Source of the DNA: Pectobacterium actinidiae
GTDB taxonomy: Bacteria > Pseudomonadota > Gammaproteobacteria > Enterobacterales > Enterobacteriaceae
NCBI RefSeq assembly: GCF_000803315.1
Contig: NZ_JRMH01000001.1
Span: 248,001-312,000, forward strand
Reading direction: 5' to 3'
Length of the DNA: 64,000 bases
The notes under the pieces were generated by a model. It had not been told where the DNA came from. It saw nothing but the letters and a program-made list of their open reading frames with translations, and searched no databases. Below are positions 1 through 64,000 of this stretch, piece by piece. Each line of letters starts with the position of its first letter. The first letter of the stretch is position 1. Position numbers and translations under genes: made by a program.

Positions 1-830
1 AGCGCCTGCGGGCTATTAAACGGCGTGTCGCTCTCGATGCCCATTAGCGACCAGGTGCCGGAACTGAGGTAGGCGCTGTCGCGGCTCAGCAACGGTGCGC
101 CGACTACCGCGCTGGCGGTATCGTGCGTGGCGACAGTGGTAACGGGAATGTGTCGTCCGCTCGGCGCTGTCCAGTTCCCGACGGCGTGCCCCGGCTGCAC
201 CGGATCGCTCAACCAGCGGCGCGGGATGCTCAGATAGTCCAGCAGTTCGCTATCCCAGGTTTTCTTTTCCAGATTAAGCAGTTGGGTTGTGCTGGCGTTG
301 GTGTATTCGCAGACGACATTCCCCGTGAGGCGATAGTGAAAATAGTCGGGGATCATCAGCAGGTGTGCCACCTGATCCAGATCGTCAGAGGGTGCATCGC
401 ACAGCGCTTTAAGCTGGTACAGCGTATTAAACGGCAGAAACTGAATGCCGGTACGCTGATAGATAGCTTCACGTCCCAGTTCTGCGGTAACAGCGGCCAT
501 TATGCCGTCGGTGCGGTGGTCGCGATAGGAATAGGGCAGGCCGACGCGCTGCCCGTTTTTATCGAGTAGCACATAGTCCACGCCCCAACTGTCGATCCCA
601 ATGCTATCGGGGGTGATACCCATGGCATCGATTTGGTGTAATCCGGTGAGGATGTCGCTTTCCAGCGCGGCCAGATCCCACTGGTGATGGTTGTCCTGAA
701 ACACCAGCGTATTGCTGAAACGGTGAATTTCTTTCAGCGTTAAATGCTGCGTTGCGGTGTGCAAGGTTGCCAGCATGACCCGACCACTGGACGCCCCTAA
801 ATCCACCGCCACGATATTCTTCACCGCCAT
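1..830 (-). CDS. rhaB: Rhamnulokinase RhaB, N-terminal part (gene runs off the window)
   Basis: FGGY-family sugar kinase that phosphorylates L-rhamnulose with ATP, the second step of rhamnose catabolism in the cytoplasm. Translating the minus strand from the ATG at 830 gives an uninterrupted frame to base 1 (about 276 codons, C-terminus missing). It opens MAVKNIVAVDLGASSGRV, containing the FGGY phosphate-1 motif, followed by GIDSWGVDYVLLD and later TVATHDTASAV and SSGTWSLMG, all typical of RhaB. It is divergent from rhaS with a shared regulatory region, as in E. coli. rhaA and rhaD would be expected beyond the left edge. Confidence 0.95.
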   Translation of the reverse strand, partial: MAVKNIVAVDLGASSGRVMLATLHTATQHLTLKEIHRFSNTLVFQDNHHQWDLAALESDILTGLHQIDAMGITPDSIGIDSWGVDYVLLDKNGQRVGLPYSYRDHRTDGIMAAVTAELGREAIYQRTGIQFLPFNTLYQLKALCDAPSDDLDQVAHLLMIPDYFHYRLTGNVVCEYTNASTTQLLNLEKKTWDSELLDYLSIPRRWLSDPVQPGHAVGNWTAPSGRHIPVTTVATHDTASAVVGAPLLSRDSAYLSSGTWSLMGIESDTPFNSPQA

Positions 831-940
831 AGCCGCACTCCTTACTTGTTGGATGTGTTGCAGTGTAAGGAGCGGTAACAGAAGCCACCTTCCTATGAGT
901 GCCATCTACAACAAGCGGCTGGCAAAATGACAAAGCTGAC

Positions 941-956
941 CGTGAAAGGGCTCACA
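941..956. promoter_or_regulatory. CRP site for the rhaB promoter
   Basis: CGTGA-aagggc-TCACA, one mismatch from TGTGA-N6-TCACA. Its centre lies 118 bp upstream of the rhaB ATG. In E. coli the rhaBAD CRP site is centred at -92.5 with a leader of about 24 nt, so the spacing agrees closely. RhaS half-sites should lie between about 860 and 940; I could not define them confidently by eye. Confidence 0.7.
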
Positions 957-1007
957 ATCTGGGAAATTATTTAGGGAATAACCACGTAAAAATAAGGGAA
1001 AAAGCGG

Positions 1008-1023
1008 TGTGATCCTTACCACA
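1008..1023. promoter_or_regulatory. Second CRP-like site, on the rhaS side
   Basis: TGTGA-tcctta-CCACA, one mismatch from consensus. It lies about 150 bp upstream of the rhaS ATG and 67 bp from the first CRP site. E. coli rhaSR also has upstream CRP sites. The rest of the 336-bp rhaB-rhaS gap holds no gene. Confidence 0.6.
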
Positions 1024-1166
1024 CTTCAATCAATTGGGCGGTGCGATCTTAAAAAAAGAGCAGCCAGACGGCGTGCGAGTGACGGTATTTTAAGGCTGGT
1101 TTTGTGGCTTCTGGCTACCCTTTTTCAAAGGCCGCATTTTTGCCAGAGGCTGAATGGAGAACTGAA

Positions 1167-2006
1167 ATGACGTTACTTCGTGGTGATGACTTTTTTACTT
1201 CGCGTGCCGTAACGGTTGCGGTTGAGCCGCGCACCCCACAAGCGGCGTTTCCTGAGCACTATCATGATTTCTGGGAAATCGTGCTGGTGGAACAAGGCGC
1301 TGGTGTTCATGTGTTTAACGATCAGCCCTATGCACTGTGCAGCGGTTCGGTATTCTTCGTTCGTGATAACGATCGGCATCTGTTTGAAGACGTCGAAGGA
1401 TTGTGCCTGACCAACATGCTGTACCGCTCGCCGCGCGGATTCCGCTTCCTTTCCGATATCGCCGCCTTTTTGCCGTATGGCCCGAACGGCGAGTGGCATG
1501 GGCAGTGGCAGGTCAATGCGGCGGGGATGCAGCAGCTGAAACAGTCGATGAACAGTCTGGCTGAACTGGCGCAGAGCGATGCACCGGAAGCGATTGCCGC
1601 CAGCGAGAGCCTGTTTCTGCACATTCTGGTGCAACTGCGCCAACACTGCTTCCAGACGCAGTCTAACGGCCCCGAGCGTCAGGGGGTTCAGGCGCTGCTG
1701 GGCTGGCTGCAAAACAACTACAGTGAAGAGGTGAACTGGGGCAGTCTGGCCGATCAGTTCTCGCTGCCGCTGCGTACGCTGCACCGTCAGCTCAAACAAC
1801 ACACGGGTATGACGCCACAACGCTATCTGAATCGGTTAAGATTACTGGAGGCTCGTCGGCGGTTGCAGCAGAGTGATGATTCGATTACCACGATTGCGCA
1901 CGCCTGTGGATTTAGCGACAGTAATCATTTCTCGACGCAATTCCGCAAGGCATTCTCGCAGGCGCCTAAATCACTGCGCCATCAGGCGTTTTCTCGTGAA
2001 GAGTAG
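1167..2006 (+). CDS. rhaS: L-rhamnose operon activator RhaS (AraC family)
   Basis: Rhamnose-responsive transcription activator of rhaBAD and rhaT. The N-terminal cupin-like sensor contains FPEHYHDFWEIV and LCLTNMLYRSP. The C-terminal double helix-turn-helix contains LSLRTLHRQLKQ-type and CGFSDSNHFSTQFR motifs, all close to E. coli RhaS. The ATG at 1167 (279 aa) follows GGAGA at a 6-nt gap and matches the RhaS start MTLLRGDDFF. The frame is open further upstream to 1104, but that extension matches nothing in RhaS. rhaR follows 24 bp downstream in the same direction. Confidence 0.95.
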   Translation: MTLLRGDDFFTSRAVTVAVEPRTPQAAFPEHYHDFWEIVLVEQGAGVHVFNDQPYALCSGSVFFVRDNDRHLFEDVEGLCLTNMLYRSPRGFRFLSDIAAFLPYGPNGEWHGQWQVNAAGMQQLKQSMNSLAELAQSDAPEAIAASESLFLHILVQLRQHCFQTQSNGPERQGVQALLGWLQNNYSEEVNWGSLADQFSLPLRTLHRQLKQHTGMTPQRYLNRLRLLEARRRLQQSDDSITTIAHACGFSDSNHFSTQFRKAFSQAPKSLRHQAFSREE

Positions 2007-2030
2007 GTAACGGCAACGGCGGGTAAGGGA

Positions 2031-2885
2031 ATGGCGACAGCAGTACGGGGTTTGAAATTACAGACTGAAGACTATTTCCTCACCGACAAGAATGCCGTGA
2101 CGGTGGCCGAACGGCACCCGCAGCCGGTGTTTCCGCTGCATCATCATGATTTTGATGAACTCGTCATCGTCTGGCGTGGCAATGGCCTGCACCTCTGGAA
2201 CGATGTGCCTTACCGCATTACCCGCGGCGATATGTTCTATGTTTCAGCAAACGATCGTCATAGCTATGAATCCGTCCACGAGCTTGAGCTGGACAACATT
2301 CTCTATATTCGCAATCGCCTGACGTTATCCGCCGATTGGCAAGCGTTGCTGCCGGGCGGGGAGCTTCCACAAAGCCAGCGCCACTGGTGTTTAGGCTCGG
2401 AAGGCATGGATACCCTCCGCGAGAAGGTGGATGCGCTGAGGCAGGAGTGCATGAAATCGGATGCACTCTCGCTGCAACTGAGTGAAGCGCTGTTGCTACA
2501 GATTGCGCTGCTGGCGGCGCGCTATCGCCACACGCCGGATAACCCGCAATTGGCCGATGCGCACCAGTTGGATATGTTGATGAATGCGCTGCGTGCCAGC
2601 ATTGCGGCACCGTTCCGCTTTGAAGCTTTCTGTGAACAGCACCACTTCAGCGCCCGCAGTTTACGTTCGCGCTTTAAAGAGCAAACGGGCATGAGCGTGC
2701 CACATTATCTGCGCCAGCTGCGGCTCTGTAAGGCGATGGAACTGCTGCGTTATGATCTGCAAACCATCGGCGACATTGCCGCGCTGTGTGGTTTTGAGGA
2801 CAGTAACTACTTCTCTGTGGTGTTCCATCAGGCGTTCGGTGTTTCGCCCAGTGCTTATCGCCAGCGCTTCCTGAATGTGGAGTGA
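2031..2885 (+). CDS. rhaR: Rhamnose regulator RhaR (AraC family)
   Basis: Activator of rhaSR in response to L-rhamnose. The 284-aa protein carries an N-terminal sugar-binding cupin region (FPLHHHDFDELVIVWRGNG, YRITRGDMFYV) and a C-terminal AraC DNA-binding domain (SLRSRFKEQTGMSV, CGFEDSNYFSVVF). It is clearly paralogous to the preceding RhaS, and the motifs match E. coli RhaR. In E. coli rhaT lies just downstream on the other strand. Here more than 12 kb of unrelated genes follows before rhaT. Confidence 0.94.
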   Translation: MATAVRGLKLQTEDYFLTDKNAVTVAERHPQPVFPLHHHDFDELVIVWRGNGLHLWNDVPYRITRGDMFYVSANDRHSYESVHELELDNILYIRNRLTLSADWQALLPGGELPQSQRHWCLGSEGMDTLREKVDALRQECMKSDALSLQLSEALLLQIALLAARYRHTPDNPQLADAHQLDMLMNALRASIAAPFRFEAFCEQHHFSARSLRSRFKEQTGMSVPHYLRQLRLCKAMELLRYDLQTIGDIAALCGFEDSNYFSVVFHQAFGVSPSAYRQRFLNVE

Positions 2886-2926
2886 CGGCGCTTTTTAGCT
2901 ATTGGGTGCGATGAATCAATGACGGG

Positions 2927-3181
2927 TTAATAGTGGTAGCGGCAGGCAGCGATCATCATGGCGTCATCGGTGATGGCATAAACCAAACGATGTTCTTCGG
3001 TGATACGGCGCGACCAGAAACCAGCAAGATTATGTTTAAGTGGCTCTGGTTTTCCTTTTCCCTCAAAAGGTGTCCTGCGCGTTTCTTTTATTAATTCATT
3101 GATCTTTTTGACCATCCGCTTATCGATGTCCTGCCAATACAGGTAGTCTTCCCATGCTTCTTCTGACCAGATTAGTTTCAC
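2927..3181 (-). CDS. yoeB: YoeB toxin (ribosome-dependent mRNA endonuclease)
   Basis: Type II toxin of the RelE/YoeB superfamily that cleaves mRNA on the ribosome. The protein is 84 aa, the usual length. It begins [16 protein letters not shown] and ends AACRYHY, nearly identical to E. coli YoeB, and keeps the conserved Glu in the middle, Arg in [12 protein letters not shown], and the C-terminal His-Tyr pair. Its ATG overlaps the yefM stop by 4 bp, so it is translationally coupled to its antitoxin. It is the first gene after rhaR, convergent with it. Confidence 0.96.
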
Positions 3182-3429
3182 TCAATGATATCTCTTTCTT
3201 CGCCATTGCCAGCTTTAAGGCTCTCGATTGAGTTCATCAGTCTTTTTGCATTTGCTGGTGAACGCAGTAAATACGCGGTCTCCTCTAGAGAGTTATACTC
3301 TTCCAAAGACATCAGCACGCAGGCTTCACCATTCTGTCGGGTGATAAGTATGGGAGCACGGTCTTCGACCGTTTTCATCATGGTCGCCGATAGATTTTTT
3401 CGGGCTTCACTGTAGCTAATTGTACGCAT
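3178..3429 (-). CDS. yefM: YefM antitoxin
   Basis: Phd/YefM-family antitoxin that binds YoeB and represses its own operon. The 83-aa protein begins [17 protein letters not shown], the standard YefM N-terminal DNA-binding segment; the acidic C-terminal tail would wrap the toxin. The ATG at 3429 is preceded by a perfect AGGAGG at 3435-3440 with a 5-nt spacer, preferred over an upstream in-frame start at 3456. The stop overlaps the yoeB start by 4 bp. Confidence 0.95.
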
Positions 3430-3443
3430 TTGTACCTCCTGAT

Positions 3444-3465
3444 ATGTACTTATCATTGTACAATG
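3444..3465. promoter_or_regulatory. YefM operator (short and long TGTAC palindromes)
   Basis: CATTGTACAATG at 3454-3465 is a perfect 12-bp palindrome with a TGTACA core. An imperfect ATGTACTT copy lies at 3444-3451. E. coli YefM and YefM-YoeB bind adjacent long and short repeats with this core, so this is the expected autoregulatory operator, placed just upstream of the yefM ribosome-binding site. Confidence 0.75.
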
Positions 3466-3504
3466 TTGCCGCGTTTTTAACCACCCAATCTTTCCTCAAC
3501 AGCG

Positions 3505-5208
3505 CTACTCCGCCACCGTCGAGAGCAACAGGCGGGTGTAAGGATGCTGCGGTTGATTGAAGATCTGTTCGACCGACCCGGTTTCTACGATATCCCCGTC
3601 TTTCATGACCGCGATGCGGTGGCTCATGTGCTGTACCACGCCCAGATCGTGGGAGATGAACAGCATTGTCAGCCCCAATTGGCGCTGCAACGCCACCAAT
3701 AAATCCAACACCTGCGCCTGTGTTGTGACATCCAGCGCCGATACCGGCTCGTCACAGATCAGGATTTCAGGATCTGAGGCCAACGCCTGTGCGATGGAAA
3801 CGCGCTGGCGTTGACCGCCGGACAGTGCCGTAGGACGTCGGGTCAGCAGGTCGGGCGTCAGGCCGACATACTCCAGCAGCGTCAGAATACGCCGCTGTTT
3901 CTCATCCTCGCTCAGATCGTGACGCAGGCGCAGCGGCTGATTCAGAATCTGGGCGACGGTAAATTGTGGATCGAACGAGCTGAGCGGATCCTGCGTGATC
4001 GTCTGAATGCGGGCGCGTAGCGGGCGGCGTTCGCGTTCCGTTAACGTGCTCCAGGCATTATCCGCGAGTCGGACTTCACCGCTGTCCGGCTTTTGCAATG
4101 CCAAAATGACTTTACCCAGCGTGGTTTTACCGGAGCCGGATTCCCCGACGATGCCCAGCGTTTCACCGCGTTTGATCTGGAGAGAAACCTGATTGACCGC
4201 CTGCATCCGGCTGCCGTCCGGGCGCTTGAACGACACCGCAATGCGATCCACCGTCAGGGCGATGGCATCGTCAGTGTCATTCGCTGCCAGAGACGCCGCT
4301 GATGGCGCAATACCGCTCTGTAACGGATCGACTCCAGCCAGCCACTTTCCTCGCGTAGATGCGGTCGGGATCGCCGCTAGCAGCTTGTGGGTGTAGGGAT
4401 GCGTCGGTGCTGACAGGATCTGCCGCGCCTCACCGCCTTCTACCAGCGCTCCGTTTTGCATAACAATGACGCGATCCGCGACGTCCGCGACGACGGCAAG
4501 ATCGTGAGTGATCAGTAGCACGCCGTGCCCCGCCTGCGCCAAGGCAGTGAAGACTTTCAGCACCTGCTTTTGCACCGTGGCATCCAGCGCGGTGGTGGGC
4601 TCATCGGCAATCAGCAACTGTGGGCCGGCTGCCAGCGCGGAGGCAATAAGCGCACGTTGACGCAGTCCGCCGGACAGCTCATGCGGGTACTGCGCCGCGC
4701 GATTCTCAGGATCGGGAATGCCTGCTTTTGTCAGGAGTTCGGCGACGCGGGCGGGAATTTTCTCGCGGGGCAACAGGCGATGGGTCAGAATCGGCTCCGC
4801 GACTTCTTGCCCAATTTTGCGCAGCGGGTCGAGAGACACCAGCGCATCCTGCAAAACAAAGCCGATTTCACGGCCACGAATCGCTCGCCAGTCGCGATCG
4901 GTCAGATAGCGTAAGTCACACCGGCTGCCATCATGGCGCGTGAGCTCAATCGCGTTTGCCTGCACGTCCACGACTTCTCCGGCCAAACCTACCAGCGTGC
5001 GGGCGGTGACGGATTTCCCTGAACCCGATTCGCCGACCAGCGCCAGAATTTCTCCAGCATTGACCTGAAAAGAGAGGTTTTTAACCGAACGAATGGGGCC
5101 GGATGGGCTGGGAAACGTGACGCTCAGGTTCTCTACACGTAGCAACGGCGTCTTCGCCACCGCATCTGAAGAGGAATGAGAGGAGTGAGGGAGTGTGTTC
5201 AGGCTCAT
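3505..5208 (-). CDS. Fused double ATPase of a peptide-type ABC importer
   Basis: Both nucleotide-binding domains of a DppD/DppF-type importer in one 567-aa chain (the YejF/GsiA arrangement). Domain 1 has Walker A GESGSGKS near residue 60, signature LSGGLRQR and Walker B LLIADEPTTALD. Domain 2 has Walker A GESGSGKT near 355, LSGGQRQR near 459 and ILICDEPVSALD. Each ends in the oligopeptide-transporter HPYT motif. The ATG at 5208 overlaps the preceding permease stop by 4 bp and has AGGAG 7 nt upstream; a longer in-frame start at 5310 is unlikely. It is the last gene of a binding protein-permease-permease-ATPase operon. The substrate is not deducible by eye. Confidence 0.9.
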   Translation of the reverse strand: MSLNTLPHSSHSSSDAVAKTPLLRVENLSVTFPSPSGPIRSVKNLSFQVNAGEILALVGESGSGKSVTARTLVGLAGEVVDVQANAIELTRHDGSRCDLRYLTDRDWRAIRGREIGFVLQDALVSLDPLRKIGQEVAEPILTHRLLPREKIPARVAELLTKAGIPDPENRAAQYPHELSGGLRQRALIASALAAGPQLLIADEPTTALDATVQKQVLKVFTALAQAGHGVLLITHDLAVVADVADRVIVMQNGALVEGGEARQILSAPTHPYTHKLLAAIPTASTRGKWLAGVDPLQSGIAPSAASLAANDTDDAIALTVDRIAVSFKRPDGSRMQAVNQVSLQIKRGETLGIVGESGSGKTTLGKVILALQKPDSGEVRLADNAWSTLTERERRPLRARIQTITQDPLSSFDPQFTVAQILNQPLRLRHDLSEDEKQRRILTLLEYVGLTPDLLTRRPTALSGGQRQRVSIAQALASDPEILICDEPVSALDVTTQAQVLDLLVALQRQLGLTMLFISHDLGVVQHMSHRIAVMKDGDIVETGSVEQIFNQPQHPYTRLLLSTVAE

Positions 5209-6071
5209 CGTGCCTCTCCTTTTGCCAAAATAGCCTGTAAACGACGCCCCAGCAGCGTGATGGAAATTACCGACAGCGCGACGACGCTGGCGGGCAGCAG
5301 GCTGACCCACGGCGCAATATCAAGGAAGTTACGTCCGTCAGCCAGTAGCGCGCCCCATTCAGCAGTCGGTGGAACGACGCCCAAGCCCAGAAAGCTCAGC
5401 GCCGAGGCAGACAGCACCGCATGACCGACGCCAATGGTCGCGACAATCAACAGCGGGCGCAGCGTATTGGGAATGATATGGCGAAAAACGATATACAGCG
5501 GGTGTTCGCCCAGTGCAATCGCATGTTCAACGTAGCCGGATAGCCTGACTTGCAACACCTGAGAACGGATCAAACGCGCATAACCCGCAATCCCCGCCAG
5601 ACCGACGGCCAGCATGGTGTTTTCCGGGCCGCGTCCCAGTACGGCGATCACCAGTAGCGCCAGCAGCAGGTCGGGAAACGCCAGCATAATGTCCAGCAGG
5701 CGCACCAGAACCTGACGGATACGCAGTGGCGCGAGCACCGACAGGGTGCCAAACAGCACGCCGCCGAAGCAGGCGATCAGCATCGCGCCGACGCCAATCC
5801 CCAGCGACAGCGAGGTACCGTGGACGATACGGGAAAAAATGTCGCGTCCCAGCTGATCGGTGCCGAACCAGTAAGTGCTATTCGGCGACTGGAACACCGC
5901 CCCCATATCCATTTCATCGGCGGTGCGGCTGGTAAACAGTGAGGGGAAAAAGACCGCCAACGCCAGCAGGAACACGAGTGCGGCAGGCAGCAGTGTCGCC
6001 GTGCTTAGCCACGGGCTGCGATAGTTTTTTCTTGATGGCATCTGCGTGAAGGGCATGGGTTCACTACTCAT
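5205..6071 (-). CDS. ABC importer inner-membrane permease, DppC type
   Basis: Second membrane subunit of the peptide-type importer (288 aa from this start). It has an N-terminal membrane segment, a periplasmic loop with the DppC-like sequence YWFGTDQLGRDIFSRI, then a five-helix permease core with the EAA-type loop around HPLYIVFRHIIPN. The ATG at 6071 overlaps the upstream permease stop by 8 bp. In-frame Met codons at 6056 and 6041 are alternatives because no strong ribosome site decides the start. Confidence 0.88.
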   Translation of the reverse strand: MSSEPMPFTQMPSRKNYRSPWLSTATLLPAALVFLLALAVFFPSLFTSRTADEMDMGAVFQSPNSTYWFGTDQLGRDIFSRIVHGTSLSLGIGVGAMLIACFGGVLFGTLSVLAPLRIRQVLVRLLDIMLAFPDLLLALLVIAVLGRGPENTMLAVGLAGIAGYARLIRSQVLQVRLSGYVEHAIALGEHPLYIVFRHIIPNTLRPLLIVATIGVGHAVLSASALSFLGLGVVPPTAEWGALLADGRNFLDIAPWVSLLPASVVALSVISITLLGRRLQAILAKGEAR

Positions 6072-7023
6072 GGGCGCTCGCCTTCTTGCGTAAGCGGGGA
6101 TCGATAATGAGATACAGCGCATCCACCAGCAGGTTGATGACGACGAACAGGAACGCGGACAGCATGACGACGCCCAGCACCAGCGGCATGTCGCGGTTTT
6201 CAATCGCACTCAGCGTGACCTGCCCGATACCCGCGCGACCAAAGACGGTTTCGGTCAGCACGGAGCCGCCGAGTACGCTTGCCAGCAGCGTGCCGGTGAG
6301 CGTTGAGGCGGCCAGCGCCGCGTGGCGTAAACCGTGACGAAAGCGTAGTCGGATTTCGCTGACGCCGCGCGTGCGTACAGTGAGCGAAAATGGCTGGGAG
6401 AGTGCATCTTCCAGACCGTCACGCAGTACCTGACTTAGAATGGCGGCAATCGGCAAGCCCAGAGTGATAACCGGTAACACCAGCGACATAACACCGTCGT
6501 TGCCAGTGACTGGAAACCATTGCAGGCGAAAACTGAACAGGCTTAATAGCACGATACCAATCCAGTAGACCGGTGTACTAAGCAGCGTCAGTTCCAGCCA
6601 CGATACGGTGGTACGCAGTGCACCATAGCGGCCTGCGGTGAGCAGCGCGCTGGTAATCGCGAGAAGCAGTGCCAGAATCAGGCCACCGAGCGCCAGCGGC
6701 AGGGTTTCATGCATCGCATCGCTAATCACGCTACCAACCGGCAGGCGGTAGAGATAGCTGACGCCAAAATCGCCCTGTAGCGCCTGCCCACAGTAGCGCA
6801 GATATTGCACCCACAGCGGCTGATCGAGTCCAAATTGTTTGATGAGTACGGCGCGATAGGCTTCATCTACCACGTTGTCGCCGCCGCTAAGAATGGCGAC
6901 GGGATCGCCAGGGATCAGTTTGACGGCAATAAACGTCAATGTGGCTGCGCCCCAGAGCACAGCCAGAATGGTGAGTAGACGTTTGCCTAACGCGTACAGA
7001 TTAACGTTTAATCCAGGCATCAT
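6064..7023 (-). CDS. ABC importer inner-membrane permease, DppB type
   Basis: First membrane subunit of the importer (319 aa). The N-terminal helix is followed by FIAVKLIPGDPVAIL and later FGLDQPLWVQYLRY, both hallmarks of DppB/OppB permeases. Downstream are GDFGVSYLYRLPV, the EAA loop and ETVFGRAGIGQ. The start overlaps the end of the binding-protein gene by about 23 bp, and the stop overlaps the next permease, so the four genes form one tightly packed operon. Confidence 0.9.
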   Translation of the reverse strand: MMPGLNVNLYALGKRLLTILAVLWGAATLTFIAVKLIPGDPVAILSGGDNVVDEAYRAVLIKQFGLDQPLWVQYLRYCGQALQGDFGVSYLYRLPVGSVISDAMHETLPLALGGLILALLLAITSALLTAGRYGALRTTVSWLELTLLSTPVYWIGIVLLSLFSFRLQWFPVTGNDGVMSLVLPVITLGLPIAAILSQVLRDGLEDALSQPFSLTVRTRGVSEIRLRFRHGLRHAALAASTLTGTLLASVLGGSVLTETVFGRAGIGQVTLSAIENRDMPLVLGVVMLSAFLFVVINLLVDALYLIIDPRLRKKASAHE

Positions 7024-8614
7024 AGAAGTTCGGTTTTGCGTTGGTCGCCCAGCTTATGCCCTGTACCTGTTTGGACAGGCCGAGTTGATAGGCAGGAATG
7101 TACAGCGGAACAACATACGCCTGATCGATGACTTCGCGCTGTATGTCGCTGTAGAGCTGTTTACGTTCCGCGTCACCCGCACCAATGGCTTTTCTCAGTT
7201 TATCGTCCAGCACGCTGATGCGAGTAAAGCCGTTACCGTTCGGTGGCGCATAGGCCGAATCGAACACGGTACGCAGAATATCGGGCTCTGCGCGCACGAA
7301 GAAGTTAGAAGCGATATCGTACTCGTTGGCATTGGTGCGCGTGGTGAATTCGCCCGCATCAACTGGCGTCAGTTTGACTTCGAAGCCTGCCTGCTTCACC
7401 TGATATTGTACCGCCTGGAACAGCGCGACATCTGCGGCTTCAACGTTGGTTGAGGCGTAAACGAAGCTGACACTCAGGCGCTTGCCATCTTTAGTACGGA
7501 AACCTTCGCCGTCTTTCTGTTTCCAGCCGGCGTTATCCAGCAGCTCGTTGGCCTTCTTCACATCAAAGCCCCAGCGGGACGCGACGCTCGGATCGTAGTA
7601 TAGCGTGGCCGGGCCGAGAACGTTATCGGCGGCTTTCAGCGTACCGAAGAAGGCCACTTTTACTGCCGCCTTAGTATCTACCGCGCTCTGGAATGCCTTA
7701 CGCACCGCGACATCCTGGAAAGGGCCTTTGGTGGTGTTGAGATAGAGTACGCGGTTAACGCCCGGGTTCTCATAGGTAATCACTTCCAGCTTTGGATTGC
7801 GCTTCACCGTCGGGAAATTGGCAGGCGGCACGGCGTCAATGGCCTGAATCTGGCCGCTGCTCAGTGCGCCAAGGCGAACCGACGCTTCTGGTAGATATTT
7901 GAACACCAGACCATCCAGATAGGCTGGGCCAGTATGCTTGGCGTAACCCGGTCCCCAGTTGTAATCAGGACGCTTCGTCAGCTTGCTGCCGCTGCCTTTC
8001 ACAAAGGAGTCAAGAATAAACGGACCGGAACCTACTACTGTGGTACTGGTGTTTGGTGTTTTTTTCAGGTACGTCGGCGATTGAATGCCCAGATATGGCA
8101 GGCTTAGCCCCTGTAACAGCGCTGCAAACGGTGAGCTATAGTGGATCACAATCGTATAGTCATCCGGCGTTGAGATCTTGTCGATAGGACCTAACAGCGA
8201 TTTCGCGTAGCTGGAGGTCGTTTTCGGATCGAGAATACGCTCGATGTTGTATTTTACCGCTTCCGCATCCAGCTTGGTGCCGTCGCTGAACGTCACGTCT
8301 TTACGCAGATGGAAGGTGTATTCGGTGTTGTTGTCATTAATTTTCCAGCTTTCCGCCAACCAGGGCGTAAAGCGGTTATCTTCCGCCTGTCCTACCAGTG
8401 AATCCACCACGTTACGGGCAATCAGTGCTGTGACGCCATAGGCAGTAATGTGCGGGTCGATAATCGGCGTATCACTGCCCAATCCGACATTCAGAATACC
8501 GCCAGACACCGGTTTTTCAGCGGTTTCCGCCGCATACGCACCGGGATTGAGTGCGAAAAGTAACGAGAGTAACCCTGCGGCGAGAGTCGTAACTTGCGGA
8601 TGATTTTTTTCCAT
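7001..8614 (-). CDS. Periplasmic substrate-binding protein of the peptide-type ABC importer (SBP_bac_5)
   Basis: Solute receptor feeding the permeases encoded directly downstream. The 537-aa precursor has a basic N-terminus, a hydrophobic core and a probable signal-peptidase site after AYA near residue 29, so it should be periplasmic. The mature protein has the family-5 features ILNVGLGSDTPIIDPH, FTPWLAESWKIN, YTFHLRKDVTFSDG and a C-terminal PLYIPAYQLGLS segment. Ligand choice (peptides, metals or glutathione-like compounds) cannot be read from motifs. Confidence 0.9.
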   Translation of the reverse strand: MEKNHPQVTTLAAGLLSLLFALNPGAYAAETAEKPVSGGILNVGLGSDTPIIDPHITAYGVTALIARNVVDSLVGQAEDNRFTPWLAESWKINDNNTEYTFHLRKDVTFSDGTKLDAEAVKYNIERILDPKTTSSYAKSLLGPIDKISTPDDYTIVIHYSSPFAALLQGLSLPYLGIQSPTYLKKTPNTSTTVVGSGPFILDSFVKGSGSKLTKRPDYNWGPGYAKHTGPAYLDGLVFKYLPEASVRLGALSSGQIQAIDAVPPANFPTVKRNPKLEVITYENPGVNRVLYLNTTKGPFQDVAVRKAFQSAVDTKAAVKVAFFGTLKAADNVLGPATLYYDPSVASRWGFDVKKANELLDNAGWKQKDGEGFRTKDGKRLSVSFVYASTNVEAADVALFQAVQYQVKQAGFEVKLTPVDAGEFTTRTNANEYDIASNFFVRAEPDILRTVFDSAYAPPNGNGFTRISVLDDKLRKAIGAGDAERKQLYSDIQREVIDQAYVVPLYIPAYQLGLSKQVQGISWATNAKPNFYDAWIKR

Positions 8615-8888
8615 TCCCTGTGTCCTTTACCAATGACATGAGGCCATACACGGCGGTGTTTTTCGCTACTCTAGTGGGCGCACTTATACATGTAAAAGAA
8701 TAAAAATTGATTTTCAATTCCATAAAAATATATATGCGAAAGACTTTTACCTACGCTGATGATGAACGATTTTCTTTGGAATCTTGGTGGTGGTATCGGT
8801 TTTTATTACTACCCTTGTTCGATGTGCTGGTTGATGCGCATCAACTGCTGGGAGCAATTCATGACGAAGAAATCGTTAAGGAGAAGCT

Positions 8889-9353
8889 ATGTCGCTCACA
8901 TTGCTTGAGAAGATTGATTCATGTTACCTGGCATTGAACGGTACTTCACTGCCTTCCCCTGCTGGTTTGGTCGACCGCTATCGATGGCTGCATGAACAGG
9001 CTCCTTGTAGTCTGTTAGCACAAGGAACAGGGGACGAACCTCGCTTTATTTATGCCAATCGCTATGCGCTCGATTGTTTTGGATACACTGAAGCGGAAAT
9101 GCTGGCATTGCCTTCCCGACTGAGTGCTGAAGCCGTTTTACAGCCAGCCCGGCTACAGTTTCTTGAAAATGTGTCTCAGCGGGGAATTGCCTATGACTAC
9201 ACCGGAATTCGGGTTAGAAAAAATGGCCAAACATTTCCGATTTACGGTGGTGTGGTCTGGCAATTACGTCATCAGGACGGAGCATCCTGGGGAATGGCTG
9301 CATTATTCTGGCGTGAAGCGCATCAGCGCCCGGGTTGGTTCCGGCAGAATTAA
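8889..9353 (+). CDS. MEKHLA-domain (PAS-like) protein
   Basis: Small cytoplasmic sensor-like protein of 154 aa. The central region, FIYANRYALDCFGYTEAEML followed by GIAYDYTGIRVRKNGQTFPI, is a PAS-fold signature of the MEKHLA family, which occurs alone in bacteria and as a domain in plant HD-ZIP III proteins. No output domain is present, so its role is unknown. The ATG follows AAGGAGAAGCT. It is divergent from the ABC importer operon, and the 274-bp gap between them holds no convincing gene. Confidence 0.75.
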   Translation: MSLTLLEKIDSCYLALNGTSLPSPAGLVDRYRWLHEQAPCSLLAQGTGDEPRFIYANRYALDCFGYTEAEMLALPSRLSAEAVLQPARLQFLENVSQRGIAYDYTGIRVRKNGQTFPIYGGVVWQLRHQDGASWGMAALFWREAHQRPGWFRQN

Positions 9354-9356
9354 GGA

Positions 9357-9770
9357 AGAGTAAAACGGGTGTATGGGGGAGGGTTGGCTGGATTCCTTCA
9401 TGCTATCAATCCATGTGGTGGGTTGAATATCAGTGTGGTGCCGCGTGAGATTATGAGTTACTGAACTGTTAGTATTTTACAAAAAAATAACCGAAAATAT
9501 GTTTGTCGGCTATTTATTGGAAAGTTGTTCTTCGTTTTATCGGAGGAAATATACATTTCGTATACGTTATAGAAGCTGGTTTTTCAATTATTGAATAAAA
9601 GTTTCACAAAAAATCAACGCATTGTTTTATTTTCTATTTTATAAATTTTAAAACGAAGTTCCTAATAACAAAATATACTAGAGAAATTGTTAGATATATC
9701 AATTAACATCTTTATCAGTCCATAATACCTATGTAAGAATATAACCTTTAATGGTTAGATTGGTAAAAAA
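9357..9770. other. AT-rich 414-bp gap, no gene seen
   Basis: No reading frame with a plausible start and ribosome site occurs on either strand. The only structure seen is an imperfect inverted repeat, AATAACCGA at 9486-9494 and TCGGCTATT at 9506-9514, which could be a weak terminator. The right half is very AT-rich and presumably carries the yagU promoter. Confidence 0.4.
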
Positions 9771-10385
9771 ATGAACTTTTTTGAACAAACGCCTCCGTCT
9801 CGTAGACGTTATGGCTTAGCTGCTTTTATTGGTTTGATTGCTGGTATTGTTTCCTCTTTTGTTAAGTGGGGCGCAGAAAATCCGCTTCCTCCACGTAGCC
9901 CTACTGATATGTTTAGTAGTGCTTGTGTGCCTGAATCACTGATTAGAGCCGCTGAGCAAATTGATTGTTCTCGTAATTTCCTTAACCCTCCCTACATCTT
10001 TTTACGCGATTGGCTTGGCGTTGTTGATCCTAATGCGGCGGTTTATACCTTTGCCGGCCACGTATTCAATTGGGTTGGTGTGACGCATATCATTTTCTCT
10101 ATTGTTTTCGCTGTAGGTTATTGCGTCGTTGCAGAAGTATTTCCTAAAATAAAATTATGGCAAGGTCTGTTGGCTGGTGCGCTGGCTCAACTGTTTGTCC
10201 ATATGATTTCATTCCCATTGATGGGGCTTACGCCATCTCTGTTTGTTCTTCCTTGGTATGAACATGTGTCAGAGATCGTCGGTCACCTGATTTGGTTCTG
10301 GTCTATTGAAATTATTCGTCGTGATTTACGTAATCGTATGACTCGCGAACCGGATCCTGAAATTCCGTTGAACGCAACACGATAA
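9771..10385 (+). CDS. yagU: YagU family inner-membrane protein (DUF1440)
   Basis: Inner-membrane protein of 204 aa, closely similar along its length to E. coli YagU (begins [19 protein letters not shown], ends [12 protein letters not shown]). Several hydrophobic segments are visible ([51 protein letters not shown]). In E. coli it has been linked to acid resistance; the biochemical function is unknown. The gene stands alone, with AT-rich upstream DNA and a bidirectional terminator about 95 bp downstream. Confidence 0.9.
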
Positions 10386-10413
10386 GCTGTGATTTTATTT
10401 TAGATAATGTTAA

Positions 10414-10449
10414 ATAGTGCGATTTCTATTCTTTTCAGTTTCGCACTAT
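10414..10449. repeat. 9-bp inverted repeat downstream of yagU
   Basis: ATAGTGCGA (10414-10422) and TCGCACTAT (10441-10449) are perfect complements separated by 18 nt, with no U-run after them. It may be an RNA stem processed at the yagU 3' end. Confidence 0.4.
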
Positions 10450-10479
10450 AAATTAACAGTAAATATCTACGTCTATTCT

Positions 10480-10512
10480 AAAACGCCTTGAAACTTTCTC
10501 AGGGCGTTTTTT
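10480..10512. terminator. Bidirectional terminator between yagU and the immunity-gene operon
   Basis: Stem AAAACGCC (10480-10487) pairs with GGCGTTTT (10503-10510), followed by two more T on the plus strand; A-rich bases precede it, so it also reads as a weaker terminator on the minus strand. It lies just before the stop codon of the convergent gene at 10513. Confidence 0.75.
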
Positions 10513-10860
10513 CTATTCTGTCTCGTACGTCCAAATGTCCTCATACCCTGTCCGGTCAATGATGAATTTCGTCCCTTCGGGTAAAAATAGATAGGGCACG
10601 ACTTCAGGCAAAGTTTCCGCTAAGTGATGGGTGTGAAGCGCCTGATAAAAACCACTTTCGGCTGAATGTTCACCGCAGTGGATAAACCAGCTTATCGTGC
10701 CGTTTTCAGGTAATGAAATTCGGGTTCCGTAAATGGGCGAATTTTGTAAGGTATCTAAAGCAATCGCGACCATTTCCTCGGGGGGATGCGGCGTTAACTG
10801 GTGTTTATCGCAAGTCTGCTTCTGTTGTGCACTGGGTAGGGAGCGATCCGCGTTTTGCAT
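10513..10860 (-). CDS. Putative immunity protein, Imm33/DUF2185-like
   Basis: Small cytoplasmic protein of 115 aa. The pattern SWFIHCGEHSAESGFYQALH, then HLAETLPEVVPYLFLPEGTKF and a terminal YEDIW, resembles the Imm33 (DUF2185) fold found among immunity proteins of polymorphic toxin systems. This is family recall, not a search. It is last of three collinear minus-strand genes (Imm10-like, DUF4265-like, this). No toxin is encoded beside it. A Met at residue 30 preceded by GAGGAA is an alternative start. Confidence 0.6.
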   Translation of the reverse strand: MQNADRSLPSAQQKQTCDKHQLTPHPPEEMVAIALDTLQNSPIYGTRISLPENGTISWFIHCGEHSAESGFYQALHTHHLAETLPEVVPYLFLPEGTKFIIDRTGYEDIWTYETE

Positions 10861-10939
10861 GGTTAAATCCGCTGTGGTTTTTTGTGCATTCGAGATTTCC
10901 GCAATACGCTATTTTACTTGGGGGCTGGCCGATGGGGAC

Positions 10940-11401
10940 TTAGCTATCCAGCCACCAATTTAAAAGCGTTTCGTCTTCATCGTCATCAATATTCTTATAA
11001 ATGTTCGCGAAGTACCATTGAACCCCTGTTTTTTCGCGAAAGACATCGAAAACGTCGGCAATCTTATCCATTCCATTTCTTGCTGGAACGGCCAACGTCA
11101 AGTTTCCTTGATAGACACCGTCTAAGGTGCCATTGAGTTGGCTCGCCACATTCTTTTCTAAACTGGCGATATCTTCAGGTGGAAGGTAGTCGGCATAGAT
11201 ATGGATGCAAAAATTACCGCCTCTTTGCAACACTTCAGGATGTGCATGCTCGTCGTTAATTCGGAAGATATCCCCGCGTGCTAAATTTAACGCAAGGCCG
11301 GGAGAAGACAGCAATTCGTAAGTGTCCTTCTCGATTTCTCTGACCGGTAATACCTCAAAGGCTGGTCCATCGTTATTTGCTACATATACACGAACTAACA
11401 T
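10940..11401 (-). CDS. DUF4265-like protein, probable immunity-cluster member
   Basis: Protein of 153 aa from the ATG at 11401. The segment FEVLPVREIEKDTYELLSSP followed by LNLARGDIFRI is the DUF4265 pattern, a family common beside toxin/immunity genes. The frame stays open to a TTG at 11491, 27 bp after the Imm10-like stop, which would add 30 residues. Neither start has a good ribosome site; I prefer the ATG because the family begins near it. It is the middle gene of the minus-strand immunity set. Confidence 0.6.
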   Translation of the reverse strand: MLVRVYVANNDGPAFEVLPVREIEKDTYELLSSPGLALNLARGDIFRINDEHAHPEVLQRGGNFCIHIYADYLPPEDIASLEKNVASQLNGTLDGVYQGNLTLAVPARNGMDKIADVFDVFREKTGVQWYFANIYKNIDDDEDETLLNWWLDS

Positions 11402-11518
11402 AGGTGAGCGGTTACCACTATTTGTGTCGGTGAAGTAAAACAATGTCCCGATGTTATCCCAAAAAGAGGTTTTCGTGTCTTTTTTCCACAAGCCCGTTTT
11501 ACGTATAGTAGACTTCGG

Positions 11519-11905
11519 CTATGACCGAGAGATGTATGTTGGCGTATCGATAAATATTTCCTGAAGCGAGGCTTCGATGTCGTCAATGGTTGCCAACGGA
11601 GGCGAAATCTCTATCTCAATCGTTTCTATTTCTTTGCACCAGTTCGTTGTGCCTGAGAAAGTAAAAATGATGTTGTTTGCCGTCACCAAAACAGTATCAA
11701 TACCGCCATATCCAGCTACGCCTGGATTGCCAATCTCAACATAATAGGTATCTTGGCCCAGTTCTTCATCTTGCTCGTCAGGTTCTTCTGCCCGTTGCAA
11801 AATGAGAAAATGCTGTGGGTCATCTGCACTGTCTGCGAATCCAATCGTCAAAACACCCTCTTCAGAGGACGCATCATAATAGGCTGCTGGAAATATCACG
11901 TTCAT
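11519..11905 (-). CDS. Imm10-like immunity protein
   Basis: Acidic 128-aa protein. The sequences LTIGFADSADDPQHFLILQR, DTYYVEIGNPGVAGYGGID and LQEIFIDTP follow the Imm10 family pattern, in which the protein neutralises a cognate polymorphic-toxin tip. The ATG is preceded by AGGAGAAAGCC, a good ribosome site. No intact toxin gene is upstream; only a 79-codon frame with a basic tail precedes it. Assignment rests on remembered family features. Confidence 0.65.
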   Translation of the reverse strand: MNVIFPAAYYDASSEEGVLTIGFADSADDPQHFLILQRAEEPDEQDEELGQDTYYVEIGNPGVAGYGGIDTVLVTANNIIFTFSGTTNWCKEIETIEIEISPPLATIDDIEASLQEIFIDTPTYISRS

Positions 11906-11943
11906 GGCTTTCTCCTGCTGTCTTATCTATCAGAACTTAACCT

Positions 11944-12183
11944 TTATCTCTCATCAAGATTGCGTTTGGCGATTCTGATGACGGCTTCTTTCGTGGCTGA
12001 CCTATCATATTCATTTTGTTGGAACTTATCACGCGGCGCTGGGCGTTGACAGCCGTGACGTGATGAAATCACTTTTTTCACTATCTGTGGCAATATCGAT
12101 GTCAGAATGGAAACCGCTTGATAGAAAAAAGAGTGAATAGGGCTGCTCATGACAAAAGCGACGATGTTGCTTGATATACCCAT
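11944..12183 (-). CDS. Small basic ORF upstream of the Imm10-like gene (possible toxin remnant)
   Basis: 79 codons ending 38 bp before the Imm10-like start, in the same direction. The last 40 residues are highly charged (SSRHGCQRPAPRDKF, then YDRSATKEAVIRIAKRN), unlike a random frame. The N-terminal part overlaps the divergent gene at 12149 by 35 bp, which suggests that only the 3' end is genuine. A toxin C-terminus whose 5' end has been lost is one explanation. I do not recognise a family. Confidence 0.3.
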   Translation of the reverse strand: MGISSNIVAFVMSSPIHSFFYQAVSILTSILPQIVKKVISSRHGCQRPAPRDKFQQNEYDRSATKEAVIRIAKRNLDER

Positions 12184-12814
12184 CGTGAATTCGACGCTTG
12201 GCGATCTCAGAAAACAATTTCAGGCGTTTGATGCAACCGGTTCTTATCCGATTTATCTGGCGTGTTGTGATGCGGTAGATGAGTGGCGGTTTTCTGATGG
12301 CGACTATTTTGGGCACTTACCTTACAGCGATGAGCGTATGGGATTTTCGCCGCCTCGGCTCATGAAAAGGAAATACGCTAATGTGGATGAGGCACGCTGG
12401 CTGGGGAAATATTGCTCCGGTTTCTCGGGTGGTCGTCATGTTATTACGATCTCCCCGGGGCAGAAGGGCGTTCAGGCAATTCAGGCAACGCTCTATGACC
12501 GAACTGGCGATGTGTTAGAGATTACGACGCTTGGTTTCAAGGGAATGGATCGTCCAGAAGGCAGTGAAGCAAAATTGCTTGGCTTGGGGAGGATGCTGCA
12601 ATTAGATGATCATGCGAGGATTTATGTCGGTGTGGGTATCATGGAGGCTTTTGCCGTATTTCGTTACCAGTATTCTCCTTCTGGCCGCGTGCTGTCCGGC
12701 AGAGCGTTTTCCAAAGGATGGCCCTGTGAAGATGAATGGTTCTGTCACTACGATAATGACGGGCAACTGATTGAAATAACCTCTGGAAAGGCGTCTGTTT
12801 GGCGGAAGAAGTGA
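12149..12814 (+). CDS. Unknown protein in immunity-gene cluster
   Basis: Soluble 221-aa protein without signal peptide or membrane segment. I do not recognise its family. It has regularly spaced aromatic residues (EWRFSDGDYFGHLPYSDERM), HVITISPGQKGVQAIQATLYD and a C-terminal QLIEITSGKASVW, the last like beta-strand repeats seen in some immunity folds. AGGG lies about 6 nt before the ATG. It is first of three collinear plus-strand genes (this, a DUF1963-like gene, a SUKH gene), which suggests an immunity role by context only. Confidence 0.65.
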   Translation: MTKATMLLDIPIVNSTLGDLRKQFQAFDATGSYPIYLACCDAVDEWRFSDGDYFGHLPYSDERMGFSPPRLMKRKYANVDEARWLGKYCSGFSGGRHVITISPGQKGVQAIQATLYDRTGDVLEITTLGFKGMDRPEGSEAKLLGLGRMLQLDDHARIYVGVGIMEAFAVFRYQYSPSGRVLSGRAFSKGWPCEDEWFCHYDNDGQLIEITSGKASVWRKK

Positions 12815-12862
12815 GCCCTTTAAACCTCCTGCTGGTATTAATAATGGAGACGAGAAATACTG

Positions 12863-13459
12863 ATGTACGATGAACTGATTTTTACCCATGGACCGCATGC
12901 GTCCCATGATGCCTATGTTGGCGGCGGGGCTTATTTACCCAGTGAAATGTCCTGGCCACTCTCTGCTGATGGAATCCCTCTTACCCATCTGGTTTCTTTT
13001 CCCGGTGCGTGGTTCTCACCGTCATTCGTACCGAAGCACTATTGGATATCTGTATTTATCCCCTACTTGCCGGGGGAGGTTTTTCATTACCGCAAGCTGC
13101 GTGCGATTGAGGGTAATTCTGAGGCGATTGTTTTGGGATATATCCGCTCTGAAGTTGAGCGCAACGAAGCCGCTAATCCCATTATCGATCGCGGAAGCAT
13201 CCATATATCAAGAAGTGCGGATTCAGATGATGATGAAAATTTAGCCTCTAAGTTAGATGGCATTGATGCCTGGCTGCAAGGGGTGATCACATCAAATATA
13301 GGGCAGAGAAGAGTGTCTATTTATGGGGGCGATCTCGATGCTGCGCTGCCACGTCATAAAGGAATACTCTCGGATGGCATGGGCTATCTCTTTTTAGATG
13401 AGCGTTTCTGGGATAAAACAGCAAATGCGTGTGGCCGATTTTTTCTACAACTTGGCTAA
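12863..13459 (+). CDS. DUF1963-like protein
   Basis: 198-aa soluble protein. The opening GGGAYLPSEMSWPLSADG with LTHLVSFPGAWF, and the closing GMGYLFLDERFWD with GRFFLQLG, follow the DUF1963 (YwqG) pattern of a pseudo-duplicated fold found in toxin-immunity neighbourhoods. GGAGACGAG precedes the ATG. A broken paralogue lies at 14787-15194 on the other strand; both share the ending pattern K-GI-W-Q, SHKGI or RHKGI, and GYLxL. Confidence 0.65.
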   Translation: MYDELIFTHGPHASHDAYVGGGAYLPSEMSWPLSADGIPLTHLVSFPGAWFSPSFVPKHYWISVFIPYLPGEVFHYRKLRAIEGNSEAIVLGYIRSEVERNEAANPIIDRGSIHISRSADSDDDENLASKLDGIDAWLQGVITSNIGQRRVSIYGGDLDAALPRHKGILSDGMGYLFLDERFWDKTANACGRFFLQLG

Positions 13460-13501
13460 CGCCCTGACCAACATACGAGACGTTTTACTACGCGAGGAAG
13501 T

Positions 13502-13930
13502 ATGACCAGAGTCCGCGTTATTGGCACATCGGTAGCCGCTATTCAAGCCGCAGAGCATGAGTTAGGTCGTAAGCTGCCTCTCTCTTTTTCGGACTGGCTT
13601 CTGGTGAATAATGGAAGAGCGCTTGGCGCATTAACGATATTTCCGGTATTTGATGCTCGCGACCCGAGAAAAACATGGGAATCAATCGTTCGGCATTTTA
13701 AAGAAGGCTGGCAGGCGTGGCTGAGCAATTTTTCCGATACGGCACAGGATTTCTCGACCCTTCTGCCTTTTGCGGAGTGTGGTACGGGAGATTATTACTG
13801 TTTTGATTACGCTGTATTAGCGAAAACAGGGGAGCCGATTATTGTTTTATGGTCACATGAAACGGGAGAAACAACCCAGCAAGCGGATAATTTTGGCGCG
13901 TTCCTGACGATGTCAGAGCGGATTGGGTAA
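13502..13930 (+). CDS. SMI1/KNR4 (SUKH-1) family immunity protein
   Basis: 142-aa cytoplasmic protein. The SUKH-1 signature is clear: AAIQAAEHELGRKLPLSFSDWLLVNNG at the start, LLPFAECGTGDYYCFDYA in the middle, and IIVLWSHETGE then NFGAFL at the end. The family is a major class of immunity proteins against polymorphic and contact-dependent toxins. GAGGAAGT precedes the ATG. Its last 18 bp overlap the convergent gene at 13913. Confidence 0.8.
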   Translation: MTRVRVIGTSVAAIQAAEHELGRKLPLSFSDWLLVNNGRALGALTIFPVFDARDPRKTWESIVRHFKEGWQAWLSNFSDTAQDFSTLLPFAECGTGDYYCFDYAVLAKTGEPIIVLWSHETGETTQQADNFGAFLTMSERIG

Positions 13931-14251
13931 CACTTTAAGGCGAAAAGCCTCGCTAAGTTCTACTTCGTCTTCGGTATCCCCATCTTCAAAACATTTGAAC
14001 GCTTTCCCGCTGAGTGTTTCTTGCACGAGTACGTACAGATCGACAGATTTAACATTAATCTGAAGCCACAGTGAGCCATCGCCTTCATCGGTTAGGCGGA
14101 CGTCATAATCAGCGCGATTGTTTAGGGAGTTGTCTTTTAAATAGACATCACCGTTTTCGGCACGAATGCAGGCTTCACTGCGTTTAATCGTGCTCATAAT
14201 ATGTTGAGCAACGGAGGCATTATCAAAGACTAATTTGTACTCATAGCTCAT
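13913..14251 (-). CDS. Unknown small protein of the immunity cluster
   Basis: 112-aa soluble acidic protein from the ATG at 14251, which has GAGA upstream; an in-frame ATG two codons earlier is an alternative. It reads MSYEYKLVFDNASVAQHIM, then VYLKDNSLNNRADYDVRL and SLWLQINVKSVDLYVLVQ, suggesting an alpha/beta fold of the type used by immunity proteins. I do not recognise the family. It follows the gene at 14299-14706 in the same direction. Confidence 0.6.
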   Translation of the reverse strand: MSYEYKLVFDNASVAQHIMSTIKRSEACIRAENGDVYLKDNSLNNRADYDVRLTDEGDGSLWLQINVKSVDLYVLVQETLSGKAFKCFEDGDTEDEVELSEAFRLKVLPNPL

Positions 14252-14298
14252 GTTCATCTCAATATTCGTGCCATACGGGATACGCTATGTATTTTTAG

Positions 14299-14706
14299 TT
14301 AACGCTCAGGTAACTCGATATTATTTTGGGACAAAATAGAGACTATCTTGCCTACAAACTCAGCCGGAAGCGTGGTTGGTGTTCCGTACATATCCACAAT
14401 GCCGACCTCTACCGTGATATCAACAAGATAAGAGAATGTTTCAATATCCTGTGGTGACATCGACAGGGTAAGATCTTGCGGTATCTCGTCCCCCCGGCCA
14501 TTAAGCGCTAATAATGCCCCTTTTCTTTCCCATTCAACCAGACTATCACTTTCAGGGTAACGATTAAGGTGATCTATCAACGCGTCGATTGCAGGATGTT
14601 GAATCAATTTGGCGTGGCAATAGGCCTGCAAACAAGCGGAGGCATAGCGTTGCAACTCTCTCGGGGAAAGCCGGGCTATGTTGTTAAAAACGTCTGACAT
14701 CTTCAT
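14299..14706 (-). CDS. Unknown small protein of the immunity cluster
   Basis: 135-aa soluble protein, mainly helical at the N-terminus (LSPRELQRYASACLQAYCHA, then AIDALIDHLNRYPESDSLVEWE), with a shorter strand-rich C-terminus. No family recognised. GGGAAATGA precedes the ATGs; initiation at the third codon (14700) is equally possible. It lies between a broken DUF1963-like gene and the gene at 13913-14251 on the same strand. Confidence 0.6.
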   Translation of the reverse strand: MKMSDVFNNIARLSPRELQRYASACLQAYCHAKLIQHPAIDALIDHLNRYPESDSLVEWERKGALLALNGRGDEIPQDLTLSMSPQDIETFSYLVDITVEVGIVDMYGTPTTLPAEFVGKIVSILSQNNIELPER

Positions 14707-14786
14707 TTCCCAGTACGTTCCTATGTAGGAATATTTTCATTTCGGGATAAGCCGCTAGCCCAATACTGCATTTATCAATGTGTACC

Positions 14787-15194
14787 TTATGAGGTTTGAA
14801 TAAGGAACTCACCGGCCTGAAGATCCTCGCCGCTAATGTCTTGCTTCAATAGCAAGTATCCCAAGCCACCCACAAAAATACCTTTATGGCTGGGGGCAGA
14901 TTTATTTAGGCGGGAGTGGTTAATTTGTAGAATGTAGCGCAGACCTTCACGCGTTTCTTCTTCCTGAATCCAGGCTGGAATGCCTGCAATTTTGGCAATA
15001 CCATTCTCATCACTGTCGCCACGCTTCAAGCGCGTTATCATTCCTATTTTTCCGCTCCATCAATCGAACCGCGACAAACTTACCGTCAGGTAATCATCAG
15101 TGTCAATCATCGACGATTCTGCAACTTCTCCACTGGCAGTCATCTCGGAGAATATGAATAAACCTGAAAAGGCACAGCGATAAGGAACGGTCAT
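14787..15194 (-). pseudogene. DUF1963-like gene interrupted by an in-frame TGA
   Basis: The ATG at 15194 starts MTVPYRCAFSGLFIFSEM and runs 44 codons to a TGA at 15060-15062. The same frame continues without another stop to 14787 (RLKRGDSDENGIAKIAGIPAW, HKGIFVGGLGYLLLKQDI, GEFLIQTS). The second half resembles the C-terminal half of the intact gene at 12863-13459. The GGG-P-WP N-terminal half of the family is absent, so the gene appears both truncated and nonsense-mutated. An 84-codon ORF from the ATG at 15041 might still be translated. Confidence 0.65.
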
Positions 15195-15283
15195 TCGTAT
15201 TGTTCACGTTCTTCTTTGATGGCGTGTAGCAAGATTGTCGGAGGGATGAGAAAGCCGTGTTCACCTGCGGAATGCCATCGCAT
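15191..15283 (-). pseudogene. C-terminal gene fragment abutting rhaT
   Basis: Thirty codons (MRWHSAGEHGFLIPP, then LLHAIKEEREQYE) end in a TGA that overlaps the next ATG by 4 bp, the usual coupling of two operon genes. Upstream the frame runs back into rhaT coding sequence in another frame, so only a gene tail remains. I read it as the scar where the accessory block was joined to the rhaT 3' end. The family is not recognised. Confidence 0.4.
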
Positions 15284-15324
15284 TCGGTACTCGCTTTGTG
15301 GCACCGAACGCGATGATAAGGCGC

Positions 15325-16359
15325 TTACACGGCCATTCCTAGTCCGACGATATTCGCTGCCAGAATAATGACCATGCAGCCGAGAACCAGCACGCGTACT
15401 GGCTTCTGGCCAACGGCCTTCCACTCTTTAAACAGTAGACCGACGATGCCGCCGCACAGTACGTAGAAACTCATGTGCAGCATCCAACTGATATAGGTGT
15501 AATCAGCCGGAATGTTGGCGTGTCCCCAGGCATAGAAGAAGAACTGCAAATACCACATGACGCCGCCCAGAATGGCGAAGAGCGCGTTGGCAATCAGTAA
15601 CGGTTTGGCCTGTGCCAGATCGGCTTTTAATGAAATGCCCTTGCAGGTTGCCAAACGGATGAAGCAGAAACCCAGGTTGACGATAGCACCGCCGCCCATA
15701 ATCACTACGTAGCTGGGGAGGGCGACATACAACGCATTGATTCCCAGCGTTTGTGCTGCGGTGTGCATCGGTTTCGCGGCATCCATCGCAAAGGACATGC
15801 CAGCGGAGAAGATGCCGCACATCACGGCCAGAATCAGCCCTTTTTTCAGGTTGAACTCCTCCGCGCGAATGCCGAGTGCTCGCTCTTTCAGTAAGCCGGC
15901 ATAGCTGACAATGGCGACGCCAATGACTGCGACCAGCACGCCCAATAGCGTCATCCGTCCGCCCGCTGAACCAAACAGAACGGAGAACTTACCTTGCAGG
16001 ACGGGTGTCATCAGCGTACCGATAATCAACGTCACGCCGATGGCGATACCGATGCCCATCGACATGCCAAGGTAGCGCATCGTCAGGCCGTAGTTGATAT
16101 TGCCGATGCCCCACATCGCGCCGAAGAGAAAAACGGGGAGTAGGGTCGCCATATCGAACGAACCGTAATAACGCCAGAAATCAGGGAGTAGCCACCAACT
16201 GATGCTCCAGGGCAGGATAATCCACGAGAAGAAACCGCCTAATGACCACATGGTTTCCCATGACCAGTTTTTGACCTGTTTAAACGGTGCATAGAAGCAG
16301 GCTGCACTGGCTGCTCCGATGAAGTGCCAGAAAATACCCATGAAAATAGGATTGCTCAT
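15325..16359 (-). CDS. rhaT: L-rhamnose/H+ symporter RhaT
   Basis: Inner-membrane proton symporter for L-rhamnose, 344 aa with about ten hydrophobic segments. It begins [20 protein letters not shown] and contains [16 protein letters not shown] and [20 protein letters not shown], matching E. coli RhaT. The ATG at 16359 is the family start; upstream codons in the open frame match nothing. It probably depends on RhaS for expression. Unlike in E. coli, it is separated from rhaR by an accessory block. Confidence 0.95.
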
Positions 16360-16679
16360 GCGTAACCCCTTGTTTTGCTGTAAGCCTGTGTTCGGCTCTG
16401 TAGGTAGAGTACGGTGTATGATTGTTGCCAGACCTGCTGGCGCTAGACAGTGTAGGAAGGTGAAAAAAGGTGAACCTTCAGATGCGTGCCACGAGCGGCA
16501 GGAGGACGGCATCGGTTTGAAGGTGAGTGCAGGCCGGATCACAAAACGCGGAAATCATCGCTGGGGGTACGATAGGGCAGAGCATTCTGTAAATGGTGCA
16601 TTCTGTTCAAGAATTGATTAACACCACCGCAGGACTTTTCGCTATTATTTCCCTCTTTTCCACCTGCATATAGTGAGTT
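16360..16679. other. rhaT-yqhA divergent intergenic region, no gene seen
   Basis: About 320 bp that must hold the rhaT and yqhA promoters. I found no CRP site of the quality seen at rhaB and no convincing small gene. Confidence 0.4.
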
Positions 16680-17186
16680 ATGGAACGTTTTATTGAGAAT
16701 CTGATGTACTCAGCGCGCTGGCTGCTCGCTCCGGTTTATCTTGGGCTATCGCTGGGCTTGCTGGCGCTGGCGATCAAGTTTTTCCAGGAGGTGTTCCACG
16801 TCCTGCCTAATATCCTGGATATCGCTGAAGCAGATTTGGTGCTGGTGCTGCTGTCATTGATCGATATGACGCTGGTCGGCGGATTGCTGGTGATGATGAT
16901 GCTGTCCGGTTACGAGAACTTTGTCTCGGCGCTGGATATCTCTAAAGGCAGAGAAAAGCTGAACTGGCTTGGTAAGATGGACTCCGGCTCGCTGAAAAAT
17001 AAAGTTGCCGCTTCGATTGTCGCTATCTCGTCGATCCATCTGCTGCGTGTGTTCATGGATGCCCGCAATATTCCGGATAACAAGCTGATGTGGTACGTGA
17101 TTATCCATTTGACGTTTGTGTTGTCTGCACTTGTCATGGGGTATCTGGATCGCATGTCGCGTTACGAAAAAAGCAAAACGGCATAA
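16680..17186 (+). CDS. yqhA: YqhA family inner-membrane protein (UPF0114)
   Basis: 168-aa integral membrane protein of unknown function. It begins [20 protein letters not shown] and has hydrophobic segments [31 protein letters not shown] and [26 protein letters not shown] and the central [11 protein letters not shown] are conserved in UPF0114. The gene is monocistronic, divergent from rhaT. Confidence 0.92.
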
Positions 17187-17280
17187 CGAACGCCGCACGG
17201 TTTGCGTAGCCAGATGAAAGAACAGATCCTATTGTTAATGAAGTGATTTTATCAACACGCTTTGTTTAACGGAGGAGATT

Positions 17281-18318
17281 ATGCCGCAAACCGCTCAAAT
17301 TAACCGCCGTGTGGTTCTGGCTCAGCGCCCGCACGGCGCGCCAACACAAGAGACTTTCCGTCTGGAACAGCAGCCTATCCCACAGGTCGATTCAGGACAT
17401 ATCCTGCTGCGTACGGTGTTCCTTTCCCTTGACCCTTACATGCGTGGCCGCATGAGTGACGCGCCTTCTTATGCCAAACCCGTCGAACTGAATGACGTGA
17501 TGGTCGGCGGGACAATCAGCCGCGTGGTGGAATCCAAACACCCGGATTATCAGGCTGGCGACTGGGTGCTGTCCTACAGCGGCTGGCAGGATTATGCGAT
17601 TTCTGACGGCAAAGGATTAACGAACCTGGGTCAGTCGCCGACGAATCCTTCCTTCGCTTTAGGTGTGCTGGGTATGCCGGGCTTCACCGCGTATATGGGC
17701 CTGATGGATATTGGCCAGCCTAAAGCGGGTGAAACGCTGGTGGTGGCCGCCGCGACCGGCCCGGTCGGCGCGACGGTTGGGCAACTTGGGAAATTAAAAG
17801 GCTGTCGAGTTGTTGGCGTGGCGGGTGGCGCAGAGAAATGTCGCTACGCGGTTGAGGTTCTAGGGTTTGATGTTTGCCTTGACCACCGGGCGGATGATTT
17901 TGCCGAACAGCTTAAACAAGCCTGCCCGCAGGGAATCGATATCTACTTCGAAAATGTCGGTGGGAAAGTCTTTGACGCCGTGTTGCCGCTACTGAATACC
18001 TCGGCGCGTATTCCGGTGTGCGGGCTCGTCTCTGGCTACAATTCAACAGGCTTGCCCGATGGCCCCGATCGTTTACCGCTGCTGGCGGGCACGATTCTGA
18101 AGAAACGTATTCGTATGCAGGGGTTCATTATCTTTGATGATTATGGTCACCGCTTCGATGAGTTCTGGAAGGATGTATCGCCGTGGGTGGAGGAAGGTAA
18201 GATCAAATATCGGGAAGAGATTGTCGACGGGTTGGAAAATGCACCAGAGGCCTTTATCGGCCTGCTGCACGGCCGCAACTTTGGCAAATTAGTGGTCAGA
18301 GTGGGGCCGGATGCATAG
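17281..18318 (+). CDS. curA: NADPH-dependent alkenal/one oxidoreductase, CurA type
   Basis: Zinc-independent MDR reductase that reduces activated double bonds using NADPH (curcumin reductase CurA/YncB family). The 345-aa protein has FLSLDPYMRGRM and VMVGGTISRVVES in the catalytic half, the nucleotide-binding motif AAATGPVGATVGQLGKLKGC near residue 160, then DIYFENVGGKVFDAVLP. A perfect GGAGGAG lies 5-7 nt before the ATG. The physiological substrate is unknown. Confidence 0.88.
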   Translation: MPQTAQINRRVVLAQRPHGAPTQETFRLEQQPIPQVDSGHILLRTVFLSLDPYMRGRMSDAPSYAKPVELNDVMVGGTISRVVESKHPDYQAGDWVLSYSGWQDYAISDGKGLTNLGQSPTNPSFALGVLGMPGFTAYMGLMDIGQPKAGETLVVAAATGPVGATVGQLGKLKGCRVVGVAGGAEKCRYAVEVLGFDVCLDHRADDFAEQLKQACPQGIDIYFENVGGKVFDAVLPLLNTSARIPVCGLVSGYNSTGLPDGPDRLPLLAGTILKKRIRMQGFIIFDDYGHRFDEFWKDVSPWVEEGKIKYREEIVDGLENAPEAFIGLLHGRNFGKLVVRVGPDA

Positions 18319-18405
18319 CGACAAACGTACACTGGCATTGGCGGAAAACGAGTTGGCGTAAAAATTGCCTGATCCCCTGCGTCATCGTTGCGGGGGAGAA
18401 GGCCA

Positions 18406-19230
18406 ATGCATCCTGATTCTGCGTCGTTTCGCGTGCGGCCGTTGCAGCCGTGGTTTGTCATCAACGCGGCGGAAGATTACCTGAAGAAAAATGTCAGCCA
18501 GTCGCCCATTGCCCATTTTTACAGCTTCACGGTCAATCGCGCCGAACCGATGACGCTGGCCGTGCCGGATGGCAGCGTCGATCTCCTATTACACTGCTGT
18601 CCTGATGCACCGAGCGGGCGCGTTTGCGGCAGCACCGCATCGGCGCAGATTACCCGCCTGATGCCGGGAGAACGCTATTTTGGCGTGCGCTTCATGCCCG
18701 GTATCATGCCAGCCTTTCTTGACCTGTCTCCTGGGGAGTTGGCGGGGCAGGAGATCCCTTTTGATGAAGTTGCCCCTGACACTCCACGTTTGCTGAGACG
18801 GCTGGTGAACAGCCATGACTTTAACGAGCAGGTCAGCTTGTTTCTGCACTATTTTTCCTACTGGACGAACCGCTCGGCACCGCCGTTATTGCTGCAAATC
18901 ATCGATCTGATTATGGCTCACGACGGCAAAATCAGAGTCGATGAACTGGAGCGGAAAACGCTCTATTCCGCCCGTTATATTCACCGGTTATTTCATGATA
19001 ACTGCGGTATGTCCCCCAAAACGTTCTGCCGAACGATTCGTTTTCAGCGGGCGCTGGCGTTGCTCAATCAGGGTAATATCGACAACCTAACCACGCTGGC
19101 GCAGCGTCTTGAATATGCCGATCAATCGCATTTCTTGCGTGAATTTAAAGCATTTACCTCCTGTTCGCCGCAACACTATCTGGCACGGTTACAGGCTGTA
19201 CGCTACCAGTGTCGTATCCGCCAGTACTGA
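18406..19230 (+). CDS. AraC-family regulator with DUF6597-type N-terminus
   Basis: 274-aa transcription factor. The N-terminal half (PDGSVDLLLHC, then ITRLMPGERYFGVRFMPG) fits the DUF6597 sensor type; the C-terminal AraC domain has YSARYIHRLFHDNCGMSPK and LEYADQSHFLREFKAF. The ATG at 18406 follows GGGGGAGAAGG. It lies directly upstream of, and parallel to, the aminotransferase / alcohol dehydrogenase / permease operon, which makes it the likely regulator of that pathway (inference from position). Confidence 0.85.
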   Translation: MHPDSASFRVRPLQPWFVINAAEDYLKKNVSQSPIAHFYSFTVNRAEPMTLAVPDGSVDLLLHCCPDAPSGRVCGSTASAQITRLMPGERYFGVRFMPGIMPAFLDLSPGELAGQEIPFDEVAPDTPRLLRRLVNSHDFNEQVSLFLHYFSYWTNRSAPPLLLQIIDLIMAHDGKIRVDELERKTLYSARYIHRLFHDNCGMSPKTFCRTIRFQRALALLNQGNIDNLTTLAQRLEYADQSHFLREFKAFTSCSPQHYLARLQAVRYQCRIRQY

Positions 19231-19383
19231 GTCCGCCGTGATAACGCCAGCGTAAAGGCATCTCCTCTCCCATGCTGCTTTTTTGGGGCAACCTGCACCA
19301 AAAAGAGGCTATTGCTGCACCGTGGCGTGTGCCGATTTATTCTATTTTCCCCGTCTTACCCCTTGCTATAAACGTTTCACACC

Positions 19384-19397
19384 GTGCGCTATCGCAC
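19384..19397. promoter_or_regulatory. Inverted repeat at the aminotransferase operon promoter
   Basis: GTGCG-ctat-CGCAC, a perfect 5-bp repeat, lies 31 bp before the start codon. It is just downstream of an extended -10-like element (TGCTATAAA, 19364-19372). The placement at or after the predicted transcription start suggests an operator or a short mRNA hairpin. Confidence 0.4.
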
Positions 19398-19427
19398 ATT
19401 TCTCTTGTGAACGTTGTGAGGTTTTTT

Positions 19428-20798
19428 ATGGCACAGGCAAAAGACATCGTACCGGGTTTTTACACCATTGATGACGCGATCGCACTGGATGGCGAGACGA
19501 CCCGCGCGCTGCAATTAACCCACCTTAACCGCATGCGATCTCTGGATGGACATGCCAAATACTTTGTTCGAGCGGAAGGCAGCACCTTCATTGATGACCA
19601 GGGTGAAAAGCATCTGGACATGATTGGCGCGGTCGGGGTAGTGACGGTCGGCAACAACAATGAGTTTGTGTGGTCCTGTTTGCAGAAGTGTTTTGATAAC
19701 CGTCTCTTCATGATGGGCGCGATTTCCTATCACAACGTGGCCGCAGCACTGGCGCACAACATGGCACTGCTCTCGCCACAGGGAAAACTGACCAAAATGG
19801 GTACGGCAACCGGCGGCGCAGAAGCGATTGAGGGAATGATCAAACTGGTCAAACTCGGCACTCGGCATAAAGCACACAAGACGCACCTGCTGGCGACGCT
19901 GGGCGCGTTTCACGGTAAGACCTCTGGCGCGGTGTCGCTCGGTGGCAAGGATAAATGGCGTGCAGGGCAGCAGCCGACGTTAGGCAATATCGATCATGTC
20001 ACCTACGGATCGATTCCAGAGCTGGAAAGTGCGTTGGCAACAGGAAAATACAAAGCGTTTGTGGTGGAACCGATCCAGGGTGAAGGCGGGATTATTGTGC
20101 CTCCAGCGGGCTACCTGAAAGCAGCACGCGAGCTGTGCGATCGCTATGACACGCTACTGGTGCTGGATGAGATTCAGTGTGGAGCCGCGCGTACTGGAAA
20201 ATTCTGGTGCTGTGAACATGATGACGTGGTGCCGGATTGTATCGTTTTCGCCAAAGGGTTGTCCGGCGGCCTGGTACCGTTTGGCGGCTATCTTTGTACG
20301 GAAAGCTTGTATGAAGCTGCTTATGGCACTATCGAAACCTGCTATCACCACACCGCTACCTATCAGGAAAATACCCTGAGTGCGGCGGCGGCATTGGGTT
20401 CCTTACAGTTCATCATCGAACACGATCTTTGCGGCATGGCGGAACGTAAAGGCGCATTAATGATGCAGCGGTTATATGACATTCAGGCTCGCCACCCGCA
20501 GGTGATCAAAGAAGTACGCGGTAAAGGGCTGATGATTGGTATTGAGTTTGGTCGTTTGCCGGAGGCGCTGCAAGCCAGCATGGGCGAATACTATTCTATG
20601 GCGATAGCAGGGCTGCTGGTAGAGAAATGGCGTATTCAGGTGAATTTCACCATCAATAATCTGGCGGTGTTCCGCTTCCTACCGGCGCTGACGATTAGCG
20701 AAGAAGAACTCGACTATGCGCTGAACGCGTTTGAATCTGCATTAATCAATGTGGTTGAACAGGCAGAGCAGGCCAACACCTCTGTAATGACGGCGTGA
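19428..20798 (+). CDS. Class III PLP-dependent aminotransferase (ornithine/putrescine type)
   Basis: 456-aa cytoplasmic aminotransferase. Visible fold-type-I class-III features: GTATGGAEAIEGMIKL (cofactor phosphate site), GAFHGKTSGAVSLGG, EPIQGEGGIIVPPAGYL, LLVLDEIQCGAARTGKF and the catalytic Lys in FAKGLSGGLVPFGG. Layout and length resemble putrescine aminotransferase (YgjG), but the substrate cannot be fixed. The ATG at 19428 has a GAGG upstream; the open frame to 19272 crosses the promoter and is rejected. The iron alcohol dehydrogenase gene starts 10 bp after the stop, suggesting coupled conversion of an amino compound to aldehyde and then alcohol. Confidence 0.88.
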   Translation: MAQAKDIVPGFYTIDDAIALDGETTRALQLTHLNRMRSLDGHAKYFVRAEGSTFIDDQGEKHLDMIGAVGVVTVGNNNEFVWSCLQKCFDNRLFMMGAISYHNVAAALAHNMALLSPQGKLTKMGTATGGAEAIEGMIKLVKLGTRHKAHKTHLLATLGAFHGKTSGAVSLGGKDKWRAGQQPTLGNIDHVTYGSIPELESALATGKYKAFVVEPIQGEGGIIVPPAGYLKAARELCDRYDTLLVLDEIQCGAARTGKFWCCEHDDVVPDCIVFAKGLSGGLVPFGGYLCTESLYEAAYGTIETCYHHTATYQENTLSAAAALGSLQFIIEHDLCGMAERKGALMMQRLYDIQARHPQVIKEVRGKGLMIGIEFGRLPEALQASMGEYYSMAIAGLLVEKWRIQVNFTINNLAVFRFLPALTISEEELDYALNAFESALINVVEQAEQANTSVMTA

Positions 20799-20808
20799 GG
20801 TGGCTGCG

Positions 20809-21963
20809 ATGACATTTACTTATTCACAACCAGTAAAACTGTGTATCGGCAGAGGTGAAGTTGAACGAGTAGGCGAAGAGGTGGCGCTGTTGGGGAGCCG
20901 CGTGCTGCTGGTGACGGGGAAAACCAGCTGTCGCCAAACCGGGCTGCTGACGCGTCTGACGGACCTATTAACGCAGAGCGGTGTGCGTTGGGTGCTATTC
21001 GACAGCATTGAAGCAAACCCGCTCACCACGACGGTGGATGTTGGTGCAGCACTGGCGCGTGAACAGCAGTGTGATGTGGTGCTTGGCGTGGGAGGCGGTA
21101 GCGTGATGGACGCCGCCAAGGGCATCGCTTTTATGGCATGTAATTCAGGGAAACTGCTGGACTATCTGTCTCAACCACCGACACCTGCCACGACACTGCC
21201 GCTGGTGTTGGTGACCACAACGGCGGGAACGGGGAGCGAGGGCAACTGTGTCGCCGTTTTCACCAATCCTGAAACGCATGATAAACCAGCATTTTTCTCG
21301 CCAGCACTGTTCGCCCAGACGGCCATTGTCGATCCGACGCTGATGGTTACGCAATCACCACGTATGGTGGCGGCAACGGGGTTTGACGCACTCAGCCATA
21401 ACATTGAGGCGCGAGTGGGTAAGTTCTGTAATCCGATGACGGAAATCATGACCGAACGTGCTATTCGGCTGCTGACCACATTTTTGCCACGCGTCTGTCG
21501 GGATGTGACCGATCTGGATGCCTGGGATCGGGTGTGTTGGGCGAATACGCTTGGTGGTATGGCGATCGGGATGTCGGCCTGTGGTCTGCCGCATGCGATG
21601 GAGCACCCGCTGAGCGGGTTGTACAACATTACGCACGGCGAGGGTCTGGCGGCGCTGTATCCCGAACTGATGCGTTTCTCCTGTGCTGAAAATGTCGCTG
21701 GCTTTGCTGCTGTTACGTGCGCAATGAGCGATAGCGTGACGCATCTGGATGAATCTGAACGTGCTAGCCATAGCGTTTATCTGGTGCAGCGTTTTCTGGA
21801 AAACATTGGACTGACGTTTACGCTGCGCGATCTGGGTGTACGTGAGCAGGATATTCCCTGGCTGGCGGACAACTGCGTGCAGACGATGGGGGTGAGCCTG
21901 GAACAAAATCCACGCAGAGCCTCACGTCAGGACATCGAAGCGTTGTATCGCACCTGCCTGTAA
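20809..21963 (+). CDS. Iron-containing alcohol dehydrogenase
   Basis: 384-aa group III (iron-activated) alcohol dehydrogenase. The NAD-binding motif LGVGGGSVMDAAKGIA and TTTAGTGSEG are clear. Metal ligands are expected in ATGFDALSHNIEA, GLPHAMEHPL and NITHGEG, which supply the characteristic Asp/His set. The ATG at 20809 has GAGG 8 nt upstream; a GTG at 20800 lacks a ribosome site. It probably reduces the aldehyde made by the preceding aminotransferase, or oxidises the corresponding alcohol; direction is unknown. Confidence 0.88.
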   Translation: MTFTYSQPVKLCIGRGEVERVGEEVALLGSRVLLVTGKTSCRQTGLLTRLTDLLTQSGVRWVLFDSIEANPLTTTVDVGAALAREQQCDVVLGVGGGSVMDAAKGIAFMACNSGKLLDYLSQPPTPATTLPLVLVTTTAGTGSEGNCVAVFTNPETHDKPAFFSPALFAQTAIVDPTLMVTQSPRMVAATGFDALSHNIEARVGKFCNPMTEIMTERAIRLLTTFLPRVCRDVTDLDAWDRVCWANTLGGMAIGMSACGLPHAMEHPLSGLYNITHGEGLAALYPELMRFSCAENVAGFAAVTCAMSDSVTHLDESERASHSVYLVQRFLENIGLTFTLRDLGVREQDIPWLADNCVQTMGVSLEQNPRRASRQDIEALYRTCL

Positions 21964-22047
21964 GGTGGCGCGGCAGCGAGGGATTTACCATCGACCCGAT
22001 TGCGCGACATCACGCTATCTGGTTTGTTTTGTGTATCCGGGGGCAAG

Positions 22048-23451
22048 ATGAGTACTCATCAATTGAAAAAGAACAGCCTGGGGCTGTGGTCGTTGGTTTT
22101 CTTTGTTGTGGCTGCCGCCTCGCCGTTGACCGGCGTGGTCGGCGGCTTGCCTGTCGCGATCTCCGCTGGCAACGGGGCGGGAATCCCCGCGGTGTACCTG
22201 ATGGCGGGCGGCATCCTGTTGATTTTCTCTTTTGGCTATATCGCCATGAGCCGCTACGTGACCAATGCTGGTGCATTTTACAGCTACATCACTTTAGGCA
22301 TGGGGCGTCGCGCAGGGTTTAGTGCCTTATCCGTCGCGCTGCTGGCCTATTTCGCTATTCAGATCGCGGTGGTCGCGATGTTAGGTTTCTTCATCAGCAT
22401 GTATCTACAGGAACACCTTGGTATTGATCTGCCGTGGTGGCTCTATAGCGTGGCGATGCTGTTGCTGATGTGCCTATTAGGGATTGAAAGTGTAGAAGTC
22501 GGCGGGCGTGTGCTGGGCGTACTGATGCTAATGGAAGTCGGCATCATGCTGGTGGTGGATATTGCGGTACTATTGTCCCAGGATACCCCTCCGCTCACGC
22601 TAGAGGCATTTTCACCCAGCGTGATTAATCAGGGCAGTATGGGGATTGCGTTGATTTTCAGTATTGCTGCTTTTATCGGATTTGAATCCACGGCGATCTA
22701 CGGTGAAGAGTGCCGCAACCCGGAGAAAACTATTCCCCGTGCGACGCTAGCCGCTGTGATATTGATTATGCTGTTCTTTGCCTTCACCAGTTGGATGATG
22801 GTGCAAGCCTACGGTGTGGATCAGGTTCGGCAGCAGGCGATTAACGATCCCGGACGCTTTATTTTTAACGTATCGAACGCGCTGGTTGGCAAATGGTCTG
22901 AACAGTTGATATCGCTGCTGTTGATCACCAGCCTGTTTGCAGCGGCTCAGGCGTTTCACAATAATATCTCACGCTACCTGTTTAGTATCGGGCGAGATGG
23001 TGTGCTGTCTTCCAGATTGGCGCAGGTGAGTAAAAATAAAGGCACGCCATACGTGGCGAGCATTGTACAGACGATCGTTGTGTTGGGCGTGCTGTGTATG
23101 ATGGTGTTGGCGGATCTCGACCCGATGATGCAGATCTTCGCGTTAGGATCGGCGATCGCGACGATGGCGATTCTGCTGCTTCAGGTTGGCGTATCGCTGG
23201 CCGTTATCCGCTTTTTCCAACGCGAAACGCAGCATCCGGTCTCGGCATGGAGTCGTCTGTGGGCACCAATTATCTCGACGGTTGCGATGCTCTCGGCGCT
23301 GATTATGGTCGTCAGAAACGTTGATGTGCTGAGTGGTTCATCATCCCAGATCGTTTCGCTGCTGCCTTGGGGCGTGTTCGGTATTGCTATACTGGGCTAT
23401 CTGTCTGCCAGCCGCATGCGCATCCCATCGCCGCAGGAAAACATGCCGTAA
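22048..23451 (+). CDS. APC-family amino acid/amine permease
   Basis: 467-aa inner-membrane transporter with about twelve hydrophobic segments. The first helix carries SLVFFVVAAASPLTGVVGG, typical of APC carriers. FIGFESTAIYGEECRNPEKTIPRA is the conserved loop of the family. It ends the aminotransferase operon (85 bp after the dehydrogenase stop), so it probably imports the amino compound used there. The ATG at 22048 follows a G-rich stretch; the 16-codon upstream extension is not family-like. Confidence 0.87.
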   Translation: MSTHQLKKNSLGLWSLVFFVVAAASPLTGVVGGLPVAISAGNGAGIPAVYLMAGGILLIFSFGYIAMSRYVTNAGAFYSYITLGMGRRAGFSALSVALLAYFAIQIAVVAMLGFFISMYLQEHLGIDLPWWLYSVAMLLLMCLLGIESVEVGGRVLGVLMLMEVGIMLVVDIAVLLSQDTPPLTLEAFSPSVINQGSMGIALIFSIAAFIGFESTAIYGEECRNPEKTIPRATLAAVILIMLFFAFTSWMMVQAYGVDQVRQQAINDPGRFIFNVSNALVGKWSEQLISLLLITSLFAAAQAFHNNISRYLFSIGRDGVLSSRLAQVSKNKGTPYVASIVQTIVVLGVLCMMVLADLDPMMQIFALGSAIATMAILLLQVGVSLAVIRFFQRETQHPVSAWSRLWAPIISTVAMLSALIMVVRNVDVLSGSSSQIVSLLPWGVFGIAILGYLSASRMRIPSPQENMP

Positions 23452-23468
23452 CTCACCATCATCAACTG

Positions 23469-23495
23469 GGCTCATTATGGCGAGATGAGCCTGGT
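23469..23495 (+). terminator. Terminator-like hairpin after the permease gene
   Basis: GGCTCAT (23469-23475) pairs with ATGAGCC (23485-23491), followed by TGGTTT. The U-run is short, so strength is uncertain. Confidence 0.5.
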
Positions 23496-23509
23496 TTATG
23501 GGGGTATTC

Positions 23510-23813
23510 TTAGCAGAAATTAAATCGGAGATAAAAACTCCATAAGTAATAAAGTAAAATCATACTATAAGTAGTGATTCTGGCTATGCTTCTCTTTATA
23601 AAGAGAAATGGAATAGATAGGGGAATGATAATAAACGCAAAGAAGCCATCAGAATCGCCTTCAGGTATCTCACAGAGATTTCTTATTTCTACCCCATCAA
23701 CCATCCCTTCGTAATCTCTTATTGATGTGATCAATATGATTATAGCGCAGAGAAGTGAATAGAGATAAAAACAGAAAGCAAAGAGTAATGTGTTTATGTT
23801 TTTTATAGTGCAT
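23510..23813 (-). pseudogene. Frameshifted small membrane protein
   Basis: The frame read from 23804 down to the stop at 23510 encodes three hydrophobic segments (TLLFAFCFYLYSLLCAIIIL, FFAFIIIPLSIPFLFI, TTYSMILLYYLWSFYL) around an acidic loop EGMVDGVEIRNLCEIPEGDSD. It lacks a normal start upstream of the first segment. An ATG at 23813 lies one frame away and meets a run of six A (T at 23799-23804 on the plus strand). Removing one A fuses it into a 100-residue protein beginning MHYKNINTLLF. Lies downstream of the type VI module on the same strand. Confidence 0.5.
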
Positions 23814-24007
23814 TATCTGTACGGACATAGATTAACCCGTGTATAGAAAAGACATAAGACCGAATAGAAATGAAAATTGACGTTATAAATGTAGTCATTT
23901 TTTATTAATGATAACGCCTTTTGGACTTATTTCTAAGCCAAGGACAGCTCAAACGCGAATGTACTCATTTTTTAATCGATTATGCTATTCATTCAATATA
24001 GTGTTAA

Positions 24008-24436
24008 TTATCCTTGTTCCTTAGAGAAAATCAACATTAGACATTCGCTTTCTTTTCCTGTTTTATTGTTTTTTTCTTTCGTTTTTACAATCTGAAAATA
24101 TTCCTGAAATTTCGGGTAATTACCTAAACTAAAACCATCAATTAATGGTATTTTGGTACTTTCAACATAAGAAAGCAATTCTCTGTAAGTCTCATTAATA
24201 TGAGTTAAATCACAAAGATAGATAGCACTAGTTTGAGGGGTCGCCTCATCACTCGGCCCATAAGAAAAATAATAATTCTTTGATAGCCTCGGCACGTTCC
24301 TGATTTCTTTATAGGTTAGTGTATAGTATTTAAAAATGTCTTTCTCCGTATAGACGGTATAAGGAACGATGATAAGCCATCCCCAAAAAAATAGCAGGGA
24401 AGATAATGAAATGAAGATGGTTAAGATCGTTTTCAT
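24008..24436 (-). CDS. Unknown membrane-anchored protein, candidate T6SS immunity protein
   Basis: 142 aa with one N-terminal membrane segment (LTIFISLSSLLFFWGWLIIVPYTVY) and a C-terminal domain predicted to face the periplasm. No family recognised. Its ATG overlaps the upstream stop as TAATG, the coupling expected of an effector-immunity pair. A periplasm-facing immunity protein would fit an effector that acts on the cell envelope. The region is AT-rich compared with flanking housekeeping genes. Confidence 0.65.
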   Translation of the reverse strand: MKTILTIFISLSSLLFFWGWLIIVPYTVYTEKDIFKYYTLTYKEIRNVPRLSKNYYFSYGPSDEATPQTSAIYLCDLTHINETYRELLSYVESTKIPLIDGFSLGNYPKFQEYFQIVKTKEKNNKTGKESECLMLIFSKEQG

Positions 24437-25089
24437 TACAATTTAAATCCCAGAAATGTATTCTCATCAATCGTGTTGATAACCAGATCGTTTTCATAAG
24501 ATGAAAACGGTTTTATAACAGACAAATAAGGTGGTAACGGTTTTTTATAAGGGTAAGCATGCATTTCCGGATCGGGGAAAATGAGTGGTCTGAGTTCATT
24601 ATTCTTATATCTTCCCACTGGGCCATAGTAATCCCATATTTTAAAAGCATATTCTTTCGATTTTTTCTGACTAAGTGAAATATAATCTCTGGGAAGAACT
24701 ACTGAATAAAAACCGACTAAATTGGAAATCAGATCTTCACAGCTAAAACCGCTATCCGTAGCAAGAGAGAACAGGGGATTAGATTGTAACCCTTCAAATT
24801 TTAGAGAGACATAAAACATTATGGAGAGCGCAATAGAACGTTTAGTCTCTATCGATAACCCTCTTTTTATCTTCCATTGCGCATGAACCCCCGTCTGCAC
24901 ACGGCGATAATGCATGGCCTGAGAATAATTAACCAGGAAATATCCTTTGAGTAACGGATTCGCAGGTTCGCTGATGAGCTGCCCCCACAAATCCCTCGCA
25001 TCATCACCTTTTGCGTGGCCTAAATCAATCCACCCAAGCTGTTCGGTATAAATTAAACGCTCATTTTTTATATGTTCTCTTGTTGTCAT
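24436..25089 (-). CDS. Candidate Hcp-associated T6SS effector (DUF4056-like)
   Basis: 217-aa protein without signal peptide, encoded 115 bp after hcp. The first part has LGWIDLGHAKGDDARDLW; the middle has SLATDSGFSCEDLISNLVGFYSV. A D-x-x-H near the start and a C/S-x-E-D-L-x-S/x-N-L-x-G block are what I recall of DUF4056 proteins; the Cys and His could be catalytic residues, but that is unproven. Position after hcp and before a membrane-anchored partner supports an effector role. GGAG lies 9 nt before the ATG. Confidence 0.55.
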   Translation of the reverse strand: MTTREHIKNERLIYTEQLGWIDLGHAKGDDARDLWGQLISEPANPLLKGYFLVNYSQAMHYRRVQTGVHAQWKIKRGLSIETKRSIALSIMFYVSLKFEGLQSNPLFSLATDSGFSCEDLISNLVGFYSVVLPRDYISLSQKKSKEYAFKIWDYYGPVGRYKNNELRPLIFPDPEMHAYPYKKPLPPYLSVIKPFSSYENDLVINTIDENTFLGFKL

Positions 25090-25204
25090 TCCAATTGACT
25101 CCGACTGAAGATTTTATCACTGAGTTGCCACTTGTTGCTCACCACCCCTCCTCATAAAAAACCATAATGTATTAAAGAATTAATGAGGTGTGTTTTACGG
25201 CTTC

Positions 25205-25684
25205 TCAGTACATATTCTCAGTCAATATGCTGTACCCCGATGTCCCTGCGATATTGTGTTGGCAGGTAATGCTTTCATAACGCAGGCTCAGGATTTCAAA
25301 CGGCTGCATGTCGCTATGTGTCAATGAGTTGGGATTCTGATTAGAGAGGTTGACAATAGAGGCATCCCTTAAGGTTATTGTCATGTAGTTCTCTTGCGTC
25401 CCGCTGGCGGAGGTGCGGTAATACCTCAATTCAACTTCCATTAGCTCATTGTTGGCGATGCTGGTGAGCAAGAGCGGTGTGGATTTATCAACGACTTTGG
25501 TTACGGAAAAGGGGTGGTGATTGACGTGGCGATCTCTTGATAGATCGTAATTTGTGGCATAAACAAAAATCTCATCTTCGTGACCAGCTATATGTTTATT
25601 TCCTACAGAGTCGATACTTAAACACCCTTCAGAGATCAGTCCCTGAATTTTCCCCGTTATCTTCATGAAAATAGAATTAGCCAT
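25205..25684 (-). CDS. hcp: Hcp-family type VI secretion tube protein (orphan)
   Basis: 159-aa Hcp (Hcp1/HcpA type). The ring-forming protein is stacked in the T6SS tube and can carry effectors in its lumen. It begins MANSIFMKITGKIQGLISEG and has FVYATNYDLSRDRHVNHHPF, TKVVDKSTPLLLTSIANNE and YYRTSASGTQENYMTI, all typical. GGGAG lies about 8 nt before the ATG at 25684. No other T6SS structural gene is in the window, so this is an orphan hcp island that must rely on a T6SS elsewhere in the genome. Confidence 0.92.
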   Translation of the reverse strand: MANSIFMKITGKIQGLISEGCLSIDSVGNKHIAGHEDEIFVYATNYDLSRDRHVNHHPFSVTKVVDKSTPLLLTSIANNELMEVELRYYRTSASGTQENYMTITLRDASIVNLSNQNPNSLTHSDMQPFEILSLRYESITCQHNIAGTSGYSILTENMY

Positions 25685-26032
25685 TCGTATCACTCCCTGT
25701 TAAAAAATCCTTGTTGGGAACGTTATAACGTAAATTTTTATTGAAAAAAAGAATAACTCGGCTATTTAATAAGAAATATGATTTCTGTCAGAAAAACGTC
25801 CTTTCCAAAAAAATATAATCCCTTGTTTTTATTGATAACCCATCATTCTGGATAAGGTTATTTATTACCGCGCTAATTATATTTCAATGGTGTGTTTATT
25901 ATATAAGTGAAAAGGACTTGTGGCTTAAATAACAATGAGGATGATTGAAGGGGTTAGTGCTTTAATTAAGAGAGAAACGTTATTGATAACTCGCCGCTTA
26001 AGCGGCGAGGCTTATTATCCATTCTGGTTTTA
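25685..26032. other. AT-rich hcp upstream region
   Basis: 348 bp without a gene. A perfect 12-bp palindrome ACGTTATAACGT (25720-25731) lies about 36 bp upstream of the hcp ATG and may be an operator. A 20-bp perfect hairpin sits at 25990-26009. Confidence 0.45.
25990..26009 (-). terminator. Hairpin downstream of ubiI
   Basis: CTCGCCGC-TTAA-GCGGCGAG, a perfect 8-bp stem with a 4-nt loop, 24 bp past the ubiI stop. On the minus strand it is followed by TTATCAATAA, only a weak U-tract. Confidence 0.6.
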
Positions 26033-27244
26033 TTACTTCCCGGCACTAAGCCAGTCTGGCAAATCGTGTAGTCCCATTGCCTGACGTACCAGCGTTGGCT
26101 TGATGCCGGGCAGTTTATCCGCCAGAACCAGACCGACATCGCGCAGCAGTTTTTTCGCCGGATTGTCGCCGTTAAACAGTTCGCGGAACCCTTGCATGCT
26201 CGCGAGCATCACCGCAGCACTATGTTTGCGGCGGCGTTCATAGCGTCGCAGATAAAGGTGTTGGCCGATGTCTTTGCCCTGCGTCTGTAAGCGCTTCAAC
26301 TCCGCAATCAGTTCGGCGACATCCATAAAGCCCAGATTGACGCCTTGTCCTGCCAGTGGATGAATGGTGTGCGCCGCGTCACCGACTAGCACCAGCCGGT
26401 GCGCTGCAAAACTGCGGGCGTAGCGTCCGGTCAGTGGGAACGTCTGGCGCTCGCTTTCCAGTTCACACAGCCCCAATCGCATATCAAACGCCATGGCGAC
26501 CTGACGATTGAACGCTTCTGCTGGCAAGTTCTGCATTGCCTGTGCCTGCTCCGGTGAAAGCGACCAGACAATCGAACAGAGGTGTGGATCGTCCAGCGGC
26601 AGGAACGCCAGAATGCCGTCGCCGTGAAACGCCTGACGCGCGACGGACTGATGCGGGTGTTCGGTACGAATAGTGGCGACCAGCGCGTGATGGCCGTAAT
26701 CCCAAAAGGTCAGCGGAATATCCGCATGCTGGCGCAGCCACGAATGAGCACCGTCCGCAGCGACGACCAGCCGGGCGGTCAGCATGCTGTCATCCTTCAG
26801 CGTAATAAAGGCTTCGTTCTCGCCCCAGGCAACCTGTTTTAACGACGCGGGGGAGAGCAGGGTAATATCGCTTAACTGAGAGGCGCGTTGCCACAGCACC
26901 TGCTGAATCACCGGATTTTCTATGATATGCCCAAGATGGGAAAAGCCGAATTCTTCGCCGCTAAAGCTGATTTTACCGAAGCTGTCTTTGTCCCATACCT
27001 GCATATCGTTGTAAGGACTGACGCGTTGCGCCACGAGATTTTCCCAGACGCCGATATGGCGCAGGAGGCATTCGCTGGCGGCATTGATGGCGGAGACGCG
27101 AAGAGCATGGTCTTTCCCAAGCGGCTGAGGTTCGGCCACCTGTTTCTCCAGCACGGCGATACGCAGGCCGCTGCCCTGTAAGCCGCAGGCCAGCGCCAGA
27201 CCGACCATACCGCCACCGGCAATAACCACGTCGAATGATTGCAT
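26033..27244 (-). CDS. ubiI: 2-octaprenylphenol hydroxylase UbiI (VisC)
   Basis: FAD-dependent monooxygenase that hydroxylates the C5 position of the ubiquinone ring in aerobic biosynthesis. The 403-aa protein has the dinucleotide-binding motif VVIAGGGMVGLALACGL at the N-terminus, the DG motif ARLVVAADGAHSWLR, and the FAD-binding VLVGDAAHTIHPLAGQGVNLG. Last of ygfB-pepP-ubiH-ubiI, the same order as in E. coli (there visC). Confidence 0.93.
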   Translation of the reverse strand: MQSFDVVIAGGGMVGLALACGLQGSGLRIAVLEKQVAEPQPLGKDHALRVSAINAASECLLRHIGVWENLVAQRVSPYNDMQVWDKDSFGKISFSGEEFGFSHLGHIIENPVIQQVLWQRASQLSDITLLSPASLKQVAWGENEAFITLKDDSMLTARLVVAADGAHSWLRQHADIPLTFWDYGHHALVATIRTEHPHQSVARQAFHGDGILAFLPLDDPHLCSIVWSLSPEQAQAMQNLPAEAFNRQVAMAFDMRLGLCELESERQTFPLTGRYARSFAAHRLVLVGDAAHTIHPLAGQGVNLGFMDVAELIAELKRLQTQGKDIGQHLYLRRYERRRKHSAAVMLASMQGFRELFNGDNPAKKLLRDVGLVLADKLPGIKPTLVRQAMGLHDLPDWLSAGK

Positions 27245-27271
27245 TTCCGTATTTCCTGTTGGCGAGCTTAA

Positions 27272-28450
27272 TTAACGTTCTACCCAGCCCAGCGTGCGAC
27301 GAGCAAAAGCGTCGCGCATTAGCGGTAGGTTATTCATGGAGATGAGTCCGAGGTTACGGCCAACGGCCAACGCGGCATAGCGGTTGGCAAACAGTCTGAC
27401 CAGCCCATCGGTGATCGCCACCGTGGTGTGCTGATCGGGTTCACGCCGCTGTTGGTAGCGGCTGAGTACACTGTACTGGCCGATATCCTGCTGTTTTTTC
27501 GCTGCATCGACGACCGTTTCCGCCAGCGACATGACATCGCGAATCCCCAGATTAAAGCCCTGTCCGGCAATCGGGTGTAGCGTTTGCGCGGCGTTACCCA
27601 CCAGCGCCAGCCGATGGCTAATATGCTGGCTGGCCGTGAGTAAGCGCAGCGGATAGCTGTGGCGTTCGCCAATGTGGGTGAACTGCCCCAGACGCCAGCC
27701 AAAAGCCAGCTGTAGCTGCTGGCGAAATTCGCCTTCGCTCCATCCATCGACCTCATGTTGACGGTGTTTATCATGGCACCAGACGAGCGAGCAGCGGCCA
27801 TTACCCATCGGTAAGAGCGCCAACGGGCCGTGCGGAGTAAATCGCTCAAACGCGCGTCCGCGATGGGGCTCGGCTGTTGTGACATTGGCGATCGTCGCGA
27901 TCTGATCATAATCATGCTGCTGCCATTTAATGCCACAGGACTGCGACAGCATGGAGCGAGAGCCATCGGCGGCGACCAGCAGTTGGCCTGTTAGCTCTGT
28001 GCCGTCGTCCAGCGTTAGCGCCGCGTTATCCTGCGTCCGTGTGACGGCAATCACTTTGGCTGGGCAGTGCAGACGCACGCCCGGAGCCTGTTGCAGCAGG
28101 GAAAACAGGCGTTGCCCGACGTCGTGCAGTTCAACCACATGGCCTAATGCCTGAACGTGATAGTCTGAGGCTTTTAGGTTCACCACGCTGGCGTGCCCGC
28201 GTTCGCTGACGTGAATGTCGGTGATCGCCGTTGCATTGCCCGACAGCGCTTGCCAGATGCCCAGCGCTGCGAGCTGTTGACGTGTGCCATCAGACAGCGC
28301 AAGGGCGCGTGCGTCAAAACCCGGGTGTTCCTTGTCGAGTGGCGAGTGCGACTCGATAAGATTGACCGGGATTGCGCCCTGCGAAAGCCGCGATATCGCC
28401 AGCGCCAGCGTGGCGCCCGCCATTCCACCACCGACAATCATGACCGCCAT
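27272..28450 (-). CDS. ubiH: 2-octaprenyl-6-methoxyphenol hydroxylase UbiH
   Basis: Flavin monooxygenase that hydroxylates C1 of the ubiquinone ring. It is 392 aa and starts MAVMIVGGGMAGATLALAIS, close to E. coli UbiH. It also has LLVAADGSRSMLS and LVGNAAQTLHPIAGQGFNLGIRD. The ubiI start lies 27 bp after its stop, and pepP ends 45 bp before its start. Paralogous to the following UbiI. Confidence 0.93.
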   Translation of the reverse strand: MAVMIVGGGMAGATLALAISRLSQGAIPVNLIESHSPLDKEHPGFDARALALSDGTRQQLAALGIWQALSGNATAITDIHVSERGHASVVNLKASDYHVQALGHVVELHDVGQRLFSLLQQAPGVRLHCPAKVIAVTRTQDNAALTLDDGTELTGQLLVAADGSRSMLSQSCGIKWQQHDYDQIATIANVTTAEPHRGRAFERFTPHGPLALLPMGNGRCSLVWCHDKHRQHEVDGWSEGEFRQQLQLAFGWRLGQFTHIGERHSYPLRLLTASQHISHRLALVGNAAQTLHPIAGQGFNLGIRDVMSLAETVVDAAKKQQDIGQYSVLSRYQQRREPDQHTTVAITDGLVRLFANRYAALAVGRNLGLISMNNLPLMRDAFARRTLGWVER

Positions 28451-28495
28451 GCTGTTGTCCTTTGCAATTATGTCGTTGCCCTTTGAAAGCGCTGC

Positions 28496-29821
28496 TTAGT
28501 GTTGCTTATCATGCCGTTGAGACATGAGCGCTTCGATGGCATCGGCGTCTTTTACTACGCCAGCCGTCAGGTTTTCGTTGCCGTTTTCGGTGATCACGAT
28601 GTTATCTTCGATACGTACGCCGATTCCCCGGTACTGCTGCGGCACTTTGGCATCGGGCGCGATGTAAAGACCCGGCTCGATGGTCAGTACCATACCCGGT
28701 TCAAGCGGACGGCCGCGATCGGTCGTGCCGTAGTTGCCCACGTCGTGCACATCCAGACCTAACCAGTGGCTGAGTCCGTGCATGAAGAACTGACGATGTG
28801 CCTGCTCGGCAATCAGCTCTTCTACCTCGCCCTTCATCACGCCGAGCTTGATAAGGCCACTGACCATGATGCGTACCACTTCTTCGTTCACTTCACGGAT
28901 GCTGCGACCCGGGCCAAACAACTCCAGCGCCCGCAACTGTGAGCGCAGCACGATGTCGTAAATGGCACGCTGCGGCGCGGTAAATGTACCGTTGACGGGG
29001 AAGGTGCGGGTAATGTCGCCAGCATAGCTTTTGTATTCGCAGCCAGCGTCAATCAGCACCAGATCGCCGTCACGCATTTGCGTTTCATTTTCGGTGTAAT
29101 GCAGGATACAGGCGTTGTCACCGCTGCCGACGATGGTGTTGTAAGAAGGATAGCGTGCGCCATGACGGGTAAATTCGTGGTGAATTTCGCCTTCAAGCTC
29201 ATATTCATACATGCCGGGGCGGCATTTTTGCATGGCGCGGGTGTGAGCCAGCGCGGTAATTTCACAGGCGCGGCGCATCACGCTAATTTCTTCTGGTGAT
29301 TTAAACAGGCGCATCTCATGTACCCACGGGCGCCAGTCTGTCAGCGTAGCAGGGGCAGCAAAGCCCTGGCGGGTCCCGTTGCGCAAGTTTTCCAGGGCAG
29401 CGAAAACCAGCTTGTCGGCGTAATCGTATTGCCCTTGCGCGTGGTACACCACGTCCAGTCCATTCAGTAATAGATGCAGCTGTGCGTCGATTTCGCCAAA
29501 CGGCAGGGCGCGATCAACGCCGAGTTTAGCGGGGGCCGCTTCCTGACCGAGACGACGACCAAACCAGATTTCGGCTGTCAGATCGCGTACGCGGTTGAAG
29601 ATCACACTGTGATGATGTTTGGCATCGCTTTTTACCAGCAGCAGAACCGCTTCTGGTTCGTTGAATCCCGTGAAATACCAGAAATCACTATTTTGACGAT
29701 AAGGATAGTCACTGTCGGCATTGCGCTGCGCTTCCGGCGCGGCAAAAATAATCGCCGCGCTGCCCGGTGCCATTTTTTCCAACAGACCCTGACGACGACG
29801 AAGAAATTCTTGTGGATTCAT
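28496..29821 (-). CDS. pepP: Xaa-Pro aminopeptidase PepP
   Basis: Cytoplasmic metallopeptidase that removes an N-terminal residue preceding proline. The 441-aa protein starts MNPQEFLRRRQGLLEKM and has a creatinase-like N-terminal domain (FWYFTGFNEPEAVLLL). The C-terminal pita-bread domain holds the dimanganese ligands: LIDAGCEYKSYAGDITRTF (two Asp), FMHGLSHWLGLDVHDVG (His), TIEPGLYI (Glu) and IGVRIEDNI (Glu). The ATG at 29821 follows CAGGAGCAGGTG; the frame continues upstream but overlaps ygfB. Confidence 0.95.
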   Translation of the reverse strand: MNPQEFLRRRQGLLEKMAPGSAAIIFAAPEAQRNADSDYPYRQNSDFWYFTGFNEPEAVLLLVKSDAKHHHSVIFNRVRDLTAEIWFGRRLGQEAAPAKLGVDRALPFGEIDAQLHLLLNGLDVVYHAQGQYDYADKLVFAALENLRNGTRQGFAAPATLTDWRPWVHEMRLFKSPEEISVMRRACEITALAHTRAMQKCRPGMYEYELEGEIHHEFTRHGARYPSYNTIVGSGDNACILHYTENETQMRDGDLVLIDAGCEYKSYAGDITRTFPVNGTFTAPQRAIYDIVLRSQLRALELFGPGRSIREVNEEVVRIMVSGLIKLGVMKGEVEELIAEQAHRQFFMHGLSHWLGLDVHDVGNYGTTDRGRPLEPGMVLTIEPGLYIAPDAKVPQQYRGIGVRIEDNIVITENGNENLTAGVVKDADAIEALMSQRHDKQH

Positions 29822-29895
29822 CACCTGCTCCTGAAAATAGTCCGTGCGGTTGCCTTTCTCTTCCGCCCTGAATAAGGCATGCCTTTCTACGTTAT

Positions 29896-30483
29896 TTAGT
29901 GCAGCGTTGGCTTTTGCTGTTCGGGCGCAGTCACAACGCGTTGACTGGTAAATTCGGTATGGCACAAAATGGCAGAAACGCGAACATACTCAATCACTTC
30001 TTCCAGTGATTGTTCCAGCTCTTCCTGATCTTCATCTTCGTCGTAGCCAAGCTGTGCGATGTTGCGCAAATCTTCGATGGCTTCTTTCAGCTCGCCTTTG
30101 GCTTTGTTCAACTGTGGCTGAGCCACGCCCAGTCCGAGCAGGAAGTGGTTGACCCAGCCTGCCAGCGCGTCGGCGCGATCGAAGACGCTTACGTCATCCT
30201 GTGTGTCGTCCGGGAGGAAAAGCTGGAAGAGGAAACCGTCATCTTCCAGCGCTTCGCGCGTGGCCTGATACAGCTCCTGAATCGGCTGCGATAGCGTTTG
30301 GGTAAACGCCATGCCTTCGTTAGTCAGTTCAAAAACCAGCGTTCTCCAACTGTCGTCATGGTTTCCACCACACAGCATCCCACTGATCAAACCGTGCATT
30401 TCTGCTGCGGTCAGCGCGACTTGCTGTTGGTGAAGCAGATGGTTAAGGCCTTCATAGGCGGGAAACGTATTCTCTATAGACAT
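29896..30483 (-). CDS. ygfB: YgfB family protein (UPF0149)
   Basis: 195-aa cytoplasmic helical protein. Conserved features are [15 protein letters not shown] near residue 30 and [26 protein letters not shown], both typical of UPF0149. The C-terminus ends in a basic/proline tail. First gene of the ygfB-pepP-ubiH-ubiI transcription unit and divergent from zapA, the E. coli arrangement. Biochemical role is poorly defined; in Pseudomonas a homologue affects beta-lactamase regulation. Confidence 0.9.
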
Positions 30484-30585
30484 GCGGATTCGTCATCGTT
30501 GGCTGGATTGGTTCGTGCTATGCTACCACCAAGCTCCCTTTCGATACCAGAAAGGGCTTGTATCTTAGATCTCGGCTATATATAG

Positions 30586-30650
30586 TTGCGCCCGCTTTAA
30601 CGAGCCCGATGTAACGGGTAATGCTCATGCTATGCGGCACGCGGGCGCAA
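30586..30650. repeat. Large inverted repeat in the zapA upstream region
   Basis: TTGCGCCCGC (30586-30595) and GCGGGCGCAA (30641-30650) are perfect 10-bp complements. The 45-nt interval contains CCCG-atgtaa-CGGG (30605-30618) within a GAGC/GCTC helix. It ends 25 nt before the zapA ATG. A TATATA -10-like element at 30577-30584 just precedes it, so the left arm may lie at the transcription start. Confidence 0.5.
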
Positions 30651-30675
30651 GAACGACAAAAGGCAGGAAGGTGGT

Positions 30676-31005
30676 ATGTCTGCACAACCAGTAGATATTC
30701 AAATTTTTGGCCGTTCGTTAAGAGTGAATTGCCCGCCAGAACAACAGGAAGCGTTGAATCAGGCGGCGGAAGATCTTAACCAGCGGTTGCAAGATCTTAA
30801 AGTTCGCACTAGAGTCACAAACACTGAGCAACTGGTGTTTATTGCCGCGCTGAATGTGTGCCATGAGCTGGCGCAGGAGCGAGGTAAGACGCGTGATTAT
30901 GCGTCGAATATGGAACAGCGTATTCGTATGTTGCAGCAGACCATCGAACAGGCGTTGCTGGAGCAAGGCAAGATCACCGAACGTCAGGGTGCACAATTTG
31001 AATAA
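30676..31005 (+). CDS. zapA: Cell division protein ZapA
   Basis: 109-aa FtsZ-associated protein that bundles and stabilises the Z ring. The N-terminal globular domain has [21 protein letters not shown] and the C-terminal half is a long coiled coil ([20 protein letters not shown]) for tetramer formation. GGAAGG lies 7-8 nt before the ATG. It is followed by the 6S RNA gene and fau, as in E. coli. Confidence 0.94.
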
Positions 31006-31079
31006 CGTCGTATTTTGACAAAAGTACGGTGTTTTTACGCGAGAAGACGTGCTAAGGTTTATCGCGAGTAACGAATAAA

Positions 31080-31264
31080 ATTTCTCTGAGATGTTTGTCA
31101 GCGGGCCAGTCCCCTGAGCCGATATTTCATACCAACAGAATGTAATGCTCTGCGGTTGGTGAGCACGCTCGGTTCGTCCGAGAAGCCTTAAAACTGCGAC
31201 GTTATGTTCACCTTGAACCAAGGGTTCAAGGGTTACAGCCTGCGGCGGCATCTCGGAGATTCCC
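31080..31264 (+). ncRNA. ssrS: 6S RNA (RNA polymerase sigma-70 regulator)
   Basis: Starts ATTTCTCTGAGATG and ends CATCTCGGAGATTCCC, complementary ends forming the closing stem. In between are the conserved GCGGGCCAGTCCCCTGAGCC and ACCTTGAACCAAGGGTTCAA segments known from E. coli 6S RNA. The length of about 185 nt and the position between zapA and fau are as expected. It binds sigma-70 RNA polymerase as an open-promoter mimic in stationary phase. Ends were set by similarity. Confidence 0.95.
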
Positions 31265-31293
31265 TTTCTTTTATCATTTTTGACCCGTGGCGA

Positions 31294-31950
31294 ATGCAGC
31301 CCATGTCATCTTCTGATTCACCTTCATCGGCACTTCCCGATACGTCACTCTCTTCTACGGCAGCATCGCGTCAGCAGATTCGTCAGGCTGTGCGTCAGCA
31401 GCGTCGTTTACTGACGCCAGAGCAGCAGTCGCGCTTTGCGCAACAGGCGTGTGATCGCGTCATGGCGCACCCGAAAATCATACGGGCAGATAGCGTAGCG
31501 GTATTTCTGTCATTTGATGGCGAGCTGGAGACGTCCCCGTTGATTCAACAGTTGTGGCAGCAGGAGAAACGCGTTTTTTTGCCGGTTCTGCATCCGTTTC
31601 GTACCGGACATCTGTTGTTCCTGCGCTATGCGCCGGACACCGAGCTGGTACGCAATCGTCTGAAGATTATGGAGCCGCATCTGGACGTGCGTCAGGTGTT
31701 GCCGTTACCGCAGTTGGACATCCTGCTGACGCCGCTGGTGGCGTTTGATCGTCAGGGACAGCGGTTGGGAATGGGGGGCGGGTTTTACGACCGTACGTTG
31801 CAGTATCGCAACCTGATGTCGCGTGGCCCTTATCCGATCGGTCTGGCTCACGATTGTCAGATGGTTGACGCACTGCCAGTGGAAAGTTGGGATATTCCGC
31901 TGCCGGAAATTATTACCCCCTCCCGCCATTGGCAGTGGAATACACGCTAG
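31294..31950 (+). CDS. fau: 5-formyltetrahydrofolate cyclo-ligase
   Basis: Converts 5-formyl-THF to 5,10-methenyl-THF using ATP (fau/ygfA). The 218-aa protein has a Ser-rich N-terminal extension, then QQIRQAVRQQRRLLTPEQQ and the conserved nucleotide/folate motif LGMGGGFYDRTL near residue 165. Start ATG at 31294 chosen just after 6S RNA; an ATG at 31303 is equally possible, and the open frame to 31204 overlaps 6S RNA. Its final codons overlap the convergent nadR stop by 4 bp. Confidence 0.92.
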   Translation: MQPMSSSDSPSSALPDTSLSSTAASRQQIRQAVRQQRRLLTPEQQSRFAQQACDRVMAHPKIIRADSVAVFLSFDGELETSPLIQQLWQQEKRVFLPVLHPFRTGHLLFLRYAPDTELVRNRLKIMEPHLDVRQVLPLPQLDILLTPLVAFDRQGQRLGMGGGFYDRTLQYRNLMSRGPYPIGLAHDCQMVDALPVESWDIPLPEIITPSRHWQWNTR

Positions 31951-33200
31951 CTTTTGAACGATTCGGGCACCCGATCGTGACCCAACATCTGCTGGACCAA
32001 TTCCACACAGTGCAGGAAGCGCGAATCGTAGTCCGACTCTTTGATGTAAACGTACGGGATATTATTGTTAGCCAGCATCGTTTTCAGCAGGTTCTGGAAC
32101 TCCGAACGAGCGGTGGTACTGCCTAAACTGCGCAGCCCGTCGGCTACCCACGGCGTGTTGTTTTCCAGCAAGATGACCAAATCGAAGCGGTATTCGTCGA
32201 TTAGCGCCTGAACGAACGGGTGCTCACGGCCTTCGTATTTCTTGCAGAATGCCTGTGTGGTGACGAAATCGGTATCGATGAAGGCCACTTTATTGGCATA
32301 TTTCACTGCGAAATCAATGTATTGTGCCTGACCTAGCGCAATCTTATCGTAGTCGGAATATTGCAGCGCCATCTCGTCGCCGCCCAAATGGGAGAACACG
32401 TAATCGCGGCCATATTCCCAGGCGCTGGTGGTGTTGAAGATATTAGCCAGCTTGTTCACCAGCGTGGACTTGCCGCTGGATTCGCCGCCAAGAATGGCAA
32501 CGGTACGCACAAAGAACGGCTTTACCTCGGTCGGGATATAGTCCCAATAGCGGAAGGGATCGTGGCGAATCTGCGAACCGCTAATGTTCATAAAGGATCG
32601 CTGTGGGTCGATCAGGACAGCCTCAATGCCCAGATGCTCGCGGTATTGCGGGGCATCCTGTTCTTCGCTGGTGTAGACGAAATTAGGCGTGATGCTTTTT
32701 TCCTGCATGAACGCCTGAATCCCTTTGCTCCACACATCCCAGCCGTGTGGGTAAGGCTCCATACCTTGTTCATTGAAGGCGTGAATATGAATATTTTTCT
32801 GATACTTAAAGGTCTGCAATAGCCAGCGCAGGCGGTCACTGACGGTGGGCTGCTGTGACATCGAGCTGTTCTCAAACAGCAGGCGGTCGCGCGGTTCGTC
32901 GTAACCTAAAATCACATGCAGTTCATCGACCTGGCTACAGGCACGCTGAATAAGATAAATGTGGCCAGTGTGTAGCGGATAGAACTTGCCGAAGACGACG
33001 CCAACACTCTTTTCGTAGCGCGGGAATTCCAGTTCAAGAAAGCGATGCAGCGCTTCCAGTTTCTGGGCGCTAGGGCTTTTGATTTTGGCATTAAGTAATT
33101 GACTGAGATAGCCTTTGGTCATATCGGTCGCGTCGGCAACCTGCTGTAGGGTGCAACCCTTCTGCCGGATAGCGGATTTCAGGTAATCAAATGATGACAT
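31947..33200 (-). CDS. nadR: NadR: NAD biosynthesis repressor, NMN adenylyltransferase and ribosylnicotinamide kinase
   Basis: Trifunctional 417-aa protein. Residues about 1-60 form a helix-turn-helix (TLQQVADATDMTKGYLSQLL). About 65-230 form the NMN adenylyltransferase with GVVFGKFYPLHTGHIYLI and ISGSQIR. The remainder is the ribosylnicotinamide kinase with the P-loop GGESSGKST. In E. coli nadR follows radA directly; here a LysR/VOC pair separates them, and nadR is convergent with fau, an arrangement not found in E. coli. Confidence 0.95.
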   Translation of the reverse strand: MSSFDYLKSAIRQKGCTLQQVADATDMTKGYLSQLLNAKIKSPSAQKLEALHRFLELEFPRYEKSVGVVFGKFYPLHTGHIYLIQRACSQVDELHVILGYDEPRDRLLFENSSMSQQPTVSDRLRWLLQTFKYQKNIHIHAFNEQGMEPYPHGWDVWSKGIQAFMQEKSITPNFVYTSEEQDAPQYREHLGIEAVLIDPQRSFMNISGSQIRHDPFRYWDYIPTEVKPFFVRTVAILGGESSGKSTLVNKLANIFNTTSAWEYGRDYVFSHLGGDEMALQYSDYDKIALGQAQYIDFAVKYANKVAFIDTDFVTTQAFCKKYEGREHPFVQALIDEYRFDLVILLENNTPWVADGLRSLGSTTARSEFQNLLKTMLANNNIPYVYIKESDYDSRFLHCVELVQQMLGHDRVPESFKS

Positions 33201-33283
33201 GGTGCAGCACTCTTGTTTAGCTTACTAAACAAAATACCACAAGATAAGGCAATATCTGCTTTTTTTCAGGACGGTTATTAGCA

Positions 33284-34210
33284 TCACTCAGCCCCTGCGC
33301 TGTCATTGTGTCCGTCTGCTCTCGAACTCTCTGCCATCTCTGCCATTAACCAGTCGCGAAACTGTGCGATAAGCTGGTGTTTCTTACTGTGTGGGCTCTC
33401 AACGACATAGTAGCAACCTCCATCAAGCGCTGTAGCAAACGGTGTGTAAAGCAGATGACTACGCAATGCGTTCTGTACGATTAGGCTGCTGGCGATCACG
33501 GCACCTTGCCCAGCGATAGCCGCCTGAATAGCGTGCGTTTCATCGTTGAAATGTGAGCCATGCGTAATATCCAGCGTTTGCAGCCCATATTGCTCTCTCC
33601 ACCGGTTCCAGTCGGGCGTTAATGATGGGATGCGCCTGCCATCGACGTGGATAAGTGGGATCGTCAGCAAATCATTCGGATGCGTTACCACGAATTTTGG
33701 GCTTACTGCGAGGAGAAATTTATCTTCGAACAGGCAGGGAGAGGCTATTGCCTCATCAGGTACGTTGCTGTAGCGAATAGCGATATCAATCGCGGCTGTT
33801 TGCATGTCGATGATGCGATCGTCAGCATGCAGGCGTAGATCGAGGTCTGGGTAAGCTTGGCGTAACTGTGCCAGACGAGGCATGAGCCAGTGGGAGATAA
33901 ATGCTGTTGTGGCGGTCAGTGTCAGCACGCTATTCACAGGGGCTTCGGTGACTTTTTCTACCGTATCCTGAAGTAACGTAAATGCCTGACGAGTGCCAGC
34001 GTAGAGCAATTCACCTTTATCCGTTAATGCCACATGACGTGGATTGCGCTCTAGCACGCGCTGGCCGAGATGGGCTTCCAGCAGGCGAATCTGGTGACTC
34101 ACTGCCGTTGCGGAAACGCCGAGTGCATCGGCAGCATGCTTAAAACTGCGTAGCTCCGCCACTTTATCAAAGGCTCGCAGCGATCCTAAAGGGGGAAGTC
34201 TTTTTTTCAT
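33284..34210 (-). CDS. LysR-family transcriptional regulator (GcvA-like)
   Basis: 308-aa regulator. The N-terminal winged helix (LGSLRAFDKVAELRSFKHAADALGV broken across residues 7-31, then SHQIRLLEAHLGQRVLERN) resembles GcvA/AmpR-type proteins. The substrate domain contains LTATTAFISHWLMPRL and IDIAIRYSN. Divergent from the VOC-family gene at 34329 across a 118-bp gap with repeated ATGCTGAA, so it probably controls that gene. Inserted between radA and nadR relative to E. coli. Confidence 0.87.
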   Translation of the reverse strand: MKKRLPPLGSLRAFDKVAELRSFKHAADALGVSATAVSHQIRLLEAHLGQRVLERNPRHVALTDKGELLYAGTRQAFTLLQDTVEKVTEAPVNSVLTLTATTAFISHWLMPRLAQLRQAYPDLDLRLHADDRIIDMQTAAIDIAIRYSNVPDEAIASPCLFEDKFLLAVSPKFVVTHPNDLLTIPLIHVDGRRIPSLTPDWNRWREQYGLQTLDITHGSHFNDETHAIQAAIAGQGAVIASSLIVQNALRSHLLYTPFATALDGGCYYVVESPHSKKHQLIAQFRDWLMAEMAESSRADGHNDSAGAE

Positions 34211-34237
34211 GCTGAATTTTATTCATCTTATGCTGAA
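34209..34237. promoter_or_regulatory. Candidate LysR operator repeats
   Basis: ATGCTGAA occurs at 34209-34216 (overlapping the LysR start codon) and at 34230-34237, 21 bp apart, two helical turns. The second copy is also the right half of TTCA-N8-TGAA (34222-34237), a dyad of the size LysR proteins bind. Confidence 0.35.
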
Positions 34238-34328
34238 AAGGATGACTTTGAATGCACCATTCTAACGAGAATATTCTGTTTCAGGCAGCTAATGATGTGA
34301 AAATTAATTCATCAATAAGGAGTGCTTT

Positions 34329-34724
34329 ATGTCTGAACAGAAGGTGAAAGAGTTAAGGCTGGTAGTGACGACGGCAGATTTCGATAACGCTCTGGCATTC
34401 TATCGTGACCGATTGGGGTTACGGCAGCAGGATGCTGTACCGCCGGATAGCGGTCGTGTCGCCATTCTGGAAGCGGGAAGGGCGACGCTAGAGCTAGTTG
34501 AACCGGAAACTGCGGCGTTTATTGACCGTGTTGAAGTCGGTGAACGGGTGTCTGGTTGGATTCGCGTGGCCTTTGAAGTTGATGATGTGGTGCAGACGAC
34601 GGATACGCTGACCGCGTCGGGAGCAACGTTGCTGGGGGCACCGAAAGAAACGCCTTTTCGTTCTGTAAATAGCAGACTGGATGCACCGGCGGGATTACAG
34701 TTAACGCTTTTTCAACGGCAATAA
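34329..34724 (+). CDS. VOC-superfamily protein (glyoxalase/bleomycin-resistance type)
   Basis: 131-aa single-module vicinal-oxygen-chelate protein. It has ELRLVVTTADFDNALAFYRDRLGL, ATLELVEPETA and ASGATLLGAPKETPF, the betaalphabetabetabeta pattern of the fold. A metal-ligand set is not fully recognisable, so enzymatic activity is uncertain; some relatives only bind ligands. AAGGAG lies upstream of the ATG. Followed by a strong terminator. Confidence 0.82.
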   Translation: MSEQKVKELRLVVTTADFDNALAFYRDRLGLRQQDAVPPDSGRVAILEAGRATLELVEPETAAFIDRVEVGERVSGWIRVAFEVDDVVQTTDTLTASGATLLGAPKETPFRSVNSRLDAPAGLQLTLFQRQ

Positions 34725-34730
34725 TGAGAA

Positions 34731-34760
34731 AACGGCCTGTTTGTGGGCAGGCCGTTCCTT
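34731..34760 (+). terminator. Terminator after the VOC gene
   Basis: AACGGCCTG (34731-34739) pairs with CAGGCCGTT (34748-34756), an 8-nt loop, then CCTTGCTTT. Probably serves both the VOC gene and, in reverse, convergent radA. Confidence 0.75.
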
Positions 34761-34788
34761 GCTTTGGGTCGCTGGCGTGATAAACCCG

Positions 34789-36171
34789 CTACAGATCGTC
34801 GAGGATCGCCAGCGCGTCGGCCAGCTTTTTCACGCCGAACACCTGCATGCTGGCAGGGGCTTTCTTCGGCATATTGGCATGAGGAACGATGGCGCGTTTG
34901 AAACCGTGTTTGGCGGCTTCGGTAATCCGCTCTTGTCCGCTGGGAACGGGGCGGATTTCGCCCGCCAGACCGACTTCACCGAAGATGACCAGATCCTGCG
35001 GTAGCGGGCGGTCACGGAAGCTGGAGACCAGCGATAGCAGCAGCGCCAGATCGGCACTGGTTTCGGTGACTTTAACGCCCCCGACGACATTCACGAACAC
35101 ATCCTGATCCGACATCTGCAAGCCGCCGTGGCGATGCAGCACCGCCAGCAGGATGGCTAAGCGGTTTTGCTCCAGCCCGACCGCCACGCGACGCGGGTTA
35201 GCCATCATCGATTGATCGACCAGCGCCTGAATTTCGACCAGCAGCGGACGCGTACCTTCCCACACCACCATGACCGAACTGCCGGACGTGACTTCGTCCC
35301 CGCGGCTGAGGAAAATAGCCGACGGATTGCTGATCTCGCGTAGACCTTGTTCTGTCATCGCGAATACGCCCAGCTCATTAACGGCACCGAAACGGTTTTT
35401 ATGGCTGCGCAGCGTGCGGAAGCGGGAATCCGCATCGCCATCCAACAGCACGGAGCAGTCGATGCAGTGTTCCAATACTTTTGGCCCGGCGAGCGAACCG
35501 TCTTTGGTGACGTGGCCGACCATGACGATAGCAACACCGCGCGTTTTGGCGAAACGCGTCAGGTAAGCCGCCGTTTCACGCACCTGCGCCACGCTGCCGG
35601 GAGACGATTGAATATCGGCGAGATGCATGACCTGAATCGAGTCGATCACCATCAGCTTAGGTTGTTCCTGCTCGGCAATCAGGCAAATCTGCTCGATGCT
35701 GGTTTCCGACAGCATGTTGAGATTCTGAGTTGGCAGGTTGAGGCGATGTGCCCGCATCGCCACCTGCTGGAGTGATTCTTCGCCGGTGACGTACAGGGTT
35801 TTCATGTTCTCTGACAGCTTGCAGAGCGTTTGCAGCAGCAACGTACTTTTACCTGCGCCGGGGTTACCGCCGATCAGAATGGCGCTGCCCGGAACGACGC
35901 CGCCGCCCAGAACACGGTCAAATTCCTGAAAGCCGGTAGAAAAGCGAGGCAGCGCTTCAAGACTGATTTCTGAGAGCTTTTGTACCCGGCTGACGCCAGC
36001 GCTTTCGCCTGCATAGCCAGTGAGACGGTCAGAACGTGATACCGACGCTGAGGCCAGACGGACTTCGGTAATGGTATTCCAGGCATGACAGGCGCTGCAC
36101 TGCCCTTGCCAGCGCGGGTAATCAGCCCCGCATTCATTACATACAAACGCCCGTTTGACGGCTTTTGCCAC
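34789..36171 (-). CDS. radA: DNA repair protein RadA (Sms)
   Basis: RecA-like helicase promoting branch migration in recombination. The 460-aa protein has an N-terminal C4 zinc finger (VCNECGADYPRWQGQCSAC), Walker A GGNPGAGKSTLL near residue 100, the RadA-specific KNRFG motif (SHKNRFGAVNELG) and a C-terminal Lon-like domain. The start is GTG at 36171 with GGAGG 6 nt upstream. It lies 16 bp after serB, as in E. coli. Confidence 0.95.
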   Translation of the reverse strand: MAKAVKRAFVCNECGADYPRWQGQCSACHAWNTITEVRLASASVSRSDRLTGYAGESAGVSRVQKLSEISLEALPRFSTGFQEFDRVLGGGVVPGSAILIGGNPGAGKSTLLLQTLCKLSENMKTLYVTGEESLQQVAMRAHRLNLPTQNLNMLSETSIEQICLIAEQEQPKLMVIDSIQVMHLADIQSSPGSVAQVRETAAYLTRFAKTRGVAIVMVGHVTKDGSLAGPKVLEHCIDCSVLLDGDADSRFRTLRSHKNRFGAVNELGVFAMTEQGLREISNPSAIFLSRGDEVTSGSSVMVVWEGTRPLLVEIQALVDQSMMANPRRVAVGLEQNRLAILLAVLHRHGGLQMSDQDVFVNVVGGVKVTETSADLALLLSLVSSFRDRPLPQDLVIFGEVGLAGEIRPVPSGQERITEAAKHGFKRAIVPHANMPKKAPASMQVFGVKKLADALAILDDL

Positions 36172-36187
36172 GTATCACCTCCACTGA

Positions 36188-37165
36188 TTAACGTTTTTCG
36201 TGTCTCATACTGCCGCTGAGAATACACAGCACGCCAGTCAGATCGGCATGACGAATGGTCACCGCCGATTGTTCATTGACCTTCGGTTTGGCGTGGTAGG
36301 CAATGCCTAAGCTGGCTGCCTTGATCATCGGCAGATCGTTCGCACCGTCGCCAATCGCAACGGTCTGATGCATTGGGATTTCCAGTTTTTCCGCGAGCTG
36401 TTGCAGCGTAGTTGCTTTATATTTTGCATCGATAATGGTGCCGATGACGTCGCCGGTCAGCTTGCCGTCTTGCATGCCTAATTCGTTGGCAACGGCGGCG
36501 ACCAGCCCTAATTCATCACGCAAATAATCAGAAAAGTAGGTAAACCCGCCCGACGCAATCGCAACGTGCCAGCCTGCTTCCTGAAGCTGGCTAACCATAT
36601 TACGCAGGCCCGGCATCAACGGCAGATTTTTGCGTACCGTCTGTAAGATAGTGGCATCGGCACCTTTTAATGTCCCTACGCGCTGGCGCAGGCTGTCAGC
36701 GAAATCCAGCTCGCCGCGCATCGCGCGTTCGGTGACTTCAGCGACCAGCTCGCCTGTGCCCGCCAGTTTGGCGATTTCATCAATACATTCGATCTGAATC
36801 GCGGTGGAATCCATGTCCATCACCAGTAAGCCCGGCGAACGCAGCGTCGGCGCATTGCGCATGGCCGCGACATCAATACCCAGTTCGTGAGCCAGTTTGG
36901 TGGCGCGTGGCGTCAGCGTACCAGCCAAACGCACGACCTGATAATCGCCCACATTCCAGGCGCTCACGATAACCATCGCGCTCCCCAGCTTACGCTGGTA
37001 GCGGGAAATCAGGTTCTTATCGAGGACGTCGCTGTAAATCAGCCAGCCAGTGTCTCCCGCGCGGTAATCGAGCGGCATCACTTCGTCACCGCTCAGTGAT
37101 AATGGCAGTCCCGGCCAACAGTTGATCTCATCAGGGAGATCACGATAGGTCAGACTATTCGACAT
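36188..37165 (-). CDS. serB: Phosphoserine phosphatase SerB
   Basis: HAD-superfamily enzyme catalysing the last step of serine synthesis. The 325-aa protein has the HAD nucleophile motif LLVMDMDSTAI near residue 112, motif II VAIASGGFTYF, and GDGANDLPMIKAA near the C-terminus, with conserved ECIDEIA. The ATG at 37165 begins MSNSLTYRDLPDEIN as in other enterobacteria; the open frame to 37261 is not conserved sequence. Divergent from ytjB. Confidence 0.95.
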   Translation of the reverse strand: MSNSLTYRDLPDEINCWPGLPLSLSGDEVMPLDYRAGDTGWLIYSDVLDKNLISRYQRKLGSAMVIVSAWNVGDYQVVRLAGTLTPRATKLAHELGIDVAAMRNAPTLRSPGLLVMDMDSTAIQIECIDEIAKLAGTGELVAEVTERAMRGELDFADSLRQRVGTLKGADATILQTVRKNLPLMPGLRNMVSQLQEAGWHVAIASGGFTYFSDYLRDELGLVAAVANELGMQDGKLTGDVIGTIIDAKYKATTLQQLAEKLEIPMHQTVAIGDGANDLPMIKAASLGIAYHAKPKVNEQSAVTIRHADLTGVLCILSGSMRHEKR

Positions 37166-37321
37166 GGGGTAAATCCTCTGCTGGCAGTAGTGCAATAAAG
37201 TCGTGCGATAAAGAGGGATGTGGCGTCGACCAAACATATCCCTCCAAAAACTGGGCAACAAGCTATCCTATCGTCGGCGCTTCTGGCAACATGAAAGTAT
37301 CCAAATCGTGTAAGGATTATC

Positions 37322-38020
37322 ATGGTTCGCGCCCGGGTGAAATTTCGTCTACACCGCACGGCAATTGTGCTGATTTGCCTCGCTCTGCTAGTGGTATTAA
37401 TGCAAGGTGCGTCTTATTTCAGTTTGAGCCACCAGATGGCGCGATCTGAACAGGTTGAAGATTTGGCACGTACGCTCTCCAGACAGGTGGCTTACAGCCT
37501 TTCTCCGCTGATGGGCAGCGTGGATGATAATAGTCAAAAAATTAATACCATCCTCAAACAGCTCACCGATCACAGTCGCATTCTGGATGCTGGCGTGTAT
37601 CAGCAGGACGGCTCGCTGGTGGCGCATATCGGTGAGCAGGTGCAACTGCGAGATCGGCTGGCGCTGGACGGTAATCGAGTCGGTAGCTACTTTAACCATC
37701 AACTGGTGCAGCCTATTGAGGGAAAAGAAGGACCTATCGGTTTCCTACGTATTACCTTAGATACCCATGTGCTGGCGACGGAAGCCAGGCAGGTGGATAA
37801 CACCACCAATATTCTGCGTCTGATGATTTTGCTTTCGCTGGCTATCGGCATCATTCTGACCCGTACGCTGTTGCAGAATCGTCGAACTCGCTGGCAGCAG
37901 TCGCCTTACCTTCTCACGGCAAGTACGCCAGTGAAAGAAGAAGGAGACGAGGCAGAGAGTGAAACGCTGCCGGACAGCGGCACGGTAGTGAAAAAAGACG
38001 CGGAAGAGAAAAGCCTCTGA
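37322..38020 (+). CDS. ytjB: YtjB (Smp) inner-membrane protein
   Basis: 232-aa protein with an N-terminal membrane segment (TAIVLICLALLVVLMQGASYF), a periplasmic domain of about 130 residues and a second segment (LMILLSLAIGIILTRTLL) before a hydrophilic cytoplasmic tail. This is the SMP/YtjB layout, a CHASE-like periplasmic domain of unknown ligand. Divergent from serB, as in E. coli. Confidence 0.9.
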   Translation: MVRARVKFRLHRTAIVLICLALLVVLMQGASYFSLSHQMARSEQVEDLARTLSRQVAYSLSPLMGSVDDNSQKINTILKQLTDHSRILDAGVYQQDGSLVAHIGEQVQLRDRLALDGNRVGSYFNHQLVQPIEGKEGPIGFLRITLDTHVLATEARQVDNTTNILRLMILLSLAIGIILTRTLLQNRRTRWQQSPYLLTASTPVKEEGDEAESETLPDSGTVVKKDAEEKSL

Positions 38021-38034
38021 TATCTTCATGGTTG

Positions 38035-38064
38035 CCCCGTACAAAATGCCTTGTTTGTACGGGG
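38035..38064. terminator. Hairpin between convergent ytjB and the gene at 38075
   Basis: CCCCGTACAAA (38035-38045) and TTTGTACGGGG (38054-38064) form a perfect 11-bp stem with an 8-nt loop. There is no U-run on either side, but the position between convergent genes fits a bidirectional terminator or mRNA 3' end. Confidence 0.6.
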
Positions 38065-38074
38065 GACGAGGTGG

Positions 38075-38992
38075 CTATGCTAATTGCTGTTGGAACTGAA
38101 GCCAGTGAGTCTGAAATTTGCTGAGTACCGAGAGATGATCGCTCTTGGTATAGCGGTCAGTTGCTGTCGCTGAGATATAGTCGCGAAAGCTGTCAAACAG
38201 GGCGTCTGCTTGCGTTGAGGCGGCCAGAGAAAAAATTTGCTGGCGCTGAACCTGCGTGGTCGATGTGCCTTCCGCGTTTTTTTGTAGTTCCAGAAAGGTG
38301 GCGTTCGCCTTATCGGTGTTTCCTGCATCAACGCTGCGTTGATACTCATCTTGCAGAATATTTTTTTCCAGATTACTCAGCGCGTCAGACTGATACGTGA
38401 TGAAGTCCTGGATATCTTTATCTGCTTTCTGGTGAGTGCTGCTATCCACATAGCGGTTTTTCAGTTCTTCCAATTTTGCGGCTTTTAGCGTGATCTCGAT
38501 GCTATCGGTGGTATAGCTCCACGTTGTCACATTCGACGGCGTTGACAGCGCCTGATGAACCAGACCGATAAAGTCTTCTTTACTGATGTCGCTGTCAGCC
38601 TTGAGATTATTTGACCAGCTTTCCAGAGCCATTTCGGTTGTGCCGATGCGATCAACAGATAGCGTGATACCCGAGTTAGCAGATGTGCTGGAATTGTTTT
38701 GTACTCCCAGATCGCGATTTTTAAGCATCTCTGCCCGTAGTGCGTCTTGATCTTCGTTCAAGTCTGGACGAGGAGCATTTGCCCTATTTTCTTTCAAGCG
38801 TGCCATTGCTTCCGCAGAGATTTTTATATTGTTGGGGAAGGTGACCGTCTTTCCTGTCATTGGATCGACGATTTGTACGCTGTCGGTCGTGGTGGGCTCT
38901 GTCGCTGCCGTGTGCTGTGCTGACGATGAAGGTATCGCGGTGCTTTGGGCCTGAGAATTGCTATAACCCGTATTACTTACAGACAAGCTCAT
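38075..38992 (-). CDS. Unknown 305-aa protein with effector-like N-terminus
   Basis: I do not recognise this protein. The first 45 residues are rich in Ser, Thr, Gln and Ala (MSLSVSNTGYSNSQAQST, then SSSAQHTAATEPTT), with no hydrophobic signal peptide and no Cys anywhere. The rest is hydrophilic and helical, including VDPMTGKTVTFPNNI and a C-terminal FQTHWLQFQQQLA. This composition is common in type III secreted proteins of plant pathogens. AAGGAGAG lies upstream of the ATG. It stands alone between conserved ytjB and prfC, so it is accessory by position. Confidence 0.75.
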   Translation of the reverse strand: MSLSVSNTGYSNSQAQSTAIPSSSAQHTAATEPTTTDSVQIVDPMTGKTVTFPNNIKISAEAMARLKENRANAPRPDLNEDQDALRAEMLKNRDLGVQNNSSTSANSGITLSVDRIGTTEMALESWSNNLKADSDISKEDFIGLVHQALSTPSNVTTWSYTTDSIEITLKAAKLEELKNRYVDSSTHQKADKDIQDFITYQSDALSNLEKNILQDEYQRSVDAGNTDKANATFLELQKNAEGTSTTQVQRQQIFSLAASTQADALFDSFRDYISATATDRYTKSDHLSVLSKFQTHWLQFQQQLA

Positions 38993-39073
38993 ACTCTCTC
39001 CTTAAGTGCGATCAAAGGGTTAAATATTGACCCAAACAGTATCGGCAAAGATAAATGATAACTTTATAAATGA

Positions 39074-39102
39074 TTTATGGCGTAATTGTTGATTGCGGTA
39101 CC
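39074..39102 (-). promoter_or_regulatory. Weak hrp-box-like element upstream of the 38075-38992 gene
   Basis: Reading the minus strand: GGTACC, 16 nt, CCATAAA, about 80 bp before the start codon. The HrpL consensus is GGAACC-N15/16-CCAC-N2-A, so this has the right spacing and two mismatches. On its own it is not convincing. Confidence 0.2.
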
Positions 39103-39283
39103 AGAACGGTGACCCAATACATGGTGCCTCCGCGCTGTTTATGCCATCACCGATTGTGTCTGCACGTTAAATCAGGGAAAATGCGCGGCTACCGTTTATT
39201 TCCGCTTTGCCTGACGATCTGACATCGGTGTGTTGTTGACTTGATGCTGACGCCGGGTGGCTAACAAAAGAAACCTGAAAATC

Positions 39284-40873
39284 ATGTCTCCAAGTGAATA
39301 CGCCCGCGAAGTCTCTAAAAGAAGAACGTTCGCTATCATTTCCCACCCCGATGCCGGTAAAACCACGATTACCGAAAAGGTTCTGCTGTTCGGACAGGCG
39401 ATCCAGACTGCCGGTACGGTAAAAGGGCGTGGTTCCAACCAGCATGCGAAATCCGACTGGATGGAGATGGAAAAGCAGCGTGGTATCTCCATCACCACGT
39501 CCGTGATGCAGTTTCCCTACCGCGAATGTCTGGTTAACCTGCTGGATACCCCAGGGCACGAAGACTTCTCCGAAGATACCTATCGTACGCTGACAGCGGT
39601 GGACTGCTGCTTGATGGTGATCGACGCCGCAAAAGGGGTCGAAGATCGTACGCGTAAGCTAATGGAAGTCACGCGTCTGCGCGACACCCCCATTCTGACG
39701 TTCATGAACAAACTTGACCGCGACATCCGCGATCCGATGGAAGTACTGGATGAAGTCGAGAGCGAGCTCAAAATTGCGTGTGCGCCAATTACTTGGCCGA
39801 TTGGCTGCGGCAAATTGTTCAAAGGCGTATACCACCTTTATAAAGACGAAACCTATCTGTATCAGACCGGTAAAGGTCATACGATTCAGGAAGTGCGCAT
39901 TGTTAAAGGGTTGGATAATCCGGAGCTGGATACCGCCGTTGGTGAAGAGCTGGCCGCGCAACTGCGTGAAGAGCTGGAACTGGTGAAAGGGGCATCGCAC
40001 GAATTTGAGCTGGACGCGTTTCTGGCTGGTGAACTGACGCCGGTCTTCTTTGGCACGGCGCTGGGGAACTTCGGCGTTGACCACATGCTGGATGGATTAG
40101 TCGCCTGGGCACCTGCGCCGATGCCGCGTAAAACGGATACCCGTGAAGTCACGGCGGCGGAAGAGAAATTTACCGGCTTTGTGTTCAAGATTCAGGCCAA
40201 TATGGATCCGAAACACCGTGACCGCGTGGCGTTTATGCGCGTGGTGTCCGGGAGATATGAAAAAAGCATGAAGCTGCGTCAGGTGCGTACGGGCAAAGAT
40301 GTGGTGATTTCCGATGCGCTGACCTTTATGGCAGGCGACCGTTCCCACATTGAAGAAGCCTACCCGGGCGATATCATCGGGCTACACAACCACGGCACTA
40401 TCCAAATTGGTGATACGTTTACGCAGGGTGAAGACATGAAATTCACCGGTATCCCCAACTTTGCACCGGAACTGTTCCGCCGTATCCGCCTGCGCGACCC
40501 GCTCAAGCAGAAACAACTGCTGAAAGGGCTGGTACAGCTGTCTGAGGAAGGTGCGGTGCAGGTCTTCCGTCCATTGACCAATAACGACCTTATCGTGGGG
40601 GCCGTCGGCGTGTTGCAGTTCGATGTGGTCGTTGCCCGTCTGAAAACGGAATACAACGTTGAGGCGATTTACGAGTCGGTGAACGTTTCTACCGCGCGCT
40701 GGGTTGAGTGCAGCGATGTGAAGAAATTCGAAGAGTTTAAGCGTAAGAATGAGCTGCATCTGGCGCTGGATGGCGGTGATAATCTGGCCTATATCGCACC
40801 GACTATGGTGAACCTGAACCTGACGCGGGAACGTTATCCAGAAGTGACGTTCCACCAAACGCGCGAGCATTAA
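39284..40873 (+). CDS. prfC: Peptide chain release factor 3
   Basis: GTPase that recycles RF1/RF2 from the ribosome. From the ATG at 39284 it is 529 aa, the E. coli length. It begins [19 protein letters not shown], has G1 [21 protein letters not shown]3 [14 protein letters not shown] and G4 NKLDRDIRD, and ends FHQTREH. A GTG at 39257 would add nine non-conserved residues. Followed by osmY, as in E. coli. Confidence 0.96.
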
Positions 40874-40955
40874 TTTTGAACGGTGGCGCCACGGTTTCAT
40901 GACAATCATCGTGGTTGTGGCGTTTGAATCGTGACCACATTATTAAAATAATCCT

Positions 40956-41000
40956 CACCCGGTTATGCTTGGCTTTAGGCCAAAAATGCCGGGTGTTTTT
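40956..41000 (+). terminator. prfC terminator
   Basis: CACCCGG (40956-40962) pairs with CCGGGTG (40989-40995), with an inner TTGGC...GCCAA helix, followed by TTTTTATTTTT. Confidence 0.85.
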
Positions 41001-41377
41001 ATTTTTAAATGTGTTTAAAAACAATGTAGTAGTCTGGTTTTTTCCTGCTGTTATTCCTCGCCTCAGTGCAACAGACAAATCTGAATTGCTACGCATATTC
41101 CCTTGCTCCCCTGTGCTTTTCCATTCTGTAGGCTATAGTTAACAGCGTGTTAACTGATTTAGCTTGTTAAGCTGTTAGTACAATATAAGTTAGTTGATTA
41201 TTTTGATTTGTTTCGCCTTTGCAATTCAATACTCTAATTTTTTTATGAAAGTAGAGGGAATCATCGGAGTGTTGATAACGTCATTATCACCTTGATTTGC
41301 TGGTGACGGTGCAGGTGTTAACGTGACCCAAATCGGTTATTTCGGGTTTATAAAAGAACATAAGAAGGAAGACATCG
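41001..41377. other. osmY upstream region, no gene seen
   Basis: 377 bp, AT-rich, without a credible reading frame. It should contain the osmY stress promoter. I could not identify a confident -10 element. Confidence 0.4.
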
Positions 41378-41986
41378 ATGAAAAAGACCAAATTGACACA
41401 ATCGCTGATCGTAGTTGCTCTGGGTTCCATTCTGGCTGGCGGTGCCATGGCGGAAGAATCGTTAGGGCAGAAAGTCGATCGTATCGCGGATACAACTGGT
41501 GCAAAAATCGATAGTTCCGCCAATAAAGCATCTGACTACATGAGTGACAGCGCAATCACGGCAAAAGTGAAGAGTGCGTTGCTGGAAGATAAATCGATTA
41601 CCAGTAGCGACATTTCTGTTGAAACATCCAAAGGTGTCGTTACGTTGAGCGGTTTTGTAAGCAGCCAGGCGCTCAGCACCCGAGCGGTGGAAATTGCCAC
41701 GCAGGTTGAGGGTGTCGACTCTGTCAGCGATAAATTGCAGGTGAAGGATAGTCAATCACAATCGGTTGGCGCTTATGCCGATGATGCCGTGATTACCAGC
41801 ACCATTAAGGCCAAGCTGCTGGCGGATGACATTGTTCCGTCACGTAAAGTAAAAGTTGAAACACAGGCTGGCGTCGTGCAACTGAGCGGTGCAGTGGATA
41901 ACAAAGCGCAGTCCGACCGTGCTGAAAGTATTACGAAGGCTGTCGAGGGCGTGAAAAGCGTCAAGAACAACCTGACAGTCAAATAA
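41378..41986 (+). CDS. osmY: Hyperosmotically inducible periplasmic protein OsmY
   Basis: Periplasmic chaperone-like stress protein. The 202-aa precursor has a classic signal peptide (MKKTKLTQSLIVVALGSIL, cleavage after AMA near residue 25). Two BON domains follow: DSAITAKVKSALLEDKSI with VVTLSGFVSS, and DDAVITSTIKAKLLADD with VVQLSGAVDN. E. coli OsmY is RpoS-dependent and osmotically induced. GAAGGAAG lies before the ATG; upstream in-frame codons are not family-like. Confidence 0.95.
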   Translation: MKKTKLTQSLIVVALGSILAGGAMAEESLGQKVDRIADTTGAKIDSSANKASDYMSDSAITAKVKSALLEDKSITSSDISVETSKGVVTLSGFVSSQALSTRAVEIATQVEGVDSVSDKLQVKDSQSQSVGAYADDAVITSTIKAKLLADDIVPSRKVKVETQAGVVQLSGAVDNKAQSDRAESITKAVEGVKSVKNNLTVK

Positions 41987-41998
41987 CCATTTCATTCA

Positions 41999-42024
41999 GG
42001 GTTGTCCGTAATGACGGACAATCC
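41999..42024 (+). terminator. Hairpin after osmY
   Basis: TTGTCCGT (42002-42009) pairs with ACGGACAA (42014-42021), extended by GG/TCC on the outside. No long U-run follows, so it may be a stabilising 3' stem. Confidence 0.5.
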
Positions 42025-42131
42025 TACCTAATCCGCATTATAAAACACTATCTGTGGATACGCAGTCAGGACACAAGAATGGCGTCAGGATGACCATCAT
42101 GATTTTTCATTTTGTCTGGTAAGGAGAGCGT

Positions 42132-42293
42132 ATGTTTCGTTGGGGCATTATATTTTTAGTCATCGCACTCATTGCTGCAGCACTGGGTTTCGGCGGATTG
42201 GCCGGCACAGCAGCTGGCGCGGCAAAAATCGTCTTTGTGGTCGGTATTATTCTGTTTCTGGTTAGCTTGTTCACGGGTCGGAAACGGCCGTAG
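42132..42293 (+). CDS. ytjA: YtjA small inner-membrane protein (DUF1328)
   Basis: 53-aa protein with two hydrophobic segments ([19 protein letters not shown] and [18 protein letters not shown]) joined by GLAGTAAG, the DUF1328/UPF0391 pattern, and a basic tail GRKRP. AAGGAGAG lies upstream of the ATG. Position after osmY is as in E. coli; the function is unknown, probably envelope stress-related. Confidence 0.93.
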
Positions 42294-42431
42294 CACAGCG
42301 CATTCCTTCATTCTTTCTCTATAGAAAGAAATGTCATACAGAGCACACAGCCGCGCCATGCGGCTGTCACATTTTGCCGGCACACTGTTTGCGTATTTGC
42401 TGCATTTCGACAGTTTATCAGGAGGTTTATG

Positions 42432-42620
42432 ATGAATAGCGATATCGTTGTTGGCAAATGGAAACAGTGGAAAGGGAATTTCCTCGCGCTGTGGGCCGAT
42501 TGGTTTGACAGTGACTGCGCCTGGCTGGAAGGGAGTAATGATTACCTGTCTGGTGTCTTGCAAGAGGGTTACGGAAAAGCGCACGAAGAGGTATCTTCAG
42601 AGAAAACCACGTTACACTGA
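42432..42620 (+). CDS. CsbD-like stress protein
   Basis: 62-aa protein, MNSDIVVGKWKQWKGNFLAL, then LEGSNDYLSGVLQEGYG, the CsbD/YjbJ pattern (GxWKQxKG followed by a GxxDxLxGxxQxxYG repeat). CsbD proteins are small stress-induced hydrophilic proteins of unknown mechanism. This copy has extra Trp residues. The second of two adjacent ATGs is chosen because AGGAGG (42420-42425) is 6 nt from it and only 3 nt from the first. Its place after osmY and ytjA suggests a shared stress regime. Confidence 0.8.
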   Translation: MNSDIVVGKWKQWKGNFLALWADWFDSDCAWLEGSNDYLSGVLQEGYGKAHEEVSSEKTTLH

Positions 42621-42734
42621 GGCTTCACCGCAACGACAAGTCCGATTCTGCCATGAGGCTTTGGCAGAATAGTCCTTGGGCGTAGATTAGGTCGCCTCAT
42701 CTTGACGGACCTAATTTTGACGGAGAGGAGCGAC

Positions 42735-43532
42735 GTGTCCGCTGAACAATACCGTTTTATCGATACCCACTGCCATTTTGATTTCCCCTTATTCTATGAT
42801 GACGCACCGGAAAGCCTGCGTCTGGCTCAAGACGCTGGGGTTGAGCGCATCATCATTCCTGCCGTGGCTTCTCAGCATTTTGAGCGCGTGTTGACGCTCA
42901 CTCGAACTTACTCACCGCTCTATGCCGCAATGGGTCTTCACCCGCTTTATATCGCCGAGCATCAGGAGAGCGACCTGCTCCGCCTGGAAGACGAACTGCG
43001 CCAGTTGCCCGCCAGACTGGTGGCGGTGGGGGAGATCGGGTTGGATCTCTATATGCCGGAACCGCAGTTTGAGCGGCAGCTTACCTTCCTTGAGGCTCAG
43101 CTTCGACTGGCGAAAAAATACGATCTCCCGACGATCCTGCACTCGCGACGCAGCCACGACAGGCTGGCGCAATTACTGCGCCGTATCGACGTGCCGCGTA
43201 CCGGTGTGGTTCACGGGTTTGCGGGCAGTCTGGCACAGGCGCAGGCCTTTATCCGACTGGGCTACTACATCGGCGTAGGGGGAACCATTACCTATGACAG
43301 AGCGAATAAAACGCGTCAGGCAATCGCGCAACTGCCGTTAGATCGGCTGCTGTTGGAAACCGATGCGCCTGACATGCCGATGAGTGGCTACCAGGGGCAG
43401 CCAAACCGACCCGAGCGCATTTCGTGTGCGTTTCACACGCTGTGTGAGTTACGCGTAGAGCCGCCTGAGGAGATTGCTGAGGCGCTCTGGCAGAATTCGT
43501 TCAGGCTATTTGGACGGCTGACTCCGGCGTAA
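42735..43532 (+). CDS. yjjV: TatD-family metal-dependent hydrolase YjjV
   Basis: 265-aa TIM-barrel hydrolase of the TatD/YcfH/YjjV group, putative DNase or RNA-processing enzyme. Metal ligands are visible in FIDTHCHFDFP (HxH), VGEIGLDLY (Glu), LHSRRSHDR (His), VVHGFAG (His) and LETDAPDMP (Asp). The start is GTG at 42735 with GAGAGGAG just upstream; a TTG at 42702 lacks a site. E. coli yjjU, normally between ytjA and yjjV, is absent. Confidence 0.88.
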   Translation: MSAEQYRFIDTHCHFDFPLFYDDAPESLRLAQDAGVERIIIPAVASQHFERVLTLTRTYSPLYAAMGLHPLYIAEHQESDLLRLEDELRQLPARLVAVGEIGLDLYMPEPQFERQLTFLEAQLRLAKKYDLPTILHSRRSHDRLAQLLRRIDVPRTGVVHGFAGSLAQAQAFIRLGYYIGVGGTITYDRANKTRQAIAQLPLDRLLLETDAPDMPMSGYQGQPNRPERISCAFHTLCELRVEPPEEIAEALWQNSFRLFGRLTPA

Positions 43533-43578
43533 CGCTGAGAGGGCTACGACGCAACGCGTCACACCATTGCCATTCCCC

Positions 43579-43607
43579 AAGCGGAAGCGTTTTTACTTCC
43601 GCTTTTC
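43579..43607 (+). terminator. yjjV terminator
   Basis: AAGCGGAAG (43579-43587) and CTTCCGCTT (43596-43604) form a 9-bp stem with an 8-nt loop, followed by TTCG. Confidence 0.75.
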
Positions 43608-43669
43608 GCTTATTTCTGTGCAATAACATGCAAAACAGTCATTCTGATTTCATATACCAACCATGAAAT

Positions 43670-43685
43670 TGTGATGAAGATCACT
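43670..43685. promoter_or_regulatory. Distal CRP site of the nucleoside transporter promoter
   Basis: TGTGA-tgaaga-TCACT, one mismatch from consensus. Its centre is about 92 bp upstream of the predicted transcription start. Confidence 0.75.
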
Positions 43686-43721
43686 TTTTGGTGTTTTTGA
43701 CTGTTCGATGTTGTATGTATT

Positions 43722-43737
43722 TGTGACATAAATTAGC
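43722..43737. promoter_or_regulatory. Proximal CRP site of the nucleoside transporter promoter
   Basis: TGTGA-cataaa-TTAGC: a perfect left half and a poor right half. Its centre is 52 bp from the distal site and about 40 bp upstream of the predicted start, the -41/-93 geometry of CytR-controlled promoters such as deoP2. Confidence 0.6.
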
Positions 43738-43757
43738 GACCTTCACGGGCCTGTCTT

Positions 43758-43763
43758 TATAAT
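43758..43763 (+). promoter_or_regulatory. -10 element of the nucleoside transporter promoter
   Basis: TATAAT, a perfect -10 hexamer placing the start near 43770, about 80 nt before the start codon. No good -35 is present, as expected for a CRP class II promoter. Confidence 0.6.
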
Positions 43764-43849
43764 CGGCTCGCCAGCGCGTGTTGACCGTTCTGGTGACCCG
43801 ATTTTTATTATGCTCTCACTTTTTTTTCACGCGTTATAGGGAACTATAC

Positions 43850-45127
43850 ATGCAACTCGTTATGAGTCTCATCGGCATGATTGTTCTGATACTGTGCGCG
43901 GTTATGCTGTCCAATAACCGTAAAGCTATCAGATTGCGCACCGTAGCCGGTGCTTTCATTCTTCAGATCGGTATCGGTGCGCTGGTGCTGTATGTACCAG
44001 TAGGCCGCAAGGTTCTGGAAGGTTTGACGGGCGGTGTAGCAAACGTTATCGCCTACGGAAATCAAGGCGTTTCGTTCATGTTTGGCGGTCTGGTCTCCGA
44101 CAAAATGTTCGAAGTATTTGGCGGCGGTGGGTTTGTTTTCGCACTCCGCGTGTTGCCGATTATCGTCTTTTTCTCTTCCCTTATCGCCGTGTTGTACTAT
44201 ATGGGCATTATGCAGATAGTCATCAAGGTACTTGGTGGCGGATTGCAGAAACTGTTGGGAACTTCCCGTACTGAATCGCTCTCTGCGACGGCCAATATCT
44301 TTGTCGGTCAAACGGAAGCACCGCTGGTGGTTCGTCCGTACATTGCCAACATGACGCAGTCAGAGCTGTTTGCGGTGATGTGTGGCGGGTTGGCCTCAAT
44401 TGCAGGTGCCGTGATGGCAGGTTATGCCCAGATGGGCGTACCGCTGGAGTACCTGATTGCGGCGTCCTTTATGGCTGCACCAGGCGGGTTACTGTTCGCT
44501 AAACTGATGGTGCCGGAAACGGAAAAAACGCACGACCATGACAAGATGGTTGGCTTTGTCGATGAAGACGATCGTCCGGCTAACGTCATCGATGCGGCGG
44601 CAAGCGGTGCGGCATCCGGTATGCAATTGGCGCTGAATGTGGGGGCGATGCTGCTGGCGTTTATCGCCTTGATCGCCGTGCTGAACGGTATTCTGGGTGG
44701 CATCGGCGGCTGGTTTGACTACCCGCAGCTGTCGCTGGAATTGATCTTGGGCTGGTGTTTTGCGCCCGTTGCGTTCCTGATTGGGATTCCGTGGAATGAA
44801 GCCACTGTTGCGGGTTCGTTCATTGGGCAAAAGCTGATTGTTAACGAATTCGTCGCTTACCTGAATTTCAGTGAATACCTGAAAGCGGATGATGTGGTTC
44901 AGGCCGCTGGATTGCAGGTTTTGTCGGATCATACCAAAGCTGTGATTTCGTTCGCGCTGTGCGGCTTTGCTAACCTTTCGTCTATTGCTATCCTTATTGG
45001 AGGTTTGGGCAGTATGGCACCGACTCGGCGTCAGGATATTGCCCGCTTTGGTTTGAAAGCGGTTGCGGCAGGTACGCTTTCTAATCTGATGAGCGCCTGC
45101 ATCGCAGGGTTCTTCCTGGCCCTGTAA
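43850..45127 (+). CDS. Concentrative nucleoside transporter, NupC/NupX type
   Basis: 425-aa inner-membrane proton-nucleoside symporter of the CNT family. Conserved features are [35 protein letters not shown], the substrate-binding [15 protein letters not shown], and [19 protein letters not shown]. The C-terminus has [21 protein letters not shown]. The ATG at 43850 gives the family N-terminus; an upstream frame to 43778 crosses the promoter leader. Promoter geometry suggests control by CRP and CytR. Confidence 0.92.
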
Positions 45128-45159
45128 ATGTAACCAGGCATTCTTGCAGTAGCGAGATG

Positions 45160-45190
45160 ATGGGCGGCGAAAGTCGCCCATTGTTCGTTT
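45160..45190 (+). terminator. Terminator of the nucleoside transporter gene
   Basis: ATGGGCGGC-GAAA-GTCGCCCAT (45160-45181), a 9-bp stem with one G-U pair and a GNRA tetraloop, followed by TGTTCGTTT. Confidence 0.75.
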
Positions 45191-45276
45191 AAATCCCTAT
45201 ATTGTTCAGGGTTTAAGCGTGGCTTGCGCAGCGTTTACTGAATGCGGGTGCGATATGCTTGCCTGAGTGGAGCGAC

Positions 45277-45993
45277 ATGCTTTCTGCTTTTATTGATGAT
45301 GTTGAATGGATTACTTTTCCACGGGCAACGGACGGCGCCGCCTACCCAGGTATTACTGCACGATGCCATTTCCATTTGTCTGCCTACGACGACTCGCTTT
45401 TTGCCGAGGCGAACATTCCTTTTTCCGACGCGCTAGAGCGCGCCGTACCGAAACGACGTGCCGAGTTTTTGGCTGGTCGCTGTGTTGCCAAACAAGTGTT
45501 GAACAAACTGGGTCACCCTGATTTTGTTCTGCATAGCGGAGAAGACCGCTCGCCGCAGTGGCCGGGAAATATTGCGGGTTCGCTCAGTCATAACAAAGAC
45601 AGCGTTCTCTGTGCCGCACATTTGCGTAGCGATGAAGTGTCGTGCGTGGGGGTGGATATTGAGGGATTTATCTCTGACGAGCGAGCGCAGTCGCTGTGGC
45701 CTGGCATTATTGGTGACGAAGAGTTCCAATGGTTTCTGGGACGAGATGAGTCGTTCTGCTGCTTGTTGACGGTAAGCTTTTCAGCGAAAGAGAGCCTGTT
45801 CAAAGCGCTTTATCCACAGGTCAGGCACTACTTTGATTTTCTGGATGCCCGGCTGGTGGCGTTGGATATCACCAAACGTGAGTTCGAGCTGGAGCTGCTG
45901 ACGGATCTCACTCCGACGTTTTACGCGGGGCGTCGTTTTAAAGGCGCGTATCTGCTCAGAGAGTACGACGTCACCACCTTTATCTGCTGCTAA
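45277..45993 (+). CDS. entD: EntD-type 4'-phosphopantetheinyl transferase
   Basis: Transfers the phosphopantetheine arm from CoA to the carrier domains of the siderophore synthetases nearby. The 238-aa protein has the diagnostic CVGVDIEGF and FSAKESLFKALYP motifs with Asp, Glu and Lys for Mg2+ and catalysis, plus KRRAEFLAGRCVAKQVL and GSLSHNKDSV typical of the EntD subgroup. The ATG at 45277 follows GGAG. It is the only plus-strand gene left of the receptor/exporter pair in the siderophore locus. Confidence 0.9.
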   Translation: MLSAFIDDVEWITFPRATDGAAYPGITARCHFHLSAYDDSLFAEANIPFSDALERAVPKRRAEFLAGRCVAKQVLNKLGHPDFVLHSGEDRSPQWPGNIAGSLSHNKDSVLCAAHLRSDEVSCVGVDIEGFISDERAQSLWPGIIGDEEFQWFLGRDESFCCLLTVSFSAKESLFKALYPQVRHYFDFLDARLVALDITKREFELELLTDLTPTFYAGRRFKGAYLLREYDVTTFICC

Positions 45994-46014
45994 AAAAGCC
46001 CGCGTTAGCGGGCT
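45991..46014 (-). terminator. Terminator of the siderophore receptor gene
   Basis: AGCCCGC-GTTA-GCGGGCT (45997-46014). On the minus strand the stem is followed by TTTTTTA, a proper intrinsic terminator for the receptor gene; it overlaps the entD stop region. Confidence 0.85.
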
Positions 46015-46025
46015 AGAGTCATTGA

Positions 46026-47987
46026 TCAGAACTTATAGCTCACGCCGCCGTACACCGTCCGTCCAGATAGGAAGTAGTCGTTGTTGGTAGCGACATAGTC
46101 CCGTTTTTCGTTAGTCAGGTTAGTAAGACCCAGTTTCAGATCCACGTTTTTAACGGGTGTATAGGTCGCACCGATATCCACGGTGTTGAAGCCGCGTGTC
46201 TTACTGACTTCTTTATCAAACAGATACTGGTTACCCGTGTACTGGTAAGAAATATAGGTTGATAAGTTATCCAGCGTCTGCCAGTTCAACTGCGTGTTAA
46301 CCGTATTTTTCGGAGTTTGCTTCAGACGCATTTTGGTGGTGCGGTCTTCGGCATCGACGATGGTCCAGTTGGTCGTCCAGTTCAGGTCATCTGTCAGATC
46401 GACCCAGAACGAGGTTTCAATTCCCTGAATTCGTGCTTTATTCACGTTTTCGTAGGTGAGGCGCGTCGCGACTCTGTCCCAGGTCTGAACCTGAATCATG
46501 TCTTTAATATCGTTATTAAATAGCGTAACGCCCGCGCCGAAGCGTTCGGCCTCATAAGCGGTGCCAATTTCATAGCTGATGGATGTTTCAGGCTTCAAAT
46601 CTGGGTTACCAACGGTTTGGCAACGGCCACGGCAGGCGGCGATGGCATACGATTCAGATGACTGCGCAATAGAAGGGGCTTTAAACGCTTTGCTAACGCC
46701 GCCTTTTACCACCCAGTTGTCGGTGAGGTTATAGGTGGCATAAGCGCGTGGGCTGAATTCCGTTCCGTACGTCTCATGCTTATCGACACGTCCGCCAAAG
46801 GTTAATGCCAGGTCGGCTAGCTTGAATTCATCTTGCAGGAAGAGTGCGCCCTGACTTACGTCAATGGTGCCGTTGGGCAGATTCATACTGTGTTTCAGTG
46901 AAGTTAAGCGGTATTCTCCGCCACCTGTCAGCAAATGGTCGCCCAGATAGCCGGAGACCTGTCCGTCAACGGTATGGTTGTCCTGCGTAATGTCTGCTTT
47001 GCCATTATTGAGTTGGGAATTATCCATCAATTCCACATTCTCATAGAAATAGCGCAGGCGCGTGTCGACGTTATCCCAACTGCCGTTGTGCGTTAATCCC
47101 AGCCCCAGTCGCTCCATTTTTTGAATGTTACGCACTGCCGTGCCGTAGTTATTCCAATGTACGTCACGGTCGTCTTTGGAATAGGTGGCGTCGAAGTCCA
47201 GGCTCTGCTGCGGATCGATTAACCACGTCAGGTTGCTCATCACACTGTAATTATCACGTTTTTCCAGCGCATCGGTATTCTGATTAACGGACTGTTCTGT
47301 TTTCCAGGCGTCACGTTTTCCGCCATCGACTAGGAGGCTCCCCAGTAGCGTGTTTTCTACCAGTGGCCCGCTGATATAGCCATTCAGGCGGTTATGATCG
47401 CCGCCAGAGCCTTCCGTTGGCGCTTCAAAGTTATAGCCAATTTCACCTTTGATTTCGTTAGTTGGTTGGTTCAGGATGACATTAATGACACCGCCCAGTG
47501 CATCGGCACCGTACAGCGAGGACATCGGCCCACGGATCACTTCTACGCGATCGATCGCAGAAACGGGAATCGCACTCAGATCGAAATCATTCCCCATGTT
47601 GCCAGCCAGCGCATCGCGGGAATTGACTCGACGGCCATTGATGAGCAGCAAGGTATAGTCTGCTTTCATGCCACGGATCTTGATTTCGTTACGGCCATAG
47701 CTGGTAGACGGGTTGATATTAATACCCGGTAGCTTTTTCACCGCGTCGGAAACGTTATTCACCGACATCTTTTCCAGTTCAGCATGAGTGATGACAGAGA
47801 CGCTGGCGGGGGCGCTTAGCGTCGTGTGTTTCGTCTGTGTTGCTGTCACGACGATTTTTTCATCTGCCGCGTTTTCTGCCTGTGCGAACGCAGGCAGTGC
47901 GAGTAACCCGGTCATCAGCAGGGCGCGATACACCTTGCTGTGTGGGAAAGGATGATGTGAAAAACGGTTTTCCGATTTTAGCTGCAT
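46026..47987 (-). CDS. TonB-dependent catecholate siderophore receptor
   Basis: 653-aa outer-membrane receptor of the FepA/CirA kind. A long signal peptide ends after AQA (residue 37). The TonB box follows as EKIVVTA, then the plug domain (NEIKIRGMKADYTLLLINGRRV, VEVIRGPMSSLYGADALGGVINVI) and a beta-barrel ending in the aromatic GGVSYKF, typical of outer-membrane proteins. A Cys pair in AACRGRCQ lies in a predicted extracellular loop, as in catecholate receptors. Second gene after the MFS exporter; it presumably imports the ferric form of the siderophore made by the divergent operon. Confidence 0.92.
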   Translation of the reverse strand: MQLKSENRFSHHPFPHSKVYRALLMTGLLALPAFAQAENAADEKIVVTATQTKHTTLSAPASVSVITHAELEKMSVNNVSDAVKKLPGININPSTSYGRNEIKIRGMKADYTLLLINGRRVNSRDALAGNMGNDFDLSAIPVSAIDRVEVIRGPMSSLYGADALGGVINVILNQPTNEIKGEIGYNFEAPTEGSGGDHNRLNGYISGPLVENTLLGSLLVDGGKRDAWKTEQSVNQNTDALEKRDNYSVMSNLTWLIDPQQSLDFDATYSKDDRDVHWNNYGTAVRNIQKMERLGLGLTHNGSWDNVDTRLRYFYENVELMDNSQLNNGKADITQDNHTVDGQVSGYLGDHLLTGGGEYRLTSLKHSMNLPNGTIDVSQGALFLQDEFKLADLALTFGGRVDKHETYGTEFSPRAYATYNLTDNWVVKGGVSKAFKAPSIAQSSESYAIAACRGRCQTVGNPDLKPETSISYEIGTAYEAERFGAGVTLFNNDIKDMIQVQTWDRVATRLTYENVNKARIQGIETSFWVDLTDDLNWTTNWTIVDAEDRTTKMRLKQTPKNTVNTQLNWQTLDNLSTYISYQYTGNQYLFDKEVSKTRGFNTVDIGATYTPVKNVDLKLGLTNLTNEKRDYVATNNDYFLSGRTVYGGVSYKF

Positions 47988-48062
47988 GTCAAAGACCCCA
48001 TCAAATGTAGAAAAATATCCCCGTAAACGTGCTGTGTTACGTGTATTGCTGACCCACTCGGT

Positions 48063-49349
48063 TTATTGCTGTGTAGCCTGTACCGTTTGGCGTGCGGCCA
48101 TCTTTCGGCTGCGTTCAGCCAATTGCGGAATTAAGCGCATTGTCAGCAGCATGGCGGCTAGCGCAAATACGGTGCTGGCGATGGCGAGCTGCGAGAATCC
48201 GTTAATTTTTCCCTCAACGGAGGTGCTTAGATAAGCGGCAGAAGCAACGCTGGCAAGCCCTGATGCCACGTTGGCTGCGGTTCCCTGATAGGACATGAAC
48301 GCGGCGCGCTGATGCGGCAGCGGAATACCTGCGGTAATTGCCAGCGTGCTGCTGGAGCGGGCTGCACTGAGCGCCATGAACAGGGTGAACACCAGATACA
48401 GGGAAAGTGAAAAAGGCAAAACGAAACCGCAGAGAATTACAACGGCCAGCAGCAGCGTCGTGACGACAATCGTCCGGCTGGCATATCCTCGATCCAACAG
48501 ATTGCCGCACAGTTGCATGGTCACCATACTTGCCAGCCCACCGCAGAGATAAAGCAGGGAAATATCATCCCGCGGGAAAGCCAGATTGAACTGAAAGTAG
48601 TTGGAAAAATGGGGAATCAGCAGGAAATGCCCGAACATTTGCAGCGAAATGACCGTCAGCCCCAACAGGAAAAGGGGGGATGCTAACAGATCATGTAATA
48701 CAGACGTGGGTGCCGTGGTGGGCGAAACACGACTTTGCTGAACCCGGTGCGTGGGTGGCATGGAAGGAAAGAGGCACAGCACCAACAACACCAGCAACAG
48801 GCCGCCGAGGCCGAAAATATAAAACGGTGCTTGCCAGTTAATACGGTGAGCCAACTCCAGCGACAGTGGCATGATGACGATGGCCGCAAGTGAAAAACTC
48901 ATGCCGACATAGGCCAACTGCTTTCCACGCTCGTTGGCTGGCACAATATCGACCACCGCCGCCATTAAGACCCCGGATGCTGGCCCAGCCACGCAGCCCG
49001 CCAGAATAAACAACACTAAAAGATGGGTTTGGCTGGTGGCAAACATGCAGGCTGCCGTCAGGCCAAAACGCAGCGTTAGCAGCACGATTAGAGCATGTTT
49101 ACGGTTAAATCTGTCCAGATAGGGAGCGGCGAGGAAGCCGACAATGGCGGAGGCAAACGTTGCACCGCCGCTAATGTAGCCGATGTTTTTGGCATCCATA
49201 GACAGTGCGCTGATGAAATCGGGGCCTAGCGGCATCACCATCATCAGGCTACCGAGGGAAAGCATGTTAATGAGCAGCGCCAGATGCACAACGGATCGGG
49301 TGTGCGGGCGGTACATGCTTTCATCCATGACGGGCTCACATTTAGACAT
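48063..49349 (-). CDS. MFS transporter, probable siderophore exporter
   Basis: 428-aa major-facilitator protein with about twelve hydrophobic segments. LDRFNRKHALIVLL is the loop 2-3 motif. It sits 75 bp upstream of the receptor gene and diverges from the biosynthetic operon, with Fur-like boxes between. By this context it should export the catecholate from the cytoplasm, as EntS does for enterobactin, though it is not obviously an EntS orthologue. Confidence 0.82.
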   Translation of the reverse strand: MSKCEPVMDESMYRPHTRSVVHLALLINMLSLGSLMMVMPLGPDFISALSMDAKNIGYISGGATFASAIVGFLAAPYLDRFNRKHALIVLLTLRFGLTAACMFATSQTHLLVLFILAGCVAGPASGVLMAAVVDIVPANERGKQLAYVGMSFSLAAIVIMPLSLELAHRINWQAPFYIFGLGGLLLVLLVLCLFPSMPPTHRVQQSRVSPTTAPTSVLHDLLASPLFLLGLTVISLQMFGHFLLIPHFSNYFQFNLAFPRDDISLLYLCGGLASMVTMQLCGNLLDRGYASRTIVVTTLLLAVVILCGFVLPFSLSLYLVFTLFMALSAARSSSTLAITAGIPLPHQRAAFMSYQGTAANVASGLASVASAAYLSTSVEGKINGFSQLAIASTVFALAAMLLTMRLIPQLAERSRKMAARQTVQATQQ

Positions 49350-49403
49350 GATTAGTAAAATATTTGCGCAGTCTAGCGCAGCTTAATTTTTCTGACAATG
49401 AAT

Positions 49404-49422
49404 GATAAGTATTTTCATTATC
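49404..49422. promoter_or_regulatory. Fur box 1 (exporter-receptor promoter)
   Basis: GATAAGTATTTTCATTATC, 15 of 19 matches to GATAATGATAATCATTATC by my count. It lies 55-73 bp upstream of the MFS start codon, on the exporter side of the divergent region. Confidence 0.7.
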
Positions 49423-49605
49423 ATTTGTGATGTGGGTTTTATAATCAATACATTCTCGTTGCTAACCATTATCCGTTATGAAACATGCACAAAAAAATTG
49501 ATTAACATCAATATAACCCCTAATTAATCGGAGTGAATAACCATTCTGTGGAAGGATTGACCGAACACGTTACTTCAGTGTAATTTAACTGCGCTTAATA
49601 TAAAT

Positions 49606-49624
49606 GATAATGATTTTAATAATC
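49606..49624. promoter_or_regulatory. Fur box 2 (biosynthetic operon promoter)
   Basis: GATAATGATTTTAATAATC, 15 of 19 matches to the Fur consensus by my count, within a wider AATGAT...ATCATT dyad. It lies 36-54 bp before the isochorismate synthase start. The 310-bp divergent region holds no gene. Confidence 0.7.
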
Positions 49625-49659
49625 ATTGGTATTTAATTTGCGAGCGCAGGAGCCGTCTT

Positions 49660-50856
49660 GTGGATACACTGATTACAGAAGCTGAAACATTTAGCGGGCT
49701 AACTTACTCTGAACAGACCGCTTTTTTATATGCATCGGAACACCGTAGCCTGTCTACTTCCGGCTTATTCGAACGTATTTCGTCCCCTGTTTGTGCTCAA
49801 GGCTCTCACGATGACGGGCTTAGTCCTGCAATCGCGCAGGCGTTCCAACGGGCGCGTCAGGCAGGGCAGTCGCTGCCTATTGTGGTGGGGGCCATTCCCT
49901 TTGATACTACGCAACCGTCTTGTCTCTATATCCCTGAAAGTTATACCGTTACGACGAAATCTGAACTTGTCAGCCGTGCCCGTAAGCACACGGCGGCGGG
50001 CCCTACCGCACTAACGTTAAACAGCGTCCCGAACGAATGTCAGTTTAAGTCCATCGTGGCAAAGGCCGTTGAGCGGTTCCGCCATGGTGAACTGAGCAAA
50101 GCGGTGCTGTCACGCATTCTGGACATTGAGCTGACGAGCCCCGTTAAGGCGCAAACGATCCTCAATAACCTGATGGTGCAGAACGCTGGCGGATACCACT
50201 TCTCCCTGCCGCTGCCGGATGGTTCGGTGTTGCTGGGTGCAAGTCCGGAACTGCTAGTGCGCAAGCAGGGGAACGTCATTGTCTCTAATCCGCTGGCGGG
50301 ATCGGCGCGACGGATGAACGATGAGCATCTGGATTACCTGAACAGCCAGCGCCTGCTGAATTCTGGCAAAGACAAGCACGAACATAAGCTGGTAGTGGAT
50401 GACATCCGCCAACGCCTGATGCCGCTGTGTTCGTCATTAACGATTCCATCAGGTCCTTCGTTGATGCACACCGCTTCCATGTGGCATTTGTCTACCGCTA
50501 TCCGCGGTGAACTGGCGAACCCGGAGATGACGGCGCTTCAAATCGCCTGTCAGCTCCATCCTACCCCCGCACTGTGTGGCTTCCCCACGCAGGAAGCGCG
50601 CCAACTGATTGCTGAACTGGAACCGCACGATCGCGGCGTATTCAGCGGCATTGTCGGCTGGTGTGATGCCAACGGCGATGGCGAATGGGCGATAGCCATT
50701 CGCTGCGGCACGATCAAAAACAATAACGTCCGCCTGTTTGCTGGTGCGGGTATTGTTGAGGCGTCAGTCCCCGAGGATGAATGGGCTGAAACCGCCGCCA
50801 AATTAAACACGATGTTGAATGCGTTTGGGCTTAACTCAGGTGTGGATGGACTATGA
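49660..50856 (+). CDS. entC: Isochorismate synthase (EntC/AmoC type)
   Basis: Converts chorismate to isochorismate, the first committed step to 2,3-dihydroxybenzoate. The 398-aa protein has the chorismate-enzyme core: [72 protein letters not shown] and [20 protein letters not shown]. The start is GTG at 49660 with AGGAG 7 nt upstream. The stop overlaps the next ATG by 4 bp (ATGA), beginning a compact operon. Confidence 0.94.
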
Positions 50857-52478
50857 GCATTGAATTTACGCCCTGGCCGGAGGAACTGGCACAGCGTTAT
50901 CGCGACAAGGGGTACTGGGTTGGCCTGCCGCTCACGGATGCCTGGGAACGTCACCTGTCGACGCAACCTGACGCCGTTGCGGTCGTGTGTGGCGAGCGTC
51001 AGTGGAGCTATCGGGAGCTGGATCGACAGTCCTCCGCGCTGGCATCGCGCCTGACGGAAAGCGGCCTGCGCTGCGGCGACACGGCGCTGGTGCAGTTACC
51101 GAACGTGGCAGAGTTCTATCTGACCTTTTTTGCCTTGCTAAAAATGGGCGTCGCACCGGTAAACGCCTTGTTCAGCCATAACAAGCTGGAGCTGCTGTCG
51201 TATGCTACGCAGATCGAACCGCGTTTGCTGATCGCCTCGGCTGAACACCCGCTGTTTGGCAACGGTGAGTTTCTGGATCGGCTACAAACGCAGGTTCCTC
51301 GTCTGCAAACGGTGGTGATGCTCGGCGACAGTTCGCTGGGGCACAGTCTGACAGACTGGCTACAACCGCACACGTCAACCCGCCAGTATCAGCCTTCCGC
51401 GTCAGGGCAGGTTGCCTTCTTCCAGCTTTCTGGCGGCAGTACCGGTACGCCGAAGCTGATTCCCCGCACTCATGATGATTATTACTACAGCGTACGCCGC
51501 AGCGTGGAAATTTGTGAGCTGACGCCACACACCCGCTATCTATGCGCGTTGCCTGCTCCACATAACTTCCCGTTAAGCTCGCCTGGTTCGCTTGGCGTGT
51601 TCTACGCCGGCGGACGTGTTGTGCTGGCACCGGATCCGGGGGCGATGACCTGTTTCCCGCTGATCGAACGCCATCAGATCGATATTACCTCGCTGGTGCC
51701 GCCCGCTGCCGCGCTGTGGATTCAGGCCGCCGAACAGTTTGGTGGCGCGCTGCGTAGCCTGAAGATCTTGCAGGTGGGCGGCGCGAAGCTGAGTGAAACG
51801 GTTGCTCGTCGTATTCCGGCGGTGCTGGGCTGTCAGCTACAGCAGGTGCTTGGGATGGCGGAAGGGTTGGTGAACTACACCCGACTGGACGACAGCGATG
51901 AGCACACTTTCACCACGCAGGGCTATCCGATGAGCCCAGACGATGAAGTGAAGGTGTTGGACATCGACGGCAATCCGGTGCCGCGAGGCGAAGCGGGTCT
52001 GTTGGCGACACGCGGCCCGTATACCTTCCGTGGCTATTACCGCAGCCCGGAGCACAACGCGCGCGCTTTCGATAGCGAAGGTTTTTACCATTCTGGCGAT
52101 GTGGTGCAGATGACCGAGGATGGCTATTTGCGCGTGGTCGGGCGGGAAAAAGATCAGATTAACCGCGGCGGTGAAAAGATTGCCGCCGAGGAGATCGAAA
52201 ACCTGCTGCTCAAGCATGACGGCATTCTCCATGCCGCGCTGGTGTCCATGCCCGATCCCATTATGGGCGAAAAGAGCTGTGCTTTTCTGGTGGTCAGCGA
52301 TCCCTCGCTGAAAGCCATTACGTTAAGAAAATATCTCCGTAATCAGGGTATTGCTGAATTCAAACTGCCGGATCGTTTCGAAATGATCGACACCTTGCCC
52401 GTCACACCGGTCGGCAAGATTGATAAGAAATCACTCCGTCAGCGCATCCAGACCCAACTTAGCACTCAAAATAAATAA
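50853..52478 (+). CDS. entE: 2,3-dihydroxybenzoate-AMP ligase (EntE/AmoE type)
   Basis: Stand-alone adenylation enzyme that activates DHB and loads it on the aryl-carrier domain of the EntB homologue. The 541-aa protein has A3 [20 protein letters not shown], the aryl-acid subfamily A4 region [29 protein letters not shown] (A5), YHSGDVVQM (A7), [17 protein letters not shown] (A8) and the A10 Lys in VGKIDKKSL. It overlaps entC by 4 bp and ends 10 bp before the entB start. Confidence 0.95.
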
Positions 52479-52488
52479 GGATTTTGTG

Positions 52489-53364
52489 ATGGCAATCCCT
52501 TCTATTGCTTCTTATCCCCTGCCGCGCGCACAGGATTTCCCAGAAAACAAAGTTTCCTGGGCGTTTGAACCTGAACGCGCGGTGCTGCTGATTCACGACA
52601 TGCAGGACTATTTCGTGAATTTCTATGGCGCGGACAGCCCGCTGGCGCAGCAGCTGATTGAGAACATTGTGGCATTGCGAACCTACTGCAAAGCTCAGGG
52701 GATTCCGGTGGTGTATACCGCGCAGCCGAATGCACAAAGCGCGGCCGACCGGGCGCTGCTGAACGACATGTGGGGCGCAGGGCTGAATAATCATCCTGAA
52801 AAACAGCGTGTTGTCAGCGCGCTGGCACCGGATGAGCACGACACGGTGCTGGTGAAGTGGCGCTACAGCGCATTCCACCGTTCGCCGCTGGAACCGATGA
52901 TGAAGGAAATGGGTAAAGATCAGCTGATTATCTGCGGTGTTTACGGGCATATCGGCTGCATGATTACCGCAACGGATGCCTTCATGCGTGACATCAAGCC
53001 GTTCATGGTCGGCGATGCGGTGGCGGATTTCTCACTTCAGGAACACCAGATGGCGCTGAAATATGTGGCGACGCGCGCTGGACGGGTGGTTAGCACGGCA
53101 GAACTCACAGGAGCAAAAATGGCACAGGCACTGACGAAACAAGGATTGAGAGCGCACCTGCTGACCTTGATCGACGAAGACGAAGATCAGTTCGATGAAG
53201 ATGAAAACCTGATCGACTATGGTTTGGATTCGGTGCGCATGATGGCGCTGCTGACCGAATGGCGCAATCAGGGTGTAACGCTGAGCTTTGTCGATCTGGC
53301 TCGTAACCCCAGTCTGAATGCCTGGTGGGCGTTGATCGAAAAGCAGCAGGGAGCCGCATTATGA
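52489..53364 (+). CDS. entB: Isochorismatase / aryl carrier protein (EntB/AmoB type)
   Basis: Bifunctional 291-aa protein. Residues about 1-210 are the isochorismatase (LLIHDMQDYFVNFY with catalytic Asp, VLVKWRYSAFHRSPL, ICGVYGHIGCMITA). The last 80 residues are an aryl carrier domain with the phosphopantetheine Ser in LIDYGLDSVRMM. It makes 2,3-dihydro-DHB and later presents DHB to the NRPS. The ATG at 52489 has AAGG upstream. The stop overlaps the NRPS start by 4 bp. Confidence 0.95.
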   Translation: MAIPSIASYPLPRAQDFPENKVSWAFEPERAVLLIHDMQDYFVNFYGADSPLAQQLIENIVALRTYCKAQGIPVVYTAQPNAQSAADRALLNDMWGAGLNNHPEKQRVVSALAPDEHDTVLVKWRYSAFHRSPLEPMMKEMGKDQLIICGVYGHIGCMITATDAFMRDIKPFMVGDAVADFSLQEHQMALKYVATRAGRVVSTAELTGAKMAQALTKQGLRAHLLTLIDEDEDQFDEDENLIDYGLDSVRMMALLTEWRNQGVTLSFVDLARNPSLNAWWALIEKQQGAAL

Positions 53365-56300
53365 AGCCGTTGAGCGTTGCGCAGCGTGGGTTATGGTTAG
53401 GCCACGCCCTGAACGATGATAAGGCGACGTTCAACACGGCGGAGTGCATCGCGTTCGATGGCAAGGTTGATGTTGAAGCCATGCTAAGCGCGATCCGTCA
53501 GGCAGTCATGGAGTGCGAGTGCCTGTACTGCCAGTTTGTCGAAGTCGAGGGGAAAGAGGTCGATCAGCCGGAGGTTGGCTTTGTGGCTTCTCCGTTACCG
53601 GCGCCTGTCGGCGTGCTGTCGATTGCAGAACTGCTACCCGCGCCGATGACGGATGAAGAGCAAACCATACGCCAGTGGGCGCGCGAGGAAATCGCCCAGC
53701 CGTTGGATTTGCTGAACGGACTACCCTGCCGCTTTGCGCTGCTGTGCGGTGAAAAACGTGATTTTCTCTACAGCTGCGTTCACCACATTGCGCTGGATGG
53801 TTTTGGCACCACCATGCTGTTTCAGCGAATCGCCCAGATTTACACCGCGCTGACGGCGGGACAACCCGTGGCGGTGGCGGAGTTCGGCCCGTTCAGCGCG
53901 GTGCTGGAAGAAGAACAGCAGCGTGATGCCAGCGGGCAGACGGCGCAGGCGCGTGATTTCTGGCTGGAAACGCTGAACACAATGCCGGAGCCGGCCAGTT
54001 TCAGCGAGAAAAAAGCCCCGATCGCGGCACGTTTTTTGCGCCAGAGCAGCGTGTTGCCAGCAGATATCTGGCAGCCGCTGACGGCGCTGTGTGAAGGCAA
54101 TAAAATCAGCTGGCCGGATCTGTTTCTGGCGATGCTGGCGACGCACCTCAAGCTGGTGTCCGGCAGCGACAGGCTGACGTTCGGCATGATGGTGATGAAC
54201 CGTATCGGTTCCGCTTCGCTGACGGTGCCGAGCATGCAGATGAATATCGTACCGCTGTGCATTCAGGTGGATGAGCAGGCGGATTTTGTCACACTGGCGC
54301 AGCAGGTTGCCCGTACCAAGCGTACGCTGCGTCGGCATCAGCATTATCGCTATGAGCATTTACGACGCGATCTGAATCGCGTCGGCGGCGAACAGCGCCT
54401 CTTCGGTCCGCTGATCAATATCATGCCGTTCGATCATCCGCTCAATTACGGATCGCTGTCGTCCAGCACGCTGAATCTTAGCGCCGGGCCAGTAGAAGAT
54501 CTGACGATCGAGATCCATTTCAAACCGGATGGCACACCGGTGCTGGATTTTGATGCTAACCCAGCCTGTTACAGTGCGGAAGCGCTTGCCAGCCTGCAAG
54601 AAACCCTGTTCACGCTGCTTCAACGCTGGTTAGCACAGCCGCAGCAGACTAGCGGCGAGCTGCTGGGTCGCTGGCTGCGTGAAGAACGCGAACTGGCGCT
54701 GATTACCAGCCGCGAGCCTGAACCGTTCGTTGAGCCGGTTCTGACGGCGATCGCCAAGCAGGCGCGTAAAAACCCGAACCATCTGGCGCTGACGCAGCGC
54801 GATCGGCAGTACAGCTATCAGCAGTTGCTGGATCTGAGCGGCCAGGCTGCCGCGGCGCTGCATGAACGCGGCATTCAGCCCGGCGAACGCATCGGCATCA
54901 TGCTGAACCGTAGCCCTGAAACCATCATTTGCCTGCTGGCCGTGATGCAGTGCGGTGCGGTGTATGTGCCGCTCGATCCTGAACAGCCGCGTGAACGTCA
55001 GCAGCACATCATCCAGATTGCCGATCTGCATACGATCGTCACGCAGGCGGACTACCAGCATCGTCTGGCGTCGGTCTTTTCCGGCGAGATCGTGCTGGCG
55101 GGGCATCTTCTGTCATCCAACGCACAGGCTGCCTTGCTGCCGCCAGTGGAAGCGAGAGACGGACAGATTGCCTATGTCATGTTCACATCGGGATCGACCG
55201 GGTTGCCGAAAGGTGTGGAGATCGGTGCCAGCGCGCTGGATCACTTCACGGCGGCGGCACGTCAGCGCTATGGCCTGCGTGCGGCGGATCGCGTGCTGCA
55301 ATTTGCCCCGTTTAACTTTGATGCCAGCATCGAAGAGATCTTTGCCACGCTGACCAGCGGTGCGACGCTGGTGCTGCGCACCGACGAGATGCTGGAGTCG
55401 ATACCGACCTTTGTCGAACAGGTCGAAGAGCAGGCGATTACGCTGCTCGATCTGCCAACGGCATTCTGGAATGAATGGGTGGTAGGGCTGAAAACCGGCA
55501 CGCTAGCCATGCCTTCCGCACTGCGTGCCATCATCATCGGCGGTGAAGCGGTGTACCCCGAACAGCTGGCGCAGTGGCAACGTCATGCACCGGATACGCT
55601 GCGCTTAATCAATACCTATGGCCCAACCGAAACCACGGTAGTCGCGACCAGTTGCGATCTGCAAACGCAGTCTGCCGACGTGGCGCAGCTTCCTATCGGT
55701 CTACCGTTGGCGGGCGTCAACGCGCTGATTTTGGCGGCAGGCGATCGCCCAACGGCGGAAGGGGAACTGGTGCTACTGGGGCCAACGCTGGCGGCAGGTT
55801 ACATCGGCACAGAACACGCGGCGTTTACTCATATTGCCGTGGGCGATCAAGATCTTCCGGCTTATCGCACGGGTGACAGAGTTCGGCGGGAAAAAGGACA
55901 GCTGTTGTACCTCGGCCGTATGGATAACGAATTTAAAATCAGCGGCTACCGGATCCAGCCGGGGGAAGTCGAAGCCCATCTGCTGGCGCAGCCGGACGTT
56001 GATGAAGCCTGCGTACAGGGCATTGTTTACCCGAACGGCGTGCGGCGTCTGGTGGCGTTTGTCGCCACAAAAGCGGGCGAGATCGACGCTCGTGCGCTGA
56101 AGCAACGCCTGAGTAGCGTACTGCCACCTGCGATGATTCCGACCGATTACCGCGCCTTCCGCCAGTTGCCGAAAACCGGTTCTAACAAAGTCGATCGCAA
56201 ACGGCTATTGGCGGAATACCGCGATGAGGCACCTGCGCAGGCGTTAGCGAGTGAAACCGAGAACCGGGTTAGCGCAATCTGGCAACAGATCCTCGGCGTG

Positions 56301-56504
56301 TCGGGGATCCAATCGCGGGATAATTTCTTCGAACTGGGCGGGCAGTCATTGCAGACCATCCAGATCGTCAATCGCCTGGCCGCAGAATTTTCCGTCAGCA
56401 TCAAAGTATCTGATGTGTTCGATCATCCCCAGCTCAGCGACTTCTGCCGCTATCTGGACGACAGGCTGTCACAGGATGAGAACAGCGTGGAAATGGTGTG
56501 GTAG
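53361..56504 (+). CDS. NRPS module C-A-PCP, predicted basic amino acid (AmoF type)
   Basis: 1047-aa single-module synthetase. The condensation domain (residues about 1-430) has HHIALDG at 141-147. The adenylation domain (about 450-940) has A3 FTSGSTGLPKG near 605, A4 FNFDASIEEIF near 650, A5 NTYGPTETT, A7 YRTGDR and A8 EFKISGYRIQPGEVE. The carrier domain has Ser in LGGQSLQT near 993. Hand alignment to PheA gives pocket D-A-E-D-I-G-T-V-V-K; acidic positions 239 and 278 indicate Lys, Orn or Arg. The C domain would join DHB from EntB to this residue. No termination domain. Start overlaps entB by 4 bp. Confidence 0.92.
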   Translation: MKPLSVAQRGLWLGHALNDDKATFNTAECIAFDGKVDVEAMLSAIRQAVMECECLYCQFVEVEGKEVDQPEVGFVASPLPAPVGVLSIAELLPAPMTDEEQTIRQWAREEIAQPLDLLNGLPCRFALLCGEKRDFLYSCVHHIALDGFGTTMLFQRIAQIYTALTAGQPVAVAEFGPFSAVLEEEQQRDASGQTAQARDFWLETLNTMPEPASFSEKKAPIAARFLRQSSVLPADIWQPLTALCEGNKISWPDLFLAMLATHLKLVSGSDRLTFGMMVMNRIGSASLTVPSMQMNIVPLCIQVDEQADFVTLAQQVARTKRTLRRHQHYRYEHLRRDLNRVGGEQRLFGPLINIMPFDHPLNYGSLSSSTLNLSAGPVEDLTIEIHFKPDGTPVLDFDANPACYSAEALASLQETLFTLLQRWLAQPQQTSGELLGRWLREERELALITSREPEPFVEPVLTAIAKQARKNPNHLALTQRDRQYSYQQLLDLSGQAAAALHERGIQPGERIGIMLNRSPETIICLLAVMQCGAVYVPLDPEQPRERQQHIIQIADLHTIVTQADYQHRLASVFSGEIVLAGHLLSSNAQAALLPPVEARDGQIAYVMFTSGSTGLPKGVEIGASALDHFTAAARQRYGLRAADRVLQFAPFNFDASIEEIFATLTSGATLVLRTDEMLESIPTFVEQVEEQAITLLDLPTAFWNEWVVGLKTGTLAMPSALRAIIIGGEAVYPEQLAQWQRHAPDTLRLINTYGPTETTVVATSCDLQTQSADVAQLPIGLPLAGVNALILAAGDRPTAEGELVLLGPTLAAGYIGTEHAAFTHIAVGDQDLPAYRTGDRVRREKGQLLYLGRMDNEFKISGYRIQPGEVEAHLLAQPDVDEACVQGIVYPNGVRRLVAFVATKAGEIDARALKQRLSSVLPPAMIPTDYRAFRQLPKTGSNKVDRKRLLAEYRDEAPAQALASETENRVSAIWQQILGVSGIQSRDNFFELGGQSLQTIQIVNRLAAEFSVSIKVSDVFDHPQLSDFCRYLDDRLSQDENSVEMVW

Positions 56505-56512
56505 GGAAAATG

Positions 56513-57280
56513 ATGAACAAGGCACAACCTCTTCAGTTTGATTTCAGCGGCAAGACTGTCTGGGTCACCGGTGCAGCGAGCGGTATTGGCGAAAGCATTG
56601 CCTGCCAGTTTGTCGCGCTGGGCGCGAACGTGATCGGCTTTGATCGCGCATTCCGACATAACGATTATCCGTTCCGCGGCGTGACGCTGGATATCAGCGA
56701 GCCGGACAGCGTGGCGGCGGTGTGTCGCCAGCAGTTGGCGGAAACCGGGCTTGACGTTCTGGTCAATGCCGCCGGGATTCTGCGCCTGGGTGACATCGAT
56801 GCGCTGAGCGTGGACGACTGGCACCAGTGCATCAACGTCAATGCCTCTGGCGCGTTTTATCTGCTGAACGCGCTGGTGCCGCATTTTAAACAGCAGCGCC
56901 GTGGCGCGATTGTCTGCGTCGGCTCCAATGCTGCACACGTGCCCCGCCTGCAAATGGCGGCGTACTGCGCGTCGAAAGCGGCGCTCGCCAGCCTGTCTCA
57001 CTGTGCCGGTCTGGAGCTGGCACCTTACGGCGTGCGTTGCAATCTGGTGTCGCCGGGCTCGACGGACACGCCGATGCAGCGCGGCATGTGGCACAGCGCC
57101 GGTGCCGAGCAGCGCACTATCGCGGGCTTTCCTGACCAGTACAAACTGGGGATTCCGCTGGGCAAGATCGCTCAGCCGGAAGAGATTGCCAATACCGTGG
57201 TTTTTCTGGCTTCCGATCTGGCCAGCCACATCACCATGCAGGACGTGGTGGTGGATGGCGGGGCAACGCTGACGGCCTGA
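56513..57280 (+). CDS. entA: 2,3-dihydro-2,3-dihydroxybenzoate dehydrogenase (EntA/AmoA type)
   Basis: Short-chain dehydrogenase giving 2,3-DHB with NAD+. The 255-aa protein has VTGAASGIGESIA (NAD binding), VNAAGILRLG, catalytic Ser in VCVGSNAA, YCASKAAL (Tyr-x-x-x-Lys) and NLVSPGSTDTPMQ. Two adjacent ATGs (56510, 56513) follow AGGG; the second has the better spacing. Placed between two NRPS genes rather than next to entB, which is the order of the amonabactin operon and not of enterobactin. Confidence 0.94.
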   Translation: MNKAQPLQFDFSGKTVWVTGAASGIGESIACQFVALGANVIGFDRAFRHNDYPFRGVTLDISEPDSVAAVCRQQLAETGLDVLVNAAGILRLGDIDALSVDDWHQCINVNASGAFYLLNALVPHFKQQRRGAIVCVGSNAAHVPRLQMAAYCASKAALASLSHCAGLELAPYGVRCNLVSPGSTDTPMQRGMWHSAGAEQRTIAGFPDQYKLGIPLGKIAQPEEIANTVVFLASDLASHITMQDVVVDGGATLTA

Positions 57281-57302
57281 TTTGCTGAGAGAGTGACAAG
57301 TC

Positions 57303-60300
57303 ATGAAAGATATCGTAACGCTGTTAAAGCAGTTGGAACGGCAGGGTGTGCGTCTGGCGTTGAATGCACAGGGGCAACTGATTTCGCAGTCCAATAAAGA
57401 CGCGATCACGGCAGAGATTGGACGCACGATTAAGGAAAACAAAGACGCCATCGTGCGCTGCCTGACGGCGCAGCAGGCATTTGAGCATCCCATCACGCCG
57501 CAGAATGCCACGTCTGGCCCGCTGTCGTCATCGCAAAGCGGGCTGTGGTTTATCGAGCAGTACGAAGAGCAATCACACCTCTATAATATGCCGGTCTATT
57601 TTCGCCTGACCGGCCCGTTGGATGTGGCCGCGCTGGAATTTGCTTTCGACGCGTTGGCGCAGCGCCATGCCAGCCTGCGCACCCGTTTTGTGGTCAATGA
57701 ACAAGGCAAGGGCGAACAGCGTATCGATGCGTATCAACCGTTTGTGATACAGCATGATGACTTCTCGCCGTTGCCGGAAGCCGAACGGGAAGGGCGCTTA
57801 CAGCAGCAGGTGAAAGCAGAAATCAGCCGTCCGTTCGATCTCACGGCGGGCGATCTCACCCGCGTGCGGCTGGTGAAGATGAGTGAACGGGTGCACGTTC
57901 TGATGATCACCCAGCACCATATTATTTCCGACGGCTGGTCGGTGAAGAATATGTTCTCGGACTTCAAACCGGCTTTTCTGGCTTGCCAAAATCGCCAGCC
58001 TTATCCCGTCGAGCCGACCCAGCTTAACTATATCGATTACGCCCACTGGTTTAATTCCGCCTCGTTTCTGGATTACCACAACGAATTCAAACCGTTCTGG
58101 GTTGAGCGGCTGACGGGGATCCCCGAAGTGCACAGCCTGCCGCTGGATAAACCACGTCCGGCGCATCAGAACAGCGGTGGTGAGGTGATCTTCTCCGCGA
58201 TCAACAACGATCTGTGGGATAAATTCAAACGCCTGTGCCAGCGCTATAACACGTCTAATTTCATTGGCCTGCATGCGGTATTCTCCCTGATGCTGGCGCG
58301 TATCAGCGGTGAGAAAGATATCGTGATTGGCTCGCCGCTGGCCTATCGCGAGCGGCCGGATATCGAAGATGTTGTTGGATTTTTCGTTAACACCATCGTG
58401 TTGCGCACCCAGTTGCAGGACAGCCAGAGCTTCGTGGATTACCTGCAATATTGCCGTGAACAGGATCTGTCAGCTTTCGATCATCAGCTCTATCGTTTTG
58501 AGGCGTTGAGTGAGGCGATCGGCTCCGATCGCACCACCGCGATCAACCCGATCTTCCAGGTGATGCTGGTGTATCAGGCCAAGGTAGATTTCAACGATCT
58601 GATCCCCGGTTGTGATGCGGCGGAAGAAACCTCGCCCGTGCTGCCTGCCAAGACCGATATTTCGGTCAAGGTGACGGAGCTGATGGGCGAGGTGCGGCTG
58701 GACTGGCTGTTTGCCACCGCGCTGTTTGAGCGCCAGACGATCCAGTATTACGCCGACCGCTTTATCCGGCTGATTGAGGCCGTGGTTGAGGCACCGGAAA
58801 CCGATGTCTGGCACCTGCCGCTGATGGAAGCGGAGCGGTTTGCTGCCGTGCTGGCGGAAAGTCAGCAACTGCCGCGTAGCTATCCGCAGCCACAGCTGAC
58901 CGTAACTGACGTGATTGAAGCGATGGCGCTGCGCGATCCCCAGAAACTGGCGATTGCTTTTGATGGTGAACAGCGCACGGATACATTGACGTATGCCGAA
59001 TTGAACAGGCAGGCGAATCAGCTGGCGCACTGGCTGCACCGTCAGGGGCTGGGCGAACAGTCGCTGGTTGGCGTGCTGGCGAAACGCGATCGCTATTTTG
59101 TCGTTGCGCTGCTGGCCGTCTGGAAAGCGGGGGCTGCCTATGTGCCGCTGGATCCTGACTATCCGCCGGAGCGGCTGCGCCACATCATTACGGATGCGAA
59201 TCTTTCCGTCATTCTCGGCGGCGATGGGCAGCAGCTGGCGCAGTGGTCAGCCGAACAGTGCATCGATCTGACCGATCCTACGGTTGTCGCGCAGTGGCAC
59301 GATCTGCCGGGTGATGAAGCGCCAGCCATTCCGCGCCATGCACAGCAACTGGCACAGGTGATCTACACCTCGGGATCGACTGGTTTGCCGAAGGGCGTCA
59401 TGATCGAACACGGTTCGCTGATCAATCTGCTGGACGATCATCGCGATCGCATCGCGTTCACGCCGCAAAGCACGATGTTCAACTGCATGTCGCTCTCGTT
59501 TGACGCCGGTAACATGACGACGCTGCTGCCGCTGAGCAGCGGCGGCACGCTGGCGTTTGGCGAACCCAACGATCGGGCGATTGTGCAGGCCGAACAGGCG
59601 GGCGCGACGCATCTGATCCTGCCGACGGCGCTGATGTCGATTCTCGATCCACAGCAGGTTAATGGTATTCAGGCGATTGGCATGGGCGGTGAAGCCTGCC
59701 CGAATGCCGTAGTGGAAAACTGGGCCGATAAGGTGGCGCTGTACAACATGTACGGGCCGACGGAGTGTACCGTCACCGCGTTGAGTACCCGGCTGCGCAA
59801 AGGCCAGCCTGTCACTATCGGTAAACCGCTTACTCATATTCAGGCTCTGATTCTGGATGCGGCCGGGCAACTGTGTCCAGCGGGCGTACCGGGTGAACTG
59901 TGTCTTGCGGGACTTGGGCTGGCGCGTGGCTACCTCAACCAGCCACAAATGACGGCCAGCCGCTTTGAACACATCACGCTGAATGACGTGAATAATGTCG
60001 AACACGGCACGGCGACGCTGCGCATTTATCGCACAGGTGATAAAGCCAGACTGCTGAATAACGGTGACTATGAATACTGTGGCCGTATTGATGAGCAGAT
60101 CAAGCTGCGTGGCTATCGCATTGAACCGGGTGAAATCGAGGCACAGTTGGCGGCGGTCTGTCCGTCCCTGAAACAGGTTAAAGTCATCGTGGCGCAAGTG
60201 GGGAATCGCCCGGCGCTGGTCGCCTATGGCACGGTGAAAGCAGGTTGCACGACACCTGAGCCTGCCGCTGTGTTGATTGATGTCGCGAAGCACCTGCCGG

Positions 60301-63300
60301 AATACATGGTGCCTTTCCGCTTGATTCTGCTGGAAGATATGCCGCTGACGCCGAACGGTAAGCTCGATGCGAAACAGTTGCCGCCGGTGATAGAAGCCAG
60401 CGAGGGGGACGGCGAAGCTGATAATCCGCTGGAAGCGGACGTGCTGGCGATTTGGCGCAGCGTGCTGAATACGCCGCTGGGCGTTGAAGATGATTTCTTC
60501 CGCTTAGGCGGTGATTCCATTCTCAGTATTCAACTGACCACCCGCCTGCGCAGCGCGGGTTATGTCTGCACGGTGAAAGACGTTTTCGAAGCGAAGAGCG
60601 TGCGGCGTTTATGTCGCGTGCTGGCACAGAATAACCGTGACACCGGCATTGTCGCAGAGCAGGGCACGCTGGAAGGTAAATTCGCGCTGCTGCCGATTCA
60701 GTGCTGGTTTATGGAACAACCGCTGGTACGCCCAGAGCACTGGAATCAGGCGGCGATGATCCAACTGCCTGACGTGGATACCGAACGCCTGACCACGATG
60801 TTGCAGGCGTTGATGGCGCAGCATGACGCGCTGCGTCTGGCCTGTGATGCCGATGGGCAACGCTATCTGACGGATGTGCCTTGCCCTGTGGTGTCGACGC
60901 TGGATTATCGCCAGCTTGGTGATGATGGCCTGCAACAGGCGTTTACCGCGTTGCAGAGTGAATTCGATCCCGCGCAGGGAAGAACGATGGGGTGTGCGCT
61001 GGTGCGGCATCATCCGCAGGCGGACACGGCGGTGTTCCTCGCTTTCCACCATTTGGTGATTGATGCCGTGTCCTGGCGCATTCTGGTTGACGATTTGGAG
61101 CGGCTGTACCTCGGTGAAGCGCTGGCGCCGAAAACGTCGAGCTACCGCCAGTGGGGCACGGCGCTGCATCACTACGCCACACAGCATGCGGAACAGTTGG
61201 CGTACTGGCAGACGCAGGAAGACGGCGTGGATCAGACGGCGCTGCTGGCGGCGAAAGATCCGCAAGGCTATGCCAGCGCCGCGATTCTGACGCTGGATGC
61301 GGAAACCACGGGTCAACTGGTGAGTGAGGCCAATCGAGCCTTTAATACCGAAGTGAGCGATTTGCTGCTGGCGGCACTGACCCGCACCTTAAACGATCTC
61401 GGCTGGGGCGACAAAGCACGCATCATGCTGGAAGGGCACGGCCGCGAAGCGATTGATCCGACGCTGGATGTCAGCCGTACGGTGGGGTGGTTTACCAGCA
61501 CCTATCCGGTGTGCCTGCAAGATAAGCCTGACTGGGCTGCCCTGATTAAATCCAGCAAGGAACAGCTGCGTCAGGTGCCGGATAAAGGCGTTGGGTTTAA
61601 CCCGCTGCGCTACCATCATCCGCAGGGCAGTGCGCTCACGCTGTCGCCGATTGTGTTCAACTATCTCGGGCTGTCGGTTCAGGCTGCTGGCACGTGGCGT
61701 CCGGTAGACGTCGCACCGGGCTGCTGCGTCTCGCCGGAGAATAAACCGGCGGAGATTATTAGTCTCCACGGCGGCATTACGGGCGGGCAGTTAACGCTGC
61801 GTCAGGTCGGCTGCCTCAACCAGCGTGACAGTGAACGCCTGATGCTGCGACTGACGGAGAATCTGCGGGCGATGACGGCAGCCTGTCTGGCACAGCTACA
61901 TCAGGGAATGGCCTTTACCCCCAGCGATTTCCCGGCGGTCAATCTGAGCCAGACGCAGCTCGACAGCCTGTCGCAGCGTTATGACATCGACACCTTGTTG
62001 CCGCTGTCATCGCTCCAGCAGTCGATGTTGTATCACCGTCTACGCTGTCCGCAGGATGATGCCTATCATCTGCAAACGCCGATTCGCTATGCGCAGGCGC
62101 TGGATGTGGAAGGCTATCGTCAGGCCTGGCAGCGCCAGATTCAGCGCTTCCCGGCGCTGCGTGCCGCGCTGGAAAGTGAATGTGCCAGCGTACAGGTGCT
62201 TGTGAAGCAGGCAGAACTGCCTTTCTACTATCAGGATGTGGCGCAGGAGGCCGATCCGCATGCGGTCATCGAGCGCTATCGTCAGCAGGATTTACGCACC
62301 GGATTTGATTTATCGCAGCCGCCGCTGTTGCGCATCGCCTGTTTCCGTGTGGACGAGCAGGACTATCGGGTGATCCTGAGCTGTCACCATAGCATCATCG
62401 ATGGCTGGAGTGGGCCACAGCTGCTGGGTGCGGTGCACCGAGATTATCTGCTGCTGATGCGCGGTGAAACACCTGCGATTCAGGTAGATCGTGCCTATGT
62501 GGATCATGCGCTGCACGCCGTGGCGCAGCAGCCTGCCGTCGACGCTTTCTGGCAGCAGCGGCAGCCGCTGCTGGCGCAGACGAACGATGTCGCTATGCTG
62601 TTTGCGGCGGCGGGGAAACGCGCCGATCTCAGTCAGCATTTGACGCAGGTTGAACCGCAGGTCACCGGCGTGAGCCTGAACGAACAGGAGCAGGCGACGT
62701 TAACCGCCTTTGCCCGTGAAGTCGGCGTTACGCACAGTATTATCGCGCAATATGCCTGGCACCGACTGTTGGCGCGCTCGACCGGCGATGTGGTCAGTAT
62801 TGTCGGTAACGTGCTGTCGGGTAGGGAAAGTCCGGTGGAAGACGTGGCGAGCAGCGTGGGTCTGTACATCAACAGTCTGCCGCTGGCGCTGAGCTGGCAG
62901 CAGCCGGTATCGCTGCAACAGCATCTGGTGCAGTTGCAGAATGAACTGATGGCGATGAACCAGCATGCCACGCAGTCGCTGATTGCGCTGACGGCCGGAC
63001 GCTCACGTCTGTTCAACAGCCTGTTTATTTATGAAAACTATCCCGGTGCGAAAGCTGAGCGTGACGAACGCGCTGACGATCCGCATCGGCTCTATCCCGA
63101 GTTTTCAGCCGCCTATGAAAAAGTCGAGATGCCGCTGAACCTGGTGGTGCGTGAGCAGGTGGGCTGCATGCTGCTGCGCTTCGAGTTTGACGCCGATGTG
63201 CTGGACAGCGCGCAGGCGCGGCGGGTGCTAATGCGCTGGCGTGATGAGGTGGTAGCGCTGGTGAATAGTGCGCCGCAGCAGCCAGCAGAGATCGTTGCGC

Positions 63301-63620
63301 ACAACAAGGTGACCGATGCGGCGGTGAAGCAGGCCGTCACGCCGGATAGCCGCACTAACCCGCCTGATACGCCGTTTGCTCAATCGCTGCTGCGCGTGTG
63401 GGCGCAGACGCTGAGACTCAGTGAATCCGGCCTCTGGTCGCAGACGCTGTGTGAAAGTGGCGTCGATTCGCTCCAGCGTATTGCGCTGGCACAGGCATTA
63501 AGTCGTGCGTTAGCGCAGCCGGTGAGTGTGGCGTTATTACAACGCTATCCTTCACCGCAGGCGCTGAGCGGGTATCTGGCACAGTCGAGGGTTACCGCCA
63601 ATGAGGAAACGCTGTCATGA
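57303..63620 (+). CDS. NRPS docking-C-A-PCP-E-C-PCP (AmoG type)
   Basis: 2105-aa synthetase. Residues 1-55 look like a TubC-type docking domain. C1 has HHIISDG near 203. The A domain (about 540-1030) has YTSGSTGLPKG near 686, FDAGNMTTL, MYGPTECT and IKLRGYRIEPGEIE. PCP1 has LGGDSI near 1068, the GGDS form found before epimerases. The epimerisation domain has HHLVIDAVSW near 1247, EGHGRE near 1376 and RTVGWFTSTYPV. C2 has HHSIIDG near 1693. A C-terminal carrier has GVDSLQR near 2052. Pocket residues read D-A-M-I-G-G-M-V-T-K, not a code I know. There is no A domain for the last C-PCP and no thioesterase. The stop overlaps the next ATG. Confidence 0.92.
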   Translation: MKDIVTLLKQLERQGVRLALNAQGQLISQSNKDAITAEIGRTIKENKDAIVRCLTAQQAFEHPITPQNATSGPLSSSQSGLWFIEQYEEQSHLYNMPVYFRLTGPLDVAALEFAFDALAQRHASLRTRFVVNEQGKGEQRIDAYQPFVIQHDDFSPLPEAEREGRLQQQVKAEISRPFDLTAGDLTRVRLVKMSERVHVLMITQHHIISDGWSVKNMFSDFKPAFLACQNRQPYPVEPTQLNYIDYAHWFNSASFLDYHNEFKPFWVERLTGIPEVHSLPLDKPRPAHQNSGGEVIFSAINNDLWDKFKRLCQRYNTSNFIGLHAVFSLMLARISGEKDIVIGSPLAYRERPDIEDVVGFFVNTIVLRTQLQDSQSFVDYLQYCREQDLSAFDHQLYRFEALSEAIGSDRTTAINPIFQVMLVYQAKVDFNDLIPGCDAAEETSPVLPAKTDISVKVTELMGEVRLDWLFATALFERQTIQYYADRFIRLIEAVVEAPETDVWHLPLMEAERFAAVLAESQQLPRSYPQPQLTVTDVIEAMALRDPQKLAIAFDGEQRTDTLTYAELNRQANQLAHWLHRQGLGEQSLVGVLAKRDRYFVVALLAVWKAGAAYVPLDPDYPPERLRHIITDANLSVILGGDGQQLAQWSAEQCIDLTDPTVVAQWHDLPGDEAPAIPRHAQQLAQVIYTSGSTGLPKGVMIEHGSLINLLDDHRDRIAFTPQSTMFNCMSLSFDAGNMTTLLPLSSGGTLAFGEPNDRAIVQAEQAGATHLILPTALMSILDPQQVNGIQAIGMGGEACPNAVVENWADKVALYNMYGPTECTVTALSTRLRKGQPVTIGKPLTHIQALILDAAGQLCPAGVPGELCLAGLGLARGYLNQPQMTASRFEHITLNDVNNVEHGTATLRIYRTGDKARLLNNGDYEYCGRIDEQIKLRGYRIEPGEIEAQLAAVCPSLKQVKVIVAQVGNRPALVAYGTVKAGCTTPEPAAVLIDVAKHLPEYMVPFRLILLEDMPLTPNGKLDAKQLPPVIEASEGDGEADNPLEADVLAIWRSVLNTPLGVEDDFFRLGGDSILSIQLTTRLRSAGYVCTVKDVFEAKSVRRLCRVLAQNNRDTGIVAEQGTLEGKFALLPIQCWFMEQPLVRPEHWNQAAMIQLPDVDTERLTTMLQALMAQHDALRLACDADGQRYLTDVPCPVVSTLDYRQLGDDGLQQAFTALQSEFDPAQGRTMGCALVRHHPQADTAVFLAFHHLVIDAVSWRILVDDLERLYLGEALAPKTSSYRQWGTALHHYATQHAEQLAYWQTQEDGVDQTALLAAKDPQGYASAAILTLDAETTGQLVSEANRAFNTEVSDLLLAALTRTLNDLGWGDKARIMLEGHGREAIDPTLDVSRTVGWFTSTYPVCLQDKPDWAALIKSSKEQLRQVPDKGVGFNPLRYHHPQGSALTLSPIVFNYLGLSVQAAGTWRPVDVAPGCCVSPENKPAEIISLHGGITGGQLTLRQVGCLNQRDSERLMLRLTENLRAMTAACLAQLHQGMAFTPSDFPAVNLSQTQLDSLSQRYDIDTLLPLSSLQQSMLYHRLRCPQDDAYHLQTPIRYAQALDVEGYRQAWQRQIQRFPALRAALESECASVQVLVKQAELPFYYQDVAQEADPHAVIERYRQQDLRTGFDLSQPPLLRIACFRVDEQDYRVILSCHHSIIDGWSGPQLLGAVHRDYLLLMRGETPAIQVDRAYVDHALHAVAQQPAVDAFWQQRQPLLAQTNDVAMLFAAAGKRADLSQHLTQVEPQVTGVSLNEQEQATLTAFAREVGVTHSIIAQYAWHRLLARSTGDVVSIVGNVLSGRESPVEDVASSVGLYINSLPLALSWQQPVSLQQHLVQLQNELMAMNQHATQSLIALTAGRSRLFNSLFIYENYPGAKAERDERADDPHRLYPEFSAAYEKVEMPLNLVVREQVGCMLLRFEFDADVLDSAQARRVLMRWRDEVVALVNSAPQQPAEIVAHNKVTDAAVKQAVTPDSRTNPPDTPFAQSLLRVWAQTLRLSESGLWSQTLCESGVDSLQRIALAQALSRALAQPVSVALLQRYPSPQALSGYLAQSRVTANEETLS

Positions 63621-64000
63621 CAGGGAACGATGAAGCCGTAGGGAAACCGCTGGCGGATATCCAACAGCCCACGGCCTTCGGGCAGCGGGTGGGAGCCGCA
63701 CACGGTGAACAGCGGCACAGCAGTGAGCTAATTAAGCATTATCCCGCGTCGCTGGTGAGCGCAGCGTGGAGCTGGTTACTGTACAAATACAGCGGTGAAG
63801 AGCAAGTGTGTGCGGCGCTCGTCACGGCCGATCTTCCTGACAACGTGAGGCCGTTGATCGCGCATTTTCAACAGCGCGATCGTCTGGTTAGCGAGTGGAT
63901 CGCCGCAGTGGGATCGTCGTGCGATCCGCAGTCTGCGTCAGAGATTCTGACAGCAGACACCCAGCATACGTTGTTTAGCAGCCTGCTGATCGTGGGGGAT
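63617..64000 (+). CDS. Next siderophore-operon gene, N-terminal 128 codons (AmoH-like by position)
   Basis: Starts with ATG overlapping the previous stop (ATGA) and stays open to the window end. The first 30 residues are polar; then LVSAAWSWLLYKYSGEEQVCAAL resembles a piece of a condensation-type domain, followed by LFSSLLIVGD. By operon order it should be AmoH, which could supply the adenylation domain missing for the final C-PCP of the preceding protein. The visible part is too short to prove this. Confidence 0.6.
   Translation, partial: MTGNDEAVGKPLADIQQPTAFGQRVGAAHGEQRHSSELIKHYPASLVSAAWSWLLYKYSGEEQVCAALVTADLPDNVRPLIAHFQQRDRLVSEWIAAVGSSCDPQSASEILTADTQHTLFSSLLIVGD

Follow-up and report, generated by a model that had tools for sequence, protein, structure and literature searches.

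Which siderophore is made by the catecholate locus of Pectobacterium actinidiae, situated at a place that passages in papers on its relatives call an enterobactin cluster? This plant soft-rot bacterium bears there the full gene set for an Aeromonas-type amonabactin. The window, i.e. the whole 64,000 nucleotide stretch of DNA analysed, carries the amo set from position 45277 to 63620, and the set continues for 1.7 kb further on in the same genome. It consists of a phosphopantetheinyl transferase (PPTase), a TonB receptor, an MFS exporter and the seven-gene operon amoC-E-B-F-A-G-H, as identified by Pfam and NCBIfam. There is little doubt that the locus is a complete one of the amonabactin type, and it is probably under iron control. 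The order of the genes and of their domains, the adenylation codes and the relatives with assigned names point to amonabactin synthesis with Lys and a D-residue, as a sequence-only reading had proposed, and the predicted products are amonabactins, not enterobactin.

The order C, E, B, NRPS, A, NRPS, with entD, receptor and exporter alongside, had been read from the sequence and is confirmed by Pfam and NCBIfam. The entD-like PPTase lies at 45277–45993 on the plus strand and shows the Pfam domains 4PPT_N and ACPS, with the EntD model NF007604 below cut-off; its open reading frame opens at 45259 and has an in-frame ATG at 45277, the start used previously. A CirA-like TonB-dependent catecholate receptor (46026–47987; Pfam, NCBIfam) and the MFS exporter (48063–49349) are on the minus strand, the nearest NCBIfam model to the latter being the myxochelin exporter MxcK (188 bits against a cut-off of 525). 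The operon itself is on the plus strand. amoC (49660–50856) is an isochorismate synthase with TIGR00543 above cut-off, and amoE (50853–52478) a 2,3-dihydroxybenzoate-AMP ligase with NF008192 and TIGR02275 above cut-off. amoB (52420–53364) combines an isochorismatase with an aryl carrier domain (Pfam Isochorismatase, PP-binding); its real start is probably downstream of the mechanically called one. amoF (53361–56504) lies in a frame open from 53325, and the ATG at 53361 is the likely start because the alignments of many relatives begin at residue 13–16. It is followed by amoA (56498–57280), a 2,3-dihydro-2,3-dihydroxybenzoate dehydrogenase with NF006074 and TIGR04316 above cut-off, by amoG (57303–63620) and by amoH, whose first 128 of 700 codons are in the window (63617–64000). 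The sequence-only reading had called for a comparison beyond 64000, and the truncated open reading frame proves to be amoH, which completes CEBFAGH and ends at G000:C1:313719, 1719 bases beyond the window edge. A domain search finds no thioesterase or reductase domain in any amo gene.

Two Fur-box-like sites are found upstream of amoC, at 49404–49422 and 49606–49624, both with the match read on the minus strand; the second ends 35 bases before amoC. Scored over 19 positions against a Fur-box consensus, they tie for the top score in the 64 kb (16/19), and the next other site scores 15. Two Aeromonas genomes each have one protein with 57% identity to the receptor, the next best there showing 33%, and a Stutzerimonas genome has one with 52%. 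In A. salmonicida, FstC is the cognate amonabactin TonB receptor, and that genome shows one clear relative of the receptor at 57%, with a runner-up at 33%. Judging by position and family, the MFS protein would carry the siderophore out and the TonB receptor would bring it back in, under iron control.

AmoF is an NRPS with the order C-A-T. It is 96–97% identical to its counterparts in Pectobacterium brasiliense, carotovorum and versatile, which bears out the genus suggested in the sequence-only reading. Proteins to which NCBI gives the name 'amonabactin biosynthesis non-ribosomal peptide synthetase AmoF' show 57–59% identity to it over 99%, among the best 120 of 235 matches. The code DAEDIGTVVK, constant in 54 of 54 rows and the same in Aeromonas, is one we take to read Lys, consistent with the Aeromonas product. 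Catalytic motifs are found in both AmoF and AmoG. The last domain of AmoF is a carrier and no reductase comes after it.

AmoG displays a docking domain (TubC_N), three Condensation-family stretches, one A domain and two carriers. Of the Condensation-family stretches, the middle one is a putative E domain, to judge by the motif HHLVIDA and the preceding LGGDS carrier, which are presumably signs of epimerisation. Thus the C-A-PCP-E-C-PCP order given before is borne out, with the docking domain in addition, by Pfam and, for E, by motif. The code is DAM(I/L)GGMVTK; it is the same in 45 of 53 rows, including all 17 of the 17 Aeromonas rows with an AmoG, although position 278 moves with the alignment and the identity to the Aeromonas code holds in one alignment. 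In the remaining 8 rows, six of them Photobacterium and the others Salinivibrio and Motilimonas, the code is off by one residue. A passage in PMC8949500 gives Phe/Trp use for Aeromonas AmoG. The A. hydrophila AmoG, as described in part of PMC11861348, has 2089 aa, three Condensation domains and one A domain, which the 2105 aa AmoG reported here resembles in its A/Condensation make-up.

AmoH is a 700 aa protein with an A domain only. Its code, DILQLGC[I/V]WK in 50 of 50 rows and DILQLGCIWK here, with position 299 moving with the alignment, presumably reads Gly. The N-terminus is longer in Pectobacterium than in A. salmonicida (536 aa) or A. tecta (515 aa) by about 165–185 residues. This stretch is 72–89% identical within Pectobacterium and Samsonia, and the N-terminus is also long in three Photobacterium/Salinivibrio/Motilimonas loci (L021, L058, L059). 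Compared by hhalign as a possible half of a condensation domain, the Pectobacterium stretch reaches probabilities of 0.2–0.5% with four sets of C or E domains (A-domain control, 1.4%). The Photobacterium indicum AmoH shows a weak Condensation match (E = 0.0002), below the curated cut-off, and this match is absent from two other long AmoH proteins. The AlphaFold model of AmoH has a pLDDT below 60 in each ten-residue block up to residue 200.

The Aeromonas amonabactin operon is amoCEBFAGH (Esmaeel et al. 2016, via passages in PMC8949500 and PMC11861348), and the cluster is MIBiG BGC0001502, as cited in PMC12704434. This order, named in the sequence-only reading, is the one found in Aeromonas loci and here; also common to both are the AmoG domain order, the Lys and aromatic codes and a Gly-type AmoH. 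Among 53 related loci, those of Aeromonas among them, 48 retain CEBFAGH, and chance is therefore not an issue. Of the five exceptions, two end at contig ends (L050, L056) and three are without AmoH (L022, L035, L057). Within the genus Pectobacterium, AmoG and AmoH are found in 23 of 25 genomes and the remaining two show a decayed operon. A plasmid search with amoC gave partial matches alone, at a coverage of 29% or less, and two regions of the plasmid collection, from E. coli and A. caviae, are without annotation.

The locus differs from that of Aeromonas in that AmoF is about 58% identical and in that PPTase, receptor and exporter adjoin the operon. No relatives of these three are seen in the upstream or downstream stretch examined in 16 of 17 Aeromonas loci, A. 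diversa being the one with a PPTase; in this neighbour survey the stretches of L050, L056 and L057 are cut. In Photobacterium, Salinivibrio and Motilimonas (L021–L023, L049, L051, L052, L054, L058, L059), exporter and receptor adjoin the operon in all nine loci and the PPTase in eight, with L022 stopping before any AmoH. Unlike here, the three genes are co-directional with the operon, except that the Motilimonas exporter is reversed, and in eight of the nine A replaces G at one position of the AmoG code. Stutzerimonas, for which a passage in PMC10165715 notes an amonabactin gene cluster, and Pseudomonas display CEBFAGH in 13 of 14 loci (L035 being without AmoH), and their AmoF and AmoG codes agree with those found here. 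In all 14, however, AmoG has no domains beyond E.

In the pathway proposed, AmoC, AmoB and AmoA would produce 2,3-dihydroxybenzoate (DHB), which AmoE would load onto the carrier domain of AmoB. AmoF would activate lysine and its C domain couple DHB to it, being used twice. AmoG would activate an aromatic residue (Phe or Trp), epimerise it to the D form and couple two DHB-Lys units to it; AmoH would activate glycine, whose addition would be optional. The product, a predicted linear bis-catecholate, would leave by the MFS exporter and return by the TonB receptor. That AmoF acts repeatedly, that Gly is optional and what the product is are all inferred from Aeromonas. The four known amonabactins, P693, P750, T732 and T789, are linear bis-catecholates; ions were computed at m/z 694.308, 733.319, 751.330 and 790.341 for such products and at 670.152 for enterobactin.

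Passages in PMC8431002 and PMC10991766 call the locus enterobactin, i.e. DHB and Ser would give a cyclic tri-catecholate by way of an EntF with a thioesterase. The DHB genes are indeed common to both, with EntE, EntB and EntA of one E. coli record (L076) 61–63% and EntC 48% identical. But AmoF is 30% identical to E. coli EntF, with DAEDIGTVVK in place of DVWHFSLVDK and no thioesterase. The same record has entA directly after entB and entF several kb off, so that the earlier statement that enterobactin loci do not place entA between NRPS genes holds there, whereas here amoA sits between two NRPS genes that show neither a Ser code nor a thioesterase. The sequence-only reading had also pointed to a Ser-activating thioesterase module just past the window as what would speak against amonabactin. 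A thioesterase-ended NRPS module is present 7.4 kb past AmoH (L073:9575–13540), but its code, DVQNIGDVTK, is not Ser. With LysR and PKS genes intervening as well, it is not accepted as part of the amo pathway. Elsewhere in the genome, two Ser-like codes occur in large NRPSs (L005, L006), one of which begins about 16.5 kb past AmoH; no DHB gene is seen near them, and a genome-wide search for DHB-AMP ligases at E ≤ 1e-100 matches amoE alone. On code, lack of a thioesterase and gene order, an enterobactin locus is rejected as highly improbable.

A chrysobactin-like or myxochelin-like DHB-Lys product, made by AmoF alone, has in its favor that the NCBIfam model closest to AmoF is myxochelin synthetase MxcG (986 bits against a cut-off of 2300) and that proteins named MxcG are 40–42% identical, among the best 120 of 235 matches. 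However, MxcG ends in a reductase domain where AmoF ends with a carrier, and AmoG and AmoH are found in the 23 Pectobacterium genomes mentioned. The chrysobactin locus is defined by a Lys module and a Ser module, and the operon here has no Ser module. We give this product hardly any credence. A set of amonabactins different from that of Aeromonas, with no Gly, Gly on all, or one more residue introduced by AmoG's final C-T, overlaps the preferred amonabactin reading. The long AmoH N-terminus is consistent with such a set, as are the motifs of the final C-T, which all 38 of the long forms keep even though 15 of 53 rows lack this C-T. The adenylation codes equal those of Aeromonas (AmoH with I/V at one position), and a different set is rather unlikely. 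Because 14 of the 15 AmoG proteins lacking the C-T retain amoH, the C-T is unlikely to be the sole carrier of the AmoH glycine. The last carrier is only 31–41% identical to Aeromonas and Photobacterium counterparts, which counts against the amonabactin reading, as do the longer AmoH, the code positions that move with the alignment and the scarcity of PPTase, receptor and exporter relatives beside Aeromonas operons. A search of three short-form genomes found no separate C-T piece outside AmoG, the best matches (28–36 bits) each being within an AmoG-length open frame. More tentatively, and still with the balance against it, the final C-T may not carry glycine at all; AmoH would then charge the AmoF, first AmoG or AmoB carrier, or idle in short-form species, and the C-T of long forms, Pectobacterium included, would serve e.g. 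chain release or an undescribed congener.

The amonabactin-type locus would be an addition to the siderophores discussed for soft-rot bacteria, but the label 'amonabactin P 750' is already printed for P. betavasculorum in a part of PMC10991766, and the finding is therefore less new for the genus than the sequence-only reading had thought. The chrysobactin and achromobactin named there as usual topics for soft-rot bacteria do not fit a passage in PMC8431002 (2021), which credits Pectobacterium with enterobactin, denies both of these syntheses and states that Pectobacterium siderophores 'have not been characterized'. According to a passage in PMC3349551 (2012), data are lacking on which siderophore P. 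atrosepticum produces with these genes. A literature search found no chemistry for the product of the Pectobacterium locus. Studies with a P. atrosepticum entA mutant were reportedly interpreted as concerning enterobactin. If the product of P. atrosepticum is also an amonabactin, their results bear on another siderophore, a tetradentate one. The natural absence of the final AmoG C-T in some relatives is in turn a handle on glycine addition and product release.

The segment from 45277 to 63620 carries, in order, genes for a PPTase, a TonB receptor and an MFS exporter, followed by amoC, amoE, amoB, amoF, amoA and amoG; the receptor and exporter genes are on the strand opposite to the PPTase and amo genes. 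The first 128 codons of amoH lie inside the window (G000:C1:248001–312000 of the 4.92 Mb genome) and the gene ends at C1:313719, giving a 700 aa product with one adenylation domain and zero carrier domains. Overlaps of 4 to 7 bases are found at the C-E, B-F (with the inferred AmoF start), F-A and G-H gene pairs. AmoB and AmoF probably start downstream of their mechanical ORF starts: in many relatives the alignment begins only at residues 10–24 (AmoB) and 13–16 (AmoF). The two best matches of the whole window to a 19-base Fur consensus (16/19 each) are at 49404 and 49606, in the interval that separates amoC from the exporter gene; a 15/19 match at 29698 is the next-best separate site. AmoH in Pectobacterium and Samsonia also shows an N-terminal stretch of about 215 residues before the A domain (63617–64000 and L073:117–761); weakly similar stretches are present in Photobacterium indicum, P. 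frigidiphilum and Motilimonas.

By Pfam, AmoF is C-A-T, and AmoG displays three Condensation-family stretches, one A and two carrier stretches, read as TubC_N docking, C, A, T, E, C, T. The middle Condensation-family stretch has the motif HHLVIDA and is preceded by an LGGDS carrier, a combination typical of epimerisation and the basis for the E call. A domain scan of the window and downstream stretch gave no thioesterase or reductase domain in any amo gene. For substrate codes, A domains of the window and 53 related loci were aligned to E. coli EntF as a ruler, which returned its expected Ser code, DVWHFSLVDK. The AmoF code is DAEDIGTVVK in all 54 rows. The AmoG code is DAMIGGMVTK in 45 of 53 rows and DAMIAGMVTK in 8 (L056, a cut contig, left out), and that of AmoH is DILQLGCVWK in 36 of 50 rows and DILQLGCIWK in 14 (L022, L035, L056 and L057, where no AmoH frame was found, left out). 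A second alignment read L at one AmoG position and a gap at one AmoH position, so positions 278 (AmoG) and 299 (AmoH) are soft. We take the AmoF code as Lys and the AmoH code as Gly, in agreement with the Aeromonas product. The AmoF and AmoG codes of the window are the same as in all 17 Aeromonas rows with AmoG. According to a passage of PMC8949500, the Aeromonas pathway uses Phe or Trp as the AmoG substrate, runs AmoE-AmoF twice and adds Gly optionally. The sequence-only reading of 45277–64000 as an amonabactin-type catecholate siderophore locus is thus right, in what it observed and in the type, by gene content, order, domains and codes.

Sixty-three loci were taken from genome contigs. Ten of these (two Bacillus, seven cyanobacteria, one Ignavibacteriales) show ≤33% identity and were set aside. 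The other 53 are amo loci, from Pectobacterium, Samsonia, Photobacterium, Salinivibrio, Motilimonas, Aeromonas, Pseudomonas, Stutzerimonas and one gammaproteobacterial MAG. All seven genes, in the order CEBFAGH, are on one strand in 48 of the 53; L050 and L056 start or end within the operon, and L022, L035 and L057 are without a visible AmoH. Among the best 120 of 235 public protein matches, the AmoF of the window is 97% identical to a 418-member cluster that goes under the bare name "amino acid adenylation domain-containing protein" in P. brasiliense; identity is 77% to a Brenneria rubrifaciens relative and 57–59% to Aeromonas proteins named AmoF.

AmoG is found at full length in 23 of 25 Pectobacterium genomes and AmoH in the same 23, in one case without its first 20 residues. 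AmoF at E ≤ 1e-200 is present in only 2 of 149 wider-family genomes: that of the window and another, at 91%. The two congeners without amoF (G162 and G171) retain amoC, amoE, amoA, PPTase and receptor genes; the exporter gene is broken in both, and the last 19 residues of amoF remain in one. No trace of amoB, amoG or amoH is found at the locus in either. A large Ig-repeat protein gene adjoins the decayed locus in both (L082 in G162, L081 in G171), with an outer membrane efflux gene as well in G171, the genome in which that frame was scanned. The amo locus is therefore a trait of the whole genus Pectobacterium, with secondary loss. IucA/IucC-type matches number two in G162, none in G171 and one in the genome of the window.

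In 15 of 53 rows the E domain is the last of AmoG; these are the 14 Pseudomonas/Stutzerimonas-type loci and Aeromonas diversa. Both trees, of AmoF and of AmoG, place A. diversa as sister to the remaining sampled Aeromonas and away from the Pseudomonadaceae, although the AmoG tree is a quick one and marks A. diversa as a long branch. Two losses of the last C-T are therefore the simplest reading. A search of three short-form genomes did not find the missing C-T elsewhere. Where the C-T is present, HHxxxDG of the last C domain and the Ser of the last carrier are each kept in 38/38. Between the window and four Aeromonas/Photobacterium rows, C3 is 49–50% and T2 31–41% identical, versus 68–72% for C1 and 80–85% for T1. 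The last C-T diverges faster than the rest of AmoG, which counts against strong constraint. A Gly-type AmoH is kept in 14 of the 15 short-form loci, L035 being without AmoH. From this and the intact motifs, the last C-T seems to work where it is present but can apparently be dispensed with, and it is probably not the sole Gly carrier. In L035 (Stutzerimonas stutzeri TS44) AmoG is present and AmoH was not found within the fetched stretch; this strain is a possible natural Gly-less producer. P. stutzeri VS-10 is reported as an amonabactin producer in a passage of PMC5345036 citing other work.

The linker between catecholamides, as given in part of PMC5382913, has 12 atoms in Lys-Lys, 15 in Lys-Lys-Gly and 5 in enterobactin. 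Counted in the same way, DHB on both Lys side chains and Gly inserted between one of these side chains and its DHB would fit these lengths. Gly placed beyond the aromatic residue, the position expected from a simple reading in which the last C-T of AmoG is charged with Gly, would not.

A tree of AmoF from 32 of the 53 loci, the window and EntF shows separate clades (each 100/100) for Pectobacterium with Samsonia, Aeromonas and Pseudomonadaceae. The amo operon has a G+C of 58.3% versus 51.6% for window positions 1–45000, where operon-length stretches in steps of 500 reach a maximum of 53.8%. The excess is consistent with an ancient transfer to the Pectobacterium lineage, but is only suggestive, since NRPS genes are often G+C-rich. 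The adjoining PPTase, exporter and receptor cassette is also found in 8 of 9 Photobacterium, Salinivibrio and Motilimonas loci. For the receptor (46026–47987), identity is 96.6% with P. betavasculorum (L015), 92.5% with Samsonia (L018) and only 82.5% with P. carotovorum (L019); AmoF has the opposite pattern, 97% to P. carotovorum and 93% to P. betavasculorum. Receptor alleles seem to have been swapped between species.

Other biosynthetic regions are present in this genome. From about 2 kb past AmoH (L073:4349–20000 and L074, both beyond the window) there is a PKS/NRPS region which opens with a LysR gene and contains a KS-AT-T PKS, a C-A-T-TE NRPS, a fatty-acid hydroxylase, a luciferase-like monooxygenase, a phosphoesterase, an MFS gene, a large NRPS and a stand-alone thioesterase. 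At G000:C1:1570457–1615577 the minus strand has giant NRPS open frames of 7054, 8584 and 8818 aa.

The P. atrosepticum locus is called enterobactin in passages of PMC8431002, where entA (ECA0481) was removed and the NRPS gene downstream is ECA0482; the same passages describe Pectobacterium siderophores as not characterized. According to passages of PMC3349551, data are lacking as to the siderophore that P. atrosepticum produces from these genes. In PMC10991766 an enterobactin cluster (entAFBECD with cirA) is listed, and "amonabactin P 750" appears as a separate entry among the clusters detected. In searches of open-licence papers on Pectobacterium siderophores and on amonabactin with antiSMASH, the latter mostly at title level, no report of amonabactin from Pectobacterium by chemistry was found. 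The amo locus of the window is one more member of the already known amonabactin class. Its chief interest is that a published name is corrected and a simple test is made possible.
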